Below are positions 1 through 64,000 of a stretch of DNA of 64,000 nucleotides, in pieces (the stretch's first letter is position 1; each line of letters opens with the position of its first letter). The translations under genes were made by a program, and so were the position numbers. Under the pieces are notes generated by a model that had not been told where the DNA came from, searched no databases, and was given only the letters and a program-made list of their open reading frames with translations. Origin of the DNA: Rhodopirellula sp. P2 (lineage in GTDB: Bacteria; Planctomycetota; Planctomycetia; Pirellulales; Pirellulaceae); assembly GCF_028768465.1 (NCBI RefSeq), contig NZ_CP118225.1, forward strand, positions 2,461,001-2,525,000. The letters are read 5' to 3'.

Positions 1-2
1 GA

Positions 3-671
3 GCGGATCAAATCACCGTTTCGCCGCTGCTGTTGTTCGCCGCAGGGCATGCGAAGTCCGACATCCCCGATGCGGTGGAAAACGTCGCTCGCCAGACTCA
101 AACGCTGGACCGGATCGCTGGCTACAGTCGTCCGATATCGCGGCAGCCGCACATGATCGATCTGGTTCGGGAGCGGTTGTTCGAATCGCTGGAATCTGCC
201 GCGCTGGAAGCCGGAGATGAAACGTCCCCGTCGATCGCCGTGGTGATGGTGGGCCGCGGAAGCTTGGACCCCTGTGCTTCGTCGGACATGCGATTGCTGA
301 CCGAGGTCACGCTGCGTGGTCGCGTGAACGAGTGGGGACGCTCGGGATCCGCTTCGCAGTCGATTGCGGATCATTGTGGGCTCAACGCGGGTGGATGGTG
401 CACCACGTTTTACGCAATGGCTCAGCCACGATTGCCGGACACGCTGGATCAATTGGCGGCAAGCGGTCGGTTCGGGCGTGTCATTGTTCAGCCGCACTTG
501 TTGTTTTCAGGGCGACTCTATGATGCGATCGTTCGTCAGACAAACGAGGTCGCGGCGAAGTTCAGTGAGATCGATTTCGTTGTCTCACGATACTTGGGGC
601 CGGATTCCAAGGTGGCCGCGGCAATCGCCGATCGAATCGATTCCCTGCGATCCGAAGACATCAGCGGTTGA
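3..671 (+). CDS. CbiX-type sirohydrochlorin chelatase (3' part)
   Basis: The reading frame is open from base 3, so the true start lies upstream of the window. The opening residues read SPLLLFAAGHAKSDIP, a typical CbiX/SirB segment: hydrophobic strand, then G-H-A with a metal-binding His. A second half-repeat carries VVMVGRGSLDP and VIVQPHLLFSGRLYD, the second-domain versions of the same strands, so this is probably a two-domain chelatase. Family members insert cobalt or iron into sirohydrochlorin for cobalamin or siroheme synthesis in the cytoplasm. A segment around residues 95-120 (VNEWGRSGSASQ and after) looks like an insertion relative to the usual family layout. Metal specificity cannot be read from the sequence. 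Confidence 0.8.
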   Translation, partial: ADQITVSPLLLFAAGHAKSDIPDAVENVARQTQTLDRIAGYSRPISRQPHMIDLVRERLFESLESAALEAGDETSPSIAVVMVGRGSLDPCASSDMRLLTEVTLRGRVNEWGRSGSASQSIADHCGLNAGGWCTTFYAMAQPRLPDTLDQLAASGRFGRVIVQPHLLFSGRLYDAIVRQTNEVAAKFSEIDFVVSRYLGPDSKVAAAIADRIDSLRSEDISG

Positions 672-744
672 GCCCCATTCCGTGGGAGAGATTGATCTGC
701 ATGGGGCGCCCGTCTCGAAGGCAATCGGGCCGGGCGGACGATTT

Positions 745-1296
745 TCAGTCTGGAAGTTTGCGGCGAAAGTTCGGCCGTTTGGCTTTGGGTAACTCGGCCT
801 GATGTTCTTCCTGGTGTCGACGTCGTTCAACAGCAGAGGCGTAGTAAGTCAGGTAGGTGTCACTGTCATCCACACACCGCCATTCCAGGCACTTGCCCGG
901 TGCATCGACTTTCTTCTCGCAAGCGGGAAGGATATCGCGGTAGATCACTCGATACAGTTGGCGGTCGGACAGATGATCGGTGTAGGTGAGTTTGATGTTT
1001 TGAGAATGCAGTTGCTGGATCGTTCGTTGCAGTTCCACCGACAGGGCGGCATCGTCCAGCGATTCAGGGGCGGGGATTTGCAGCGGTGGGTCAAACCACT
1101 GGGCAATCGCGAGTGCCGGTGCTCGTTCCCAGGCGAGGATTGACGCCAGGTATTCGTTTTCCTTCTGAAGCGGCATGCTTCGCGTGGTCGGATCGTCGAT
1201 GGAATCATCACGATATGGTTCTAGCTCGTCTCGCAGTCGAGCGTTGGTGAGAATCAAATCCACCTCGTCGATCATCGGCTGACTCGTTTCACTCAT
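745..1296 (-). CDS. Conserved hypothetical protein (183 aa)
   Basis: Complete ORF starting MSETSQPMIDEVDLI. It is charged and soluble, with no signal peptide or membrane segment. It is Glu/Asp-rich in the first half (REYLAS- and YRDD-type stretches) and strongly basic at the C-terminus (KAKRPNFRRKLPD). The middle contains a predicted helical run followed by DRQLYRVIYRDILPACEK and a pair of Cys residues (ACEKKVDAPGKCLEWRC) that could bind metal. I do not recognise the family. It is convergent with the chelatase gene, with 73 bases between the stops. Confidence 0.6.
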   Translation of the reverse strand: MSETSQPMIDEVDLILTNARLRDELEPYRDDSIDDPTTRSMPLQKENEYLASILAWERAPALAIAQWFDPPLQIPAPESLDDAALSVELQRTIQQLHSQNIKLTYTDHLSDRQLYRVIYRDILPACEKKVDAPGKCLEWRCVDDSDTYLTYYASAVERRRHQEEHQAELPKAKRPNFRRKLPD

Positions 1297-1654
1297 GTTC
1301 TGATTACCCTTCGTCCTTTAGCTGTATCGCGTGACCGGGGCCCGTACCCCGCACTCCGTTTGATTGGCGTCGAAGCAACTCGCGGCGACACTCCCAAGCT
1401 ATCCAGGCCAGCTCATGACTCAATCTGGAATTGAGTCAAAACAGCGAAGTCGAGAGATTTTTGCCCAAACGTGTGTGTCTTGATCGCTACGAACGTCACG
1501 ATTTACCACGTTTCACGCCGTTCGGGGCTTGTCGGTTCAGCCTGCGAGCAGTCCCGAGCGGCACGGCAGCATCTTGGGCATGAATGGCTCCGGAGGAGTC
1601 GGCGTTCCTAGCTCAGGGTGGAAGCCCCGAGAGACCTCGAGTTCACAACCCGAC

Positions 1655-1710
1655 GCGTGAGCGAGGGACCCACAGGCTTGTTGCAATGGCACGCGTTCCC
1701 TCGCTCACGC
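1655..1710. repeat. Inverted repeat, 16-bp arms (REP-like)
   Basis: Left arm GCGTGAGCGAGGGACC (1655-1670) and right arm GTTCCCTCGCTCACGC (1695-1710) pair over 16 bp with one mismatch, around a 24-base loop. CTTTT follows the right arm. It resembles dispersed intergenic REP-like elements more than a terminator for the flanking genes, neither of which ends here. Confidence 0.6.
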
Positions 1711-1736
1711 CTTTTGAAGTTGCACTTTTCCTCTAA

Positions 1737-1926
1737 TGGCCAACGGCCTTTTTCAACCTAGCCAGGGGCATCGCCCCTGGAGCAGAAATACACGGCACCA
1801 TTTTGGCCAACGGCCAAATTCATTTCAAAACGTGTGGGTTGATGTTGGCCGTTGGCCAACCAATTCCGGTTCATTCTCGATCCCTGGGGCGATGCCCCAG
1901 GCTACGATGACGAAGGCCGTTGGCCA
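1737..1926. repeat. Large palindromic repeat block
   Basis: Bases 1737-1780 and 1882-1926 are near-perfect inverted copies. Each arm contains its own small hairpin: CCAGGGGCATCGCCCCTGG on the left and CCTGGGGCGATGCCCCAGG on the right. The motif TTGGCCGTTGGCC or its complement occurs four times, at both ends and twice in the centre (about 1803-1816 and 1846-1859). The block is non-coding and lies about 90 bases upstream of the point where the recombinase frame begins. Confidence 0.7.
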
Positions 1927-2018
1927 AGAAAACCGAATGCAAAAACGCAACTTTAAAACTCACGCTTCGGTTTAGGATTCAATCAACAAGCCGTCACCAT
2001 TTGGCGCTTTGATTGCGA

Positions 2019-2891
2019 ATGATGGAGGCCGCTCGCACGTTGCGTGACAAACTGCTTCTCACCGTGTTGTATGCAACCGGTTTGCGAGTCGCGGAGGTCG
2101 CCCGTTTGCAGTGGTCGGATTTTGATTTCGATCGCCAACAAATCCGAGTTCAACTTGGCAAAGGCAAAAAGGATCGCTACGTCATGCTGGCCGACGATCT
2201 GTTGCCGCTGATGAGGCAGTTGTGGCGGCACACCAAAGGAGTTGGCTACCTGTTTCCTTCCGAAGGCAGGCGTGTCGACCGGCATCTTTCTCCGAGGACG
2301 ATCCAACGTGCGGTCAAGCAGGCTCGGATTCTGTCGGGAATTGGCAAGGCGGTCACGCCGCACAGTTTCCGCCACAGCTTTGCCACGCATCTGATCGAAT
2401 CCGGTACCGACATTCGGTTCATTCAAAAGCTGCTCGGGCACACCAATTTGGAAACCACCTCGCTGTACACCAACGTCGCACGAATGAAAGCGACGGCGGT
2501 TGCCAGCCCACTGGATCGGTTGAGGGACGAACCCGGTTCGTCGTCGGAGTCTTCCGGTCGGCAACCGAAGCCTCGGCCTTCCGTGGGCCGGATGCGGCTT
2601 GAGCTGGATCCGAATCCCGATTCAAACGGCGCGTATGCGGTGACGTTGGGCGTCTGGAAGGATGGTCAATTGCTTCCCCTGCCGGGAATGCGAGCGACGA
2701 TGCCGCGCCAAGATTGGGTTTCTTTGCAAATCCCACTGCAAGACATCTGGGAACCGACGCTGCGTTGTCTCCCCGCGGCACAACGAGAGCGATTGGAGTC
2801 GCCCGAGTTCTTCTCGCAGGTGCAGCGAGAGGTTGCCAAGCGAATCCTGCGAATCAGAGACGCGGAACCTTCTCAGGCGATCAAAACCTAG
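2019..2891 (+). CDS. Tyrosine recombinase, N-terminally truncated (integron integrase candidate)
   Basis: The catalytic domain of an Xer/IntI-type tyrosine recombinase is intact: Arg in ATGLRVAEV, Lys in GKGKKDRYV, the H-x-x-R box HSFRHSFATHL, and GHTNLETTSLY with the nucleophilic Tyr. It continues through SPLDRL, as IntI proteins do. The SAM-like DNA-binding domain (about 90 residues) that should precede RMMEAARTLRDK is absent, and a TGA stop lies in frame at 2010-2012. Start choice is between ATG 2019 and ATG 2022. After SPLDRL there is an unusual C-terminal extension of about 110 residues. The extra helix between the two catalytic boxes that marks classical IntI is not evident. Its position immediately before an attC array makes it the best integrase candidate, but truncation may have inactivated it. 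It could instead be an IS91-associated recombinase remnant. Confidence 0.7.
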   Translation: MMEAARTLRDKLLLTVLYATGLRVAEVARLQWSDFDFDRQQIRVQLGKGKKDRYVMLADDLLPLMRQLWRHTKGVGYLFPSEGRRVDRHLSPRTIQRAVKQARILSGIGKAVTPHSFRHSFATHLIESGTDIRFIQKLLGHTNLETTSLYTNVARMKATAVASPLDRLRDEPGSSSESSGRQPKPRPSVGRMRLELDPNPDSNGAYAVTLGVWKDGQLLPLPGMRATMPRQDWVSLQIPLQDIWEPTLRCLPAAQRERLESPEFFSQVQREVAKRILRIRDAEPSQAIKT

Positions 2892-3158
2892 CCCCCTCGC
2901 AACTGCGAGTTGGATTCTGCCCCGCAGGACGTTCGTCTTGTCTGCCAGCGGGGAAGGTGTGATTGCCACCTGATTTCAGTGTGAAAAACACCGCTTTTCA
3001 CACTCGTGCCTCTGTAGCAGCGAACGCAACATCGCGTCCCCGCACCCTCGCCCGGGCGCACGGTGCTGCAGACCGAGCCCCCTTCAGCTAAAATCAACAC
3101 CCGTTCTCCCCCATTTCCAAGCATGTACGACACCCTGTCGTCCAGAAACCCGTTGTCC
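2892..3158 (+). other. Candidate attI region
   Basis: This is non-coding DNA between the recombinase stop and the first cassette. It ends at GTTGTCC (3152-3158), followed by GACC. This is close to the reverse complement of the first attC start (GGTCGTGCAAC, 3602-3612), as expected if G|TT at 3152 is the recombination point. The bases just before it (TGTCGTCCAGAAACCCG) resemble the conserved 3' end of the attC sites (TGTCGTAAAAACCTTCCG). A degenerate attC rather than a true attI is possible. Confidence 0.5.
2979..3003. terminator. Stem-loop downstream of the recombinase
   Basis: GTGTGAAAA (2979-2987) and TTTTCACAC (2995-3003) form a perfect 9-bp stem with a 7-base loop, about 90 bases after the recombinase stop. 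It has no clear T-tract, so it may be a weak terminator, a protein-binding operator or part of attI. Confidence 0.35.
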
Positions 3159-3174
3159 GACCGAGTCTTCCCAG

Positions 3175-3585
3175 ATGCCAACCGTTGATCCAACAATCGC
3201 TGCTTGGCAAACCGACCGTCACGAAATTGGCATGCTCGAATTCGCGCCAACGGAGTCCGCCGCGGAACGATTTCCGCATTGGCAGCTTCCGGATACTTCG
3301 ACCTTCCTTGGAATGCTTGAATCTGACGCACTCTGCTTGCTCGCGGACGGGACTCTCTGCGTTTACGACCACGAGGTTGCTGACCGCGTGCTATGTGTAG
3401 CTGCGCCCGACCAATCTTCGCTGATTTCGGCCTTATCCGACATGGACGCGTTCTTCGAGCGTTGCGGCGATGACGACGATCTGGCCGATGACGAATCGGC
3501 CAACGTCCAGACACGCGAGAAATGCACAACGTTGGTTGGTGGCTCTGACTACGCGGGATTCGTGCAACTGTTCTTTTGGGCATAG
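3175..3585 (+). CDS. Cassette 1 protein, unknown (136 aa)
   Basis: Starts at ATG 3175, 22 bases after the presumed cassette boundary. The protein is acidic (FFERCGDDDDLADDESANV) and soluble, without signal peptide or membrane segment. The layout LADGTLCVYDHEVADRVLCVA followed by LISALSDMDAFFERC resembles SMI1/KNR4-like or immunity-type small proteins often found in cassettes, but this is only an impression. The attC site begins 20 bases after the stop. Confidence is in the gene, not in a function. Confidence 0.6.
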   Translation: MPTVDPTIAAWQTDRHEIGMLEFAPTESAAERFPHWQLPDTSTFLGMLESDALCLLADGTLCVYDHEVADRVLCVAAPDQSSLISALSDMDAFFERCGDDDDLADDESANVQTREKCTTLVGGSDYAGFVQLFFWA

Positions 3586-3605
3586 CGGCTTGGCAAATCA
3601 CGGTC

Positions 3606-3812
3606 GTGCAACATGGTTTTTACGCAAGGCCGCGGCTTCGTCGTTGGAGTACCATTTGGTTTGCCGTATTGTCCACTTCGTTGCACGGTCTGGTTTGCCA
3701 CGCCGCGGACACCGCCTCTTTGGCAAAGTGGTTTCTTTTTGGTAAACTGTTTTGTGTTGCGACGCTTGTTGACTTCGGTGAGAAGCGGTGTCGTAAAAAC
3801 CTTCCGTTAGGC
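3606..3812 (+). repeat. attC1 (long type)
   Basis: Outer core GTGCAAC (3606-3612) and GTTAGGC (3806-3812). The inner arms GGTTTTTACG and CGTAAAAACC pair perfectly. At 207 bp it is longer than the classical attC range (about 57-141 bp). It is nearly the same sequence as attC3. Confidence 0.8.
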
Positions 3813-3823
3813 GACCTACCGTT

Positions 3824-4171
3824 TTGGCCAAGTATCCGTGCATTTTCGTTGCTGGCGAACTTGGTTCTTGGCCAACGATGCATGAAATGGCTGAGCTCTT
3901 GCGATCCGGCGGTCTCGCAGTGTCCGAAGGGCGCTATTCGCTTCGGTTAACTGACTTCGACCATTTCGTGTTCCAAGAATACGGCGGTGACCTTGGCGAT
4001 CCTCATATCGAATTTGAACACTATTCGCTGGACGACATGTTGCGGGACGCCGGTCGCGTTTCGCAGATCCTAGCTGACGCCAATCTTCAACATTGCTTCG
4101 AGATATACAACGACTCTGAAGAGAAGATAGGATACATACACCATGATTGGCCCGAAGAGCCGGTCGCCTAA
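3824..4171 (+). CDS. Cassette 2 protein, unknown (115 aa)
   Basis: Starts with TTG at 3824, the only start that fits the cassette boundary at 3807; no ATG lies upstream in frame. The sequence begins AKYPCIFVAGELGSWPT and contains an aromatic, acidic core (YSLRLTDFDHFVFQEYGGDLG) and HCFEIYNDSEEKIGYIHHDWP. No signal peptide or membrane segment. The TAA stop is formed inside the attC outer core GCCTAAC, a compact arrangement typical of gene cassettes. Family not recognised. Confidence 0.6.
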   Translation: MAKYPCIFVAGELGSWPTMHEMAELLRSGGLAVSEGRYSLRLTDFDHFVFQEYGGDLGDPHIEFEHYSLDDMLRDAGRVSQILADANLQHCFEIYNDSEEKIGYIHHDWPEEPVA

Positions 4172-4302
4172 CATGGTTTTTACGCTAGGCCTTCGGCACA
4201 CCTTCCTTGGTTGGTCACGTGGGCTCGCATTGGTAGAATCTTTCGTAGTTCAGGCATCGTTCGCTACGTTTAGGGCGGTGTCGTAAAAACCTTCCGTTGT
4301 CC
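4166..4302 (+). repeat. attC2
   Basis: Outer core GCCTAAC (4166-4172) and GTTGTCC (4296-4302), with inner arms GGTTTTTACG and CGTAAAAACC. The 5' core CGCCTAAC is the exact reverse complement of this cassette's own start (GTTAGGCG at 3806), which is the signature of a circularised cassette. 137 bp. Confidence 0.85.
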
Positions 4303-4316
4303 GCCGCAGGTTTCCC

Positions 4317-4805
4317 TTGACGCAACGTCTCAAAGCTCACAAATCTGGCGCTCGCTACCTGCTTCGACCCGAAAACGTGGCAATTGCCGCATACTTCCCT
4401 ATTAGCCGCAACGTGCACCAAGTTCGTTGCATTATCTCGCGGAACGGCGACGCTGAACGTGGCGAATGGATCACGACGCAACCATTTATCCACTCGATTC
4501 GCCATACGACACCCGAGCAAATCCACGAACTAGACACAAACCTTCAACTGTTGGCCGAGCTTCAACCGTGGGGCAATGCTGACCAGCACGACGAGGATGC
4601 CATCGAACCAATTCGTCGTTCCATACGTTTCTGGCATAACGAACGTGAAATCATGGCGTACTTACCACGCCGTTCCCTCTGGACTCCACTTGGTACGACC
4701 GTCTCTGGGGTTGCGGCTTTCGATGGCGCGTGGCGTAGCGTTTGGGCCTGCGCTGGTTCGCAGTCCGACCATGATCTTTCTGACCCGAATGGCCAACCTG
4801 ATTGA
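4317..4805 (+). CDS. Cassette 3 protein, unknown (162 aa)
   Basis: Begins at TTG 4317, 20 bases after the cassette boundary at 4297. The N-terminal half (QRLKAHKSGARYLL, then AAYFPISRNVHQVRCII) is basic. The C-terminal half holds Trp-rich segments (RRSIRFWHNEREIMAY and FDGAWRSVWACAG). There is no signal peptide. It ends 13 bases before the attC outer core GGACAAC (4818-4824). Function not recognised. Its attC is split by the mobile element that follows. Confidence 0.55.
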   Translation: MTQRLKAHKSGARYLLRPENVAIAAYFPISRNVHQVRCIISRNGDAERGEWITTQPFIHSIRHTTPEQIHELDTNLQLLAELQPWGNADQHDEDAIEPIRRSIRFWHNEREIMAYLPRRSLWTPLGTTVSGVAAFDGAWRSVWACAGSQSDHDLSDPNGQPD

Positions 4806-4817
4806 CGCTTCAGCGGC

Positions 4818-4824
4818 GGACAAC
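4818..4824 (+). repeat. attC3, left fragment (outer core)
   Basis: GGACAAC, preceded by GCGGC, is the exact reverse complement of this cassette's start (GTTGTCCGCCGC at 4296). The rest of attC3 resumes at 9703 with ATGG, so a mobile element inserted exactly between the outer core and the spacer. Confidence 0.75.
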
Positions 4825-5170
4825 TATTTAGGATTTGGGGTCAGCGAGGTACGAGCCTGAACCCAAATCCTTGTTCAAGGCGAGTCGCTTTGTGGTGGGG
4901 ACACTCCGGCGATGGTTCCCTAGTGGTTTTGTCCGCTGCGGCGTGCTCTGGCGGAGGGCTTCGTGCGAGGTTCGGTTTGGCGCGGTGGTTTGGGCAGCCG
5001 CTCTGGAAACTCAGAACGGTGTTTTGAATCGGGCAAGGGCGTTGATCGGCTGTTGGAATCGTGTGCCGGTATGCTTTTCGGGTCAGGTGATTGTGACGGG
5101 CGCGCAGGGGCAGCGGAGTCACCGATCAGATGACTTTGAAAGCGACGTGTTATTGGAGCGACGATCTGGA
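4825..5170. other. Non-coding 3' end of the IS91-like element, with hairpin
   Basis: No credible gene. A 14-bp stem with one mismatch (GGATTTGGGGTCAG at 4831-4844, CTGAACCCAAATCC at 4857-4870, loop of 12) lies 6 bases from the element end. That is where an oriIS-type hairpin is expected for IS91 elements. Confidence 0.45.
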
Positions 5171-5567
5171 TCATGGCGGCGCTCTGGCTGGTTGCGGCAA
5201 AGTTGTCGTGGCGGGGATGTAGCCCAGGTTGATCATCGGGCCGCCGCAGCTGGGGCATTGCATCGCGACCGGTTCCGCCATCACGATCTGCTGGCTGCAA
5301 GCCAGTTCGTATTGACGCTCCAGTGAGACAGCGACCAACCAGCGAACCTCCTCGAGGGATCGCTTGCTGCGCGCGTTGACGAATCCGTCGTGACGCACAC
5401 GATGAAAGCCAGCCGGCAACACGTGCTGGAGCCAACGGCGAATGAACTCTTCCACACGCATCGGCATCGGCTTGTACTGACGCGTTCCGCTGCGTTTGAC
5501 TTGCAGCGTCAAGTTGGCTTCTTCGAGCGACGTCAATTCGTCGCACTGCGTAACGCGTCGATTGGCC
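5171..5567 (-). pseudogene. IS91-like transposase, C-terminal part
   Basis: Continues the transposase begun at 8675 after removal of the IS66 copy and one 8-bp repeat: the frame joins as YVMRGAV then ANRRVTQCDE without a break. The fragment contains MRVEEFIRRWLQHVLPAGFHRVRHDGF split over the conserved IS91 C-terminal block (EEFIRRxLQHVLPxGFxxVRxxG). It ends with a short zinc-ribbon half, MQCPSCGGPMINLG. On its own it has no proper start. Confidence 0.8.
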
Positions 5568-5575
5568 ACCGCACC
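5568..5575. repeat. IS66 target site duplication, left copy
   Basis: ACCGCACC directly abuts the left IS end. The identical octamer is at 8206-8213. IS66-family elements make 8-bp duplications. Confidence 0.9.
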
Positions 5576-5616
5576 GTAACCGTTCACCGGGACCATTCGA
5601 CCTAGTGCGTTGACGG

Positions 5617-7392
5617 CTATTTTTTGAGACGTCGACGGCGGGCGCGTCGGACTCGCTTGCGGTCGGCTGCTTGTCGACGTTCGTCTTGCCGGTAGTCGCA
5701 GATGGATTCCGGGTGCGAGTCTCTCCAGGCAGGTGGGCTCAGCGCTGACCAGTCGGTTTCGCCAGCCAGGGCTCGGCGTAGCACATCATCCAGATAGGCG
5801 TGAACGTCCAATTCATTGCGAATCGCTGTCCCGATAATCGTCATCAAGTTCGCCGCTCGCTCACCTGCCGACAGCGAGCCTTTGAACAACCAGTTCTTGC
5901 GGCCTGTCGCCACTCGCTTCATCAACTGTTCGCAGTCGTTGTTGTCGATCGGAACGCGAGCGTCTTCGGTGAACCGATTCAGCGCCGCCCAGTGTCGACG
6001 CACGTACGCTGCCGCTTGGCCAAGATTGCTTTTGGGAAGCACCTTGGGTGAACTCATCGTTTCGCTTTGCAGGTATTCGTCGATCAAGCCCAGCACGTGA
6101 CGCGAGAGGCTTTGCCGCCGCGACAGTCGCTCCGCGTCATCGAGAGCCTTGATTTGATCCTCAATGTCGTAGAGCATCCGGATCCGCGATTCCAGCTTCG
6201 CCACTTGGATCGGGAATGCACTGCGGCACTCATCAATCTTGCGACGCGCATGCGCCCAGCACGCTGCGAACGTGATTCGCGAGTCGCTGCGCACATCGAT
6301 CTTTTGAAAGCCTGACCAGCAGTCGCCGATCAGCGTTCCTTCATAGTCCGCCAGCACATCATCGGGGCCGTCACGGTGACGACTGACCGTGAAGTCGAAC
6401 CCGACCACCGGAAGACGCGATGCGTAGTAGCCCCAGAAGTTCGCTTGGATGCTTGGCTTGCCAGAGGCGATGGCCTTTTCAAGCACTTCGACAACTCGGT
6501 CTGCGCGTGGATGATTCGATAAGTCGGGCATCACTTTGGGCGTGATCAGCACCACGCCTGTGTCATCACAGCCCACGCAAGCATCTGTCTTGAGAAACGA
6601 CCGCAAGTGTTCGGCCAGTGGGCGTAGCGCGAACTCGACGGAGGTTTCGATATTCGCCAGCGTGCTACGACTGGGCGTCCAACCGCTGCCGGCGAACAAG
6701 TCTTGCTGACGGTAAAACGGCAGGTGATAGAAGTACTTCCAAGCGATGACTTCGACACCGATCGATGCGTCGAAGCGATCCCCTGCGACCAGTCCGGTAG
6801 GACGCTCGGGGCTGATGATGGCCGGCCCTTCTTCGGCACGATTCTTTTCAATCGGCTGAACGTATTTGGCGTACTTGTTAACGCGAACACGAAGTTCGGG
6901 CCGAATCCACTCGAGCGTTTCGACCTCGTCATAGCCGATCAGCTTCAATCCCTCACGTCGAGCTTCGGGAAGGTCAACGATCCGCTCAATTCGCGGCAAG
7001 TGCTCGGGGAACTTACGGTCATTTTTGGCAGGCTGCTTGCGACGTCGTTTCTGTTTTTCTTCCTCAGCGTCTTGGGCGACCTGCTCCGCTTCCCGGACGG
7101 CTTCTTCCAGTGCACTGACCACTTCGGGAGTCGCTTCATCGCCGAGGTCCAGAAACAGCTGGCCGTCGCCGTCGACGCGGCGTTCACTCCGTCTGCCAAA
7201 GAGTTGCTGAAGCAGCTTGTCGACCTTCAGCTGGAGGTCGATGTTCTTTTCCTCGAGCTTGTCATTGTGGCTCTTCAGCTCGAGTACCGAGTGGGCTTGC
7301 TCTTCGACTTGTGATTTTAGGCTTGCGATTATGCGGTGACACGACTCGATGTCATTGGGCGGTTGAACGTTCGTTGATCGCTTCGCATCCAT
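5617..7392 (-). CDS. tnpC: IS66 transposase TnpC (DDE)
   Basis: Full-length IS66 transposase of 591 aa when started at ATG 7392; a TTG 9 bases upstream is the alternative. The N-terminus is a leucine-zipper-like coiled coil (residues about 20-65, SQVEEQAHSVLELKSHNDKL and after) followed by a basic linker KRRRKQPAKNDRK. The DDE catalytic residues are recognisable: Asp in GCDDTGVVL, Asp in TLIGDCWSGFQ, and Glu in NNDCEQLMKRVATGRKNW. The C-terminus ends in an Arg/Lys tail. It cuts and joins the element ends together with TnpA and TnpB. Confidence 0.93.
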   Translation of the reverse strand: MDAKRSTNVQPPNDIESCHRIIASLKSQVEEQAHSVLELKSHNDKLEEKNIDLQLKVDKLLQQLFGRRSERRVDGDGQLFLDLGDEATPEVVSALEEAVREAEQVAQDAEEEKQKRRRKQPAKNDRKFPEHLPRIERIVDLPEARREGLKLIGYDEVETLEWIRPELRVRVNKYAKYVQPIEKNRAEEGPAIISPERPTGLVAGDRFDASIGVEVIAWKYFYHLPFYRQQDLFAGSGWTPSRSTLANIETSVEFALRPLAEHLRSFLKTDACVGCDDTGVVLITPKVMPDLSNHPRADRVVEVLEKAIASGKPSIQANFWGYYASRLPVVGFDFTVSRHRDGPDDVLADYEGTLIGDCWSGFQKIDVRSDSRITFAACWAHARRKIDECRSAFPIQVAKLESRIRMLYDIEDQIKALDDAERLSRRQSLSRHVLGLIDEYLQSETMSSPKVLPKSNLGQAAAYVRRHWAALNRFTEDARVPIDNNDCEQLMKRVATGRKNWLFKGSLSAGERAANLMTIIGTAIRNELDVHAYLDDVLRRALAGETDWSALSPPAWRDSHPESICDYRQDERRQAADRKRVRRARRRRLKK

Positions 7393-7437
7393 GGTGCGCA
7401 ATTATACGAAACGCACCCTGGATGCAAAGTGTTCCCA

Positions 7438-7806
7438 TCAAGCAACTTTCATTCGCTTGCGTCTTGTCTTGGCCGATTTCAGTGACACGCCAGCGATCCA
7501 CATCGCGAGCTCGACCGAATCGATCGTGATATGCGATTGATCGCATGGAGACGTTGGCAGCTCAACGGTGCCTTGCTCGAGCCGTCTGTACCACAAGGTC
7601 AATCCACCAGTCTCCCACCAGAGGGCTTTGATGCGGTCTCGCTTTCGATTGACAAACAGAAACAGCGAACCGTCGGTGACGCTCTTGCCCAGCGACGTGG
7701 TGACGATTCCGGTCAGACCATCAAAGCCTTTTCGAAAGTCGACTGGATCGGTGCACAGATAGATCGGCGTGCCCCCTGAAACTTTATTGCCGGGCAATCC
7801 GATCAT
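7438..7806 (-). CDS. tnpB: IS66 accessory protein TnpB
   Basis: 122 aa, matching the IS66 Orf2 family: IYLCTDPVDFRKGFDGLTG, then LFLFVNRKRDRIKALWWETGGLTLWYRRLE, the signature of TnpB. The start codon overlaps the end of tnpA by 4 bases, indicating translational coupling. The protein is required for IS66 transposition, though its biochemical role is poorly defined. A basic C-terminal tail (SAKTRRKRMKVA) is present. Confidence 0.92.
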   Translation of the reverse strand: MIGLPGNKVSGGTPIYLCTDPVDFRKGFDGLTGIVTTSLGKSVTDGSLFLFVNRKRDRIKALWWETGGLTLWYRRLEQGTVELPTSPCDQSHITIDSVELAMWIAGVSLKSAKTRRKRMKVA

Positions 7807-8129
7807 GGCTGATCCTTCCGCAATGGATTCGGCGGAGAATCAGTCGGTACTTCGACACGAATGCGGACGCCACCGGGAAGTTCAATCGTCGCGCTGGCGT
7901 GATTCGCAGCAGGAGTGGGGCGATCCGGTGTGGCTTGAAACGAGACGGGCACAAACTTGGCCACGGCGGAGGCTTTCGGATCCCGTGCCGAACGCAGCTT
8001 GCGTTTCCAATTGTAGAAAGAAGGCTGCGAAACACCTTCGGCGGTACAGAACTCAGCGACCGTCATCTGAGCCTGTTCAAATCGTTGCAGACGCTCCGTC
8101 CAAAGCTTCACGGTTTCGACTCGAGTCAT
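7803..8129 (-). CDS. tnpA: IS66 accessory protein TnpA (helix-turn-helix)
   Basis: 108 aa from ATG 8129, with an N-terminal helix-turn-helix of the transposase-8/IS3 OrfA kind: MTVAEFCTAEGVSQPSFYNW followed by KRKL. The Ala-Pro-rich middle leads to a conserved end, IELPGGVRIRVEVP. A longer frame from 8162 would place the start inside the region near the IS end and adds no conserved residues. It lies 76 bases from the right IS end and is the first gene of the tnpABC operon. Confidence 0.88.
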   Translation of the reverse strand: MTRVETVKLWTERLQRFEQAQMTVAEFCTAEGVSQPSFYNWKRKLRSARDPKASAVAKFVPVSFQATPDRPTPAANHASATIELPGGVRIRVEVPTDSPPNPLRKDQP

Positions 8130-8205
8130 GGGGGGCTCCATTGGGAAGCAAAGTAAACCCAATACCCTAAAGCCCGCGCCTACAATGGTTCTGGTGAACG
8201 GTTAC

Positions 8206-8213
8206 ACCGCACC
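8206..8213. repeat. IS66 target site duplication, right copy
   Basis: ACCGCACC, identical to 5568-5575. It sits within the transposase codons of the IS91-like element (Arg-Gly-Ala-Val of YVMRGAV). Confidence 0.9.
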
Positions 8214-8675
8214 TCGCATCACGTAGGGGGCCAAGTACGCGACCGCGAATTCGCCGCTGCCGACCGCTTCGCTGTCGACGACGAAGCGTCCCTTCCAGAC
8301 ATCATCGGGGATCGAATCAAAGAACGATTCGGATCGCAGTTTGTCTTTCAGCTTTCCGCGAAACAACCTCTCCAGAATCTGCTCGGGCACGAACACACTG
8401 GCGCGACTGCTTTGCCAAACGCCGCCAGCGTCGATGCCGCCGGCGGGAACCACGACGTGAACGTGCGGGTGGTAAACCAGGTCACGTCCCCACGTGTGCA
8501 GCACGCTGGTGAATCCCGTTTCGTTCACACCGACATGTCGCGGGTTGGTCGCTGCTTGCTGAAGTGCCTGAGCTGCCGCACTCATCATGGCGGCGTACAG
8601 GACCTTCTTCTGTTGGGCGGTCATTCGTGTTCCATGCTTCGCGATGTACTGGTCGCCATAGCGTTTCAAGACCAT
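8206..8675 (-). pseudogene. IS91-like HUH transposase, N-terminal part (interrupted, internally deleted)
   Basis: Contains the HUH motif (YHPHVHVVVPAGG), the region LFRGKLKDKLRSESFFDSIPDDVWKG split across known IS91 blocks, and AYLAPYVMRG with two tyrosines three residues apart, as in Y2 rolling-circle transposases. The start ATG overlaps the end of the upstream recombinase by 10 bases. The first residues (KRYGDQYIAKHGTRMTAQQK) jump straight to YAAMMSAAAQAL. The Cys-rich zinc domain of about 100 residues normally between them is missing, so the copy was probably defective before IS66 entered. Confidence 0.8.
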
Positions 8676-9535
8676 TGAAACGCCTTTCGTGAAAGGCCTT
8701 GCTCGGCGACGTCCCCGTTCATGATCTGAGCGACGATCTGCCTGCCTCTTTCGTCACCCAGGCGTGTCAGGTGGAGGTAGACCTCGGTTGCTTGCAAGTT
8801 CTTGTGTCCGAGGTAGCCTTGCAGAACCTTGAGGTTGACTCCGGCGTCCAGCATCGCGGTGGCGTAGGAATGCCTCAGTGTGTGCGGAGTCAATCCGGAG
8901 TCTTGCCAGCCCAGCGACTCGGTGACTTTCGTGAACCCACGCTGGATCGTCCTGGCACTGATGGGTTGGTCAGCCTTCGACGCCGGAGTGTTTCTCTGCG
9001 TCGCCGGAAGCAACCAGTTTGGATTGCGATGGGTTGCCCAGTGAGCACGAAACGCATCGAGGGTAGCTTGAGGCAGTGGGACTTCGCGTTGCCGGTGTCC
9101 TTTGGTGGTGCAAACGCGGAGCATCATTCGATCGGCGTCCACGTCTTGGGGTCTCAAGTGGCGAACGTCGACGCCACGGAGTCCGCAGGAGTACATGGCT
9201 CGAAAGATGACTTGCAGATGGGACGCCACGGTGGCGTCAATGAGTTGCCAGCATCGCTCGGGTACCAAGACCATTGGGAGCGTGTTGGACTTGGGTAAGC
9301 GGACTGCTTGCAGAGTGGGCCAGTCGCGAGGAACGGTCACACGAAAGAAGAATTTCAATGCTCCGACGATTGGCCGCATCGAACCGATCTGCAGTTGCTG
9401 TCTTCGCAGCAAGACATACTGCCGGACCTGTGCTTCGGAGAGTTTTTCCGGGGAGCAAGCGAAGTGCTCAGCCAAGTGGGCGATCGCATTGCGGTAGCAC
9501 GCGATGGTGCTGGGTTGCTTTCCGCTGAGCAGCAA
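8666..9535 (-). CDS. Tyrosine recombinase associated with the IS91-like element
   Basis: 289 aa from TTG 9535. It has an N-terminal SAM-like domain (TIACYRNAIAHLAEHF) and a full catalytic set: Arg in CGLRGVDVRHL, Lys in TKGHRQREVPL, HTLRHSYATAM, and GHKNLQATEVY with the Tyr. Such recombinases accompany many IS91-like transposases and overlap them, as here. The coding frame continues upstream as LTRFHSDLAKRFREDLLL to about 9596, where a run of seven T on the plus strand (9588-9594) precedes a likely original ATG at 9602 in another frame. One base in that run appears to have shifted the native start out of frame. Confidence 0.8.
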   Translation of the reverse strand: MLLSGKQPSTIACYRNAIAHLAEHFACSPEKLSEAQVRQYVLLRRQQLQIGSMRPIVGALKFFFRVTVPRDWPTLQAVRLPKSNTLPMVLVPERCWQLIDATVASHLQVIFRAMYSCGLRGVDVRHLRPQDVDADRMMLRVCTTKGHRQREVPLPQATLDAFRAHWATHRNPNWLLPATQRNTPASKADQPISARTIQRGFTKVTESLGWQDSGLTPHTLRHSYATAMLDAGVNLKVLQGYLGHKNLQATEVYLHLTRLGDERGRQIVAQIMNGDVAEQGLSRKAFQWS

Positions 9536-9602
9536 GTCTTCTCGAAACCGCTTGGCGAGGTCAGAGTGAAAGCGAGTGAGCGTGGCCTTTTTTTGAAGTC
9601 AT

Positions 9603-9702
9603 CGTCGAGTTCCTGACGAGGGAGTGAAGTGAAAGACAGGGGACACCATAATCACCGAAGCAGTCTCCACCCCAACCCCGCCGCAAAGCGGCTCACTTGA
9701 AC
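9603..9702. other. 5' end of the IS91-like element, non-coding
   Basis: About 100 bases upstream of the recombinase gene, ending ...CACTTGAAC next to the attC3 remainder. It probably holds the element terminus and promoter. No confident hairpin or promoter was identified. Confidence 0.35.
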
Positions 9703-9903
9703 ATGGTGTTTACGCAAAGCCGCGGCTTCGTCGTTGGAGCGTCTTTCGGTTTGCAACGTCATTTGCTTCGGTGAAGCGTTTGGGTTTGCCACGCCGCGGA
9801 CACCGCCTCTATGGCAACGTGGCAATCCTTTGGTAAACTGTTTTGTGTTGCGACGCTTTCTGGCTTCAGGGAGAAGCGGTGTCGTAAAAACCTTCCGTTA
9901 TCC
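9703..9903 (+). repeat. attC3, right fragment (long type)
   Basis: Resumes with ATGG and the inner arm (GGTGTTTACG, one base off consensus) and ends with CGTAAAAACC then GTTATCC (9897-9903). Joined to GGACAAC at 4818-4824 it makes a 208-bp attC closely matching attC1 (207 bp). Confidence 0.75.
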
Positions 9904-9940
9904 GCTCCAAGTTTAGTGGTGTCCACCCGAATACAATCGT

Positions 9941-10909
9941 ATGCCCCGCATCGTCTATTCTCGACACTACAACATTGGTTTCTACGGCCTCGAACGTCTT
10001 CACCCGTTTGACTCGCGTAAATACGGCCGCGTTTGGGGATTGCTTCGTCGCCACTTTGGCTCATCGCTCTCCGGGCTTCATGTGAGACCGCGACGTGCAG
10101 CCTCCCGCGATGAACTGATGCTGGTTCACTCGAACGACTATCTCACTCGATTGCGCGATCCAAAATACGTCGCTGGTGCACTTGAGGTTCCGCCGGTTCG
10201 GCGTCTTCCAAGTTGGGCGATTGACTGGCACGTGCTCCGGCCGATGCGGTGGGCAACGCGGGGCACGATACTCGCCGCAGCCAACGCGCTGGAACACGGC
10301 TTTGCTGTCAATCTTAGCGGTGGATACCACCACGCCAAACCTAACCACGGTGAGGGGTTCTCAATCTACGCGGATATTGGCATCGCCGTCGCTGCGATGC
10401 GTGCCCAACAATTGATTGCTGATGACTCACGAATCGCGTACATCGACACCGACGCGCATCAAGGCAACGGCGTCTGCCACACGTTCATGTCCGACAATCG
10501 CGTTTTCATTTTTGATATTTTCAACTGTCGCATCTATCCGATTTTCGATGTTGATGCGCGGAAGCGGGTCGATTGTGATGTTGGTATCAACAGTTCGATC
10601 ACGGATTCCGAATACATGGGCGAACTCCATAATCGGCTGCCGGGGTTTCTTGATTCCGTGGGGCGGTCGCCCATCGGTTTGGCCATCTACAATGCGGGCA
10701 CCGATGTTTTCGCGGGCGACCCACTCGGAGGCCTCAGTATATCGGCGGACACTATCCGCGAACGCGACCTATTTGTTGTTCGCGAGCTACGCAAACGCAA
10801 CATTCCTACAATCATGGTTCTTAGCGGTGGCTACACCAAGCAGAGTTACCAGCTTGTTGCTGATTCTGTTATCGAACTGATTGAGATGGAGACCGCAGAG
10901 GGCGGATAG
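9941..10909 (+). CDS. HDAC11-like (class IV) deacetylase, cassette 4
   Basis: 322 aa and full length for a histone-deacetylase-fold enzyme. Visible signatures: HPFDSRKYG near the N-terminus, LVHSNDYL, the catalytic pair in LSGGYHHAKPNHGEGF, zinc ligands Asp and His in YIDTDAHQGNG and Asp in YNAGTDVFAGDPLGGLSIS, and SGGYTKQSYQ at the C-terminal end. The spacing and the GGLSIS segment fit the HDAC11/class IV branch. The family removes acyl groups from lysines or polyamines using zinc; the bacterial substrate is unknown. There is no signal peptide, so it is cytoplasmic. It is the sole gene of its cassette, and its TAG stop lies inside the attC outer core GGATAGC. A clear Shine-Dalgarno sequence is not seen. 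Confidence 0.9.
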   Translation: MPRIVYSRHYNIGFYGLERLHPFDSRKYGRVWGLLRRHFGSSLSGLHVRPRRAASRDELMLVHSNDYLTRLRDPKYVAGALEVPPVRRLPSWAIDWHVLRPMRWATRGTILAAANALEHGFAVNLSGGYHHAKPNHGEGFSIYADIGIAVAAMRAQQLIADDSRIAYIDTDAHQGNGVCHTFMSDNRVFIFDIFNCRIYPIFDVDARKRVDCDVGINSSITDSEYMGELHNRLPGFLDSVGRSPIGLAIYNAGTDVFAGDPLGGLSISADTIRERDLFVVRELRKRNIPTIMVLSGGYTKQSYQLVADSVIELIEMETAEGG

Positions 10910-11042
10910 CATGGTTTTTACGCTAGGCCCCTTCGGGGACATCTTCGGCGTGGTTTTGGCCGCGGCTCCATGATACAATCAAATCAGATTCAGAACATCT
11001 TCGCTTCGATTGCGGCGATGTCGTAAAAACCTTCCGTTGTGT
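10904..11042 (+). repeat. attC4
   Basis: Outer core GGATAGC (10904-10910; the cassette start GTTATCC at 9897 predicts GGATAAC, so one base differs) and GTTGTGT (11036-11042). Inner arms GGTTTTTACG and CGTAAAAACC. 139 bp, nearly identical in its interior to attC11. Confidence 0.85.
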
Positions 11043-11046
11043 GACC

Positions 11047-11331
11047 CTAGAGTGAACGGATGTCACGATCACCAGCGATGACGCTTGCGACTTCGATACC
11101 GTTCTCGATCGGCCTGAAGAATATCACGTAGCGACCAACCACATTGCTGCGAATGTCGGCACCGTACTCAGGCCGCCGTTCTCCAAATTCGGGCGTTGTC
11201 GCGATAAGCTTGCACTTCCCTTCGATTTTCTCGACCCAATTAGCCGCCGCAATGGGTTTGTCTCGCGCGATGTAATCGTAAATGTCTGACAAATCCCGCC
11301 GTGCGGACGGTGCAATTATCAACCTTGGCAT
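11047..11331 (-). CDS. RelE/ParE-family toxin (cassette 5)
   Basis: 94 aa with the ParE/RelE fold pattern: beta strand at the start (MPRLIIAPSARRDLSDI), helix, the motif YIARDKPIAAANW, then EFGERRPEYG and VGRYVIFFRPIENGIEVASVI. The ATG overlaps the antitoxin stop by one base (TAATG). Family members inhibit DNA gyrase or cleave mRNA on ribosomes; which applies cannot be told. The gene runs against cassette polarity, so it must be transcribed from a promoter of its own operon. It is homologous to the toxins of cassettes 8 and 11. Confidence 0.85.
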   Translation of the reverse strand: MPRLIIAPSARRDLSDIYDYIARDKPIAAANWVEKIEGKCKLIATTPEFGERRPEYGADIRSNVVGRYVIFFRPIENGIEVASVIAGDRDIRSL

Positions 11332-11573
11332 TACTCGGCTGACTCCATCGCCTTCTTAGCGCGTTCTCGTAATTCGCTGAACACGACATCTCCGTCGATT
11401 CCTTGCCCCGCGTCTAGCTCATCAATTCCCTTTTGAATTTCCGCTCGCAACTGCTGCTGGCTTTTCAATAGCTGCACGCCAGCGGCAATTGCGGCTTCTG
11501 CAGATTCAAACTGCCCAGACGCCACCAAACCCTCTACAAATTGCATGGAATCGGGGCTAAGCTGTACATTCAT
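11331..11573 (-). CDS. ParD-like antitoxin (cassette 5)
   Basis: 80 aa from ATG 11573; a frame extension to 11603 would run into the attC boundary and is rejected. It has a short ribbon-helix-helix-like start (MNVQLSPDSMQFVEGLVASG) and the ParD signature EAAIAAGVQLLKSQQQLRAEIQKGIDELDAG, ending in an acidic, flexible tail. It precedes the toxin in the same operon, as usual. It should neutralise the toxin and repress the operon, whose promoter would lie within the last 30 bases before the attC or inside the attC itself. Confidence 0.85.
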   Translation of the reverse strand: MNVQLSPDSMQFVEGLVASGQFESAEAAIAAGVQLLKSQQQLRAEIQKGIDELDAGQGIDGDVVFSELRERAKKAMESAE

Positions 11574-11601
11574 GGATACCTCCAACCGGGGCTGCCGGGT
11601 C

Positions 11602-11740
11602 ACACAACATGGTTTTTACGCAGAGGCCTTGCGGGCACACCTTCGATGTGGTGCAGACCTCGCTTCCATTGTACACCTAATCCAAGTTCAAACCATCTAC
11701 ACTTTGGTGGCGGCGGTGTCGTAAAAGCCGTCCGTTGGCC
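11602..11740 (+). repeat. attC5
   Basis: Outer core ACACAAC (11602-11608), exact complement of the cassette start GTTGTGT at 11036, and GTTGGCC (11734-11740). Inner arms GGTTTTTACG and CGTAAAAGCC. 139 bp. Confidence 0.85.
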
Positions 11741-11756
11741 GACCTAGCGTTTACAA

Positions 11757-12164
11757 ATGGAACACTACAAGGTCATGCTCGTTTCGGACACTCGCTCGCC
11801 GCAGATCGGTGCTGTCCGCCTTCACGACGATTCTGACGACTCACTCATCGAACTGTCCTTTGACGGCAACGCCTTCACTGGGACTGGTGATGACTTCTTT
11901 GACGCGTTCTGCCAAATCCGCGAGCAACTCGAACCGCTTGGTTTGCTCCCGCAATGCTACGCCGCTCATCGTCTCGCATTTCCGGCCGGCATGTCTCGCA
12001 GCATGGGCGGTGGCGTCAAACTTTACCGTCTAACGCTCGGCAAACAGGCTCTGATGGGCGACCTGATACACATGTTCGACACTGGCGATGATAATGAACC
12101 TGTTTCGGTGGCTGACCAGCGTGCATTCTTTGACAAATGGATCGGTTCACTCGGCAGATCATAG
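11757..12164 (+). CDS. Cassette 6 protein, unknown (135 aa)
   Basis: Starts at ATG 11757. Soluble and acidic, with a beta-rich first half (YKVMLVSDTRSPQIGAVRL, then SLIELSFDGNAFTGTG), a helix (DDFFDAFCQIREQLEPLG) and a segment LPQCYAAHRLAFPAGMSRS followed by GGGVKLYRLTLG. It ends DQRAFFDKWIGSLGRS. No recognised family. The single-gene cassette has the usual compact layout, with 3 bases between the stop and the attC outer core. Confidence 0.65.
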   Translation: MEHYKVMLVSDTRSPQIGAVRLHDDSDDSLIELSFDGNAFTGTGDDFFDAFCQIREQLEPLGLLPQCYAAHRLAFPAGMSRSMGGGVKLYRLTLGKQALMGDLIHMFDTGDDNEPVSVADQRAFFDKWIGSLGRS

Positions 12165-12167
12165 GTC

Positions 12168-12304
12168 GGCCAACATGGTTTTTACGCTAGTCGCTCCGCG
12201 ATCACCTTCGCTCTTTGGAAATGGGCGTTCGCCTTGGTGCAATTTTACCTACTCAAAGTCGCTCGCTTCGTTTTAGGCGGTGTCGTAAAGACCTTCCGTT
12301 AGCC
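12168..12304 (+). repeat. attC6
   Basis: Outer core GGCCAAC (12168-12174), exact complement of the cassette start GTTGGCC, and GTTAGCC (12298-12304). Inner arms GGTTTTTACG and CGTAAAGACC. 137 bp, same interior type as attC7. Confidence 0.85.
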
Positions 12305-12311
12305 GCCGTTA

Positions 12312-12635
12312 GTGTTCCCTGACTTCAAACCGTTTCACGATTCGCTGCCCGATGGCGGGTTCGTCACCACTGATGAACGCGCCGCATTGCTCGCCGCCGA
12401 GTTCCAACGCGAATTGCCGCCCGGACACCTGCTCGACACTATCGCCGTGAACGTGGTCGCACATCGCGAAGGGACTGACGACATACTCTGCTGGTATCGT
12501 GATTCCCAAATGCGTTTCACTGTCGTCCATCTCTCTTGGCTTGGCCGCACGGAGATCAATGCTGAACATCCGACGGTCGAATCCGATGGTACGTTTGACG
12601 ACTTCCTTGCCTACGAGCGTCGTTTCTCTGCTTGA
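12312..12635 (+). CDS. Cassette 7 protein, unknown (107 aa)
   Basis: Begins with GTG at 12312, 13 bases after the cassette boundary; there is no ATG in the first part of the frame. The protein reads like a small alpha/beta domain: DERAALLAAEFQRELPPGH, then AVNVVAHREGTDDILCWY and MRFTVVHLSWLGRTEIN, ending FDDFLAYERRFSA. This resembles small cassette-borne proteins of unknown role. No signal peptide or membrane segment. Confidence 0.6.
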   Translation: MFPDFKPFHDSLPDGGFVTTDERAALLAAEFQRELPPGHLLDTIAVNVVAHREGTDDILCWYRDSQMRFTVVHLSWLGRTEINAEHPTVESDGTFDDFLAYERRFSA

Positions 12636-12642
12636 CCGCGGC

Positions 12643-12780
12643 AGCTAACATGGTTTTTACGATAGTCGCTCCCCGATCACCTTCGCTCTTTGGCAGCGGG
12701 CGTTCGCATTGGTACAATCTCTCTTAACACAGAGTCAACCGCTTCGTTCATGGCGGTGACGTAAAAACCTCCCGTTATGT
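12643..12780 (+). repeat. attC7
   Basis: Outer core AGCTAAC (12643-12649) and GTTATGT (12774-12780). Inner arms GGTTTTTACG and CGTAAAAACC. The 5' core differs from the complement of the cassette start (GGCTAAC) at one position. 138 bp. Confidence 0.82.
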
Positions 12781-12784
12781 GCCC

Positions 12785-13069
12785 CTAGATTTTCGGGTCG
12801 TCAACTTCGCCTCGAATGACGCGGACGATCTCCAAGAATCCTTCGACTCGCCGAAAGAATATCACGTAGCTGCCAATGTACGTGGAGCGAATGCCATCGC
12901 CGAATTCCGGACGCGTGTCGCCCACATCAGGATGCTTGACCACCAAGCGACATTTCTCCCGCAGCTTCTGCACCCATTGTCGAGCGGCGACCGGTTTGTC
13001 GCGTGCGATGTATCGAGCGATCTGCTTGAGGTCTTCTTTCGATTTCGCAGAATACCGAAGTCTCGGCAT
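12785..13069 (-). CDS. RelE/ParE-family toxin (cassette 8)
   Basis: 94 aa from ATG 13069; the open frame extends upstream to 13192 but that part overlaps the antitoxin and is not conserved. It is clearly homologous to the cassette 5 toxin: MPRLRYSAKSKEDLKQIARY, then IARDKPVAARQW, GDTRPEFGDGIRS and GSYVIFFRRVEGFLEIVRVI. It sits 4 bases downstream of its antitoxin in the reverse orientation to cassette polarity. Likely a translation or gyrase inhibitor. Confidence 0.85.
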   Translation of the reverse strand: MPRLRYSAKSKEDLKQIARYIARDKPVAARQWVQKLREKCRLVVKHPDVGDTRPEFGDGIRSTYIGSYVIFFRRVEGFLEIVRVIRGEVDDPKI

Positions 13070-13073
13070 GTTT

Positions 13074-13322
13074 TCAGCTTCCTTGCTGTTCGGCTTCTGC
13101 CTTATCAATCTCGGCTTCGACCTCATTGAACACGGTTTCTTCGTCGCAGAATTCACCGGCATCCAATTGACTGACACCCTTTTGAATCTCACCGCGCAAT
13201 TGTTCGCGTCCCATCAACAGCTTTACGCCCTCGACAATGGCATCCTCCTCAGAGGTGAATCTTCCTTGGGCGACAAGACCTTTCACGAAATCGTTGACTT
13301 CGCTCGGCAGGTTGAGATTCAT
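13074..13322 (-). CDS. ParD-like antitoxin (cassette 8)
   Basis: 82 aa starting MNLNLPSEVNDFVKGLVAQG, with the ParD-type middle FTSEEDAIVEGVKLLMGREQ and LRGEIQKGVSQLDAG, then an acidic tail (ETVFNEVEAEIDKAEAEQQ). It is homologous to the cassette 5 antitoxin. It is first in a two-gene operon read against the array. The start lies 25 bases from the attC outer core, leaving almost no promoter space unless the promoter lies within the attC. Confidence 0.82.
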   Translation of the reverse strand: MNLNLPSEVNDFVKGLVAQGRFTSEEDAIVEGVKLLMGREQLRGEIQKGVSQLDAGEFCDEETVFNEVEAEIDKAEAEQQGS

Positions 13323-13346
13323 GGCTTCACTCCAATGGGCCGGGGC

Positions 13347-13485
13347 ACATCACATGGGTTTTACGCTGAGGCCCTTCGGGCACACCTTCGACTTGGTTCA
13401 GGACTCGATCTCATTGTACAATGAAATCTAAATCAAACCACCTTCGCTTCGGTTGCGACGGTGTCGTAAAAACCGTCCGTTGTGC
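13347..13485 (+). repeat. attC8
   Basis: Outer core ACATCAC (13347-13353; the cassette start GTTATGT predicts ACATAAC, one base off) and GTTGTGC (13479-13485). Inner arms GGGTTTTACG and CGTAAAAACC. 139 bp. Interior closely matches attC5, the site of the other reverse toxin-antitoxin cassette. Confidence 0.82.
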
Positions 13486-13502
13486 GACTCAATCAAACGA
13501 AT

Positions 13503-13709
13503 ATGGATGTTCTTGCTGACATCGCGTTGACCTACTTTCGCACATTCCTCTTTTGCTCTAGCGAATCGGACATTGACCCCGACTTCGCCTGCAAGCAAAT
13601 GGAGAGCTTTCCGTAGTACGTCGCCACCCTCTCCGGCGTCGAGCGTGTGGCTCTGTCGACAGCGTCTCAACGTGCTTTGGACTTCGCACTTCGGCCACCA
13701 GACGAATAG
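13503..13709 (+). pseudogene. Cassette 9 small ORF broken by an in-frame stop
   Basis: From ATG 13503 the frame reads MDVLADIALTYFRTFLFC and on to KQMESFP, meets TAG at 13614-13616, then continues in the same frame as YVATLSGVERVALSTASQ to a stop at 13707-13709. The two halves together (68 residues plus the internal stop) look like one small protein. It may be a nonsense-mutated remnant or only the first 37 codons may be used. Its 3' end coincides with sequence resembling a cassette start (TAGCCGCTCCG). Confidence 0.4.
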
Positions 13710-13722
13710 CCGCTCCGAGATC

Positions 13723-14301
13723 ATGTCGATTCATGCTTTATCTCTGCATCCGGCTGACCCTGCGTTCAGACCGCCACCCGATTTCGCCGACCAACTGCGT
13801 CTCCTTGATTTTCTCGGCGATGAGTTCGACTATTTCGGCGATGTCCGCTTTCGTCCCGGAACTTCGTTCTTCGACCTTATCCGTTTTGAGCGCACTCACA
13901 ACGTCATCGAACTCAAACCCTCTGCTGACGGCCTAACAGAGCTGCCTCCGCAGGGCAGCAGAAACTTTGTGCAAATCGAGCTGTCTTCGTCGGATGAAAC
14001 GGGCGTGACGTGCGGTTGTAATATCCGCGATCCGTTGTGTCCCGTCTGTGCAAATCCGCTTGGAGATTGGGGTGATTTGATTGGCGCTTGGCACGATACA
14101 AATGCACAATCTAACTGCCCTGATTGCGGCCACGGATGCACAATCCCGAATCTCAACTGGCAACATGTCGCCGGGTTTGCCCGTTACTGGATCACGATTC
14201 AGCAAATCTACGAAGGCGAGGCTGCACCTACCGATCAATTTCTCGACTTACTCGCCGGTGCCACTGGCTGCGAATGGCGATATCTTTGGTGCCATCTCTA
14301 A
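13723..14301 (+). CDS. Cassette 9 zinc-ribbon-like protein, unknown (192 aa)
   Basis: ATG 13723 is chosen over the longer frame from 13573, because the extra 50 residues are low-complexity and overlap the upstream small ORF in another frame. The first half is acidic and beta-rich (FADQLRLLDFLGDEFDYF, FFDLIRFERTHNVIEL). The second half carries CGCNIRDPLCPVCANP and, 27 residues on, CPDCGHGC, a probable structural zinc site. It ends EWRYLWCHL. Function unknown. It is 17 bases before an attC whose outer core does not match the start of this cassette. Confidence 0.65.
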   Translation: MSIHALSLHPADPAFRPPPDFADQLRLLDFLGDEFDYFGDVRFRPGTSFFDLIRFERTHNVIELKPSADGLTELPPQGSRNFVQIELSSSDETGVTCGCNIRDPLCPVCANPLGDWGDLIGAWHDTNAQSNCPDCGHGCTIPNLNWQHVAGFARYWITIQQIYEGEAAPTDQFLDLLAGATGCEWRYLWCHL

Positions 14302-14317
14302 CCCTGTCGCGGCGGGC

Positions 14318-14454
14318 GGCTAACAGGGTTTTTGCGCTAGGCCTTCGGCACACCTTCCATTTTTGTCAACGCGGGCTGGCGTTGGTACAATTTCTGGTAG
14401 TTCAGATATCGTTCGCTTCGTTCAGGGCGGTGTCGTAAAAAACTTCCGTTGGGC
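14318..14454 (+). repeat. attC9
   Basis: Outer core GGCTAAC (14318-14324) and GTTGGGC (14448-14454). Inner arms GGTTTTTGCG and CGTAAAAAAC. The 5' core implies a cassette starting GTTAGCC, but the delimited cassette starts GTTGTGC (13479), so the unit is probably composite. 137 bp. Confidence 0.82.
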
Positions 14455-14479
14455 GGCACCGCTCGAATGGCTATCCGCT

Positions 14480-14677
14480 ATGTCACTTCAAGAACTTGAA
14501 AACACGATCGCGAAATTGCCCCCAGATGAACTTGCGAAATTCCGCGAGTGGTTTCTGGACTTTGATTCCGCACAGTTTGACAAACGCATCGAAACCGACG
14601 CTCGCGACGGGCGATTGGATTCGCTTGCTGACGCGGCGCTTCGCGACCACAAAGCTGGCAGATCGTCGCCGCTATGA
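14480..14677 (+). CDS. Antitoxin-like small protein (cassette 10)
   Basis: 65 aa from ATG 14480. The sequence ELENTIAKLPPDELAKFREW followed by FLDFDSAQFDKRIE and an ending of the type LADAALRDHKAGRSSPL is typical of the short antitoxins that pair with RelE/YafQ-like toxins. It overlaps the next gene by ATGA (14674-14677). Unlike the other three toxin-antitoxin pairs in the array, it reads in cassette direction. Confidence 0.78.
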   Translation: MSLQELENTIAKLPPDELAKFREWFLDFDSAQFDKRIETDARDGRLDSLADAALRDHKAGRSSPL

Positions 14678-14932
14678 GTCATTTTGCAAGCCCCGCATTC
14701 TGGGATTGCTACAAGCAACTTCCGGATACCATTCGATCGCTGGCCGACAAGAACTTTTGCACTCCTCAAAGCTGACCCGAAGCATCCGTCCCTTCACTTC
14801 AAAAAGGTCGGCCGTTTTCGGTCTGCTCGCGTTGGGCGAGACTTCCGTGCACTCGCTGTCGAGACCGACGACGGTCTTCTATGGTTTTGGATCGGCAATC
14901 ACGCTGAGTACGATCGCTTGATCGGCGCGTAG
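14674..14932 (+). pseudogene. RelE-like toxin with a frameshift (cassette 10)
   Basis: ATG 14674 opens MSHFASPAFWDCYKQLPDTI and runs to DKNF, then the frame is lost at the run TTTT (14755-14758) and stops soon after. With one T fewer the frame continues as ALLKADPKHPSLHFKKVGRF and ends VETDDGLLWFWIGNHAEYDRL, a good RelE-type C-terminus. The toxin is thus probably inactivated by a one-base insertion, unless this is a sequencing error in the homopolymer or programmed slippage. The antitoxin remains intact. Confidence 0.7.
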
Positions 14933-14937
14933 GTTCC

Positions 14938-15073
14938 GCCCAACATGGTTTGTACGCTAGGCCTGCGGCACGCCTTCCTTGGTTGGTCACGTGGGATGGC
15001 ATTGGTACAATCTCTCTTAACACAGAGTCAACTGCTTCGTTCAGGGCGGTGTCGTAAAAACCTTCCGTCCGAC
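14938..15073 (+). repeat. attC10 (disrupted 3' core)
   Basis: Outer core GCCCAAC (14938-14944), exact complement of the cassette start GTTGGGC. Inner arms GGTTTGTACG and CGTAAAAACC. The 3' core should read GTTRRRY but is GTCCGAC, because foreign sequence begins at 15069. A second copy of AAAACCTTCCGT followed by a proper GTTGTGC lies at 15366-15382. Confidence 0.75.
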
Positions 15074-15358
15074 GGAAGGGTGCGCCCGAGGTTTTCAAGG
15101 CATGCACCGATGTCCGAATGTTCAATGCTGGACGGCGTCCGTGTTGAAAACAACCCACCGGCATGCCGGTGGGCCGCGAAGCACCTTCGGCGCATCGGAG
15201 ACCAAGCTATTCCTGGGCAAGTTGCTCCTCAGCAGAGCTTGCTTCCGCTTCATTTGGCAACTCAATTCGAACGCCTCGAAATGGTCCGTTCAAACTTCGG
15301 GCATCGGAGAAATCCCTCCAAAAACCTGAAGTCAGGGTACCGCGCACGCTTCCGTCGG
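15069..15358. mobile_element. 290-bp MITE-like insert with 17-bp inverted ends
   Basis: Ends CCGACGGAAGGGTGCGC (15069-15085) and GCGCACGCTTCCGTCGG (15342-15358) are inverted repeats with 16 of 17 matches. A 12-base direct repeat AAAACCTTCCGT occurs at 15057-15068 and 15366-15377. The interior has no convincing ORF but includes a perfect 20-base palindrome at 15154-15173. It could be a MITE in the attC or an ORF-less cassette with a collapsed attC. Confidence 0.5.
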
Positions 15359-15375
15359 ATGAGCCAAAACCTTCC

Positions 15376-15382
15376 GTTGTGC
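15376..15382 (+). repeat. Displaced attC10 3' core
   Basis: GTTGTGC preceded by AAAACCTTCC has the exact form of a normal attC 3' end and marks the start of cassette 11 (TTGTGCGACC). Confidence 0.65.
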
Positions 15383-15385
15383 GAC

Positions 15386-15673
15386 CTATATGTTTCGCAT
15401 GTCACGACTGCCGTGAATGACGCGAGACACCTCGATGCCACGTTCGGTCGCGCGGAAGAAAATCACGTAGTTGCCGACGCTGAATGAACGGGCACCTGGC
15501 ACTCCAAGTCCTGGCCGCAATTCGCCCATTTCAGGCTGGGTCGCAATCGTTTCGCACGTCTCCCGAATCTTGCGTGACCATTCACGTGCCGCCTCCGGCT
15601 TGTCCCTCGCAATGTATTCAACCATGCCGAATAAGTCGTCATCCGCCTCCGGTGCATAGATGACGTTCGCCAT
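15386..15673 (-). CDS. RelE/ParE-family toxin (cassette 11)
   Basis: 95 aa, starting MANVIYAPEADDDLFGMVEY, with the shared motif IARDKPEAAREW, then ETIATQPEMGELRPG and VGNYVIFFRATERGIEVSRVIHG. It is clearly related to the toxins of cassettes 5 and 8, especially through IARDKP and YVIFFR. Its ATG overlaps the antitoxin stop by one base. It reads against cassette polarity. It probably acts as a growth inhibitor released when the antitoxin is lost, which would favour keeping the array. Confidence 0.85.
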   Translation of the reverse strand: MANVIYAPEADDDLFGMVEYIARDKPEAAREWSRKIRETCETIATQPEMGELRPGLGVPGARSFSVGNYVIFFRATERGIEVSRVIHGSRDMRNI

Positions 15674-15915
15674 TAGCCTTTCCCATTCTCAATTTCTCGA
15701 ATACGCTCTTCCGCACGTCGGTAGACATCTTCGGCCGGGATACCTTTCCCGGCGTCCAACTGATCGAATCCCTTTCGTACTTCAGCGTGAAGCGTTTCCC
15801 TTGCCTGCAACAAACGCAACGCTTCCGCAAGCACATCGGATTCGTTTAGGAATCTCTTTTCGGAGACCATTCGTTGAACAAAGGGGACTAAATCGCTAGG
15901 GATCTCTGTTGTCAT
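15673..15915 (-). CDS. ParD-like antitoxin (cassette 11)
   Basis: 80 aa beginning MTTEIPSDLVPFVQRMVSEK, with SDVLAEALRLLQARETLHAE, then VRKGFDQLDAGKGIPAEDVY and a charged tail (RRAEERIREIENGKG). The layout matches the antitoxins of cassettes 5 and 8. It is the first gene of the reverse operon, 40 bases from the attC outer core. Confidence 0.83.
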   Translation of the reverse strand: MTTEIPSDLVPFVQRMVSEKRFLNESDVLAEALRLLQARETLHAEVRKGFDQLDAGKGIPAEDVYRRAEERIREIENGKG

Positions 15916-15955
15916 GACTGTCTCAATTTTGACTGGCTTGGCAGCGATGTTGGTC

Positions 15956-16095
15956 GTAGAACATGTTTTTTACGCAAGGCCCCTTCGGGGACAACTTCAG
16001 CGTGTTTTTGGCCGCGGCTCCATCGTACAATCAAATCAGATTCAGAACATCTTCGCTTCGGTGGTGGCGATGTTGAGAAAAGCCTTCGGTTGAGC
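15956..16095 (+). repeat. attC11 (degenerate, last of the array)
   Basis: Outer core GTAGAAC (15956-15962) and GTTGAGC (16089-16095). The 5' inner arm TTTTTTACGC is good, but the 3' arm reads TGTTGAGAAAAGCC instead of TGTCGTAAAAACC. The interior is nearly identical to attC4. No further attC is seen downstream, so this is the end of the array. Confidence 0.7.
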
Positions 16096-16249
16096 AGTTT
16101 GGGGGGGCGGAAGCCTCGAGGTGACTGCCGGCCTGAACCCACTGGCATTTTCCGTCGTAGCAACCGGGTATCACTCTCTTTTTTGACCGAGACGGTCGTG
16201 GATCGTTTCGCTTTGATTTTGTCTTCCTAAGATCGGTTGGTTTCCAGTT

Positions 16250-16927
16250 ATGTCCGCTGAAGTTCAGTTTTCAGGGGCCGCAGACGCTGCTGAGTTTCCC
16301 TACAAAGCCATCAACCGCGGCGCGATTGCGTCGTTGGTTTTCTTGCTGCTGTCGTTGCCCGGGTTGATGCCGACGTTCTCGCCAATGCTGATTCTGGCGG
16401 TGCCGGGCGTTTTGGCGGGGGTGATTGCGCTCCGGGCGATCAGCCGTTTTCCTGATGAATACAGCGGCGCGGGTGTCGCGAAATTAGGTGTGGCCGGTTG
16501 TGCCCTGCTGTTTCTGGGCGGCGTTGGTTTCCACACCTACACGTATTTGACCGAGGTTCCCGAGGGCTACGAACGCGTTGCGTTTTACAAATTGCAGGGA
16601 GAGCCCAATGGGCCAGATCAGCCCACGGCAGATGCGTTGTCGATCGACGGGGAAGCCATTTTCCTGAAGGGGTACATCCACCCCAGCAGTGGCAGTGGGA
16701 TGCTTCGTCAGTTTGTGCTGGTGCCCGACCTTGGAACCTGTTGCTTTGGCGGGGATCCCCGCAGCAGTGACATGATTGAAGTGACCTTGCCGCCGGGCGA
16801 AGCGGTTCGAGCGGGGCTGACCAAACGCAAGCTGGCGGGAACCTTCAAGGTCAATCGTGTTCCACAGAGCAAAGATGACTTTGAAAACGCGATGTTCTAC
16901 AAGATGCGCGTCGACCAGTACAAATAG
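16250..16927 (+). CDS. Membrane protein with DUF3299-like domain
   Basis: 225 aa. Two N-terminal transmembrane stretches (IASLVFLLLSLPGLMPTF with PMLILAVPGVLAGVIAL, and VAGCALLFLGGVGFHTY) precede an extracytoplasmic domain. That domain contains LKGYIHPSSGSGMLRQFVLV followed by PDLGTCCFGGDP, matching the pattern GYxxP...QFxLVxxxxxCCFG of the DUF3299 family. The paired Cys suggest metal or heme-related chemistry, but no function is established. The next gene carries the same domain. First gene outside the integron, 154 bases after the last attC. Confidence 0.7.
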   Translation: MSAEVQFSGAADAAEFPYKAINRGAIASLVFLLLSLPGLMPTFSPMLILAVPGVLAGVIALRAISRFPDEYSGAGVAKLGVAGCALLFLGGVGFHTYTYLTEVPEGYERVAFYKLQGEPNGPDQPTADALSIDGEAIFLKGYIHPSSGSGMLRQFVLVPDLGTCCFGGDPRSSDMIEVTLPPGEAVRAGLTKRKLAGTFKVNRVPQSKDDFENAMFYKMRVDQYK

Positions 16928-17061
16928 CCAGTACGAATCGGACTGGCTCGCGATCGCGAATTGCTGTTGTGGGATCTGCGGCACAGGTTGGTACGATGGG
17001 GCGCGGCATTGCAGGCGACCGGCACCGCAATTTTCTTCCACGAACGATGGATGCTTGTCAG

Positions 17062-17679
17062 ATGAAACTCAATTCAAGAATTTGGTCGATGGGGATGGTG
17101 GGATGCCTCGCCATCGGAGGCGTGTTTTCAACCGTTTCTGCCGCGGATGATTCCACGACGCAAAAGGAACGCTCCGCGACAGCTCGATCGATCATTGAAC
17201 AACGCCGCGCTGCGATGCGAGGGGATGCCGCCGGGCGTGAGAAAGTGGAGGTTCGCAAGAGCAGCCTGGCGGACCTAGCGAAAGGAGACATTTCGTTTGA
17301 CGATTTGACGTTCGACATCGAAAAGGGCCAGGTCTTCGACGAGAAGCAATTGACCAAGGAGCTCAAGTTTCTGAACGGTCGCAAGGTGCGGTTGCGGGGC
17401 TACATGTTGCCAAGCACGTTGTACAAAGAAACTGACATCGACCAATTTGTCTTGGTGCGTGACAACCTGGAATGCTGTTTCGGTCCTGGTGCAGCCTTGT
17501 TTGACTGCGTGATGATTGAAATGCAGCCAGGCCGAACAACCGACTTCGTGCCGCGCCCTGTCATGGTGGAAGGCAAGTTTGTGCTGGACACTGAGAAGTA
17601 TCGCTACCCCGGCGGCAAAGGCCCCGACGGAGCCTCCCACATGGCCGTGTTTCGAATTGAGGGACTTCGCGTCCGATGA
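17062..17679 (+). CDS. Secreted DUF3299-like protein
   Basis: 205 aa from ATG 17062, chosen because it gives a clean signal peptide (MKLNSRIWSMGMVGCLAIGG to FSTVSAAD); the frame is open from 16969. After a charged helical region come RKVRLRGYMLPSTLYKETDI and FVLVRDNLECCFGPGAALFD, the same signature as in the preceding gene, so the two form a pair. It ends by overlapping the start of the peptidase gene by 4 bases (ATGA), so the three genes probably form one transcript. Role unknown. Confidence 0.7.
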   Translation: MKLNSRIWSMGMVGCLAIGGVFSTVSAADDSTTQKERSATARSIIEQRRAAMRGDAAGREKVEVRKSSLADLAKGDISFDDLTFDIEKGQVFDEKQLTKELKFLNGRKVRLRGYMLPSTLYKETDIDQFVLVRDNLECCFGPGAALFDCVMIEMQPGRTTDFVPRPVMVEGKFVLDTEKYRYPGGKGPDGASHMAVFRIEGLRVR

Positions 17680-18914
17680 TCAACCAAGACCGATTGCTGC
17701 AACGTTTTCTTCGCTACGTCCGACTCGACACCGCCGCTGATCCGCAGTCGCAAGCCTACCCCAGCACCGAAAGCCAGCGTGAATTGGCGACGATGTTGGC
17801 CGATGAACTGACCAAGATGGGATTGACTGACGTGGTCCTGGACGAGCACGCGGTTGTGACCGCAACGGTGCCGGCCACCATTGAGGGTCAGGCACCCACC
17901 GTGGCGTTGGTGGCGCACATGGATACCTCGCCGGAGGCGCCCAGTGAGGCGGTCAATCCTCAGGTCATCTCTTCCTACTCAGGCGGTGACATTCCGCTGT
18001 CCAGCGGCAATGCCATCACGGTCGCTGGCTGCCCCGATCTCGAGAAAATGGTCGGTCACACGTTGATCACCACGGATGGTTCGACGTTGCTGGGTGGCGA
18101 CGACAAAGCCGGCGTGGCGATCATCATGGAACTGGCTGAGACGTTGGTGGAGAATCCGCATCTGCCGCATGGACCAGTTCGCGTTGTGATGACGTGCGAC
18201 GAAGAAATCGGCCGTGGCACAGACAAGCTGGATCTGCAGAAACTGGATGCCACCGTGGCTTACACGGTCGATGGTGGCGGCCAAGGCATCATTGATGTGG
18301 AAACGTTTTCTGCCGATGCAATGACGTTGATTTTTCGGGGCCACAACATTCATCCTGCGATCGCGAAAGATCGGATGGTGAATTCACTGCGGGCGGCATC
18401 CGATTTTGCGGCCTCCCTGCCCCGCGAATCGGAAACTCCCGAGACCACAGATGGCCGCGACGGTTTCATTCATTTGCACGACATCGTTGGCGGTGTCGGT
18501 CAAACTCGCGTGGAATTGATCCTGCGATCCTTCGATAGCGAGCAATTGACCGTTTACGCCGACAAGGTTCGGGGGTTGGCCGAGCAGGCTGCCGCGGCCT
18601 GGCCGGGGATTGAGCTGCAGTGTGACGTGCGACGACAATATCGAAACCTAGCCGATGGATTGGCCAAGCTGCCCGAGTCGGTCACTTTGGCTGAGCAAGC
18701 GTTCGAAAATTTGGGCCTGCCATGTCAGACGGCGATCGTGCGTGGCGGCACCGACGGCAGTCAACTGACGGAGAAAGGTTTGCCGACACCGAACCTGTCC
18801 AGTGGTCAGCACAACATCCACAGCGTGCTTGAATTCGCAAGCCTGGATGAGATGGTTGTCTCCGCCAATCACCTCGTCGAATTGCTGAAACTCTGGGGCG
18901 AGAAACGGATCTGA
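17676..18914 (+). CDS. pepT: Tripeptide aminopeptidase PepT
   Basis: 412 aa, the usual length for PepT of the M20 metallopeptidases. Zinc ligands and catalytic residues are visible in order: His and Asp in VALVAHMDTSPEA, the bridging Asp in LLGGDDKAGVA, the Glu pair in MTCDEEIGRG, Asp in YTVDGGG, and His in SSGQHNIHSVLEF. The lid-domain segment HNIHPAIAKDRMVN is also typical. It removes the N-terminal residue from tripeptides in the cytoplasm. The start overlaps the upstream gene (ATGA), indicating translational coupling. The stop is 25 bases from a convergent hydrolase gene. Confidence 0.93.
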   Translation: MINQDRLLQRFLRYVRLDTAADPQSQAYPSTESQRELATMLADELTKMGLTDVVLDEHAVVTATVPATIEGQAPTVALVAHMDTSPEAPSEAVNPQVISSYSGGDIPLSSGNAITVAGCPDLEKMVGHTLITTDGSTLLGGDDKAGVAIIMELAETLVENPHLPHGPVRVVMTCDEEIGRGTDKLDLQKLDATVAYTVDGGGQGIIDVETFSADAMTLIFRGHNIHPAIAKDRMVNSLRAASDFAASLPRESETPETTDGRDGFIHLHDIVGGVGQTRVELILRSFDSEQLTVYADKVRGLAEQAAAAWPGIELQCDVRRQYRNLADGLAKLPESVTLAEQAFENLGLPCQTAIVRGGTDGSQLTEKGLPTPNLSSGQHNIHSVLEFASLDEMVVSANHLVELLKLWGEKRI

Positions 18915-18938
18915 TGCGATCGGTTGTCGGCCGGTGAA

Positions 18939-19925
18939 TCAGTGGTTCTTGAGGAACTCGATTGTCCAGTCCTGCACCGCAGGTTCTTCCATCAGGAAGG
19001 AGTGCAGCACAGGCACTTGGTGCACCGTCTGGGCTCCTTTGAGCTGAGCTTCTTCGAGGCTGACAACAAAGTCACCTTCGCCGTCCACCAGGGGATTTGC
19101 GATCGGCGTTGCGACCTTTCCTGCCACGATCGCAAAGGGAAACGATGGTGTCGCGAGTTTGGATTCCACCTCGGACCAACGAGTGCCAAGTTCCATCGCA
19201 CCGGGGCCAGCGACCAATCCAAACACGCCGGTCGGAGCCAGGCGTCGAGCAATCGCGGCGCCTTGATTGGGCGGTCCCAGCATGACCATCGATCGCATTC
19301 GCGGCAGCAAGTTGCCGGGGTCACCGTCGGCTTGCAGGTCACCGATCAGATGCCGGGTGATGATGTTGCCCATGCTATGGCCGACGAAAGCGAACTGGGC
19401 ATCAGGCGATTGGTGTTCGAGGACTTCTCGCAGTGCGGTGGCTGATTCGGCCAGTGAGCCGCGGGTGCTGGCGTAGCCAAACCGGATCGTTTGATCAAAT
19501 CCTTCGGCGTGAAGTTTGGTTTCCAGTGGCTTCATGCATTTGTCCGTTCGCATCAAACCGTGCAACAGAACCACAATCGGTCGCTCGCCGGGCGGTACGA
19601 CATCAGGCTGCAGTTCGTGGAGGGCTTCGTCGACATCGGCTCGACTGCCCCAAGCTCGGCGAATGTTATTGGGATCCAGAAGCCGCCAGTGTTTGGTCAC
19701 CGCGTTTTGCTGAATCCGGTAGCCGCTTCTGTAGTCATGATCCGTCCACAGTTGAGCTCCGCCCAATGTTGGCAAGGGAACGTTGAGGTTCTGGGCCATC
19801 GTTGTGCTCGCGGAATTTCCCGACCAAGTGTGAAGACCCCAGACTGGAGCCAGTGAAACGGCGGCAATCAAGGCGAATTGCCGAGTCGATTTGAGCCGGC
19901 GACTGATTGTTCGAGTGAAGTTCAT
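18939..19925 (-). CDS. Secreted alpha/beta-hydrolase (lipase/esterase-like)
   Basis: 328 aa. An N-terminal hydrophobic stretch after a basic run (RRLKSTRQFALIAAVSLAPVWG) suggests export or membrane anchoring. The hydrolase core begins with PIVVLLHGLMRTDKCM (oxyanion-loop HG), the nucleophile elbow is FVGHSMGN with Ser, and a plausible catalytic His lies in VPVLHSFLM. The motif MVMLGPPNQGAAIA follows as in triacylglycerol-lipase relatives. Substrate unknown. It lies 130 bases downstream of the HtrA-like genes on the same strand and could be the last gene of that group. Confidence 0.8.
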   Translation of the reverse strand: MNFTRTISRRLKSTRQFALIAAVSLAPVWGLHTWSGNSASTTMAQNLNVPLPTLGGAQLWTDHDYRSGYRIQQNAVTKHWRLLDPNNIRRAWGSRADVDEALHELQPDVVPPGERPIVVLLHGLMRTDKCMKPLETKLHAEGFDQTIRFGYASTRGSLAESATALREVLEHQSPDAQFAFVGHSMGNIITRHLIGDLQADGDPGNLLPRMRSMVMLGPPNQGAAIARRLAPTGVFGLVAGPGAMELGTRWSEVESKLATPSFPFAIVAGKVATPIANPLVDGEGDFVVSLEEAQLKGAQTVHQVPVLHSFLMEEPAVQDWTIEFLKNH

Positions 19926-20055
19926 GGGACTGTTTCAGCGTTTGCAAACTGGCGGATCGTTTGGAGCTTTCTCTGGTTTCGGGGGACATTCAACCAGAGC
20001 CCAACGGGCGGACCAATTTGCGCGCAATCTGGTCTTCAGTCATCTTTTTCGTCGC

Positions 20056-22098
20056 TCACATCGTAAGCAGCGATCGGGTCCATTGCAGGCACAGGTCACG
20101 GTTGAGCGTGAGTGTGGTTTGCAACGGGCACCCGATTCGTCGAAGCGTGGCGGCCCAGAAGGGCATCTCGGAGTTTGGCGGACTGGGGATCAGGACTCGA
20201 AGCAATCGCGGGGGCCCGTCCTTTCGAATTCGGATCGCGGGCGGTTCGGTCTCGTTCGAGATGGCCACCCCTGAAAACACATTTTCCGTCGAGAGCGATG
20301 CGCCCAACGCCATGGAGTCAGCGGGGTTGGCTTTCTCGCCCATCGTGAACGCACCGCCGCCGATCAAGGAAACGGCGGACGGTGATGCACCGGATTGCTT
20401 CAGCGAGGCCGCGGTCAGTTTGGTGATCGCGTCGATCTCATTGGGACGCCATTGGTCGTCGGCATCACTGCAGATCACGCACACCGCGACGCGGTGCTGG
20501 CGAGCCAGGTCTTTCCAGGGATCGAGCATGGTGGAAGGATCGCGGTCCTTGGGGGGAGCCAACACAATTGCCAGCGCCAACGGTGTCGACGGGGTTTCAT
20601 CCGAAGCGGTTGCTGCGTCGGCTGCTGGTTGGGGGAACCAAATCGCTGCGGTGTTGGTGATGTCCGGCAACTGCAACGTTTCCACATTCCAATCGTCTGC
20701 AGCTGAATTGTCCGACGTTTGGTGGGCTTGGATGCGGTCGAGTGGACCGTCCAACGTCAGCGGATCGATCGAGACCGTTTGTGTTTTGCCTTCACGCTCG
20801 ATGGTCAGTTCCATTGCGGTTTCAGGTTCGGATGCCCAGAGACGTTGTCGCAGGGCGTTGGTGTTCAAGATTGGCGAACCATCCAGTTGAATCAGTCGGT
20901 CGTTTGGTTTCAGAACGCCATCGGCGGGCGACTGATCCCAGACGCTTTGGACGACGACGGAATCCGCTTCGTTGGATTCCGGCATGACTTCATCGGTTGC
21001 AATCAGGCCAATGAATTGGGGCTGAAGTGGTGGGATGGTGGCGACCATGGTCGCGATGGTTGAAAGTGATTTGCCATCTCGCTGATAGGTGATTTCAACG
21101 TCATCACCGGCATCGAATTGGCCCAGGGCAAGTTTGATTTCCTGCCGCCGGGTGACCTTTTGGCCGCCAATTGTTTGGACTTGGTCGCCGACTTTCAGGC
21201 CGGCTTTGTCTGCGGGCGAACGTTTGCGAACGACACTCAGTTCGGTTCCTTCGGCATACGGATCGCTGCCTGCAACGACGAAGCCCAGCAAGCCTTGTTG
21301 GATGTTGTTTCCGCGACGCAGTTGGTCCAGTTTCTCGGCAATGATCGAACTGGGGATTGCGAACGCGATTCCGGAGTCGTACCAGGCGGTTGATTCTTCG
21401 GCGCCACCCTCGCCCACCGCTGGGATCACGATCCCGCGGAAGTGGCCTTTCAAATCGATCAAAGGACCGCCGTAGAATGCAGGCGAAATGCGGGCATCGG
21501 TCTGGATCGCGGTACCATCGAGACGACCGACTGCGGAGAGGATTCCTGTGCTGACCATTGGCGTGTTGGCTTCGCCGTAGCGAGCCACCGCGACCATCGT
21601 TTCCCCGACTTGGTCGATGGTTTGATCGGTGGCTGGGAATTCAATCGGTTGCCAGGTTTCGTCGCTGGAGGACACTTTCAACAGCACCAGGTCACGGTGT
21701 TCGTCTTGGGCGACCACTGTCGCGGGGTATCGTTTTCCACTGGGTGTGTTGACGATGATGCTGGCCGAGTCGCCACCGGTGACCCAGGAAGAGGTCAGGA
21801 CGTGCCCCATCTCGTCGATCACCACACCTGATGTCGGTGCATCTTGTCGGACTTCTCCATCGGCTTGCATGACGCCAATGACTTCGATGGTCACGACGGC
21901 AGGCAAGGCGTCTTGAGCGACCCCACGGACGGCTTTGGCCAAGACGTTTTGATAACGTGCCGACGAGGGAGCCTGCGCATGGCAGACGCCTGCGATGCAG
22001 AACGACAACGCGACCAGCACGAGCGATCGCGCCGTTGCAAACGAACGAAGGAAAACGGTTGGACGAAGCGGGGGGGCCAAGGGAATCTCGCGAATCAT
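20056..22098 (-). CDS. HtrA-like protein with two PDZ domains, catalytically dead
   Basis: 680 aa with an N-terminal signal (LVLVALSFCIAGVCHAQA). The trypsin-like domain (residues about 50-260) has the Asp strand HRDLVLLKV, but the His position reads GHVLTSSWV without His and the Ser loop reads SPAFYGGPLID instead of GNSGGP. The protease triad is thus broken. Two PDZ domains follow (LSVVRKRSPADKAGLKVGDQ and VVQSVWDQSPADGVLKPNDR), then a C-terminal region of about 200 residues of unknown fold. It overlaps the preceding gene by 4 bases. Probably a periplasmic adaptor or pseudo-enzyme partner of the active protease encoded upstream. Confidence 0.82.
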   Translation of the reverse strand: MIREIPLAPPLRPTVFLRSFATARSLVLVALSFCIAGVCHAQAPSSARYQNVLAKAVRGVAQDALPAVVTIEVIGVMQADGEVRQDAPTSGVVIDEMGHVLTSSWVTGGDSASIIVNTPSGKRYPATVVAQDEHRDLVLLKVSSSDETWQPIEFPATDQTIDQVGETMVAVARYGEANTPMVSTGILSAVGRLDGTAIQTDARISPAFYGGPLIDLKGHFRGIVIPAVGEGGAEESTAWYDSGIAFAIPSSIIAEKLDQLRRGNNIQQGLLGFVVAGSDPYAEGTELSVVRKRSPADKAGLKVGDQVQTIGGQKVTRRQEIKLALGQFDAGDDVEITYQRDGKSLSTIATMVATIPPLQPQFIGLIATDEVMPESNEADSVVVQSVWDQSPADGVLKPNDRLIQLDGSPILNTNALRQRLWASEPETAMELTIEREGKTQTVSIDPLTLDGPLDRIQAHQTSDNSAADDWNVETLQLPDITNTAAIWFPQPAADAATASDETPSTPLALAIVLAPPKDRDPSTMLDPWKDLARQHRVAVCVICSDADDQWRPNEIDAITKLTAASLKQSGASPSAVSLIGGGAFTMGEKANPADSMALGASLSTENVFSGVAISNETEPPAIRIRKDGPPRLLRVLIPSPPNSEMPFWAATLRRIGCPLQTTLTLNRDLCLQWTRSLLTM

Positions 22099-23171
22099 GG
22101 GCGCAGTACCAAGTCAAGGATTTCGTTGTCTCGTTGAACCACCAAGGCGACTTGGTCACGTCGGTCGATCCGTCTCAGCAAATCGCGAAACGCACGTTGG
22201 TGGGAAACCCGGCGCCCGTTGACCAGCACGATCAGGTCATCGGGGCGAAGGTCCACACGAGCGGCAGCGGATTCTTTGTCAACGAAGTCGATGTAGGCGG
22301 GGGTGTTTTCAAGCACGTCTGGAATCAAGCCGATGCCGAGGCTGCGCGGCGAATGCGATTTTTCGCGGGGCAGCACGGGATCGGAATCATCGGGCAGGGT
22401 TGTCTTTCGACCGGCCAGGATGTCACCGATGGGCTGGCGCAGGACGTTGGCGGGAATGGCGTAGTTCAACCAGACACCGGTTTTGCGATCACGAAGTTCT
22501 TTGCCAAGCATTCCCAGGAATTCGCCCTCGGGATTGATCAGGGCTCCGCCGGCCGCGCCCGGGTTGTTGGCAACCAAATCGAGCAGCAGGACTTCACCGC
22601 GATAAGGGGTTTGGAAGGTCCCACGGCGGGCATCCAATTTGGTTTTGGCGGCGACGCGGCCCTGCATCACGCTGGCGGGTTCGTTGCCGGTTGCGATCCC
22701 AAACAAATTGCTGACGGCGAGCACGGGATCGCCCCAGGAGACTTGGTTGGATTCTGGGATTGGAAAGAACGAGAGGTCATCGGCTTCGATCTTCAGCACC
22801 GCCAATTCGAGAGCCGGTTCGAAGCCCACAATTTTAGATTCAAATCGTCGACCGTCGTGAAGAATGACGACGGGATCCACGTCCAACACATAGCTCCATG
22901 CTGTCGCGATGTGGCCTGCTGGCGAAACGAGAAAACCGCTTTGATAGGCTTCCAATCCAGACAGCCCACCGGCTCCGTAGATCTTGACCATTTTCGGTTG
23001 GACTTGATCGGAAGGCCTGGCCATCGAGGGCTGGGCGAACGCGTTGGCGGGGGCGACGCAAGTGGTGAATGACCAGGTGATGCACCCGAGGAGGATCAGC
23101 GTCCAACTTGAACGGCGAGTGACGCGTTGTGCTCGAGTGACGTGTCGTACGGATTCAGGAACACAGTTCAT
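22095..23171 (-). CDS. HtrA-like protein with one PDZ domain, catalytically dead
   Basis: 358 aa from ATG 23171, which overlaps the upstream stop by 4 bases; a longer frame to 23228 runs into the upstream gene and is not preferred. A signal-like stretch (WTLILLGCITWSFTTCVAPA) precedes the trypsin fold. At the His position the sequence is GHIATAWSYVL, and at the Ser loop NPGAAGGALIN, with Ala for the catalytic Ser, so it should not cleave peptides. A PDZ domain (IDFVDKESAAARVDLRPDDL) ends the protein. Middle gene of a three-gene coupled operon. Confidence 0.82.
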   Translation of the reverse strand: MNCVPESVRHVTRAQRVTRRSSWTLILLGCITWSFTTCVAPANAFAQPSMARPSDQVQPKMVKIYGAGGLSGLEAYQSGFLVSPAGHIATAWSYVLDVDPVVILHDGRRFESKIVGFEPALELAVLKIEADDLSFFPIPESNQVSWGDPVLAVSNLFGIATGNEPASVMQGRVAAKTKLDARRGTFQTPYRGEVLLLDLVANNPGAAGGALINPEGEFLGMLGKELRDRKTGVWLNYAIPANVLRQPIGDILAGRKTTLPDDSDPVLPREKSHSPRSLGIGLIPDVLENTPAYIDFVDKESAAARVDLRPDDLIVLVNGRRVSHQRAFRDLLRRIDRRDQVALVVQRDNEILDLVLRP

Positions 23172-25054
23172 GATGCATCTCCATTGATGGGAGCAGCCTG
23201 GGGCTTGTCGGCTTGCTCGACGGACCAATCTTCGATTTGCAAGTTCAGCACGGTCATCAATCCGTAGCGAAGTTGCATGGTGGTAGGCAGCCCGTCGTCA
23301 TCCACGCCGAACCAAAGCTCAGCGGGATCGGTGTCCGTGCCAGCGATGGATTCGATCACTTCCAAGCGTTCGGATTCGGGGTGATGCAAGAAACGGGTTT
23401 CCAAATCGGAATGGATGCCAATCACGGTGTCGCGAAGCGGGCGTTGTCCCGCCAGCGGCATGGTTCCCCAGTAATAGGTTTCACCGAACTGTTGGGGGCC
23501 AAGACGCAGCATGCGTTGGAGTGCGCTAAGGCAGGCCAAAATGCCTGCGTCGCGTTGTTCATCGACCACGCGAAGGAGTTCATCACCGCGAGACAATTGC
23601 TGAACATCGTCGCCGATTTTCAATTGAAATTGTCCGTCACCAATTGTCAGTTGAAAGTCGCTTGGTGGCTGATCAACGGCCACGGGAATGGTTTTGCCAC
23701 GGATCTGCCACACGGATTCTTCTGCGGATGCCTTGGCAAACTGTCGGCGAAGACGCTCGATGAATTTCGTTTGCTGAAGTTCGTTGTAGAAGTAATTTGC
23801 ATAGCCTTCCCGCACCTCGATTCGTTTGGTCGCGATATCCGGGATGGGTTCTCCTGCCGCGTCCTTGAGTGTTTCCTTTGACTGATCGGGGTGAGGTTGC
23901 GGCGGAGTTTCCTGCGGATCACTGTCATCGGTGCCCTCGGGTGCTTCGTCGCCCGGTTCTGGGGGCGTCGGAGGTTTGGGAGGGGCTGGGGGTGGTGGTG
24001 GCAATGCCGACTTCATTTTCTCCAGCAGTTCCGATCCACGGTGAACGCTGGCCAATCGAACCAGAGTTTCAACGCTGGCGCCGTCTTGCCGATACGTGAT
24101 CGGAATTCGCCACGTTGCCGGGAACGTCGCCAGGATGTTTTGAACATCGTTTGCGGTTTGAATGACTTGCCCGTCGATTTCCAGGATCTCGTCCCCGTAC
24201 CTGAGGCCGCGACGGTAAGCGTCGCTGGAGCTGAGGATGTTGGTGACGCGAACGCTGCCGTCGTCGTCCGTCCCGACGGTGGCACCCAGCGTGGCGTGAT
24301 CGACGATGCGACCGCTGTGTAGGCAGCCGAGGAAGTTTTGGGCTTGGTCACCAGAGATCGCATAGCCAACACCGACGTTGACGCGGCCGCGCTTCTCAAA
24401 CGAGGCTCGCCCGATGATTCCAATCAGGTCCCCTTGGTTGTCGTACAGCGGGCCGCCGGAGTTGCCGGGGTTGATGGAGGCATCTGTTTGAAAGCAGTTG
24501 CCGTATTCCAGCAGCGTTCCGGAAGGGTATTGATAGCGTCGCACGCCGCTGATGATTCCCGCGGTGACAGTCGGTTGCAGGTTGGTCGCCAGCAAAAAGG
24601 GATTGCCAATTGCAAAGCACCAATCGCCCACTTGGACGGAGCGACTGGGGACAAATTCGGCGGTCGAAAAGTCATCTCGCCCCAGCAATTGAATCAGGGC
24701 CAAGTCGCCCACGGGATCGATGCCAACGACCACAGCATCGTAGACGTTGCCGTCACTGAGGCCACATCGCATGTACGTGCCCGCTGGGCTGCTGACGTGA
24801 AAGTTCGTCAATGCGTAGCCGTCTGGGGTGATCAAAACACCGCTTCCGCCACCACCGCCTCCTGGAACAAACACCATGACGGTGGAGGGAGTCGCTTTGG
24901 CAATGCCCGCAATCCGCGCGGTTTCGAATTCCTCGATCCACTGTTGCTCATCGGGCAAAAGAGAAGACTCTTCCGCACGAGCGGTGGAGGCGAACAAAGC
25001 AAGGGTCAAACAACCGATTCGCACCCAGGCGGAACCGAGACATCGAGATGGCAT
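23168..25054 (-). CDS. HtrA/DegP-like serine protease with PDZ domain
   Basis: 628 aa with a signal peptide (MPSRCLGSAWVRIGCLTLAL then FASTARAEE). The triad is intact: His in ALTNFHVSSPAG, Asp in PVGDLALIQL, Ser in NPGNSGGPLYD. A PDZ domain follows (ILSSSDAYRRGLRYGDEILE), then a proline-rich linker (residues about 365-400, PPPPPAPPKPPTPPEPG) and a C-terminal domain of unknown type with LTIGDGQFQLKIGDDVQQL. It is the first gene of the overlapping HtrA-like trio and the only one likely to be proteolytic, working in the periplasm or paryphoplasm on misfolded proteins. Confidence 0.88.
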   Translation of the reverse strand: MPSRCLGSAWVRIGCLTLALFASTARAEESSLLPDEQQWIEEFETARIAGIAKATPSTVMVFVPGGGGGGSGVLITPDGYALTNFHVSSPAGTYMRCGLSDGNVYDAVVVGIDPVGDLALIQLLGRDDFSTAEFVPSRSVQVGDWCFAIGNPFLLATNLQPTVTAGIISGVRRYQYPSGTLLEYGNCFQTDASINPGNSGGPLYDNQGDLIGIIGRASFEKRGRVNVGVGYAISGDQAQNFLGCLHSGRIVDHATLGATVGTDDDGSVRVTNILSSSDAYRRGLRYGDEILEIDGQVIQTANDVQNILATFPATWRIPITYRQDGASVETLVRLASVHRGSELLEKMKSALPPPPPAPPKPPTPPEPGDEAPEGTDDSDPQETPPQPHPDQSKETLKDAAGEPIPDIATKRIEVREGYANYFYNELQQTKFIERLRRQFAKASAEESVWQIRGKTIPVAVDQPPSDFQLTIGDGQFQLKIGDDVQQLSRGDELLRVVDEQRDAGILACLSALQRMLRLGPQQFGETYYWGTMPLAGQRPLRDTVIGIHSDLETRFLHHPESERLEVIESIAGTDTDPAELWFGVDDDGLPTTMQLRYGLMTVLNLQIEDWSVEQADKPQAAPINGDAS

Positions 25055-25116
25055 GGCGAATCGTATTTCTCAGTGTGAAAACGTCAGTGCGGAAAGCTTC
25101 GTGGCAGCAGAGTGCT

Positions 25117-26361
25117 TTATTTTAACAAGCGGGCACCCAACCACTCGACGCGATGTCCCAATGCATCTGCAATGGTTTGAGGCGACGTGGTCGAGTCCGC
25201 ATCAGGTTGGGTGATGCGGAGTGTGAGTCGGCGAGCATCTTCCAGGGGCAAGATCAGACCGTGTGGTTTGCGGTCTTGGATGTCCAAGGACCAGACCGTG
25301 CGGTCGTCCATCAGCACCGACACTTTCAATGGGGCGAACTGGTCAACATCGGATGCGACGCGGACGGCGGCAACCAATTTTTGATAGCCCTCCGGAATGC
25401 GAACGACGTGATCCGATGACAGGACCGTTGTCAGATTCTTCGAGTGGGTTTCTGTCGCGAACCAAGTTGACGCCAGGTCTTCTCCCACGAGTGCGTTCAG
25501 TGATTCGAGCTGGCTTTGCTGGGCAACCTCAGCGTCGCTGAGGTAGAGGATTCCACCCGACAACCGAATGTCCAGCAACTGTTCGACAGGAATCGAATGT
25601 GTGATCCCTTCCCCCAGGTCCAACTGCAACGACCGCTCGGTGGGATTCCAGTTGGCTTGTTCGGCCATCCAAAGTGATCCCCATTGGTCGCGGACTCGGA
25701 GTGGTTTCTCGGATTCCCGATCGCTGGTCGTGGAGAAGATCACGCCTTCCAATTTGTTCAGGGGGGCGTCGACAACATTGCCGCTGAGGTCAAACGACAC
25801 GGAGTCGCGTTTGATCTCCAGGATCGTGCCTTCAATGGCGTCCAAGGCGTCGCCGTCGCGGCGAATGACCAAGCGGTCGCGTCGCTGGGGTTCTTCGACC
25901 AGAGCGAGCCAGTTGACGTCGGTCGTGGCGGAAGGGGCTCGGAATCGAACGGACTGCACCGCTCGAATGGAAACGTTGAACGATGGCTGCCCGACCGAGC
26001 GAATCAGCAGGTCTTCCTCTTTCATGGAGGTTGCGGCGGAGGCGATCTCGGATCCGCCACGAAGCACGACGCGGGTGGGCGGGCTGGTTCGAGCGGAGCC
26101 TTCCAATTGGATCTGTGAAACCTCGGTCAACTCCCACTGCTTGGATTGGCCGTCGGACAAAGTCACCGACAGGGTGGAACCCGTCAGGTTGCTCAGGTGT
26201 CCTGAGTACGAGTCGCTCTCGAGGGTTTCGAGCTGGATCAGGGGGCCGGAATCGGTCCCGGCGGAGGTGTCCTGGCTGAATCCTGCCGTTTTTGGCAACA
26301 CAACGACCAGAATCGCGAAGAGTGCGGCAGGGGAGATCAGATTGCGGATCGAGCGTGTCAT
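25117..26361 (-). CDS. Secreted protein with NPCBM-like C-terminal domain
   Basis: 414 aa from ATG 26361, which begins a clear signal peptide (MTRSIRNLISPAALFAILVV); the frame is open to 26538 but the extra 59 residues look non-coding. The middle consists of beta-rich repeats about how a setting affects a signal (SYSGHLSNLTGSTLSVTLSD and DAIEGTILEIKRDSVSFDLS), a pattern common in planctomycete exported proteins. The last about 140 residues (LASTWFATETHSKNLTTVLS and DDRTVWSLDI) resemble the NPCBM/NEW2 carbohydrate-binding domain. It lies 62 bases upstream of the HtrA-like genes and may share their transcript. Confidence 0.68.
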   Translation of the reverse strand: MTRSIRNLISPAALFAILVVVLPKTAGFSQDTSAGTDSGPLIQLETLESDSYSGHLSNLTGSTLSVTLSDGQSKQWELTEVSQIQLEGSARTSPPTRVVLRGGSEIASAATSMKEEDLLIRSVGQPSFNVSIRAVQSVRFRAPSATTDVNWLALVEEPQRRDRLVIRRDGDALDAIEGTILEIKRDSVSFDLSGNVVDAPLNKLEGVIFSTTSDRESEKPLRVRDQWGSLWMAEQANWNPTERSLQLDLGEGITHSIPVEQLLDIRLSGGILYLSDAEVAQQSQLESLNALVGEDLASTWFATETHSKNLTTVLSSDHVVRIPEGYQKLVAAVRVASDVDQFAPLKVSVLMDDRTVWSLDIQDRKPHGLILPLEDARRLTLRITQPDADSTTSPQTIADALGHRVEWLGARLLK

Positions 26362-26618
26362 AGGAACCGGCTTGGGCGTAAAAATCCATTCTTCGATCGT
26401 CGGTGTGACGTCTCTACAGGATAACCGTCTTCCCAGAGGCGAAGCAGGGGAAACCGTTACTTTCACGTCGCAGGTGTGTTCGTATGTCCACTGGCTGGGG
26501 CGAGTTGAGCGGTCGTTCTTCTCGAAAACTTGGTCCATTTCGATCCTTGTCCGATCGAGTGGGCAGCGCTAGGATGGTTGCAGCTTGAGCAGTCGTGTGA
26601 AGCTTGCGTGAAATGAGT

Positions 26619-26647
26619 TTGCGTTGCAGCGGAGTTGTGGTTACTAT
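26619..26647 (+). promoter_or_regulatory. Candidate sigma-70-type promoter
   Basis: TTGCGT (26619-26624), spacer of 17, TACTAT (26642-26647), located 56 bases before the start of the zinc-ribbon gene. Confidence 0.35.
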
Positions 26648-26669
26648 TCCCCCTATCAAACGGATTTAA

Positions 26670-26685
26670 CCAGCCCAGTGGCTGG
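26670..26685. promoter_or_regulatory. Hairpin in the leader of the zinc-ribbon gene
   Basis: CCAGCC CAGT GGCTGG forms a 6-bp stem with a 4-base loop, just before the ribosome-binding-like GAAAGG at 26691. It may influence translation or bind a regulator. Confidence 0.3.
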
Positions 26686-26702
26686 AAGTAGAAAGGTTAA
26701 CC

Positions 26703-26960
26703 ATGTCCATTCGATTCAACCAATCTTGCCCGACCTGCGGCCGGCGAATTGACATTCGCGCATCGTTACTCGGATGTACCGTTGCCTGTCAGCATTGCGG
26801 TGCTGAGTTCACGGCTTGCATCAGCGATACGGCTCAGAATCACGAGTGCTCCGACGAGCTGCTTGATCGTGTGGAGGCTGCGCTTCGGCGTGCGGAGTCC
26901 GCCGCAACGAAGAGCGGACTGACGCCTCCGCCGATCGTCTATCCCTCCGGGCACAACTGA
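26703..26960 (+). CDS. Small zinc-ribbon protein (85 aa)
   Basis: Begins MSIRFNQSCPTCGRRIDIRA and then VACQHCGAEF, i.e. two CxxC knuckles (CPTC and CQHC) 20 residues apart, a typical zinc ribbon. A helical charged segment follows (DELLDRVEAALRRAESAA) and a short proline-rich end. Planctomycetes encode many such proteins, often fused to other domains. This one is free-standing and probably cytoplasmic. A GAAAGG sequence 7 bases before the ATG serves as ribosome-binding site. Confidence 0.75.
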   Translation: MSIRFNQSCPTCGRRIDIRASLLGCTVACQHCGAEFTACISDTAQNHECSDELLDRVEAALRRAESAATKSGLTPPPIVYPSGHN

Positions 26961-27042
26961 CAATCAGAGTTGCTGGGCGGTTGCCTGGTGAACCTGCCTC
27001 GGTGCTCGTGATTTCGGGACCCTGGTCACGATTGCTTGGGGG

Positions 27043-28344
27043 TCACTTCGTCCTGGATACCGATTTGTTCACCGGTTTGCTGCCGGGCCTGGGTTTGGGC
27101 GGCACGGCGGGGTTGCTGGGTGCCACTTCCAAAGCCTCTTCAGCTTCTGCCTCGGGGGTTTCAGCTTCGGAAGTCAATGGCGAGTCGTCGTCCAGTTCCT
27201 GTTCAGGATCGATTTCGTCGGCTTCCCGAGATTTGGGTTCGATCGTGGCTTGGATCTGGGCCGCCTTCTTGCCTTTGTAGGCACCCGCGATGGCGGAAAA
27301 CTTAGGGACGTCTTGGACGGACAGTTCCAACGGGGAGTTGGCGGCTTGTTCGGTCGTGATGATGTCGCCAACGGACAAATCCAGGAGGTCGCTGGTGCGA
27401 ATTTTGGACCTTGCCAGGGTGACCACCACATCCACCGGAGCCGCATCGATGCTGTCTGCAATTTTTCGGCGGGATTGGGGGGTCGGGTTGGTTTTTCCGT
27501 AGCCCACCCAGCCGTTCCGCGACAGTTTCGCGTTGTACTTTTCGATCGAATTGAAGGGAATGCAGAGGTTCATCATCCCTCGGTTTTTACCAAGCAACAC
27601 TTCAAATCCGACCAAGATGGCGACTTCATTGGGAGGCACGATTTGTGCCAGTTGCGGGTTGCTTTCGGTGGTGTGGATCGAGGGTTCGAGGTGAATCACA
27701 TTTTGCCAGGCGGGGACAATTTGTTCCAAGAACAAATCGACGACGCGGCACATCAAGCGAGTTTCGATTTCGGTCAGTGGTCGACGGATGGTTTCCCCCG
27801 GAACGGGGTCGCCACCGAGCATCCGGTCAATGATCGAGTAGGCGAGTCCAGGCGCAATGTCGAGAACCCAGTGGCCTTCCAGTGGCAGCGGCTTGATCAC
27901 GTTGAAGCAGCTTGGATTGTCGAGACTGAAGACAAATTCGCTGTAGGTCAGTTGGTCAACGCTCAGCAATTTGACCTCAATCATGGTCCGAAGCAGACCG
28001 GAGATGGAGGCTCCAAAATTACGAGCAATCGACTCGTGAAGCGAATGCATCGCCCGCATCTGGTCTTTGCCGACGCGTTCGGGGCGTTTGAAGTCGTAGG
28101 CCGTCACTCGCGAGCCGGTTGGCACCCCGGGTGAGTAGGGCTTGGAATCGGCGGGATGGGCGGCACCGACGGTGGGAGCGGAGGAACCAACGCTGGTCTC
28201 GTCGCCTGCCTGGGTTTGAGCCGACGGATCAGCTGAGTCCTTCTTTTCGGTGGGTGCGCCGGAACCTTCCTCGTCCAAATTGGCCGTTTCCATGGCCTTC
28301 AGAAGATTCTCGACTTGATTTTGACTCAGTGATTCGTTGGACAT
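27043..28344 (-). CDS. fliM: Flagellar motor switch protein FliM
   Basis: 433 aa. The N-terminal segment SLSQNQVENLLKAM corresponds to the CheY-P-binding peptide and is followed by an acidic, low-complexity linker (residues 20-85). The CheC-like middle domain starts at YDFKRPERVGKDQMRAMHSL and includes GASISGLLRTMIEV and the segment DIAPGLAYSIIDRMLGG. The C-terminal SpoA domain is VVVTLARSKIRTSDLLDLSV with VGDIITTE. After it come about 85 acidic and proline-rich residues ending SKPVNKSVSRTK, longer than in the usual family (about 330 aa). It forms the C-ring switch that binds phosphorylated CheY and sets rotation direction. It lies 7 bases downstream of proA. Confidence 0.95.
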   Translation of the reverse strand: MSNESLSQNQVENLLKAMETANLDEEGSGAPTEKKDSADPSAQTQAGDETSVGSSAPTVGAAHPADSKPYSPGVPTGSRVTAYDFKRPERVGKDQMRAMHSLHESIARNFGASISGLLRTMIEVKLLSVDQLTYSEFVFSLDNPSCFNVIKPLPLEGHWVLDIAPGLAYSIIDRMLGGDPVPGETIRRPLTEIETRLMCRVVDLFLEQIVPAWQNVIHLEPSIHTTESNPQLAQIVPPNEVAILVGFEVLLGKNRGMMNLCIPFNSIEKYNAKLSRNGWVGYGKTNPTPQSRRKIADSIDAAPVDVVVTLARSKIRTSDLLDLSVGDIITTEQAANSPLELSVQDVPKFSAIAGAYKGKKAAQIQATIEPKSREADEIDPEQELDDDSPLTSEAETPEAEAEEALEVAPSNPAVPPKPRPGSKPVNKSVSRTK

Positions 28345-28351
28345 CGTGTCC

Positions 28352-29656
28352 TCAGCCTCTTATGTGACCGTTCCCACGTACGATGTACTTGTAGCTGGTC
28401 AGTTCCCGCAACCCGCATGGGCCCCTGGCGTGAAACTTATCGGTAGAAATTCCGATTTCCGCACCCAAGCCGAACATTCCGCCGTCATTGAACCGAGTGC
28501 TGGCGTTGACCATCACAGCGGAACTGTCCACCAAGGCGGTGAATCGCTCGGCGGCGGCCAGTTGATTGGTGACAATCGCGTCGGTGTGTCCCGACCCGTA
28601 GTGGTTGATATGTTCGGCGGCTTGGTCGACCGAATCGACGACGGCGATGCTGATTTGAGGGCCCAGGAATTCGGCACCGAAGTCAGCTTCGGTCGCGGGA
28701 ATTCCCCCGGGCACGTAGGGGGCTGCACGTTCGTCGACGCGCATTTCGATTCCACGCCCGGCCAGGCGTTTTGCGATTGCCGGGAGTGCTTTGGCGGCAA
28801 TCGATGGATGAATCAGGAGTGATTCGCAGGCGTTGCAGACGCCCATTCGTTGACACTTTGCGTTCTCAATGATGTCGACGGCCATCTCGACGTCTGCGGA
28901 TTCATCGACGTAGACGTGGCAATTTCCGTCGTAGTGCTTGATCACCGGCATGGTGGCTTCGGCGGCGACACGACGAATCAAATTTTCGCCCCCACGCGGG
29001 ATCGTGACATCGATGAAATCGGCTTGCTGAAGAAAATGCCCGACAGCAGCTCGGTCGGTGGTTCCAACCAACTGGACCGCATCGTCTGGAATGCCGACTC
29101 GGCGTCCCACTTCGTGCAGCACGTCCATGATCGCACGGCTGCTGTGCGCGGCTTCTTTGCCCCCGCGAAGGATCACCGCATTGCCGCTTTTGACACAGAT
29201 TCCTGCGGCATCGGCGGTCACGTTGGGGCGACTTTCATAAATGAAGAACACGACGCCCAAGGGCACGCGACGTTTTTCGATTCGCATTCCGCCTGGCCGT
29301 GCAAAGCCCTCCAGGACTTCGCCAATCGGGTCGTTCAGAGCTGCGATTTCACGCAGGCCGGTGGCGATCCCGGCGATTCGTTCCGCGTCCAACCGCAAAC
29401 GATCGATGCCCGCGTCGGTCAGCCCGTACTGGGACGCGTTTCCGAGATCCAACTGGTTGGCCGCGATGATCGCATCGGTGGCGTCCACCAGGGCGTCCGC
29501 GGACTCGAGGAGCCATTGATCCTTGATGTTGGTGTCCAGAGTCCCAAGCAAGCGGGAGGCCGCTTTGGCGCGACGGGCAATGTCAACGCACTGCGCCTCA
29601 AGATCGTCGGAGTGGGGGGCATCGGGTTGGGTGTCGGTCGTGGAAGCGGTCGACAT
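28352..29656 (-). CDS. proA: Gamma-glutamyl phosphate reductase
   Basis: 434 aa, close to E. coli ProA (417 aa), with a short variable N-terminal extension. It belongs to the aldehyde-dehydrogenase superfamily. Visible landmarks are the NAD(P)-binding segment AVILRGGKEAAHSSRAI, the catalytic Cys in QRMGVCNACESLLIHP, and the region GLGAEIGISTDKFHARGPCG near the C-terminus. It converts gamma-glutamyl phosphate to glutamate-5-semialdehyde, the second step of proline synthesis. No proB is present in this window. fliM follows after 7 bases, so the two are probably co-transcribed. Confidence 0.96.
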   Translation of the reverse strand: MSTASTTDTQPDAPHSDDLEAQCVDIARRAKAASRLLGTLDTNIKDQWLLESADALVDATDAIIAANQLDLGNASQYGLTDAGIDRLRLDAERIAGIATGLREIAALNDPIGEVLEGFARPGGMRIEKRRVPLGVVFFIYESRPNVTADAAGICVKSGNAVILRGGKEAAHSSRAIMDVLHEVGRRVGIPDDAVQLVGTTDRAAVGHFLQQADFIDVTIPRGGENLIRRVAAEATMPVIKHYDGNCHVYVDESADVEMAVDIIENAKCQRMGVCNACESLLIHPSIAAKALPAIAKRLAGRGIEMRVDERAAPYVPGGIPATEADFGAEFLGPQISIAVVDSVDQAAEHINHYGSGHTDAIVTNQLAAAERFTALVDSSAVMVNASTRFNDGGMFGLGAEIGISTDKFHARGPCGLRELTSYKYIVRGNGHIRG

Positions 29657-29703
29657 GGGAACCTATGGATTCAGGTGGCGATCATGAGAATCGTGATACG
29701 AAA

Positions 29704-29740
29704 ACCGGCTGAGATCAGGGGAATCCCAATCTCAGCCGGT
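29704..29740 (-). terminator. Rho-independent terminator of the 7517-aa gene
   Basis: Perfect 12-bp stem (ACCGGCTGAGAT at 29704-29715, ATCTCAGCCGGT at 29729-29740) with a 13-base loop. On the minus strand the stem is followed by TTTT. It lies about 70 bases after the stop of the giant gene and before proA. Confidence 0.8.
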
Positions 29741-29812
29741 CGTTTTGATTGTCTGGCATTGGCTCGTCGAGGTCAACGTCAACGAGTTTGCCGAGGTCTT
29801 CGAGACGCTGTC

Positions 29813-32800
29813 TTACAACAGCTTTGCCATTGCGGCGTCGATCGCGGATTGCAGCGATTTGCTGCGATCATCGCTGTCCGAGGAGCCCTCTTCCGCCTCG
29901 GTGGTGGCGGAGGCCAGGCTGTCGAGAACGTCGTCGCCCAGGTTCACGGAACGTTGCCCGACGAGCTTGTCACTTTCGGACAACACTTCGATCAGTGGTT
30001 CACCGGCCGCCATCGAGGACAAGTCATTGGCCCCCACATCGGAGCTGGAAACCGCAGCGGCAACACCATTTCCGGTGGCTCCCAGGTTGGTCGATGCCGT
30101 GATGGATTCACCCAGCGGTTCGCTGTCGTTCCCACTTGCATCCCGGCGGTTGAGTTCATTGATGACCTGCAACGCATCGAGCGAGCTGATGCGAAGGTCA
30201 CCGCTGACGTCGTAGTAGCGTCCAGGTTGCGAAGCGTTGGGTCGGCCGTTGTCACCTTGCGTCACGACCAAGTCTTCATCGACCGTCGGCGTGTAGTCCG
30301 CTGGGAAGGACGAGAAGCGATTGAGGTGGTTGATGATCAACAGAGCATCCAAAGCCGAGACCTCACCGTCGTCGTTGACGTCGGTGTTGAGATCGGGGTT
30401 TTGCAGACGACTGATGACCACTTGCAGTGACACGGTGGCCAATCCACTGCGACGACCTTCCGAGTCAGCGATTGAGTAATCGAACGAGTCGCGACCGGTG
30501 TAGCCGGCGGCAGGAATGTACCGCAGCGTTCCGTCGCCGACGTTCTGGACTTCGCCCGCCAAAGGTTGGCGTTCGATTTGAATCGAGCTGAAGTCCAGTC
30601 CATCCGCATCGGTGAAGTTGTTGCTGATGTCGATCGTGATGGCTTCGTTGAGGAAGCCGGAGCGAACCGAATCGCGTCCCACAGGAGCCGCGTTCGGGCT
30701 GATCGTGACCGTTTCTTCCGTGCTGAAGGCTCCGTCATCGTCTGCGACGATGTAGCGGAACTCGTCGTTGCCGGGGAAGTTCGTGAACGGTGTGTAAGTG
30801 ATCGTTCCTTCGACGGGATCGATGGAAACACTACCGAACGCGGGCTGCTTGGTCACGGTCAACGAGCTTGGATCAATCACGCCATCGACATCGACATCGT
30901 TGTCCAAGACCCGAATCACTGTGCTGCCGGGGCTTTGCAACGTGGGGACATCAGGTTCCGTCACGGGACCGTCGTTGACACCCGTGACACTGACGCTGAC
31001 CAACACCGAGTTGCTGGTTCGGATCGGCGTTGCGTTGGCACCTGCTCGGTCAGCCACGGCGTAGCTGAACGAATCGTTCAGTGGTGCCGAACTTGGTTTG
31101 AGGGCTTGCAGTTCACGCGAAACGGTCGGGTCGTAAGTGATCGTTTGCGTGACCGGGTCGAAGGTCACCAGAGCACCCCGCAGTGAAAGTTGCGGCGAGC
31201 TCATCACGATTTGCAATTCATCCGGATTGGTGTCGTTCAGGTCGACATCAATGTCGTTGGCCAACAACTCAGCCGCACTGATCACACGGATCGTGTCTTC
31301 ATTGGTGGTGAAGTTGTCCGGCGCCGGTGTTGGGAAATCGTTGACAGGTTGAATGTTCACTCGCAGCGTGACCGGGGTTCCGGCCAAGCCTTCGCTGTCG
31401 CGGGCGACGACTTGCAAGTCGACCGCACCGTTGGCGTTGAGGGCTGGAGTGAAGGTCAGGATGCCTTCTGGTGAAATCGCAGGCTGTCCATTCTGAGTGA
31501 ACAGAGCCGAGTCGGCCGTGTTGACGGTCGAGACTTCGAATGCAACGGATTGGTTCGACTCGTCGATCGGGCCGGGCGAGATGTTCGTTGCCCACTGAGT
31601 GGTGTAGGGGCCGCGATCTTCTTGGACTCGAACGGTTGGCCCGGCAGTGAACGTCGGAGCATCGTTGACCGGGTCCACCGTGATGGTGAACGTTCGGATC
31701 GTGGAGGCATTGATGTCACCGTTGCCGGCATCGTTTGGTCCCTCGTCGAACAATTGCACCGTGAAGGTGGCGGAACCATTGAGGTCTTCCGCGGTCACGT
31801 ACGACAGGGTCGCGTTGCCAGCGGCGTCAATGGATACCGAAGGCGGTGTATCAAACAACTCGGGGTTGTTCGACGTTTGGATGATCTCGAATCGGAGTGG
31901 CTGACCATCTGTGCCGGTGCCAATTTCATCGTTCGCTCCGGGAGGTCCGGCTTGAACGTTGGTGGCCCAGTTTTCGATCACAACACTGCCGCGACCGCCA
32001 CCATCATTTTGGTCTTCGTTGCTGGTCACATCACCGGCACCACTGAATTGAGGTGCATCGTTGACGGCAAAGACTTCGAACGTGACCGTTCCCGAGGCGA
32101 TGCGAGGTTCGGCAATCGGTTGGCCGTTGTTGCCAACGGGGACGGTGACTCCGTCGTCGGTGACGGTGTAGATGAAGCTATCCGTTCCGACGAAGTTGGC
32201 TCGAGGCGTGTAGATGAATCGAGTGATGACACCGTTTTCTGTCACGCTTTGCAGCGTGCCGCCTTCTGCGGTGGTGACTGGAATCGGGGTGGTCAACGAC
32301 AGCGATTGGTTGCCGCCAGGGGTGGTGTTGGCCGCCTCGTTGGCGGGTCCAACAGCGAACACATCCAGCAATCCAGGCGAGGTGCCGTCGCCGTTGACCA
32401 ACACATCGAATGTGCCGTCTTCTGACAACGAGAAGTCCAGTGGGTTCGTGCCAGGGGTGCTGAATTCCGGTTTGATGAACGGACGGTCGTTGACCGGTTG
32501 TACATCGATGGTCAGCGTGACCGGCAAGGAGGAACGCAAGTCACCTCGCGTGCTATTTTCTTGTTGGTTCGAACCAGGCAGGATTTCGGTCAGCACGACT
32601 TCGAATTCGAACGTGCCGTAGACATTCTCTTGTGGTTGGAAGGTCAGCACGCCGTTTTCGCTGATCTGAGGTCCTTGGATGAAGAAGTCTTGCAACTCAT
32701 CGTCCAGGAAGGACAGCGTTTTCACGGTGAATCGAACGTCTTGGCCGTTGATGAAATCAACTTCGTCAAACGCACTCAATGGCGGACCAGCGGCGATGCC

Positions 32801-35800
32801 GACGGCGAAGTTGTTGATCCGTTGGGGACCTCCATCTTCTGCCACTTCGTACGACAAGTCATTGGCGACGAACTGAGGTCGGTCGTTGACCGGATTCAGG
32901 TTCAACTGAACGATCGATGTCGAACGACGACGGTCTTGGACCAGTGTTCCGGTGTCGGTGGAATAGGTTTCGCCGTCACCTGGGAAGTCATCACGAACTT
33001 CGAATTCGAACGAGTCAAACGGCGTGCTCGGGTCGATCGCGTTGTTGAAGTCGACGGGAGGCGTGTACTCCAAACCGATCAGCAGGTTGCCTTCGAACTT
33101 GGGTGTCAGCGTTCCACCCAAGACCGTGCGGTCGGGGAAGTCGAACAATTCCAGTTGTTGAGGGCCACCGGTTGGGAAGCCAACGCTGAGCGATTGATCT
33201 TCGTTGTCTGCACCAACGGTGTAGATGTCCAGCAGACCGATTCGCTGATACGAGCCGACTTGCACCAAGGCTTCGGGAATCGCACGGCTGAGGGGGATGA
33301 AGTAGTTGCCCGTCGTCACGGCGTTGGCTGGATCGCTGCTGCCGGTCGGTTGGGTGTTGTCTTCACGCAAGGTGTACTGAATCACAGCTTGGTCGTCGAA
33401 GCCGTCACCATCGGTGTCGGTGATTCCGGTGATCGAGTAAGCCTCGTCCGGATCGTTTGGCACCGCGTCGCCGGTCAGGCCGGGACGAATGCGTGGTGCA
33501 TCGTTGACCGGACGAACGTTGACGGTGAACGTGGTAGCCGGGATTTGAGAAGGAGCAATTCCGCTTTCAACGGGATACAACTCAAACGTGGCTTGGCCGA
33601 CTTTGTCAGGATTCGGTGCAACGGTCAGCGAAGCTTCTGTGTCACCGCCGACGTAGTTGACAACCGGGAGACTGGCCAGCACGCCATTGGGGTCAGCGAT
33701 CAAACGGACATCAAATCCGGTGACGATCTGCGAGAGCAATTCGTCCGACGCGGTCGAAGTAGCCGAGAAGATTTCGGTCAAGAAGTCTGGCACCGTGGTC
33801 ACTGACAGGTCGTCTCGTTCCAAAACATCGACCGTGCTCAGGTCGTTGTTGAAGACGGGAGCGTCGTTGACCGCATCGACGGTGATCGTGATCGTTCCTG
33901 CGTTCACCGAGCGACGGATCGCGTTGATGTCTTGTCGCGTCTGGGCAGGAGACGTGATGCGGGTGAAGGCATCGTCTTCCACCGTGTACAACAACAATTC
34001 ACGAGCAGCGAATGGCAGTTGACTGTTGTAGTTTTCAGCCGGAGTGAACGTTACACCGCTGAAGTAGCGACGTGCTTGGCCTGCGACTTGAACGCTGTCG
34101 ACGGTGAACGTGTACGTTCCGCCCGCGTCGCTGTCGATGGTCGCCGTCGTGGCCCCGGCGGGAACCGAGTTGATCTCGATGGCGTTTCCGCCTGGCGTCG
34201 AGAACGACACGATTCGAAGGCTCTGTTCGTTCTCGTTGAACGGAGCACCGAGTCGGTTGTCAAACATCCCGCTGGCGTCAGTCAGTTCGCCCATGCGGAT
34301 CGCAGAAACGAGTTGTAGCGAAACAAGCGATTGCCCCGCTGGAACGCCGAGTGCCGAAGCGTCGGCCAAGGCACCAATGCCCGCGGCACGCAGTTGTTCT
34401 TGCAAGGTCGTGGCAACAATGTCGGCAGAATCAGCGACGGTGAACGGCACGATGACATCGGCACCGGCGGTTGGTTGGCCGGACAGGTTGAACTCAACCA
34501 CGTGGACGGTTCCCACGTTGTCGGTGATCGTGAATCGTTCGCCGTCGATCAATCGGTCACCGGCGGGGACCAAGATGTTGGTGCCGCTGAAGGTGAGGCC
34601 GGTTGGGGACAACGATCGTGTGATCGCGTTGGATGTCAGCAACGTGACGCTGTTGCCATTGGCAGTCGCACCGATGTCCAGAGTTCGAAGGGCACCCGCC
34701 AGCGAGGTGGCAACATCGTCGATCGAGCCCGCGGGATCGTACTGGACGACCGCATCGTTGCCCGATGAGAGTGTTCCGGTGGTGTTGAGTTCAATGCGAC
34801 GCACCACACCATTTTCGTCGGTCAACGAGAAGGTTTGGCCGCTGACCAAATCACCGATGACCGGCAGGACGATGTCCGTTCCGTTGAACGTGATCGCGGT
34901 TCCTGTTGGATCCACGGAAACGATGTCGACGGTGTCGATCTGCCAGGAGGTCAGGGTGACCGATTGAGCGTTCACACTTTGGCTGACCAAAGCCGCTTCC
35001 AACGCAGCAGAGACTTCCGCACGTGTGTCGGTCATCGAGTATTGAACGAGGACCGCATTGGGGTCGATCAAAGTCGTGCCCGTTTGGAACTCAGCAACGA
35101 CCAACGTCCCATCGAGGAGTTCGACGATCAGGGCGTCGCCGGCTTGAATGCCGGTTCCTGCGGGAACGATCACGTCAGATCCGTCAGGAACCAAGCCGGC
35201 TCCGGCACGGTTGATGCTGATCGATGCCACGCTGTCCATTCGGACGCGGAATTCTTGCTGCGTGCCAGCGGTTTCGACGGCACCAAAGCCGGCCAGCAAC
35301 ATCGCATCAGCCAAAGCGGTGGCGGCTTCTTCGGCGGTGCTGGAATCGCTGATCGACACTGGGATCGCATCTGAGACCAGAACGGATCCGGTCTTGGTGA
35401 AAGCGAATCGGGTCGGTGTGCCGGCGTTGTCCGTGACGGTCACAATCTCACCGTCGGAGATCAAGCCGCCTTCCGGAACCGTGATTCGGCCCGCAGCGGA
35501 ATCGACCACCACAGCGTTCTGCCCGGGGACCAACGCGAGTTGACCAGAGGCGTCGAAGTTGACGGTCGCACCCGTGACGGTTCCGCCAAATCCAAGTGAA
35601 CGAAGCGTCAGTTCAAGGCGTGTTGCCAGGACATCCGCGGTTTCACCATCGGCGAACTGAACCACTCGATTGGAGCCGATGGAAGCGATGCCGGTGGTGT
35701 TGAATTCCACCACAACGCGGCGGCCGTTGCCGGCGGTGACAATCAGTGTCTCGCCGTCTCGCAGTTGATCTGCGTCGGCCATGGTGACTGCGGAAGTGGT

Positions 35801-38800
35801 GGCCACGATCGCCGAGGGAGTTGCATTCACGCCGTCGAGCAACATCACGTCGCTGATGGTCAGCGGTGTGTCTTCGACGGTGTTGGCGTAGCGATCGTAA
35901 GCGACGGGAGCATCGTTGACCGGTTCGACAAAAATCGTCGCCGACTGCGTGACCGAGATCCCTGCAGGATTGCGGTTGCCTCGATCCGTGTCGTCACTGA
36001 CATTGCCAACGGAGGTGTCTTCGTTGACGCCGTTGTCGGTGGCGGTGTAGGTGAATTCAATTTCCCCGTACACGTTGGGAGCCGGCAAGAACGTGATCTC
36101 GTTCGTGTTCGGATCCAACGTCAATGTGCCTTGCGTTGGGTCGACCAAGGCAACGGCAGTGACAACCACAGGGGCGTCGTTGCTGTTCGTGCCCGAGTTC
36201 TCATCGGCGGCCCCGGTTGGGCCAGCCATGTCGTTGCGGGTCAGGTAAGCCGTTGGGAAGACCAACACCGTGTCTTCGGTTGGCGTTGGGACGGCACCGG
36301 CGAAGAAGCCGGTGTAGTCCGTGTTCGCGTTGCCATTGGCATCGGTCAGGCCCACGTAATCGGCGGCCAAAACAGGAGCGTCGTTCTGAGGCGTGACTCG
36401 AATTCGAGCGATTGCGGGGGCCGAGATCGGTCCGATCGCATCGAACTGGTCACGGACACCGTTGCCGATTCCAAGCACGTCACGTTCCGCTTGGCTGAGC
36501 GAAGCGTTCAGGTTGGTTTCCAAATCGGAAGGCAATTCGGAGATGCCGTTGTCAATCAATGTGAAGGTGAACGCGTCGACGGACAGGCCTCCAGCAACAG
36601 TTCCGTTGTCGCTGTTGAAGTCAGCGGCCGGTGTGTAAGTGATCTCCGTGATCCACTCGTTCGTTGGATTGAACGTCGCGGTCAGTTTGCCACCTTCGGG
36701 CGTGCTGGCTTCTGCGAAACGGTTGTCTTTGTTGATCGTGGTCCCACCGGCCGTGATCGAATGCACGAAGACGGTTTGGTTGGGCTCGTCCTGCACATCG
36801 GTGCTGGATCCCAAGTTGAACTGGGCATCTGCGTCAGGGGTTGATCCTGCGATCAGTTCCGCAGCGGTGATCGTCAACGGTGCACCACCGTTTGTAGCGG
36901 TCGCTTCGACCATCACAAAGGATTGGTCCGTTGCACCGGGAGCATCGTTTTCAGGGACCACGTTGACGGTCACGGTTCCGCAAACTGGCGGGGCGCCAGC
37001 ATCCACTTCGCAGTCGATGTTGCCCAGGTTTTGCTGGGTCGACAAACGGTAGGTGAACGTGTCGATCCCGTAGAAATCAGGGGCGGGAACGTAGCGGAAA
37101 CTGCCGTTCAAATCGTCACCGGCATCGGTGTCGATTTCAAGCGTTCCGTTGGTGGGCTCATCCACGACGAAGTAACGCACAGGCAACAGTTGACCGGCGC
37201 GGTTGGCCGCACTGATCAGGCCCTGAGACGCGTCCACGTCGAGCGTTGCGTCTTCGAACGCGGTGTAGGAACGTGGTTCCGGTTCTGGCAATGGAATTGG
37301 CAGGACCGAGACGAGGTAATCTTCCACTTCGCCGCCGATCGCCACTCCATCGGGGCCAATGTTGCCAGCGTCGTTGACGCGGAAACGAGCCCAGGTGTCA
37401 AACGGCAAGCCGCCAACCGTCAATGGCGTGGTGACGTTCACGATGTTTGTGCCCGTGGTCACGGGGACGTTCGACAACACGTGTTCGTCGTCATCAAAGG
37501 TGCCGCTGCGGTCGAAGTCAATCCAGCCGTTCAGCAAACCACCGCCCACGACGTCGACTGCGATGTCCGTGCCGGCTTCATCGAAGGGGTTCAAGAAGCC
37601 GAGGACCTGATCCGCGTTCAGCGAGGTGAGGACTTGTCCGCCGGCTCCGGGTTCGCCGAAGACACGGAAGAAGTTCAGTCCATCATCGAAGCGAACGATC
37701 GAGACCCCGTCTTCATCGTCGATGGCACGGACTCGAATGCCCGACGCGTTGGTCGGATGAGTCAATGCATCCACGCCGCCACCGGTGAAGTCCAGTTGCG
37801 GACGGATGGCCGTCAGCAACGCGATTTCGATTTCTCGGAGCGTGTTGCCCGAGTTGAACAGAACCGGAATGTTGCCCGGCGATGGGTTGGTTGCGGCGTC
37901 GAGGAATTCAAACGTGAACGATTGCGAACCAATCACCAACGTGATCGTTTCACGAACGGTCGGCATCGCTGTGATTTCGATGTCGATGATGTCAGTCGCG
38001 GTCGTCAGTGACACCGACACGGCCGCACTGCTGGCCGAGATTGGAATCGTGACGTCGTCGCCGACGACATCGTTGGTGGCCGAGTTGGAAGGCGTGCCGT
38101 CCACTTCGGTGTCGATGCTGTTGCCCAAGCGAACGGAAGTGCCGTCACTGACGACCGCGTGACGAGCACCGTTGCCGGGGATCGAGCTGTTCAGTGGGCT
38201 TTCCAGCAATGTTGAGTAGCTGGCAGGAGCATCACCAAAGTCGAAGCGGACTTCGGGCATGATGATGGTGAATCGCGTCTCGTCATTGACTCGCGTTTCA
38301 CGGACAGGATTGCCTGCGAGGTCCGAGACGGCAGGGATGCTCAGCCCGGTGACGTCGACGACGCCATTGCGGGTGAATTGGGCGGAGACGGCATTGGCAC
38401 CGTCGATCAACAACGTGCCGCCGCCAGGAGCGAAGATTTCGAGGCCCAGGTTGGCGTTGAGAATCGTTCGCTGCAGCGTGGCGGCAACCGATGCTTCGCT
38501 GAATGTTGCCGAAGGCAGGAACTCGACCGGCACGGCACCGCCGCTGATGCCGCTTTGTACCAGTCCGCTGGATTCAAGGCTGATCGTGGTGACCGTGCGA
38601 ACTTCACCGGCAGGAACGATCGAAGAAGCTTCGTTCAGCTTGATCGAGTTTGCGGTGGTCACGGGAGCCAATTCGTCGGGGTACACCGCACCGATGACGG
38701 CAGCCGTCTTCGCTGCCAGGGTGGATGCGTCGTCGCCACCGCCAACCAAGATCAGACGATCAGGGCTGGTCAGAGAGGCATTGGTTGTGAATCGGAACGT

Positions 38801-41800
38801 GGTGGCAACACCGCCGACGTCCAAGGTGAACGTCGTGCCATCGACGTCGGTGCCGGTTCGTCCTGCGGGGACAGTCAGTGACAACGACTCCGTGACGCCC
38901 GGCATGCCCGAACGTGACAGTTGCGAGTTGGTGATGTCCAAGACATCCGCTGCCAATCCACCCAGCAGCACGCTGCCGTCGCCAGTGGCTTGGGCGGAAT
39001 CCAGTCCAAGTGAAACGCCACCAACCGCTGCGACAATCGCTTGTGCAATCTGATCAGGGGTGCTGGTGCGAGAGATCGCAACCTGTCGCATGGTGTCCGT
39101 TTCAACGAACGAATTGCTGTCGTCGAAGACGAATTCAACCGTGGTTCCATTGGCGGTGTACAGGAAGCTTTGACCGGACTCGACACCATTGGTGGTGCCG
39201 TTGAGTTCCATTCCGGCGACAGTGGACCCACCGCTTCCCAAGGTCACTGTGTGACCGGAAAGGGTTCCAAGCTGGATCGAATCGAATCCGATTGCGACGG
39301 GGGCCAAGTCCAAACGCTGAGCGTAGGTCTGACCGGAACCGGCGTGGACGGAGTTGATGGCGGCCAGGATCTGATCGCGGATATCGGCGATGTTGCCAAC
39401 GCCGGCCAAGTTGATCGCAACGTTGCCCGCTGCGGTCGACCCGGTGAGGTTGATCTCAAACGATTGACTGGTTCCGTCCGGAGCGGTGATCGTGAACACA
39501 TCGCGATCGCGGAATCCGCTGGTGACATCCAAGATTCGAAGCGTGGATGTCTGTGGAACCGTGACGGAAATGCCACTTTCAAATTCGAAGACGGTTGGTC
39601 GACCGGCCGAATCCAAAACGGTGACTTGATCACCATCGGAAATTTGATCGCCACTGACCGTGTCAAACGCAATTCGCGATTGGTTGTTCAGCGTGATTTC
39701 GTAGACCGCGTCTTGACGCCACAGACCCGCCAGAGGCGTCAAGCGAATCGTGCGACTGTTGGCGCTGTAGCCGAACGTGAAGTCGCGATCCGGTAACAGG
39801 CGACGGCCGTTTTCAGTCAGCAGGACGGAATCAACCGTGATGGTGTCAGGGTCGGGGCCGGTGCCCGAAGGATCGACCAGTTGAATTTCAAAGAACTCAA
39901 CGGTTTGCTCTGTGTTCGTCAGGCGAACGAATGAACTGCCGGGGTCGGTATCGCCCGAGGTAACGTTTTGAGCCGCTGCTTCGACGCCATCCGCGTCGAA
40001 GGGGTTGATCAGCAATGCGACCGGACGTCCATCATCGGCACGGTCCAAAGCACCGCGGTCGATGAAGACATTGGCACCAGCACCGCCGGAGCCACTGGAT
40101 TGTCCATCGACACGTGGTTGACCGTAGGCGTCAAACGCGGGGGCGATGATTGGCGAGGCGGAGATGCCAACTGGATTCTTGACCGTGTTGAAGAAGCTGT
40201 TGCGGTCGGGCAACGAAGCAAACGAACTGTCAATGATCGGGCTGTTCTCAACCGGGATGTACAGCGACCGCGATGGGGCTTGGAACAACGCTGTTCCGTC
40301 CGGGATGATGATCGACGAGCTGGCGATGGGCAGCGTCGAGTCGGTGCCGTTTTCGTGGAAGGCATTGCCGCCAACGACGGTGTTGCCGGAGGTTGCCGTG
40401 TCGACTTGGATGCCAACGTTGAATCCAGAGATGACATTGTTGAGCAGCGTTGGGTTGGCACGGCCATCGACCGTGATGCCGTCTCCGCTGCCGGTGTTGA
40501 CGACCGTGTTGTTGACGATCCGACCGAACAGGTTCGGGGCGGGGCTTTCGCCATCATCGAACGTCCCGCCACCGAACAAGATGCCGCCTGTGCCCGAGTT
40601 CGACACGACGTTGTTGATGATGACCGCGCCCGGAATCAATCCGGTTTGGTTCTCGTTGCGGAGCAAACGGGCAGAACCTGGAAGCGTGTCCTGCGTCGCG
40701 CCGGATGTGGTGTTGCCTTGACCGCGATCACCCAGCGTCGCCGAGATGCCGTAGTTGGCCGAATCGGAGATGAAGTTGCTGCTGATGATGATCTGGCCTT
40801 GGTCATCGGTTCGGTTCACATCGGTGATGCCGAACTGATAATCCACCATCAAAACGTCGCGATCAGGAACCCGTGCCGAGGATTCCGCGTTCGGACGAAT
40901 GGTCAGTTGGTATTCACCAAACTGCTGATCCGTTCCGCTGATTGGACCACGCCCGAAGTAAGCGCTGTTGCTGACAACGACGTCATAGAAACCATTCGTC
41001 GTTGCGGTGAAGTTCAGGAATGCCCCGCCAACCGTTTCACCAGGGGCCATGGTTGGGGTGAAGCCGGACAAGCCAAGGAGATTCGCGTTGAAATCAAAGT
41101 TGTCGCCCGCTTTCAGAACGGAGATCACCGGCAATTCGAGCGCGTCGCCAGCCTTCGTGAATCCAAGCGAATCCACATCGATGTCAACCGATTGACCCGC
41201 CGAAAGATAAATTCGAACCGAGTCCAGGTCGTTCAGCGGGTTGGATCCCAGGACGATCAAGTCGTCGACCACATTGAATGGCGAAACACCCAAGTTGACG
41301 GCATCGCCGATTTTTCCGACACCGACGAAGGTGTCGACATCGCCGTTGACAAAGCCGGAAACGGAAGACTGAGCAAGTTGGTCAAGGAAGTTGATGTATT
41401 CGACGGTGTCTTCGTCGTGATCGACGATCGCGATCCGGCGACTGGTTGCATTGCCAGCAGCGGTTTCTTCTGCGACCAAATCCATCTTGATGAATCGACC
41501 ACCGCTGGGGTTGACCGTGATGGCCTGGCCAAACAATTCGACTCGTGTCGAGTTGGAGGCACCCTGTTCAGCACTGTCGGACGTCGCCGCGGTGATCGCG
41601 AGAACATTCTGGACTTGGGGTGAGTTGATTGCGTTGCGAATCGCTCTGGCCACGTCGGCAGGATCTGTTCCGCTGGGGTCAAATGGAACACGAACGTTTC
41701 CGGTTTCGACACCGTTGCTGTCAAGAATGCTATCGAATTCAAAGGTCAGCTGACGGGTGCCATCATCCAACACAAACGTGTCGCTGGCGGTGACGGTCGA

Positions 41801-44800
41801 GTCCAAGCTGGTGCCGACATCGATCAACGTCGAACCAGCGGGAGCGATCAGAGTGACGGCTCCGTCGGCCAAACGATCGTTGGAATCGAAGGATCGACCG
41901 GAGCTGATTTCCTCGTTCAGCACCAGGTTGATTGGATCGTAGTCTTGCGGCACGCCATATTCGTCGGCGGTGCGGATTTCTAGCGAGTAAGGGCCAACCA
42001 GAGTCTCGTTTTGGCGTTCCGGCTGGACGGCTTGCGGGTGCGAGTCCGGCAAGACCGATGGGTCGAAGACATAATTGGTGTTGTTTTCCGGAGCATTGAT
42101 GACCATTTCACCACGTTCGGCCAAGCCGATGATGATGTCATCGATGTAGACACCCTCGACTTGGTTGTCACCCGCACCAGCGGTTGCGATTTGGCTGGTT
42201 GCATAGCTCGACGATGCCCCCACGCCGAACTCATCCCCGGGCATCGAAGTGCCAAAGAAGTCGGATTGCGAGAGTCCATAAGACCCAATGTCCAGAGCGG
42301 TGGCATTGTACAAGCGAAGCGTGTCGCCACCGTAGATTGGGTATTGGTCAGCCGACGCGATTTGATTGTATCCCGTCGCTGCCGATGCCAGGCGACCGAA
42401 GCCCTCTGCAAATGCATTCCGCATTTGCTCCGTGACTTCATTGCCCGTTTGAGTCAATGTCACCTGAATCGGTGTCGGTCGAGTGTTAGCGAAGAAATTG
42501 ACGTCTGGATTCACGATGGATTCGAACGAGACCACCAATGAATCGCTATTGGACAATTCAACGGACGCCGCATTGAGAAGATGAACTTCCCGGTTGTTGA
42601 TCACCACACCCTGCAACTCGGCGCTGATCGATTCGGCCACGCGTTCCGCCAAGACATCGGCGGTGTCATTGACATCGTAGAAGATTTCAAATGCGTTTGC
42701 CGGTGGCGTCGTGACAAACGTGTAGGTCTCCGGAAGCGACCCGCTCGGGTCGTCTTTGCGGAAGACGGAGAACGACTCGCCAGGAACAATTTCACTGCCC
42801 TTTGGAAGCGTGATTGGAACGGCGTAGGTGTTGATCTGCGACTCGGCAAGTGTCGTCACCGTCGTCGTGGAACTGATCGTCGCCCCGTTGATGTTGCCGG
42901 CCAAGCGGAAACCGTCGCCGTCTTGATCGAGGTAGGCCTGGAAGTTGTCATCGAACTCATTGAGTGCCAACACGATGTCGCTGCCGATTTCTTCGGCTGT
43001 GGTCGTGCTGTTGAAGTAGACACTGATGTCGCCAGCGTTGGGGACGCTCAGTCCTTCACGGACCAAGGTGATCGTCGTGGACTGGAAGTTTCGGAACAGC
43101 GTGATTCGTTCACCGTGGTGAACCAAGTCACCCGATGGAATGTCGAAGTCCCAAATGTCATCGGTGCTGGTGACGGGATTGAATGCGAAGGACGTGGTTC
43201 CGTTGCTCGAGACCACACTGTTGGCCGCGACTGAGAGGACGTTTCCATTGACAATGGCAGAGAAACGCGTTGGCAGGTCTCGGAGGACTCGGTCGGCCAG
43301 GGTGGACCCTGCCGTGCCAGCGTTGTCATCCGAGAACGGGATGATTTGATCTCCCGCCACATCCGGAAGGGCACTGTCTGAAAAGCGGACGACGTAGTCG
43401 AAACCATCGGTGTCCACGAAGGTGATGCTTTCGTTGTTGGCGATCGAAGCACCGTTTGGAATCGTGATCTCGATTCGGTCTTCGTTGGCCACCTCTTCCG
43501 AGATGACGATCCCCGTTGGCGCGGGGATGAAGTTCGCTGTCGTGTTGGGATTCAGGAGGACAACGTCACCGGATCCGTCTACATAGGCCTGCGTGTTGTT
43601 CGGCAATTGCTGCACAATCTTCTGCGCAATGGCACGCTTGCTGTCGAATGGAGCGACATAGATCTCGCCGGGGAAGAACGTGTCCGGTGGGATCGAATTG
43701 TCAACGTTGGTGTACGTGAGCGTCGTCACCACCCCGTCAGGGCCCACGACCTCAATCTGTTCACCAACCTCAAATGTCAATGCGGTCGGAATCAGCATCC
43801 GCTGAGCGGACTGTTCGACTTCAGTCGGATTGGACTGGCCAGCCGCAATGTTGGCGTCAACGAGAACATCGCTGGCGGCACGGAAGCTGACGCGACCGTT
43901 GCCTTCGAAGTACGGAGCAAGCGACGTGTCGACGGAGGCGACGACCGTCCGAGCAACGTCATCCGCGGTCATGCCGACGTTGAAGACAACTTCGTTGAGT
44001 GGCTTCGGTGTGGCAGACGGCGCGGTGACGAAGGTGATGTCGGTGGGGCCATTCGGACCGGTGATGGTCAGTTGATCGCCAATTTCGAGATCGGCTCCGG
44101 TTGGGAACACGACGTCGCGTCCCAAAATGGTTTGGAATAAAACGGTATTGAAGAGGTCGTCTTGGAACGAAATGACTTCGTTGTCGACCAGGTTTTTACC
44201 CGCTGTTCCGGAAACATTGATGGACCCGAAGTGCGTTCGCATGGATCCCGAGGTTGAAAAATCAAATCGGATTTGAACATTCTCGTTGCCGGCGAGTGGC
44301 GAAACATCGATTCGAGCCTGACGCCAGTCGTTCCCGTCGTCGAAGATTTCCTGGACAATGATGCCCGTTTCGTTGAAATAGTCGTACTCGTCGCTGAATG
44401 CCAGTTCGCGGTAGTTGTTGTTGGTGGCCAACAACTTCCATTCGCCATCGTCGCCCGCACCAAAGACGCGGAAGGAATCGTTTTGTCGTCGCGGAATCTC
44501 GGCGTCGTAGTCGTCGTTGGCTTCGACGTCGATGAAGTAGCTGAAGTACAACGTCGGTTTGTCAGCGGAATTGATTTCGCTCAGATCGAATGGACGGGAG
44601 ACAACCGAGCCTTGGCTGCCGCCGGGAGCGATTTGTCCCAGGGCGTCGTTGTCAGCTCGCGCAATGGTGTTGTCTGCCGCGTCGGAGGTGACCTCAAAAC
44701 CGTAGTACAGTGAACTTCCACCGAAGGTGCGGATTCGCGTTTGGTCTTCGTCAGGGTAGATGCCCTGCCCTTCGTCCAAGTTGCGGTCCGGGGTGGTGTG

Positions 44801-47800
44801 CCACGGGTTGATCTGCAAATTACTGAACGCAATCCCGTTGACCGTTCGCGCGCCGTCGCCGACGGACAACCCACTGTCGAATTGCATCTCAATCGCCGAG
44901 CGACCGTTGTAGAACACATTCGCGGGCTTGATCGTTTGTCCGTCCAACTGCAATGCGTAGAGCCAGCCGTCTTGTGTGGCAGCGAAGATGACTTGCTGCA
45001 GGCGGCCGTCTTCCACCGTTTGCGGGCCAAACGACATGCTCTCGAAGACGGGGTGTCGTTGGCCAGTGGTGAAGTCAAAGGGAGCCGTGAAGTGGTTCGC
45101 GTCAGCAACCACACGACCATAGTAAGTCGTCGGAATGACGCGGTTGTAGGCTTCCAATTCCGGGTTGTCTTGCGGGGCCGGAATGGTGTTGTTGGGATCA
45201 AATCCGTGAATCCCACCGAGGTCGGTCGTTGCCAGGAAAGTTTCAATTCCAAGGCCCGATGGCGTGTACGCCAAACCAGTGATGTCACCTCCGTCGGCAC
45301 CGGTGTCATAAATGAATCCGGTGTCGATCACACCATGCTCAACATCGGGGGATGTTGTGCCGTAGAACGATTGGTAGGGAATCGTGCCGTCGAAGCCACG
45401 GTGGGTGTTCGCGTTGGTGCTACCCAGGGAAGTGATCTGACCATTCGATGCAACCGCTTGATACAAAATGTTGCGGGTCAGTTCATCCGGGATTTCGCCT
45501 CGGCGACCGGTGTTGTCACGTTCCCCCACCAAGAAGAATCGTTCGTTGTCACTGACGGCGGACGTGTTGATGCTGGTGCCGGACGGGCCAGGCTGGAATG
45601 CCATGGCGTGAATGTCCAGTTGAGCGTTGTCATCGCCTTCCAAATCGGTGCCGGCTTGGTTGTCACGTTGGAAAGAGATTCCATCGTCACCAGCGCTGTT
45701 GGCTGCGGCATTGAATGGGCTGATGTTCAGGAAGTTCCCGACGTTCCCATTGTTCTCTGGTCCACTTTGCGGCCCCAGACTGTAGGAGAACAGCTCGCCG
45801 TCGCGACGGATGGCAAGGTCACCTGTTGGTTGGCCCGATTGACCGATCAAACGATCGACTTGTCCGGTGAACGGATTCACGCTGACCAGCACGCTGTTGT
45901 TGTTGCCTGAAATCGCTCCGTCCAGCGAAACAAACAATCGAATGTCGTCAAACGAATAGGGGACGATGGAGACGTCGTCGAAAATGGGTTCGACGATGGG
46001 AGCTTCGGCGGCGTACTCAAGGGACCGAGTTTCAAAATCACGGAACTCGTCCGAGTCGATGACTGTGCTGCTTCCACCGAGAGTGTCCTCGGCGATCCGA
46101 CGCACCGAATTGATCGGCATCAAACGGGTCAATGGGTTGGCCGAGTTCGGGTTGAAGAACTGGTCCAATGCCTGTGGGACGGCAACCTCACCGGAGACGG
46201 CGACGTAGTACGTTCCTTCGGGCAGTTCGACAGGTCCGATGTAGGCATCCAGGACGCCGGCCGAGCCGCCATCCAAGTTGGCCATGTCAACTCCCTCGAG
46301 CGGACGGCCTTGGTCGTCGGCGATGTTGGAGTCACGGCTGTGCAGGATCAATTGCCCTGCTGCGTTGTAGACCGAGATGGATGAGTTGACTCGGCCCAAC
46401 GCATCGGCGTAATCGATGTCGAATGTCGTGGTGACAAAACGGTTTTCGCTGTCAAAAACGTCCGGTGAAATTTGTTGAGCGAACAAATCCACTCGGTAAA
46501 CGTCGACGTCTTCGATGCGCACATCCAAGTTGGTCGAATCAATGTTTCCAATTTCACCTGAGATGACCAGTGACCCACGGTCGGAGGTCAGCAGGTTGCC
46601 GACCGTCTGAGCATTCCCTGTGGTGAATCCAAGCCGATTGTTCTCGGTTTCAAGTGTTCGTTCATCGCCACTGTTGCGATTCGCTGGGGTTGGGTCGATG
46701 TACCGAACCTCTTCACCCACGTCACCCACCAATGGCGAGTGCAGCGGAGCGCCGGTGACGGCAATCGCGTCGGTGGCGTAGCGAATGTCGGCCAACTGGA
46801 CCGTTGAGCCGGCAGTTTCATCAGTTTCACGCAAACGCAAAGACAGCTGGTATTGGCCATCGGTCTTTTGGTTCAGGGTGCGAACACGAACGTAGTACGT
46901 GTTGTCACGCTGGGTGTCGCCCGGCAAGACGACTCGGAATCCGGCGTCCAAGGCATTGGGGGACTCGACGGAGCCTGTTCCCAATTGATAGAGCGGTCGG
47001 ACGTCGTCGACCGAAACACCATTGGGCAGATTGGGGTTGGCGTACAGTTTCGATTGATCGGTGGTCGAGACCGACGCGTCGGTGAGTTCAGAGAAGCTGT
47101 TGTTGCTGCTGGCAACCACGTCTTCGTTGACGTTGATCAGTTCCACCACGGTGTCCAGGCCGAAGGATGTTTCATCGATATCGATGAACAGTTCGGTGCC
47201 ACCGGTTGCCGTGAACCGATAGACGTCTTGGTCCTGAGGGGTCGCCAAGGTTCCTCGAACGTTGAATCCGAGTCGCTCGTTTTCGTCGCCTGCGTATTCG
47301 TGTTGCGCCAGGTCACCAATGACTTGCGCGTCATCCGGGGTAGCATTGATCGTGATGTCCGATGCCAAGGCACGCTCGTTTTCGAGCACGTAGGCAACGT
47401 TGCGATCGTTGACATAGGCCTGCAACTGCAGTCCCTGCCAATCGCCTGCGGCTGGATCGGTGGCGTTGGCCGCGGTTTGCAGCAGCGCGCGTCCGTCGGG
47501 TGTGTACCCCGCGCCCACGGTCTCATCGTTGAGGCTGGTCAAGACAACCGGGTTGCCTGGCGTTCCGATGACTTGCAGTGTGCCACCGATGCGATCGGTG
47601 ATGTCCAGCGGACGTCCGCTGCCGATCAAGGTTCCGTTGGGGCCGAACTTGACGACCAGGCTTTGACCCACGTCGCTTTTCAGTCGCAAGGCACCGTAGA
47701 AGTGGTTGGTCATCGAGACCACCGAACCTTCGACGATGTGGACGATGTCGGTGTCGTCCCAGACGCTGTCGGTGGTGATGATTTCACTACGGACACGCAG

Positions 47801-50800
47801 TCCGTTGAGCGTGTTGAGGTCCAACATGTTGCCCGCAATCAACGGGCCTTGGTTGTCCAGATCGGTCCCGATGATGCTGCTTGGGCCGGTCGAGCGGCCG
47901 GTGTCCAACACGTCATCGAAGTTCAGGGCATCGGGGTTGATGCTGATTGCGGCGCCTTCGTTGTTCGCAATCACGTTGTTCAAAATGACGGGCTGGCTGC
48001 CGCGAACAAAGATGACGGATTCGTCGTTGAAACCGCGACCTTCGCGGGTGCTGGTGCTGGCAAATCCATCGGCATTGCGAGTGAACGTTGAGTTGGCAAC
48101 ACGCACGTCGGCTTGGAGGATCTCCAAAGCATTGAATTCGGTGAATCCACCTTCGACGGGGCTGGTACCACCACCAAAACGAACTTCCGCAAAATCAAGG
48201 CTGGCCGTGGTGTCCTGACGGAAAATCAATCCGCCCCAATCACCAGGCGTGCCCGTGCTGGCACCATTGTTATTGCTGTCAAACGTTCCGCCGGCACCGT
48301 AGGTGTCGTCCGATCGCGAGGTGAAGATGACTTTGTTCCCATCGTCTCCTTCGGCGTAGAAGTCGGCACCAAAGGTGGCTTCGATTCGAGCCGATTCGGA
48401 TTTCACGATGATGCCCGGATCGATTGTCAATCGAGCATCGTATCGAGGCAGCAACTTGGTGCCGCCATCCACATCATTGCCAAGGGTTTCTCCGAGCAGC
48501 AAGTCTGCACGGAAGGTTGTCAGCCCGTTGTCCATGAAGCTGGTCTCATCCAGCATCAATCGAGCGACTAGCACGTATTCGCCCGTGATGGGTGTGGAGC
48601 GATACAGGTTGCGCCCCACGAAACCTTCGGCGGTTGGCGGCAAGTTGTTGAGGAAGATCCCATCGTTGCGAGCGACGACCTGCATCGCGCTTGCGGCGCT
48701 GGCACGGGATTCACCACCATAAGGGTCCACATAAGTCATGCGGTAATCGTAAGCCTGGTTCTCCATCAGTTGGCTGGTTCCGACCAATCCCGGAACCGTG
48801 TTGGTTGAGATGCCGCTGAGGTCAGGACTTTGTTCGCTGGTGAGAATTCCGCCTCGAGTCGTTCCGTCATCGAGATAGAACGTTGCGCGACGATCCAGTT
48901 GGGTCACTAGTTCATAGCGGATGACACCAACGGGAGCGGACAGATCGCGACGATAGAGATTACGACCGGCAAATTCACTTGGGGCCGACGGCAAATTGCT
49001 CAGACGCACTGCGCCGGTGGTGGAGGAAACCGATCGAGTCGGCAGGCTTGCCAGCGACTCATTTCCTTCGGTGGTGACATAGGTCATCACATAGTCGTAC
49101 AGGCCGTCCGCCAGCGAACCGCCAGCGGTCGATGTTTGAGCGGTGACGCTGAGGACATCCGGACGATCTTCCAGCAGCAACGGACCGCCGGGGTTGCCTT
49201 GGATGGTCAACACTTCGCTGATGGCGTGGACGATGTCATGGTCGTCGAAGCGACCGCTGACCGTCATCGGTTGCAGTTGGCCCGCAGCGGGGGTGTCCAC
49301 GCGAACGAACAACGCATTGATGGTGTTGTTGACCAACGTGTTGCCGGCGATTTCAGGACCGACGCGGCCGTAGTCGCTGGTGAACGAAGCGACCGACTGA
49401 TAACGCGGCGAGTGAAAGTTGGTTTCGCGGAAACTGTCAGGGTCCGCACTGATGGCAGCATCGGCGCTGTTCATGATCGTGTTGTAGATCAACGTCGGCC
49501 GACTCTCGTGCATTTGCAGAGGTGTCACGACGGGCGCGTTGGTGTCGATCTTGCCGCCACCATATTGCATGTTGGCGTGCGAGACGTAGTCCAAGAAGAT
49601 GCCCTCGGTTTCCCAAACGGGGCGACCTTCGGCAAAGTCGAAGTCGTTGCGGAATTCAACACCAGCCCAGTGTCCGGTCGATGGGACGGTTGGCAGCGGG
49701 TTGTTGTCGATGCCAATGGTGGGATCGTCAAAGCTGGTGAAGAAGACTTCCCCGCCGTTGGTGGTGACTCCGTTGGAGTCAACCAAGACTGGCGTTCCCA
49801 ACACTTGAAGGGCTGCCAAGGAGCGATCTTCATCGACCGATTCGCTGCCGACGCTGATCTTTGCGGTCCGCAATTTCAGGATCGCACCCGCGTCGACCAT
49901 CACGGTGACGCCCTTGGGGACTTCAAAGACATCGCCGTCTGCCAAGGCCCGGTCACCCGTGCCGCCACGACCGATTTCGTAAGCCGGGTTGTCCTCGACG
50001 GTGGAGATCAGATTGTCGGCACCCGCACTTGGGAGCAAGCGAACGATGTCACCAGGCTCAGCCAATTCGAAGGCACGGCTGATCGTTTTCAGAGGCGTGG
50101 CAAAGCTACCGTCGTTGGTGTCGTCACCATCGGCGTCTTTGACCACGTACAGCACGCGTGGTTCGTCGGCGGCGGAAACTTCGCGAGCCGTTCGGAACCA
50201 GAAGTTGAATTCGCCACCTTCGACGCCGTCGGCATCGCCGTCCAAACGTGAACCGGCGGTGTCGGTGATCGTGTTGTTGCTGTCAGGTTTGAACGTGACA
50301 CGCAATTGGTAGGTGCCTTCGGTGCGTCCACCCAGTGCGCTGCCTTCGACTTCACCGTTGTAGGCATCGTTGCCTGTGCTGCTGACACCCAGAACGTAAT
50401 CGCCGGCGCTGACATCGACCGATACCAGCGAGTCGTTGCTGAAGAAGTCGTCATTCGATGCGACCAATTCGTACGTGATCGGGTTGGAACCGGAGGCCGG
50501 AACAACTCGGTACAGTTGAACGAGTGTGTCCAGCAGGCTGCTGTCTTCCAGACGCTGTGCAAACGTTTCGGCAGTGATGCGACCGGTTTCGGCAACGCTG
50601 AACGAGTAGAAATCAACGTCGTCGCTTTCCGGGCGATGCAGCGCTTGGCCCAGCGTGATGTCGCTTTGGCTGAGGAATTCAGGTTCGGTCGGCAAGTTGG
50701 GGAAGGCGTTGCCGGCAAAGTCGCTGAAGAATTCCGAATTGGGTTCATCGGGGCTGGAGCCACCCGCCGCGACACCATCGGGTTGTTCGAACAAATCTCC

Positions 50801-52366
50801 GATGCCGATGACATTGCCGACGCCGCGGAGGGCTTCCACAAACCAGCTGGGACGATTGTCGGGCGACAAACCGTACCCATCGAACCATGGCTCGCCGGCA
50901 TCCATGACCAAGATGCCGCGAGACGGATCTTTTTCGTTGACGCGGTACAGGCTGAAAGGCGTGCCTTCGCCGGCACCGGTATCGGCGGTCAAGACAACCG
51001 CTTGCAAATCACCGGTGACGAACTGCAACCCGCTGTCTTCTGTTTCAACGAACTGAACGCCCATCCGCTTGGAATACAGGTCCAGCACTTCGCGAACGCG
51101 TTGTTTCTGTGCTTCGGTGATCGCGTTGGAAAGCTTTTGCCCTTGGGTACCTGTGCCGTAGAGTTCGGCAAAGTTGTAGGGGTAGATGTTGATACCAGTG
51201 GTGGTATCGATCTGCTGGGTCAGTTGAGACTCACGGCGGTAATCACGCAGACCAGCGGCATCGAAAGCGCCTGGCCAATTCGGAATCACATCGGTGGTCG
51301 ATTGAATCAGTCCGCCATCGACCAGGACGCTTTGTGAGCCGCCACCAAAGTTGGTCCCCAATGCTTGCGCATTGCTAAACGTGTCAGGCAGTTCCAGAGC
51401 GGTGACGTCCGAAGGAGAAGTCGGAAGCGCATCGCCACGTCCAATTCGCAAGCGGAACGTTCCGCTGCCGCTGTTGGATTGGGGACCCAGCAAGGTGTCG
51501 CCACCCACCACCACATCGGGCAATTCCGAGAGGTCGGAATCGAAGGTCAGCGTGGCACGATTGAGCGCCGGGTCGTATTCCACCAACGTTGGTGCGTAGA
51601 CCGGGTCGTCAGTGTTCTCGACGGTGTCGTTGGTGAAGATCAGTTTGTAGAAGTCAGGGTTGACGACCGGCAGCAACACCGCATCGGTTGATCGAACCAC
51701 ACCCGCATTGAGGTTGGACAACGGATCGTCGTTGAAGTACACGTGCACTTGGTCACGAGCCTGAACACGCGAGGTGCCATTGAGCGTGATCGGTTGCGGA
51801 ACCACTGCGACGACCTTGGGGCCAACTTCGATTTCAAAGTCGATGTTCACCGCAGGACGTTGGGGATCATCCGGTTGAGCGGGGGTGACCGCCTGCCCGG
51901 ATGCATTCCGCAACGCGACCACACCGGTCGTGGTGTCGTCGTAACCCGAGATCACAATCCGATAGCGATCATCCGCGAGTGTCTCGGCGAATCGAGCCAC
52001 CACGACTCGGCCGTTCGTTTGATCGCCTTCGAAACCCAAGAATCCAGGTTGGATTGGGGCGTTGAAGTCTTCGCTGTCAAACGTGCCGTCTCCGCCCGCA
52101 GCAACGAAGCGAATCCCGTCCAGCGTGCTGCCATCGACTTCCGATCCGCCATCGAAGCGGAACGTCAATTCGGAAGGAGCCACTGACAGGACGTTGTTGT
52201 CGTTCAGGTCGAACTGCGAACCCGTGTTCGCGGCCACACTGACCAACCGGGGCCCGCTGATAATTTCCGCTGCGAGCAATTCACGCCGCTCGAGAGTTTG
52301 GTGGTGCAAACGGCGAGGTTGCGTCGAAGAACTGCCGCGTCGGCGAAGATTTCGTCGTTGGGTCAT
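29813..52366 (-). CDS. Giant secreted/surface protein with dockerin (7517 aa)
   Basis: A single uninterrupted 22.5-kb frame. The N-terminus (Arg-rich, then QTLERRELLAAEI) is a planctomycete-type export motif. Domains in order: beta-sandwich regions; a metalloprotease-like segment with degenerate zinc motif (residues about 506-530); a pre-peptidase C-terminal-like domain (about 563-693); parallel beta-helix-like stretches (about 760-1700 and 3800-4120); many copies of a recurrent module of about 100 residues (2740-3270, 4200-4700, five in tandem 5533-6006); a GEVEDY segment (about 5015); cadherin-like tandem repeats ending in VNDAP-type motifs to about 7300; and two dockerin-like EF-hand pairs (about 7319-7409, NDDGEVSALDALLIINHLN). 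The C-terminal 90 residues are low-complexity. Probably a cell-surface adhesin or polysaccharide-binding protein, by inference. Low Cys content and many Asp/Asn suggest Ca-stabilised domains. Confidence 0.9.
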   Translation of the reverse strand: MTQRRNLRRRGSSSTQPRRLHHQTLERRELLAAEIISGPRLVSVAANTGSQFDLNDNNVLSVAPSELTFRFDGGSEVDGSTLDGIRFVAAGGDGTFDSEDFNAPIQPGFLGFEGDQTNGRVVVARFAETLADDRYRIVISGYDDTTTGVVALRNASGQAVTPAQPDDPQRPAVNIDFEIEVGPKVVAVVPQPITLNGTSRVQARDQVHVYFNDDPLSNLNAGVVRSTDAVLLPVVNPDFYKLIFTNDTVENTDDPVYAPTLVEYDPALNRATLTFDSDLSELPDVVVGGDTLLGPQSNSGSGTFRLRIGRGDALPTSPSDVTALELPDTFSNAQALGTNFGGGSQSVLVDGGLIQSTTDVIPNWPGAFDAAGLRDYRRESQLTQQIDTTTGINIYPYNFAELYGTGTQGQKLSNAITEAQKQRVREVLDLYSKRMGVQFVETEDSGLQFVTGDLQAVVLTADTGAGEGTPFSLYRVNEKDPSRGILVMDAGEPWFDGYGLSPDNRPSWFVEALRGVGNVIGIGDLFEQPDGVAAGGSSPDEPNSEFFSDFAGNAFPNLPTEPEFLSQSDITLGQALHRPESDDVDFYSFSVAETGRITAETFAQRLEDSSLLDTLVQLYRVVPASGSNPITYELVASNDDFFSNDSLVSVDVSAGDYVLGVSSTGNDAYNGEVEGSALGGRTEGTYQLRVTFKPDSNNTITDTAGSRLDGDADGVEGGEFNFWFRTAREVSAADEPRVLYVVKDADGDDTNDGSFATPLKTISRAFELAEPGDIVRLLPSAGADNLISTVEDNPAYEIGRGGTGDRALADGDVFEVPKGVTVMVDAGAILKLRTAKISVGSESVDEDRSLAALQVLGTPVLVDSNGVTTNGGEVFFTSFDDPTIGIDNNPLPTVPSTGHWAGVEFRNDFDFAEGRPVWETEGIFLDYVSHANMQYGGGKIDTNAPVVTPLQMHESRPTLIYNTIMNSADAAISADPDSFRETNFHSPRYQSVASFTSDYGRVGPEIAGNTLVNNTINALFVRVDTPAAGQLQPMTVSGRFDDHDIVHAISEVLTIQGNPGGPLLLEDRPDVLSVTAQTSTAGGSLADGLYDYVMTYVTTEGNESLASLPTRSVSSTTGAVRLSNLPSAPSEFAGRNLYRRDLSAPVGVIRYELVTQLDRRATFYLDDGTTRGGILTSEQSPDLSGISTNTVPGLVGTSQLMENQAYDYRMTYVDPYGGESRASAASAMQVVARNDGIFLNNLPPTAEGFVGRNLYRSTPITGEYVLVARLMLDETSFMDNGLTTFRADLLLGETLGNDVDGGTKLLPRYDARLTIDPGIIVKSESARIEATFGADFYAEGDDGNKVIFTSRSDDTYGAGGTFDSNNNGASTGTPGDWGGLIFRQDTTASLDFAEVRFGGGTSPVEGGFTEFNALEILQADVRVANSTFTRNADGFASTSTREGRGFNDESVIFVRGSQPVILNNVIANNEGAAISINPDALNFDDVLDTGRSTGPSSIIGTDLDNQGPLIAGNMLDLNTLNGLRVRSEIITTDSVWDDTDIVHIVEGSVVSMTNHFYGALRLKSDVGQSLVVKFGPNGTLIGSGRPLDITDRIGGTLQVIGTPGNPVVLTSLNDETVGAGYTPDGRALLQTAANATDPAAGDWQGLQLQAYVNDRNVAYVLENERALASDITINATPDDAQVIGDLAQHEYAGDENERLGFNVRGTLATPQDQDVYRFTATGGTELFIDIDETSFGLDTVVELINVNEDVVASSNNSFSELTDASVSTTDQSKLYANPNLPNGVSVDDVRPLYQLGTGSVESPNALDAGFRVVLPGDTQRDNTYYVRVRTLNQKTDGQYQLSLRLRETDETAGSTVQLADIRYATDAIAVTGAPLHSPLVGDVGEEVRYIDPTPANRNSGDERTLETENNRLGFTTGNAQTVGNLLTSDRGSLVISGEIGNIDSTNLDVRIEDVDVYRVDLFAQQISPDVFDSENRFVTTTFDIDYADALGRVNSSISVYNAAGQLILHSRDSNIADDQGRPLEGVDMANLDGGSAGVLDAYIGPVELPEGTYYVAVSGEVAVPQALDQFFNPNSANPLTRLMPINSVRRIAEDTLGGSSTVIDSDEFRDFETRSLEYAAEAPIVEPIFDDVSIVPYSFDDIRLFVSLDGAISGNNNSVLVSVNPFTGQVDRLIGQSGQPTGDLAIRRDGELFSYSLGPQSGPENNGNVGNFLNISPFNAAANSAGDDGISFQRDNQAGTDLEGDDNAQLDIHAMAFQPGPSGTSINTSAVSDNERFFLVGERDNTGRRGEIPDELTRNILYQAVASNGQITSLGSTNANTHRGFDGTIPYQSFYGTTSPDVEHGVIDTGFIYDTGADGGDITGLAYTPSGLGIETFLATTDLGGIHGFDPNNTIPAPQDNPELEAYNRVIPTTYYGRVVADANHFTAPFDFTTGQRHPVFESMSFGPQTVEDGRLQQVIFAATQDGWLYALQLDGQTIKPANVFYNGRSAIEMQFDSGLSVGDGARTVNGIAFSNLQINPWHTTPDRNLDEGQGIYPDEDQTRIRTFGGSSLYYGFEVTSDAADNTIARADNDALGQIAPGGSQGSVVSRPFDLSEINSADKPTLYFSYFIDVEANDDYDAEIPRRQNDSFRVFGAGDDGEWKLLATNNNYRELAFSDEYDYFNETGIIVQEIFDDGNDWRQARIDVSPLAGNENVQIRFDFSTSGSMRTHFGSINVSGTAGKNLVDNEVISFQDDLFNTVLFQTILGRDVVFPTGADLEIGDQLTITGPNGPTDITFVTAPSATPKPLNEVVFNVGMTADDVARTVVASVDTSLAPYFEGNGRVSFRAASDVLVDANIAAGQSNPTEVEQSAQRMLIPTALTFEVGEQIEVVGPDGVVTTLTYTNVDNSIPPDTFFPGEIYVAPFDSKRAIAQKIVQQLPNNTQAYVDGSGDVVLLNPNTTANFIPAPTGIVISEEVANEDRIEITIPNGASIANNESITFVDTDGFDYVVRFSDSALPDVAGDQIIPFSDDNAGTAGSTLADRVLRDLPTRFSAIVNGNVLSVAANSVVSSNGTTSFAFNPVTSTDDIWDFDIPSGDLVHHGERITLFRNFQSTTITLVREGLSVPNAGDISVYFNSTTTAEEIGSDIVLALNEFDDNFQAYLDQDGDGFRLAGNINGATISSTTTVTTLAESQINTYAVPITLPKGSEIVPGESFSVFRKDDPSGSLPETYTFVTTPPANAFEIFYDVNDTADVLAERVAESISAELQGVVINNREVHLLNAASVELSNSDSLVVSFESIVNPDVNFFANTRPTPIQVTLTQTGNEVTEQMRNAFAEGFGRLASAATGYNQIASADQYPIYGGDTLRLYNATALDIGSYGLSQSDFFGTSMPGDEFGVGASSSYATSQIATAGAGDNQVEGVYIDDIIIGLAERGEMVINAPENNTNYVFDPSVLPDSHPQAVQPERQNETLVGPYSLEIRTADEYGVPQDYDPINLVLNEEISSGRSFDSNDRLADGAVTLIAPAGSTLIDVGTSLDSTVTASDTFVLDDGTRQLTFEFDSILDSNGVETGNVRVPFDPSGTDPADVARAIRNAINSPQVQNVLAITAATSDSAEQGASNSTRVELFGQAITVNPSGGRFIKMDLVAEETAAGNATSRRIAIVDHDEDTVEYINFLDQLAQSSVSGFVNGDVDTFVGVGKIGDAVNLGVSPFNVVDDLIVLGSNPLNDLDSVRIYLSAGQSVDIDVDSLGFTKAGDALELPVISVLKAGDNFDFNANLLGLSGFTPTMAPGETVGGAFLNFTATTNGFYDVVVSNSAYFGRGPISGTDQQFGEYQLTIRPNAESSARVPDRDVLMVDYQFGITDVNRTDDQGQIIISSNFISDSANYGISATLGDRGQGNTTSGATQDTLPGSARLLRNENQTGLIPGAVIINNVVSNSGTGGILFGGGTFDDGESPAPNLFGRIVNNTVVNTGSGDGITVDGRANPTLLNNVISGFNVGIQVDTATSGNTVVGGNAFHENGTDSTLPIASSSIIIPDGTALFQAPSRSLYIPVENSPIIDSSFASLPDRNSFFNTVKNPVGISASPIIAPAFDAYGQPRVDGQSSGSGGAGANVFIDRGALDRADDGRPVALLINPFDADGVEAAAQNVTSGDTDPGSSFVRLTNTEQTVEFFEIQLVDPSGTGPDPDTITVDSVLLTENGRRLLPDRDFTFGYSANSRTIRLTPLAGLWRQDAVYEITLNNQSRIAFDTVSGDQISDGDQVTVLDSAGRPTVFEFESGISVTVPQTSTLRILDVTSGFRDRDVFTITAPDGTSQSFEINLTGSTAAGNVAINLAGVGNIADIRDQILAAINSVHAGSGQTYAQRLDLAPVAIGFDSIQLGTLSGHTVTLGSGGSTVAGMELNGTTNGVESGQSFLYTANGTTVEFVFDDSNSFVETDTMRQVAISRTSTPDQIAQAIVAAVGGVSLGLDSAQATGDGSVLLGGLAADVLDITNSQLSRSGMPGVTESLSLTVPAGRTGTDVDGTTFTLDVGGVATTFRFTTNASLTSPDRLILVGGGDDASTLAAKTAAVIGAVYPDELAPVTTANSIKLNEASSIVPAGEVRTVTTISLESSGLVQSGISGGAVPVEFLPSATFSEASVAATLQRTILNANLGLEIFAPGGGTLLIDGANAVSAQFTRNGVVDVTGLSIPAVSDLAGNPVRETRVNDETRFTIIMPEVRFDFGDAPASYSTLLESPLNSSIPGNGARHAVVSDGTSVRLGNSIDTEVDGTPSNSATNDVVGDDVTIPISASSAAVSVSLTTATDIIDIEITAMPTVRETITLVIGSQSFTFEFLDAATNPSPGNIPVLFNSGNTLREIEIALLTAIRPQLDFTGGGVDALTHPTNASGIRVRAIDDEDGVSIVRFDDGLNFFRVFGEPGAGGQVLTSLNADQVLGFLNPFDEAGTDIAVDVVGGGLLNGWIDFDRSGTFDDDEHVLSNVPVTTGTNIVNVTTPLTVGGLPFDTWARFRVNDAGNIGPDGVAIGGEVEDYLVSVLPIPLPEPEPRSYTAFEDATLDVDASQGLISAANRAGQLLPVRYFVVDEPTNGTLEIDTDAGDDLNGSFRYVPAPDFYGIDTFTYRLSTQQNLGNIDCEVDAGAPPVCGTVTVNVVPENDAPGATDQSFVMVEATATNGGAPLTITAAELIAGSTPDADAQFNLGSSTDVQDEPNQTVFVHSITAGGTTINKDNRFAEASTPEGGKLTATFNPTNEWITEITYTPAADFNSDNGTVAGGLSVDAFTFTLIDNGISELPSDLETNLNASLSQAERDVLGIGNGVRDQFDAIGPISAPAIARIRVTPQNDAPVLAADYVGLTDANGNANTDYTGFFAGAVPTPTEDTVLVFPTAYLTRNDMAGPTGAADENSGTNSNDAPVVVTAVALVDPTQGTLTLDPNTNEITFLPAPNVYGEIEFTYTATDNGVNEDTSVGNVSDDTDRGNRNPAGISVTQSATIFVEPVNDAPVAYDRYANTVEDTPLTISDVMLLDGVNATPSAIVATTSAVTMADADQLRDGETLIVTAGNGRRVVVEFNTTGIASIGSNRVVQFADGETADVLATRLELTLRSLGFGGTVTGATVNFDASGQLALVPGQNAVVVDSAAGRITVPEGGLISDGEIVTVTDNAGTPTRFAFTKTGSVLVSDAIPVSISDSSTAEEAATALADAMLLAGFGAVETAGTQQEFRVRMDSVASISINRAGAGLVPDGSDVIVPAGTGIQAGDALIVELLDGTLVVAEFQTGTTLIDPNAVLVQYSMTDTRAEVSAALEAALVSQSVNAQSVTLTSWQIDTVDIVSVDPTGTAITFNGTDIVLPVIGDLVSGQTFSLTDENGVVRRIELNTTGTLSSGNDAVVQYDPAGSIDDVATSLAGALRTLDIGATANGNSVTLLTSNAITRSLSPTGLTFSGTNILVPAGDRLIDGERFTITDNVGTVHVVEFNLSGQPTAGADVIVPFTVADSADIVATTLQEQLRAAGIGALADASALGVPAGQSLVSLQLVSAIRMGELTDASGMFDNRLGAPFNENEQSLRIVSFSTPGGNAIEINSVPAGATTATIDSDAGGTYTFTVDSVQVAGQARRYFSGVTFTPAENYNSQLPFAARELLLYTVEDDAFTRITSPAQTRQDINAIRRSVNAGTITITVDAVNDAPVFNNDLSTVDVLERDDLSVTTVPDFLTEIFSATSTASDELLSQIVTGFDVRLIADPNGVLASLPVVNYVGGDTEASLTVAPNPDKVGQATFELYPVESGIAPSQIPATTFTVNVRPVNDAPRIRPGLTGDAVPNDPDEAYSITGITDTDGDGFDDQAVIQYTLREDNTQPTGSSDPANAVTTGNYFIPLSRAIPEALVQVGSYQRIGLLDIYTVGADNEDQSLSVGFPTGGPQQLELFDFPDRTVLGGTLTPKFEGNLLIGLEYTPPVDFNNAIDPSTPFDSFEFEVRDDFPGDGETYSTDTGTLVQDRRRSTSIVQLNLNPVNDRPQFVANDLSYEVAEDGGPQRINNFAVGIAAGPPLSAFDEVDFINGQDVRFTVKTLSFLDDELQDFFIQGPQISENGVLTFQPQENVYGTFEFEVVLTEILPGSNQQENSTRGDLRSSLPVTLTIDVQPVNDRPFIKPEFSTPGTNPLDFSLSEDGTFDVLVNGDGTSPGLLDVFAVGPANEAANTTPGGNQSLSLTTPIPVTTAEGGTLQSVTENGVITRFIYTPRANFVGTDSFIYTVTDDGVTVPVGNNGQPIAEPRIASGTVTFEVFAVNDAPQFSGAGDVTSNEDQNDGGGRGSVVIENWATNVQAGPPGANDEIGTGTDGQPLRFEIIQTSNNPELFDTPPSVSIDAAGNATLSYVTAEDLNGSATFTVQLFDEGPNDAGNGDINASTIRTFTITVDPVNDAPTFTAGPTVRVQEDRGPYTTQWATNISPGPIDESNQSVAFEVSTVNTADSALFTQNGQPAISPEGILTFTPALNANGAVDLQVVARDSEGLAGTPVTLRVNIQPVNDFPTPAPDNFTTNEDTIRVISAAELLANDIDVDLNDTNPDELQIVMSSPQLSLRGALVTFDPVTQTITYDPTVSRELQALKPSSAPLNDSFSYAVADRAGANATPIRTSNSVLVSVSVTGVNDGPVTEPDVPTLQSPGSTVIRVLDNDVDVDGVIDPSSLTVTKQPAFGSVSIDPVEGTITYTPFTNFPGNDEFRYIVADDDGAFSTEETVTISPNAAPVGRDSVRSGFLNEAITIDISNNFTDADGLDFSSIQIERQPLAGEVQNVGDGTLRYIPAAGYTGRDSFDYSIADSEGRRSGLATVSLQVVISRLQNPDLNTDVNDDGEVSALDALLIINHLNRFSSFPADYTPTVDEDLVVTQGDNGRPNASQPGRYYDVSGDLRISSLDALQVINELNRRDASGNDSEPLGESITASTNLGATGNGVAAAVSSSDVGANDLSSMAAGEPLIEVLSESDKLVGQRSVNLGDDVLDSLASATTEAEEGSSDSDDRSKSLQSAIDAAMAKLL
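30140..30410 (-). other. Dockerin-like EF-hand pair in the 7517-aa protein
   Basis: Two Ca-binding loops with following helices, DVNDDGEVSALDALLIINHL (about 30313-30386) and DVSGDLRISSLDALQVINEL (about 30149-30210), separated by about 35 residues. The layout matches type I dockerin. In planctomycetes such modules are often found at the C-terminus of giant proteins. Confidence 0.85.
34350..35770 (-). repeat. Five tandem copies of a module of about 100 residues
   Basis: Starts near 35757, 35463, 35150, 34850 and 34550, a period of about 294-313 bases. Each copy has the pattern [DG]xxxxxxDxxGxxxxxEFxxxG followed 10-15 residues later by I/V-x-F/Y and a D-I/V-A/V-x-x-L-x-x-A helix. The first three start LRDGETLIVTAGNGRRVVVE, ISDGEIVTVTDNAGTPTRFA and IQAGDALIVELLDGTLVVAE. 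Confidence 0.7.
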
Positions 52367-52463
52367 GGTTGACCGAAGCCTTGCAGAGATGATTCAAAAA
52401 CGGGAGAGAATAAGGGGGGGCTGTTTGAGGGGCCCCGTTTGGGCCCCCTCAGGTCAGCAAATT
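52367..52463 (-). other. Intergenic region between the two giant genes
   Basis: 97 bases. Contains a G/C-rich hairpin (separate entry). No clear promoter was identified for the 7517-aa gene. Confidence 0.4.
52427..52450 (-). terminator. GC-rich hairpin after the upstream giant gene
   Basis: GAGGGGCCCC (52427-52436) and GGGCCCCCTC (52441-52450) form a stem of about 9-10 bp with a 4-base loop, 14 bases after the stop of the upstream giant gene. The minus-strand downstream sequence is AAACAGCCCCCCC, without a T-run, so termination would be weak or Rho-assisted. Confidence 0.5.
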
Positions 52464-55400
52464 CTAGTTGTGATCAATTTCTTCGGAGAAAAGATCAATC
52501 AAAGCGGAGTCAATTGCCCCATCCAATCCGATGCCGGATTCGGATTGAGACGATTCTAAGTCGTCCGCCAGTGCATTGGCCAATAATTCGGTGCGGTGCG
52601 ATTGGGCCGATTCAATGTCGAAACCAACCGAGAGCACGTTGTCCAACGATGTTTCTGCGGAAACCGTCAATTCACCGGCCGGGGTTCGGTCACTGGTGAT
52701 GGCCGAGGAGACCGGCACCGCGTTGGCCGCTGTGGCATTGGTGGCCGACTGCGATGCCAACGCTTGCGTCGAGGCAAAACGACTCATTTCAGTCGAATCC
52801 AACGATCCGGAGACAATGGTCGTGTTGTCGCCAAGCAGCGACTCACCGGCTGGATTGTTGCCGTCGACCGAGCGAGCGTTGAGCTCGTTGATCACCTGCA
52901 GTGCATCCAACGCCGAGACACGGCCGTCACCGTTGACGTCGTAATAGTCCGGCGGTGAAGTCGGAATGCGGTCGATCGTCAAGTCCGCGTTGGGATCATT
53001 CGGATCACGAAGCTCATCGCGGTTGAGCAAGTTGATGACTCGCAACGCGTCGATGGCCGTGACAAATCCATCCGCGGTCACATCGAATCGATCCGATGGG
53101 TTTTGGTAAGCGGATTGGCCGAAGGTGATCGTGACCGTCACTGGCGGGCTCAATCGACCCGTGTTGTCCTGCACGCGGTAGGTGAAACTGTCGCCGGTTG
53201 GCAACGGGTTCAGCGAGCTGGACTCAGGATTGAACGTGTAGGTGAACGTGCCATCATCGTTGCCGCTGAGCGAAACCGTTCCGTAAGTCGGTTGCGTGAC
53301 CGAACCCGATGCGATGCTCAAGGTCGAGCTGAAATCGGGATCGAAGTCATTTCGCAACAGCCCAAACGCAGGGTCGTTGACTTCCAAACGTCCACCCAGT
53401 GATACCGAGTAAGCGTCTTCCACACCGGTGGGTGCGTCTTCGGCCGACAACACCTGAAGTTCAAATTGGTGGGTCGCTTGGAACTGGGAATCACGAGCGG
53501 AAAGTTCAATCGTCACCTGGCCGAACTGGTTCGGTTTCGGCGTGATCCGCATCGAGTTGCCAAAGAACTCAATCGATTGGACCAACGGATGAGCCGCGAT
53601 TTGGGCTGCCGTTGGGTTCACGATCGTTCCCAGGCGAGTGACGGTGTAGGTCAACGTGTCACCATCGGGATCAAAGAAGACTTGGGTCAGGTCTTCGACC
53701 GAGACGTTGTCTTCGATGATCTGCAACGGATTCAGGCTGCCCTGAACGATCGGTGCATCCGGTGAACCGGTGACCGTTACCAAGATCGTTTGATCCGTCG
53801 TCAAACCCGAAGGATCGCGAGCGGTGATCAAGACTGGGATGCTGTCGCCGTTTTGGAACGGGACGAAATCAATGGTCAGTTCGTTGCCGTCAATCGTTGG
53901 ATTGATCACGGACGTGCCACCCGATGCGGTGACTTGGTAGGTCATCGCTTCGTTGTCTGGATCGCGGAACCAAGCATTCAAGTCAAAGGTGACTTCTTCA
54001 CCCGGTTGTTTGCGTTCGTCGAAACGAAGGGTGGTTTCGCCCGGAATGCCATTGACGCCAATGAATTCAGGTTGGTTGTTGACGCTGCCAACATCGATTG
54101 TCACCGTCGCGGTTGAAACGCCACCTTCCGAGTCTTGGACTTGGTAGGTGAAGCGATCCGTGCCGCTGAACTGCGAACGTGGCGTGTAGACCAGTTGATT
54201 GCCGTCCAAGCGAATCGTGCCACCCGCTTCGGTGAAGCGGTTGTTGATGATTTGGCCATTGACCACGCGTTGGAACTGATTGGGAACAAGGAAGATCTGT
54301 TGACCGTCGTTTTGCTCGTCAATCGGACCCGCGGTGTCGTTGTTCAAGATTCCGTTGGGGCCATCCACATCAATGTTGAGTGGCGTGTCTTCGTCGGTGC
54401 TGTACGAGTCATCCACCAAGCGAGGATTGTCGTTGATCGCATTGATCACGATGCTGACACGACCCACCGTGGCGGCGGTTGCACTGACGATTGCGCCCTC
54501 GCCGGGAGCTTCGCGGTCCGCGACCCGATAGATGAACGTGTCGGGAGTTGCACCGTTGTAGTCTTGCGGTGGTGTGTAAAGAATCGTTCGGCCACTGTCG
54601 GTGATCGTCAGTGATCCGCCCTGCGTTGTTTGGAACGCGGTCGTGCCGGTGCCAGCGAACTGGAAGAACAATTCTTGCTCACGCGGTTCGGAACCCGGTC
54701 CCGCGATGAAGTAAGGGTCGATCAGATCGGTCGCGGAGAAGACGACAGGTCCGAGCGAGGTTTGATCTTGTTGACTGACCACGTTGTCTTCGAAGATCGT
54801 TTCGGTCGTCAACACATCACTTGGCTGAACGCCAGATTGCAAGGTCGGTGCATCGTTGACCGGAGTGACCGTGATGGTCGCGGTGATTGCACGCGAGCTG
54901 ACGAGTTGTCCACCAGGGTTGCCGGGCGAGACATCCGTTGCACGCACCACGAAGGTCGCGTTTCCGGAGAAGTCTGCGTCGGCGTCGAAGGTGAAGGTGC
55001 CGTCGGCAGCGATGTTCACCACACCAGCGACACGTGTGGCGTCGTTGACGTCGTAAATCGTCTTGGAGCCGACATCGTCGGCGAAGATCGCAACGTCTTG
55101 TCCATCGGGATCGGTCACTGCACTGAGCAGGCCATTGTCGTTGGCAATGGTCGGCGTCAGCGTTCCGGTTGCGTCAATCGCTTGCAGTGTCGCACCCTCC
55201 GCAACGCTGTAGGTGCGGTTCGCTGCGACATCATCAATGGTTGGTGGCAGGCCTGGCAGCAAGGTCACCAAGTAATCTTCCACTTCGCCAGAAAGGGCCA
55301 AGCCACTGGGCGACAAACCGCCTTCGGTGGAGACTCGGAATCGAGCGTACGTCGAGCTCACTCCGCTGGTCGGTGCTGGCGATGTGTCAGGGAACTGAAT

Positions 55401-58400
55401 CACAAATTGTCGCGTGATTTGACCGGGAGTGTCCGGGTTGCTTTCGAACTGGATGTCTTGCAACACGTACTCGCCGGCATCATCCCAGTCGCCATCCGCG
55501 TTGAAGTCAATCCAAGCCTGCAGCACGCTGCCAGGCGAAGCGGTGACCTCAATCGGCGTGATCACACCTGGGTTGATGATGCCACCCGGGTTGGTCGAAC
55601 TGGAGAAGTTGACGCCGTCTTCATCGTTGCCGGTGAAGTTGACGACGAACACCCCGTTCTCTTCCGAGATCGAGCGTTCTGCTGGACGCAGGGGGCTTTG
55701 ATCAATGGCTCGAACAATCGCGTTGGCGATGTCCTCTTCCTTGATCAACGAGTTATTGATGTTGCCGTTGTCGTCGAGGGCGTCGATCGAGATCGCGTAG
55801 TTGTCTTCTTCGAATCGACCATCGATGTCAAATTCCAACGTCGCTTGAACACCGCCCACGGTCAGTGTGATGGTTTCTCCATCAAACAGATCCAAGGAAG
55901 AGAAGTCCAAGGGGTTCACGGCGATGCGAACATCCCCGGCAACGATCGTGTTGGAGAACAACGTCGCGGGCAGGGGAGCACCGGTTGCTGTCAGCGGCGA
56001 GACGTCGATGGTGAGGTCATCACCGTCAGCCGTGCGAACCGCCAAGGCATCCGTTTCCGCATCCACGCGGCTTCCCAGGATGGGATTGTTGGCTCCGCCG
56101 ATCACGTGGCGAGGTCCGTCTTGGGCCAAGGTCGTTGGGTAACGACCTGGAACACCTGCGACGGGATCGGGTGCATCGCCAAAGTCCAATGCGATACCCG
56201 GCATCAAAATCGTGAACTGAGTCGAGCGATCTTCGCGGTTCGGTGCCAGCGGGTTGCCAGCCAAATCCTTGATGGCGGGCAAGTAGTAGTTGCTAACGGG
56301 ACCATCGATGATCGATGCGTTCTCAATGAACAAGCTGGACCCACCGCGATTCTCAGCCAGCAACGTGGTCGTTTCTGGTTGCCCGGGTTGGTTGACACCT
56401 TGCAAGGCTCGCAGAATGCTTCGTTTGACGTCTTCGGAGTTGTTGTCCGGCGAGATCGGAATCGCGATCGCTCCACCGGGAACACCCACCACGTTCAATG
56501 TGGTCGCTCCAGAGATGTCCACTTGCGTGCCTGGCAGATCGTTCAAGCGAACGGTGCCCGCTTCAACGTCGGCAACCGGCATCAATTCTTGACCCGTCGC
56601 AGGGTCCACTGCGAATCGCAGACCACCCCGGTTGTTGCTGATCGTCGCTGCCAAGCTTTGTGCGATCTCACCGATCGAACTGCTGGAATTGAACGTGACC
56701 GGGATGTTGCCTGCACGAACTCCGCCACCACCATCGCTGAGTTCAAACTCAAACGAGATGTCGACATCGCCCTGACGCAGACGCAACACTTCACCGTCGG
56801 CCACGATGCCGCGGTCGACCGAGATGCCTGGGGTGCCCGGAACGAGCAAGCCTGGCAAACCATTGTTGTCGACGCGATCGCGATCGATCCGACCCAGTGA
56901 AATCTGGTTGTTGGCATTGACCGTCGCGGTCATGTCAGCAGGCGAGTTGTTGATGACAATCGCCAAGTTCGCTGCGAGTGTCGCACCGTTTTGGTTGGAG
57001 TCGTAAGCGACAAAGATGGCACCCGGAACGGGCGTGACATTGTTCAGCCCGGTTGGCAACACAAATTGCAAGACCACATCGTTGCCGGCATCGTCTCGCA
57101 GAATCAGCACGCTGCCGTTGGTGATGCTGAATCCGCCCAAGGTGGGCATCGTCAGCAACAACGGGCCGAAGACCTGGACGGTGCTGCTTTCGGTCACACC
57201 AGGTTCGCCACGAACTTCCAGCGAACTTCCCGCGGTGACCGTGATGATCGCCGGTTGAGGAATGATGTCCTGACCGTTGACGTTGACCGTCTCGGACGAT
57301 TCGACCTGCACCTGACCAGAAGCAACCACTCGCGAACCCGGAGCCAATCCGTTGATCAGATCAGCGGAGTTGTTCAGGGCATCACGAACAGCATCTGCCA
57401 GGTCGCTGGCCGTGTCGGTCAAACGGAATGGCATGCGGAAGTGACCCGGTTCGACACCGTCGAAGGTTTCCTGGCCGTTCTCATCTTGCGTGATCAAGTC
57501 GAATTCCAACGTGCGTCGGACTTCGAACTCGGATGTTTCACTGAACGACAGCCCGCCGTAATCCGATTGGAAGGAAGCCGTCACACCGGTTGGCAGATTC
57601 AAGAACACGTATTGGTCTTGAGCCACGGGATCCGCGTTCAATTCTGCGGTGCGGAGCAACCCAGCCAAGCGGCGGGAGAACTCTTCACGCGAAACGAGGA
57701 CCAGTGTTTCGTTTCCAACGTCGTCGGTGACCGTTTCCGTGATGTCCAGGACGAAGCTGCCCGGGGTCGGGATCAGATCGGCCTCGGATGCATCGATTTG
57801 CACTCGGACGCGTTCACCCGCACTGGTTTGCAGAACGAAGACGTTGTTGTCCAGCGTGGCGCCGAAGTCAGCCACGGCGAGGCCAGCTGGGTAAGCCGTT
57901 CCCAATTCGATTGCAGGCGAAACGGTGGCGGGGCTTTCAGTGACACGAATGATGTCACCGTCGCTGACCGGACGACTGAGTCCAATGACGGACAATTGGC
58001 CGCCGTTGATGTTGACCAAACCAGAGGAAGGCAAGTTCAAATACACCGTGTCCTCGATCACTGTCGGAACCAATCCGAGTGCAGAGTTCGACAACGTGTC
58101 GGCGATGACCTGTGACAATTCCAAGACGGTCAAATCGTTTGGAGCAACCGTGATGACCACAGGGACGAAGGAGGGGTCGCTCAGCGTGCCATCTTCGGTG
58201 AATTCGAAGGTGCGAGTCACGTCGCCATTGCTGACGATGAACGTGTCGCCGACCACAACGCCACCAAATGCGGTGCCGGCACGCGGCACTTGCAACGCCA
58301 ACGTTCGGGCGTCTTGTTCCATTCCGCCGGCGGAGGTGTCGACGGTGTAACCCGCGGGAGCACCGAGGATGACTCGTTCGCCTTCGACCACCACTTCGAC

Positions 58401-61400
58401 TTCGAAGTTCGGGTTGGCGGCCAAGGCTGTGTTGATGGCCGTTTCGATGTCGCGAGCGATTCGTTCGCGAACCTCTTGACGTCCTTCCGGTGTGTCGACT
58501 TGAGAATCGGGGAGGATGATTGGAGTCGCGTCACCCAACACGGTTCCGTCGCGATCAAATTCGAACACCAGGGTGGCGTTTTCACCATCACCAATTCGGA
58601 ACGAGTCGCCATCGCTCAGGCCACCGGCGTCGATGCCAACTTCAGGAACCACCAGGGTCAGCGTTTCAGGCAAGAACAGTTGATAGCCTGATTCGAATTC
58701 GAAGACGACGGTGCCGCCATCGGAATCCGTGATGCTGACCTGTTGTCCGTCACGCACTTCGCTTGGATCGGGAGCAACGATGACGCTGCGATCACGATTG
58801 TTGAGCGAGATGCTGTAGGCGTTGCCTTCACGCCAAATGCCAGCCGATGGAGTCAGCGTGATCAGGTTGCTGGTTTCATCGTAGTCAAAGGTGTAATCGA
58901 AGCCTTCGGTCAACAACCTTCCGTTTTCGAACACAGCGACATTGGCACCCTTGGGACGCAGCCCATTGATCGGTGCCACAACCACGGTGTCGTCATCGAT
59001 GCCAATTCCGGAGAATGGGTTGGACGAGTCACCCGTGTCACGCAGTTGGATGGTGAACTTTTGCTGGTTGCCACCGGTCAGTTGCAAGAAGTTCTCAGCG
59101 GAGTCGCTGTCGCGACCTTCCGCATCGTTGTCGAGTGGGTCTTGCAATGTCGCAATCGGCCCGTTGAAGTCCGCCAGTTCGTTTGCACCGCGGTCGATGA
59201 ACAAGCTTCCGCCGACACCGGATGGAGGAGCGGCCAAGTCATTGTCGGCTCGCAGCACACCATTTCCGTCCCGGGTTGGGGCCAGGATGTTGCTGGTTCC
59301 CAAACCAACGCTTTCTTTGACGCCACCGAATGCATCCCGCTCGGTCACCGAGCTGGCACCGCTGTCAATCGCGAGTGAGAACAAGGCGGGGATGAAGTTG
59401 TCACCATCCGCGTTGACAAACAACACATCGTTGTTGCCCAGCGTGATGTTGAAGTCATCGGTGCCGCCATTGACGTTGCTGGGGCCAGTGCGTCCATCCG
59501 TCGTCAGTCCCACGCCACCATTGTTCAGGCCATTGATGTTCTGGCGGAACAGCGTGGTCGCAGGTTGATCGTGTTGGAAAAGGTTGCTGGTGACAACTAC
59601 TTCGGAGGGCTTGATATGTTCATCCGGGTCGGTCGGGTGACTGAAGCCCCGGAACTGGGTCTCTTCGACCACGACGCTTTGATTCAAGTTCGCTAGGACG
59701 TTGTTGATCAAAGTGGCACTGCTACCGCCGGTCAACATGACACCTGTTTCTGGCAACAGTTGGTCCAGTTCCACGCCCGCTTGTGGATCCATTCGCAATG
59801 GAGTGGTTCCACCCTCTGGCGGAATGATCTCGATCTTGGCTGCGTTTTGGATCAGCAGGTAGAGTTCTGTCGTTCCCAGTCCTGATGTTGTCGTGCCAGC
59901 AAATCCGAGGCTATCCACTTCGCTCGTGCGATCGTGGCCAAAGCCGTATTGGAAGTCGCTGCCGAATCCGAATGGGAAAGGAATCGAGAAGTCGAAGCGA
60001 TCCAGTCCGGCGGCACTGCCAGCGAGACCGCCAAGCGCGGTTGCGTTGACACGTTGGATCGGTCCGGAGACGGAGCCGATGTCATTGTCATCCGGTCCAT
60101 TCTCGAATTCATTGTTCGGCAGCGGTGGGCTGGTCAACGTGGGGTTGTCGGCAATGCCAGCCCCGTTGATTGCATTCTGCAAGGCCGAAAGGATTTCCGG
60201 TGTTCGGAAACCGTCACCTGTTTGCAATGGAACGTTGACAACCGTCTCGCCGTTGTCATTCGTCCGGATGCCGCCGACACCGTCGGTGAACAGGAACCGC
60301 ATCGAGTTCGTGCTGTCGGGAGCGACGAATCCGTCCTGGCGGTCAGGGATTTGGGTGATCACGACCGAGGTGCCGATCAAATCATCGCCGGTCGATCCCA
60401 AGTTGCCTGAGTTTCGAGCCAAGTTTTGGTTGTCGATGCTCAAGACGAAATCGCGTGCCGCATAGGATTCGATCGCGATCGTGTAGTCGCCAACGATGTC
60501 CGCACTTTTGGTGCGACCAGACAATGCATTGGGGTCGTACTCGTCATTGGACTGCAGCGAAACGGCGACGTAGTACGTGCCCTTTTTCGTGGCTGTGAAA
60601 TCCACGAAGGGATCGACGGCGCGAAGGTTGGGTTGGGTGTCGTCGGCCGGGTCGACGGGATCGTCTCCCAGGTCGAGATAGGTGTCTTCCTGTGTCGGAT
60701 CCGTCGTCGTTTCCAAGTGAGTGGGAGCAGCAGCCGAATCATTCGAAGCCACCATCACGCCGTTGGCGTCGAACAACCGCAGGACCAAGTCAGGTCCTTC
60801 GGGGATGCCGAGGTCGAGGTCGGCCGCGAGGGTGTCAATGTCGATCGTCAAGCGATCGCCCACCAGCAATTCAACTTCGTAGAAGTCGACGTCTTGTTGA
60901 GCGGTCAGCAAGGCATCGCCGTTGCCGATCGTTCCGTTGGTGATGTACGCGCCATTGTGAGCTTGGCCGACTTTTGTGTCGCGGGCACCACTGATGGTGT
61001 CGTCGCCATCGACTCCGTTGACAATCGCCGCCTGCGAGAACTGTGACTCGGTGCCGTCTTGTCCATAAATCGTGTTGTTGACGATTCGTGAGAATGGCTG
61101 AGGTGATTCGGCCACCGCTGCTGGACTGGCAAAGAACGGGTTGCCGCCACCCTTCGCGAACGAAGTGTCGAAGTAGATTCCCGAAACGCCTTCGAGGAAC
61201 ACCGTTGCGGTTGGGAACGAGATGTCGCTGAGATAGCGATTTTCTTCGAGCTCATCGCCGAAAGCGATTGAAGGGCCAATCGTTGGATGAACCAACTGGA
61301 CCATGTCATTGGTCATCAGGATGCTGCCCTGGATGGCCTGGTAGATGGCCATCATGGCTTCATGCCGCGTGTGAGCGTAGTCACGACGCGCTGTCTGAGG

Positions 61401-64000
61401 AATGTTTGGCGGGTTGTAGTTGGGCCCCGTGTGCCGAATGTAAATCGGCACGTGACCGTCGACGTAGCCGTCACCACCAATCACGCCGCTGCCGCCGGCC
61501 GGCACTACGCCACCACCGATGTCTTCAAATTCGAATGTGACCCGGGTGCCGGCCGCATCGATGGTCATGGTCAGACCGTCCGCAATGAAGTCGCCAAAGC
61601 CAATGTCGCCGAGGAAGTCACCGCTGAAGAACGAATCGATTTGCCAAGGTCGGGTTTCCCCGTCCACTTTGATTGCCGAGTAACCGGCACTATCAATCGT
61701 GTTGTTGACGATGCTGACTGAAGGTGCCAAACCGCCAATCACCGAATTGTTCAAGGTTGGCAGATTGCGAACCCCGCCCGGAGTGGTGTTGCCGATCGGT
61801 GGCTGTTGCAGGTACGGATTCTCTTCGCCTGCAAAGAAATCTTCGTTGTTGAAACCGAAGAAGTTTCCGAGATCCAATGCGAATTGTGATCGAGTCTTGA
61901 TGTCTTGAGGGTCGACACCCCGATCGCCAGGTTCGCTCCAAATACCGATGGCATGCACATCGCTGATTTTGTTCGAGTCGATGAACACCTGGTCTTGTCG
62001 GCGTTGGACGTTTTGGTCACCGACGTATTCGGTGTAGATCGCGGGCAACCGGAAGGATGTTCCCGCTGGCACGATGGGGTCGGCAGCATCGGGCACGTCG
62101 TCCACGCTGTCGACCTTGTAGAAGTCACCCACCACGGCTGCCGACAGGGCAATGCGAACATCGTTGTTGCCACCAGCGGTGTTGCCGGATGAGTCCGTCG
62201 CCTGAATCGGAACCAAGGCTTGGACGGCAGGCAGGTTGAACGCCGTTCGCATCCGTTCGGCGATTTCGACTTGAGTGGTCACTCCACTGATGTTGATCGG
62301 GATATTGCCAGCGATCACGGAACCAGTGCTGTTGAACTCGAACGTCACGCTGCGGACATTGTCCGACACAGAGAACGTGTCGCCATCGTTCAATTGCGAG
62401 GGGTGAGGGGCAACAATCGTCATCGTTTGGGCGAGACGATCGTTGGTGTCGAACGTGGCCGTTGGAGTCTGAGTCGTTGCCGATGTCGTCGTGGTGTATT
62501 CCTGGCCAGGACGGATCTCAAGTTGGTACTCACCGAGGACCGTTTGCGATTGACCGACGAATCCGGTTCGTCCTGAAGCAGCACCCACCACCATCTCACC
62601 ACGTTCAGCAAAGCCGATGATGAAGTTGTCCAGGTACAGTCCTTCGCCACCAAAGACGGGGCCGGTGCCCGCAGCAAGGTCGGTGTCGTATTCGAAGCGA
62701 ATGATGACGTTGGTGTCGCCAGCAAACTGCCCCAGGTCCAAGCGGGCTTGGTACCAGTTTTCCAGGGTGTCCTGCTGCAACAAGGTTGCGTCGGTGCCTG
62801 CCGTCCCAGCGGCGTTGCCAGCCAAGATGGTCTCACCCTGTTGATCGCTGCGAGCGATCACTCGAACTTCGTCGTTGCCGATGTCGCTCAGCAAGTAATC
62901 GAAGTACAGGTACGGTTGGTCGGCATCACTGTAGCCCGAAAGGTCAAACGCAACACTGTCCAGGTCGCCGCGGATTTCCGAGCGATCGAAGTGCAGCGAT
63001 TGGTTGTTGGGGTCCCCGCCGTCGACCACATGGTCTTCGACCGAAACATTCAGTTCATAGGTGCCTTGTTGGGGACGGTCGCCGACGTCCAGGGAGAACA
63101 CCTGCGTGGCGGGGTCGTACGAGGTGGGTTCCGGCGAAACGGCAATGTAATACACGCCGGCTTGCAAGAACGTTTCAATGTAAGGGTCGTCGGTGAAGAT
63201 GCTCAGTGCATCGCCGATGCTACCTTCCGCACCCGCATTGGTGGACGAGAACGAGTTCGTCGCAATCACGACACCAAACGCATCGAGCAACTGCAGTTTC
63301 AGGTCGACGCTGTCGCTTTGGAAGTCTTCGATGTCTGGATCGATGTCAATGCCACCGAAGCCAGGGTTGGTGTTGTACGCAAACGGAATGACACCGTTGT
63401 CAACGTCCAGGATGACGCGTGAACCATCCACTGGCACGACGAATTGATAGACGTCGACCACTTCATTGATGGTCGTTCCCAACACCTTGGTGTGAGGAAG
63501 TTGCTGCGAAGTGTTGGTGCCGAACGAGTTCCCGATATTGGGGTCATCGTTCAAGCTCCAGCCAAGGTTGGCTTCCAGGTCGTCAGCCGAAAACAAGGAA
63601 TTGTTCGATTCCGACTCAACCTGGATGCTGTCGGGGAACAAATTCACGTTCCGCGAACCGTTGAAGGTTTGCTTGGAATTGTGACCGACATCGGTTGCTC
63701 GATCGAGCGTCGTCGACCAACCAAACGGCAACACACTGGTGTCGATGAAGAACGGTTCAATCGGCGCGTCAGCGGTGGTTTGAATGTTGTTCGCGATTTG
63801 GTCGTCAACGATCCGCAGAATCGAATCAATGGGTTCCAGTCGTACCAACGGGTCAGACAGCACGTCGGGGGTGGTGCCTTCGCCGGTGACAGCCACGTAG
63901 TACGTGCCTGATCCGCCGGGCAATGCTAGCGGGCCGATGTAAGCGTCACCGGTGTCGATACTTCCGCGTTGCAACAGATCGATCGGCGAATCGCCATCGA
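52464..64000 (-). CDS. Giant secreted/surface protein with dockerin, 3' part (more than 3840 aa)
   Basis: The frame is open to the window edge, so the N-terminus lies outside. Visible order: TYYVAVTGE-type prepeptidase-like segments; beta-sandwich domains (DNFIIGFAERGEMVV); the recurrent module of about 100 residues in many copies (about 62180-62400, 56450-58700, 55620-55890); parallel beta-helix-like stretches with repeated VNNTI motifs; a GEVEDY segment (about 55271-55290); cadherin-like repeats with VNDAPTL; and two C-terminal dockerin EF-hand pairs (52870-53100, DVNGDGRVSALDALQVINEL). Segment order and local wording match the 7517-aa protein from about its residue 2035 on, so they are probably tandem paralogues. 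Likely exported to the cell surface. Confidence 0.88.
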   Translation of the reverse strand, partial: DGDSPIDLLQRGSIDTGDAYIGPLALPGGSGTYYVAVTGEGTTPDVLSDPLVRLEPIDSILRIVDDQIANNIQTTADAPIEPFFIDTSVLPFGWSTTLDRATDVGHNSKQTFNGSRNVNLFPDSIQVESESNNSLFSADDLEANLGWSLNDDPNIGNSFGTNTSQQLPHTKVLGTTINEVVDVYQFVVPVDGSRVILDVDNGVIPFAYNTNPGFGGIDIDPDIEDFQSDSVDLKLQLLDAFGVVIATNSFSSTNAGAEGSIGDALSIFTDDPYIETFLQAGVYYIAVSPEPTSYDPATQVFSLDVGDRPQQGTYELNVSVEDHVVDGGDPNNQSLHFDRSEIRGDLDSVAFDLSGYSDADQPYLYFDYLLSDIGNDEVRVIARSDQQGETILAGNAAGTAGTDATLLQQDTLENWYQARLDLGQFAGDTNVIIRFEYDTDLAAGTGPVFGGEGLYLDNFIIGFAERGEMVVGAASGRTGFVGQSQTVLGEYQLEIRPGQEYTTTTSATTQTPTATFDTNDRLAQTMTIVAPHPSQLNDGDTFSVSDNVRSVTFEFNSTGSVIAGNIPINISGVTTQVEIAERMRTAFNLPAVQALVPIQATDSSGNTAGGNNDVRIALSAAVVGDFYKVDSVDDVPDAADPIVPAGTSFRLPAIYTEYVGDQNVQRRQDQVFIDSNKISDVHAIGIWSEPGDRGVDPQDIKTRSQFALDLGNFFGFNNEDFFAGEENPYLQQPPIGNTTPGGVRNLPTLNNSVIGGLAPSVSIVNNTIDSAGYSAIKVDGETRPWQIDSFFSGDFLGDIGFGDFIADGLTMTIDAAGTRVTFEFEDIGGGVVPAGGSGVIGGDGYVDGHVPIYIRHTGPNYNPPNIPQTARRDYAHTRHEAMMAIYQAIQGSILMTNDMVQLVHPTIGPSIAFGDELEENRYLSDISFPTATVFLEGVSGIYFDTSFAKGGGNPFFASPAAVAESPQPFSRIVNNTIYGQDGTESQFSQAAIVNGVDGDDTISGARDTKVGQAHNGAYITNGTIGNGDALLTAQQDVDFYEVELLVGDRLTIDIDTLAADLDLGIPEGPDLVLRLFDANGVMVASNDSAAAPTHLETTTDPTQEDTYLDLGDDPVDPADDTQPNLRAVDPFVDFTATKKGTYYVAVSLQSNDEYDPNALSGRTKSADIVGDYTIAIESYAARDFVLSIDNQNLARNSGNLGSTGDDLIGTSVVITQIPDRQDGFVAPDSTNSMRFLFTDGVGGIRTNDNGETVVNVPLQTGDGFRTPEILSALQNAINGAGIADNPTLTSPPLPNNEFENGPDDNDIGSVSGPIQRVNATALGGLAGSAAGLDRFDFSIPFPFGFGSDFQYGFGHDRTSEVDSLGFAGTTTSGLGTTELYLLIQNAAKIEIIPPEGGTTPLRMDPQAGVELDQLLPETGVMLTGGSSATLINNVLANLNQSVVVEETQFRGFSHPTDPDEHIKPSEVVVTSNLFQHDQPATTLFRQNINGLNNGGVGLTTDGRTGPSNVNGGTDDFNITLGNNDVLFVNADGDNFIPALFSLAIDSGASSVTERDAFGGVKESVGLGTSNILAPTRDGNGVLRADNDLAAPPSGVGGSLFIDRGANELADFNGPIATLQDPLDNDAEGRDSDSAENFLQLTGGNQQKFTIQLRDTGDSSNPFSGIGIDDDTVVVAPINGLRPKGANVAVFENGRLLTEGFDYTFDYDETSNLITLTPSAGIWREGNAYSISLNNRDRSVIVAPDPSEVRDGQQVSITDSDGGTVVFEFESGYQLFLPETLTLVVPEVGIDAGGLSDGDSFRIGDGENATLVFEFDRDGTVLGDATPIILPDSQVDTPEGRQEVRERIARDIETAINTALAANPNFEVEVVVEGERVILGAPAGYTVDTSAGGMEQDARTLALQVPRAGTAFGGVVVGDTFIVSNGDVTRTFEFTEDGTLSDPSFVPVVITVAPNDLTVLELSQVIADTLSNSALGLVPTVIEDTVYLNLPSSGLVNINGGQLSVIGLSRPVSDGDIIRVTESPATVSPAIELGTAYPAGLAVADFGATLDNNVFVLQTSAGERVRVQIDASEADLIPTPGSFVLDITETVTDDVGNETLVLVSREEFSRRLAGLLRTAELNADPVAQDQYVFLNLPTGVTASFQSDYGGLSFSETSEFEVRRTLEFDLITQDENGQETFDGVEPGHFRMPFRLTDTASDLADAVRDALNNSADLINGLAPGSRVVASGQVQVESSETVNVNGQDIIPQPAIITVTAGSSLEVRGEPGVTESSTVQVFGPLLLTMPTLGGFSITNGSVLILRDDAGNDVVLQFVLPTGLNNVTPVPGAIFVAYDSNQNGATLAANLAIVINNSPADMTATVNANNQISLGRIDRDRVDNNGLPGLLVPGTPGISVDRGIVADGEVLRLRQGDVDISFEFELSDGGGGVRAGNIPVTFNSSSSIGEIAQSLAATISNNRGGLRFAVDPATGQELMPVADVEAGTVRLNDLPGTQVDISGATTLNVVGVPGGAIAIPISPDNNSEDVKRSILRALQGVNQPGQPETTTLLAENRGGSSLFIENASIIDGPVSNYYLPAIKDLAGNPLAPNREDRSTQFTILMPGIALDFGDAPDPVAGVPGRYPTTLAQDGPRHVIGGANNPILGSRVDAETDALAVRTADGDDLTIDVSPLTATGAPLPATLFSNTIVAGDVRIAVNPLDFSSLDLFDGETITLTVGGVQATLEFDIDGRFEEDNYAISIDALDDNGNINNSLIKEEDIANAIVRAIDQSPLRPAERSISEENGVFVVNFTGNDEDGVNFSSSTNPGGIINPGVITPIEVTASPGSVLQAWIDFNADGDWDDAGEYVLQDIQFESNPDTPGQITRQFVIQFPDTSPAPTSGVSSTYARFRVSTEGGLSPSGLALSGEVEDYLVTLLPGLPPTIDDVAANRTYSVAEGATLQAIDATGTLTPTIANDNGLLSAVTDPDGQDVAIFADDVGSKTIYDVNDATRVAGVVNIAADGTFTFDADADFSGNATFVVRATDVSPGNPGGQLVSSRAITATITVTPVNDAPTLQSGVQPSDVLTTETIFEDNVVSQQDQTSLGPVVFSATDLIDPYFIAGPGSEPREQELFFQFAGTGTTAFQTTQGGSLTITDSGRTILYTPPQDYNGATPDTFIYRVADREAPGEGAIVSATAATVGRVSIVINAINDNPRLVDDSYSTDEDTPLNIDVDGPNGILNNDTAGPIDEQNDGQQIFLVPNQFQRVVNGQIINNRFTEAGGTIRLDGNQLVYTPRSQFSGTDRFTYQVQDSEGGVSTATVTIDVGSVNNQPEFIGVNGIPGETTLRFDERKQPGEEVTFDLNAWFRDPDNEAMTYQVTASGGTSVINPTIDGNELTIDFVPFQNGDSIPVLITARDPSGLTTDQTILVTVTGSPDAPIVQGSLNPLQIIEDNVSVEDLTQVFFDPDGDTLTYTVTRLGTIVNPTAAQIAAHPLVQSIEFFGNSMRITPKPNQFGQVTIELSARDSQFQATHQFELQVLSAEDAPTGVEDAYSVSLGGRLEVNDPAFGLLRNDFDPDFSSTLSIASGSVTQPTYGTVSLSGNDDGTFTYTFNPESSSLNPLPTGDSFTYRVQDNTGRLSPPVTVTITFGQSAYQNPSDRFDVTADGFVTAIDALRVINLLNRDELRDPNDPNADLTIDRIPTSPPDYYDVNGDGRVSALDALQVINELNARSVDGNNPAGESLLGDNTTIVSGSLDSTEMSRFASTQALASQSATNATAANAVPVSSAITSDRTPAGELTVSAETSLDNVLSVGFDIESAQSHRTELLANALADDLESSQSESGIGLDGAIDSALIDLFSEEIDHN
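52870..53100 (-). other. Dockerin-like EF-hand pair in the second giant protein
   Basis: DVTADGFVTAIDALRVINLL (about 53017-53085) and DVNGDGRVSALDALQVINEL (about 52876-52945) are two Ca-binding loops of the dockerin type, spaced like those of the neighbouring giant protein. Confidence 0.85.

Follow-up and report, generated by a model that had tools for sequence, protein, structure and literature searches.

Integron-type cassette arrays in Rhodopirellula sp. P2 adjoin a XerA-like recombinase that lacks the additional domain of IntI

Sequence comparisons indicate that Rhodopirellula sp. P2 probably carries an integron-type cassette system run by a XerA-like recombinase without the additional (I2) domain, rather than by IntI, and that the window (the whole 64,000-nucleotide stretch analyzed, positions 2,461,001 to 2,525,000 of NZ_CP118225.1) holds one of its three arrays. 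The initial annotation, which had described a planctomycete chromosomal integron, is partly supported. Eleven attC-like sites bounding a cassette array at window positions 3152 to 16092 are confirmed, and the architecture justifies the integron label; the recombinase does not, being Xer-type and without the IntI additional domain, with IntI encoded 2.3 Mb away. The features of the array are listed below; "arms" gives the number of positions at which the start and end arms of a cassette agree.

2013..2891, forward: array recombinase, N-terminally truncated (keeps residues 157-448 of 448 aa)
3125..3154, forward: attI; inverted repeat GTACGACA-CCC-TGTCGTCC (one mismatch in the window), then AGAAACCC|GTT; predicted crossover GTT
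3152..3612, forward: cassette 1; ORF 3175-3585; arms 10/12
3606..3808, reverse: attC 1, 200-nt class
3806..4172, forward: cassette 2; ORF 3824-4171; arms 11/12
4166..4298, reverse: attC 2; 152.5 bits; side hairpin in the fold
4296..4824, forward: cassette 3, common to array B; ORF 4317-4805; arms 12/12
4825..9702, reverse: IS91-like element (NF033538, PF04986); Y2/IS91 transposase 8202-8675, tyrosine recombinase 8666-9535
5576..8204, reverse: IS66-family element (PF03050) nested inside the IS91-like element; transposase 5617-7401, ORFs 7438-7806 and 7803-8162
9696..9899, reverse: attC 3, 200-nt class
9897..10910, forward: cassette 4; histone-deacetylase-domain protein 9941-10909 (PF00850, E=1.8e-44)
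10904..11038, reverse: attC 4; side hairpin CCCC-GAA-GGGG
11036..11608, forward: cassette 5; opposite-strand ParE-like toxin 11047-11331 (PF05016) and short partner ORF 11331-11603; arms 12/12
11602..11736, reverse: attC 5; covariance-model match
11734..12174, forward: cassette 6; ORF 11757-12164; arms 12/12
12168..12300, reverse: attC 6; side hairpin TCGC-GGA-GCGA
12298..12649, forward: cassette 7; ORF 12312-12635; arms 10/12
12643..12776, reverse: attC 7; covariance-model match
12774..13353, forward: cassette 8; possible opposite-strand toxin-antitoxin pair 12785-13192 and 13074-13322 (judged by eye); arms 11/12
13347..13481, reverse: attC 8; covariance-model match
13479..14324, forward: cassette 9; ORF 13573-14301; arms disagree (6/12)
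14318..14450, reverse: attC 9; covariance-model match
14448..14944, forward: cassette 10; ORFs 14363-14677 and 14684-14932; arms 11/12
14938..15069, reverse: attC 10; covariance-model match
15068..15365, strand not given: MITE-like 300-bp dispersed repeat; insertion site, 3' end of attC 10
15376..15962, forward: cassette 11; opposite-strand ParE-like toxin 15386-15673 (PF05016) and partner ORF 15673-15915
15956..16092, reverse: attC 11; 88.4 bits; 3' end degenerate, and the array ends there

A covariance model of array sites recovered all 11 window sites claimed; it was built from 29 sites, of which nine come from the window and match by construction, yet it also matched two 200-nt window sites outside the training set. 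The reported order of motifs, AAC-ATGG-TTTTTACG ... CGTAAAAACC-TTCC-GTT, is present, with slight departures at several sites. The outermost motifs had been overstated: RYYYAAC and GTTRRRY, attributed to every attC, are exact in only 2 and 3 of the 11, respectively, and the R box GTTRRRY stands at 24% of 187 cassette starts. Both motifs are a weak test here, as several IntI-locus sites of the same family (found by a looser screen) depart from them too. Repeats scattered through the genome would have spoken against the annotation; instead, when no more than one mismatch to the 5' motif is allowed, all 16 matches are confined to three clusters, and dispersed matches appear only from two mismatches. 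One lone site lies outside the clusters, near 4378 kb (L016).

Mobile elements have entered the array. The IS91-like transposon splits attC 3, whose R'' ends at 4824 and whose remainder resumes at 9703; the insertion point directly follows the R'' AAC, and the right end of the element reads ...CACTTGAAC. The ends AAC|TATTTAGG and GAAC|ATGG recur at six insertions across arrays A, B, and C, and the IS66-family element is absent from the IS91-like copies of arrays B and C. Counting the one in the window, the genome carries 12 copies of the 300-bp repeat that are close to full length. In cassette 8, a Pfam scan of ORF 13074-13322 gave no match. Cassette 9 is possibly a fusion of two cassettes.

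Cassette boundaries are marked by agreement between the two ends of each cassette. In the window, cassettes 2, 3, 5, 6, and 10 agree at 7 of 7 bases and cassettes 4, 7, and 8 differ at one, exactly as had been noted, while cassettes 1, 9, and 11 show 2, 3, and 2 mismatches. Across 22 arrays, 187 cassettes are bounded, as in integrons, by attC with R' pairing R'', and arm agreement within cassettes at positions 4 to 12 is 83.2%, compared to 51.2% for shuffled partners (standard deviation, 0.98; maximum, 54.8% in 1,000 shuffles). After repeated arm pairs were removed, the 135 pairs that remained, with one array omitted, gave 81.1% versus 51.0%. This complementarity points to circularized cassettes and is a strong inference, rather than the "direct structural proof" of recombination previously asserted.

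The genome holds three arrays in all (A, B, and C), and all three share a XerA-like recombinase followed by an attI. The common platform spans 1.14 kb of recombinase gene and the DNA downstream of it, with an identity of about 99%, and stops at attI; as in integrons, a conserved attI adjoins the recombinase gene and different cassettes lie past it in the three arrays. A recognizable attI also occurs outside the genus and even in a second order of the class (relatives including G452); it is weak in G141 and G115, and was not found in the divergent G091. Cassettes are shared between arrays: copies with 96.8 to 99.7% identity occupy different positions in different arrays, with attC borders. Cassette 1 with its attC (window 3149-3808) matches a cassette inside array C at 99.7% identity over 660 bp, and L013 6518-7174 in array B matches window 4170-4824 at 96.8%. 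Comparison of relatives, as the initial annotation had proposed, also revealed turnover between species: orthologous loci of G000 and G130 retain flanks of 76 to 96% identity and have no cassette in common at the threshold used. A relative of cassette 8 does occur in a G130 array (92.6% over 846 bp to L057).

Three copies of the recombinase are present in the genome, one per array, and two are truncated. The full-length 448-aa copy is located at a sister array at 3.245 Mb (G000:C1:3244902-3246245). The window copy is 100% identical to it, retaining the catalytic half and the C-terminal extension but lacking the SAM-like DNA-binding half, and its Pfam match is Phage_integrase alone. The array recombinase scored below cut-off in all 10 NCBIfam families matched, including XerA (214.8 bits against 220, a narrow miss), integron integrase (200.7 against 265), XerC (181.2 against 335.15), and XerD (169.5 against 329.6), and thus reaches none of the XerA, XerC, and XerD family cut-offs. 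Sequence comparison placed XerA closest (4a8e, 144 bits; VchIntI, 129 bits), and comparison of predicted folds resulted in a tie between XerA and IntI. Residues 180 to 238 of VchIntI (59 residues) lie opposite just 19 residues in the array recombinase. Similarly, the spacing from GKGxxDR to HxxR is 59 to 68 residues in 33/33 array-recombinase rows (two proteins counted twice) and 67 in the XerC and XerD of the genome, compared to 100 to 101 in 12/12 IntI of the same bacterial family. The additional (I2) domain, which in IntI lies between the catalytic K and HxxR, is therefore absent. Array recombinases and IntI form separate groups in the tree (support 100/99 each). Nor is this a housekeeping Xer, since it occurs in 13 of 149 family genomes and XerC and XerD are encoded separately in the genome.

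The survey covered 149 genomes of the family, with thresholds of E<=1e-60 for the recombinase and E<=1e-75 for IntI; the host itself is a marine planctomycete. Arrays were found in 37 genomes, and the 13 genomes with the recombinase all fall within these 37 (P=2e-9). Recombinase, attI, and attC are conserved jointly. The recombinase adjoins an array in 11 of the 13 and lies at a contig end in the other two. Orphan arrays are common: of the 37 genomes with arrays, 24 gave no recombinase match at E<=1e-60, and 12 have neither recombinase nor IntI at the thresholds used. A more sensitive search of such genomes yielded mostly Xer-sized matches, with recombinase fragments only in G024 and perhaps G101.

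Site folds also differ from those of IntI integrons. Folding the sites, as had been suggested, predicted no single extrahelical bases in array sites, whereas single-base bulges occurred in 4/4 IntI-linked attC folded from the same bacterial family. The outer 10-bp stem of the array-site consensus is predicted to be bulge-free, with a hairpin branching off beyond it. The loop of this mini-hairpin is GNA in 150 of 166 short-class sites, its middle base taking all four letters; a GNA loop is missing from the other 16 and from all 27 long-class sites. The arms are 11 to 12 bp and cassette specific, and conservation of the L stem is too high for covariation to be informative.

These properties suggest how the system might operate. 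Using the conserved attI 3' of its gene, the recombinase would insert cassette circles at G|TT and may shift cassettes from array to array. Its substrate could be the folded bottom strand of the cassette circle, in which the two paired R arms, a short unpaired center (4 and 2 nt), and the 10-bp L stem would together make up a dif-like pseudo-duplex. The GNA-loop mini-hairpin of most sites stands at the canonical extrahelical-base position and, replacing the contact between I2 and extrahelical bases, might mark both the L side and the strand. The array in the window would presumably be served in trans by the full-length recombinase. Several facts count against this explanation: the window copy is truncated; XerC, XerD, and IntI are also encoded in the genome, any of which could act in trans; orphan arrays are common; some sites have no GNA loop; XerA and IntI tie by predicted fold; covariation in the L stem says little; and folding energies show no strand preference (values below).

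The arrays could instead be CALIN (clusters of attC lacking an integrase) served in trans by a distant bona fide IntI, with the neighboring recombinase incidental. IntI acts on diverse attC, the genome encodes one full IntI above the family cut-off (at 4768 kb, >1 Mb from each array), many arrays are orphans, as described above, and tblastn with IntI on 20 array loci gave at most weak cross-matches (<=122 bits), leaving the IntI-free surroundings expected of CALIN. We nevertheless consider this quite improbable, because IntI loci have attC of their own. Canonical 88-92-nt attC (32 sites) were found at 14 of 22 IntI loci and array-type sites at none of the 22, and no canonical-length attC was found in 22 array loci. 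Moreover, the recombinase heads arrays in all 11 genomes (of 13) checkable for adjacency, mostly with a recognizable attI; in Rhodopirellula sallentina (G115), which carries both arrays and recombinase, IntI gave no match at E<=1e-75; and the association of IntI with arrays is weak (24/37 genomes with arrays, 52/112 without; p=0.06).

If, on the other hand, the adjoining recombinase is responsible, it might use double-stranded core sites (CGTAAAAACC-TTCCGTT-arm), as in Xer/dif or phage systems, with hairpin potential a by-product. The recombinase is Xer-type, and Xer core sites have arm-spacer-arm dimensions similar to those seen here (11 to 12 bp, short center, 10 bp). Nearest-neighbor folding of 166 sites favored neither strand (mean difference, 0.17 kcal/mol; bottom strand lower in 77/166), though the parameters assign GAA and TTC loops equal energy. 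Crossover at a single core, however, needs no match between the far R'' arm and the cassette start, yet an 11- to 12-bp match exists across 187 cassettes; in addition, the GNA loop is confined to the bottom strand, and such loops give unusually stable single-stranded DNA hairpins. We therefore regard double-stranded exchange as unlikely. It is very doubtful that the system is a relic whose cassettes are now immobile. Truncation of two of three recombinase copies, the transposons and dispersed repeat inside arrays, and the frequency of recombinase-less arrays would fit a relic, but the near-identical cassettes at different positions with attC borders, and the lack of any common cassette between conserved flanks in G000 and G130 at the threshold used, argue against it.

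A recombinase without I2, acting on differently folding sites, may be a second way to build an integron. On balance, we lean toward a second route to single-strand cassette recombination, in which a Xer-type recombinase that never gained I2 captures cassettes by way of folded bottom-strand sites and relies on a GNA mini-hairpin as the strand mark, whether as an independent invention or as a surviving pre-I2 stage. In the parts of the literature drawn on here, I2 is held to be necessary for cassette capture by IntI, conferring single-strand recombination (PMC7790495), and the origin of I2 and attC without each other is termed a chicken-and-egg paradox (PMC4792948). The part of the latter source used here also describes CTXphi, which integrates via host XerC/XerD using a folded single-stranded phage site; if our reading holds, both systems combine a Xer-type recombinase lacking I2 with a folded, duplex-mimicking single strand without extrahelical bases, but the array recombinase is dedicated and linked, and its substrates are gene-cassette arrays rather than a phage genome. 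Membership of the array recombinase in the "Integron-like" subgroup of tyrosine recombinases (Smyshlyaev et al. 2021, PMC8138268) is putative; the sections of that paper considered here call the insertion essential to integron function and make no connection between the members without it and cassette arrays or attC. If true, a natural I2-less cassette system, with sites devoid of extrahelical bases and co-resident with true integrons, would make the origin of I2 and attC directly testable. Planctomycete arrays found through attC-like repeats should not be assigned to IntI unchecked.

Among known systems, chromosomal (sedentary) integrons likewise combine a recombinase gene adjoining attI with tandem small cassettes, toxin-antitoxin cassettes, imperfect inverted-repeat attC, a short unpaired spacer flanked by R and L arms, and G|TT crossover. 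The arrays differ in their recombinase (no additional domain, scores below integron-integrase cut-offs), in their R arms (11 to 12 bp, cassette specific, mostly not GTTRRRY), and in the predicted fold of their sites (GNA mini-hairpin in most, no single extrahelical bases). They resemble CALIN in their IntI-free surroundings but have another recombinase and a conserved attI at the head, and Xer systems (XerA, and XerC/XerD with dif) in closest sequence and in arm-spacer-arm dimensions. A further difference from chromosomal integrons is that the recombinase is mostly co-directional with its array, an orientation also known for "inverted" IntI integrons.

Searched with the 5' half of the array site, the genome of Rhodopirellula sp. 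P2 (G000; a single contig of 7.29 Mb) contains three clusters of matches:

2464-2477 kb, array A, in the window
3247-3259 kb, array B, at locus L013
6053-6062 kb, array C, at locus L014

Within array A, the sites are as follows:

Window 3606-16092, eleven attC-like sites in the order AAC-ATGG-TTTTTACG ... CGTAAAAACC-TTCC-GTT

The architecture is that of an integron. All eleven sites counted in the initial annotation were recovered by a covariance model of array sites, nine of them being among the 29 on which it was trained; site 3 is split by an IS91-like element, and the 3' end of site 11 has decayed. The seven-base agreement between cassette start and end was likewise as described, perfect in cassettes 2, 3, 5, 6, and 10 and with one mismatch in cassettes 4, 7, and 8; cassettes 1, 9, and 11 have 2, 3, and 2 mismatches, respectively. 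The proposed consensus RYYYAAC/GTTRRRY did not hold, being fitted by 2 and 3 of the 11 window sites, respectively. Repeats scattered through the genome and unrelated to cassettes had been named as grounds for refutation, and all 16 matches with ≤1 mismatch lie inside the three array clusters. The start and end arms of cassette 9 (13479-14324) disagree, as though a deletion had fused two cassettes. Three toxin-antitoxin-like cassettes (11047-11603, 12785-13322, and 15386-15915) are encoded in the orientation opposite to that of the array, a ParE domain being detected only in the first and last of these, and the cassette at 9941-10909 encodes a histone-deacetylase-domain protein of 322 amino acids, which is large for a cassette.

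Arrays A, B, and C have in common ∼1.14 kb at ∼99% identity, a stretch that encodes the C-terminal part of a tyrosine recombinase and continues into the DNA downstream. This block ends at GTACGACACCCTGTCGTACAGAAACCC|GTT (array A differs by one base), beyond which the first cassettes differ, and on this sequence pattern we read its end as attI. Relatives of the 19-base attI core (2 to 5 changes) sit between the recombinase and the first site found in seven other genomes (G130, G138, G142, G087, G083, G055, and G077). In G452, from the same class as the family but a different order, an attI with intact inverted repeat, GTACGACAGCTCTGTCGTACAGATAACC|GTT, lies ∼225 bp behind the recombinase and is followed within 3 kb by only one array-type site, which has a degenerate R'' end. 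With recombinase and array in divergent orientation, a clear attI was not found (none in G091, weak ones in G141 and G115). Such an arrangement, unlike that in the window's genome, occurs in relatives at L050, L051, L053, L079, and L082.

The recombinase has 448 amino acids in its full copy at array B, and the copies at arrays A and C retain residues 157 to 448. Among solved structures, the closest to it in sequence are XerA (4a8e; 144 bits) and VchIntI (2a3v; 129 bits), residues 180 to 238 of the latter aligning against just 19 residues of the array recombinase. At 1e-10 it matched 10 NCBIfam families, in each case with a score under the curated cut-off (bits/cut-off: XerA, 214.8/220; integron integrase, 200.7/265; XerC, 181.2/335; XerD, 169.5/330). 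The additional domain of IntI (I2) is absent, because the stretch from GKGxxDR to HxxR is short: 59 to 68 residues in 33 of 33 array recombinase rows (two proteins are present twice) and 67 in G000's own XerC and XerD (identities confirmed), versus 100 to 101 in 12 of 12 IntI proteins from this bacterial family. These 33 array recombinases and 12 IntI proteins form separate groups in a 66-row tree, with support of 100/99 each. The array recombinase family also has a conserved C-terminal domain of ∼105 residues, for which no confident structural match was found.

Array-type sites are present in 37 of 149 genomes of the family and the recombinase (E ≤ 1e-60) in 13, all of which are among the 37 (P = 2e-9). 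It adjoins an array in 11 of the 13, and in the other two (G068 and G076) it lies at a contig end. In a second collection, which shares at least four contigs with the first and in which sites were counted within the available stretch per locus, array-type sites occurred at 8 of 16 array-recombinase loci and at none of the 64 loci with other tyrosine recombinases. The recombinase was not found at E ≤ 1e-60 in 24 of the 37 array-bearing genomes, and 12 of the 37 had neither recombinase nor IntI at the thresholds used. A more sensitive search of the 24 yielded mainly Xer-sized matches without the C-terminal part, together with fragments of the array recombinase family in G024 and a 332-residue relative in G101; orphan arrays are therefore common. 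A 213-residue tyrosine recombinase remnant stands at the head of one array in G013.

IntI belongs to another system. It was found (E ≤ 1e-75) in 76 of the 149 genomes, and in the single-contig genomes with positions (G000, G055, G072, G083, G130, and G138) it lies at least ∼48 kb (minimum in G130) from the array sites listed. The array-site model found nothing at E ≤ 1 in 22 IntI loci (381 kb), 14 of which contain a total of 32 canonical-looking attC of 88 to 92 nt by a generic screen that gave almost no matches on shuffled sequence. Four of these sites, when folded, each have two single-base bulges that resemble extrahelical bases at IntI sites. Applied to 22 array loci (330 kb), the generic screen found no site of 80 to 105 nt; it found 63 sites outside that range, of which the listed ones measure 133 to 208 nt. 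Rhodopirellula sallentina (G115) has arrays and recombinase and no IntI match at E ≤ 1e-75. Around the full IntI of G000 (G000:C1:4768073-4769020; L001 and L010), neither an array-type attC (model R1) nor a generic canonical match was found within 13 to 16 kb. Partial integron-integrase-like genes, perhaps remnants, lie at G000:C1:2194531-2195158 (L002) and 4245869-4246093 (L003). Recombinase and sites place the array system outside the IntI family. We found no description of such a system in the literature, preprints and most subscription journals being outside the scope; Smyshlyaev et al. (PMC8138268) describe an "integron-like" subgroup of tyrosine recombinases whose members do not all conserve the insertion fully.

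On the bottom strand, an array site reads as an R' arm ending in AAC, then GGAA and a 10-bp stem (GGTTTTTACG/CGTAAAAACC). A second, inner stem of 5 bp (ACACC/GGTGT) closes a loop of ∼75 nt, a mini-hairpin separates this stem from the 10-bp one on the 3' side, and AT, GTT, and the R'' arm follow. The R arms are cassette specific. Across 187 cassettes in 22 arrays, cassette start and own end matched at 83.2% over positions 4 to 12, compared with 51.2% when partners were shuffled and 51.7% between the two arms meeting at an array site (214 sites), and with repeats removed the match was 81.1% versus 51.0% (135 pairs); agreement drops to 53% at position 12 and ∼20% at positions 13 and 14. Since a cassette matches its own end while arms at the same site agree about as well as shuffled ones, it is in the circular form that the arms are matched, which would be expected of a substrate consisting of the circle's folded strand. 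The array recombinase may instead perform a double-strand, Xer-like crossover, but the required match of the far arm is then left unexplained. The most likely mechanism has the recombinase bind the cassette circle's folded bottom strand as a dif-like pseudo-duplex, with an 11- to 12-bp R arm, a short unpaired center, and a 10-bp L arm, and exchange one strand with attI. The full-length copy at array B would serve array A in trans.

The side hairpin would determine the choice of strand and of end. Its loop is GNA in 150 of 166 short-class (∼130-nt) sites (145 of 161 distinct sites; GAA, 120; GCA, 16; GGA, 9; GTA, 5), and most stems are GCC/GGC, the paired substitutions including TCGC/GCGA (4), CCCC/GGGG (3), and TCCC/GGGA (2). 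GNA loops with ≥2 G-C pairs form unusually stable DNA mini-hairpins (PMC4686876). The complementary strand would carry TNC. Computed folding energies, which omit this stability effect, showed no strand difference, and a GNA loop was found in none of 27 long-class (∼200-nt) sites. The two classes are mixed within the same arrays (L013, L014, and L045-L063), where long-class sites lack a GNA loop close to the L stem.

Cassettes are shared between arrays. Cassette 1 of array A recurs as an internal cassette of array C (660 bp at 99.7% identity), cassette 3 recurs in array B (96.8%), and one further cassette is common to arrays B and C (97.4% over 855 bp), all with borders at attC. As the initial annotation had proposed, cassette content was compared in a related genome: G130 has three platforms at loci with flanks common to arrays A (L056; 76 to 88% identity), B (L057; 94 to 96%), and C (L187; 87 to 95%), and these orthologous loci hold different cassettes, with no common cassette of ≥180 bp at the same locus. 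Array A cassette 8 has a 92.6% relative in G130 at L057. Such sharing and turnover are what an active system would leave behind.

The IS91-like element is a rolling-circle-type transposon that targets, or prefers, attC. Six insertions, three of 2.2 to 4.9 kb and three of ∼0.5 kb, lie in different cassettes and all at the identical attC point, with junctions R''-AAC|TATTTAGG ... CACTTGAAC|ATGG:

Window 4825-9702, IS91-like element in array A
L013 8686-11171, 12187-12698, and 15405-15916, IS91-like elements in array B
Reverse complement of L014, 9227-11466 and 12715-13227, IS91-like elements in array C

The left end has seven copies in G000, the seventh of which (L016, about 546; 4376.5 kb) directly borders an R''-like arm, with a lone attC 1.6 kb away. 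The same junctions occur in G130, at loci picked for their arrays. In array A only, an IS66-family element (window 5576-8204) is nested in the IS91-like element. The 3' end of attC 10 carries an insertion (15068-15365) of a 300-bp dispersed repeat with terminal inverted repeats, of which G000 has 12 near full-length copies.
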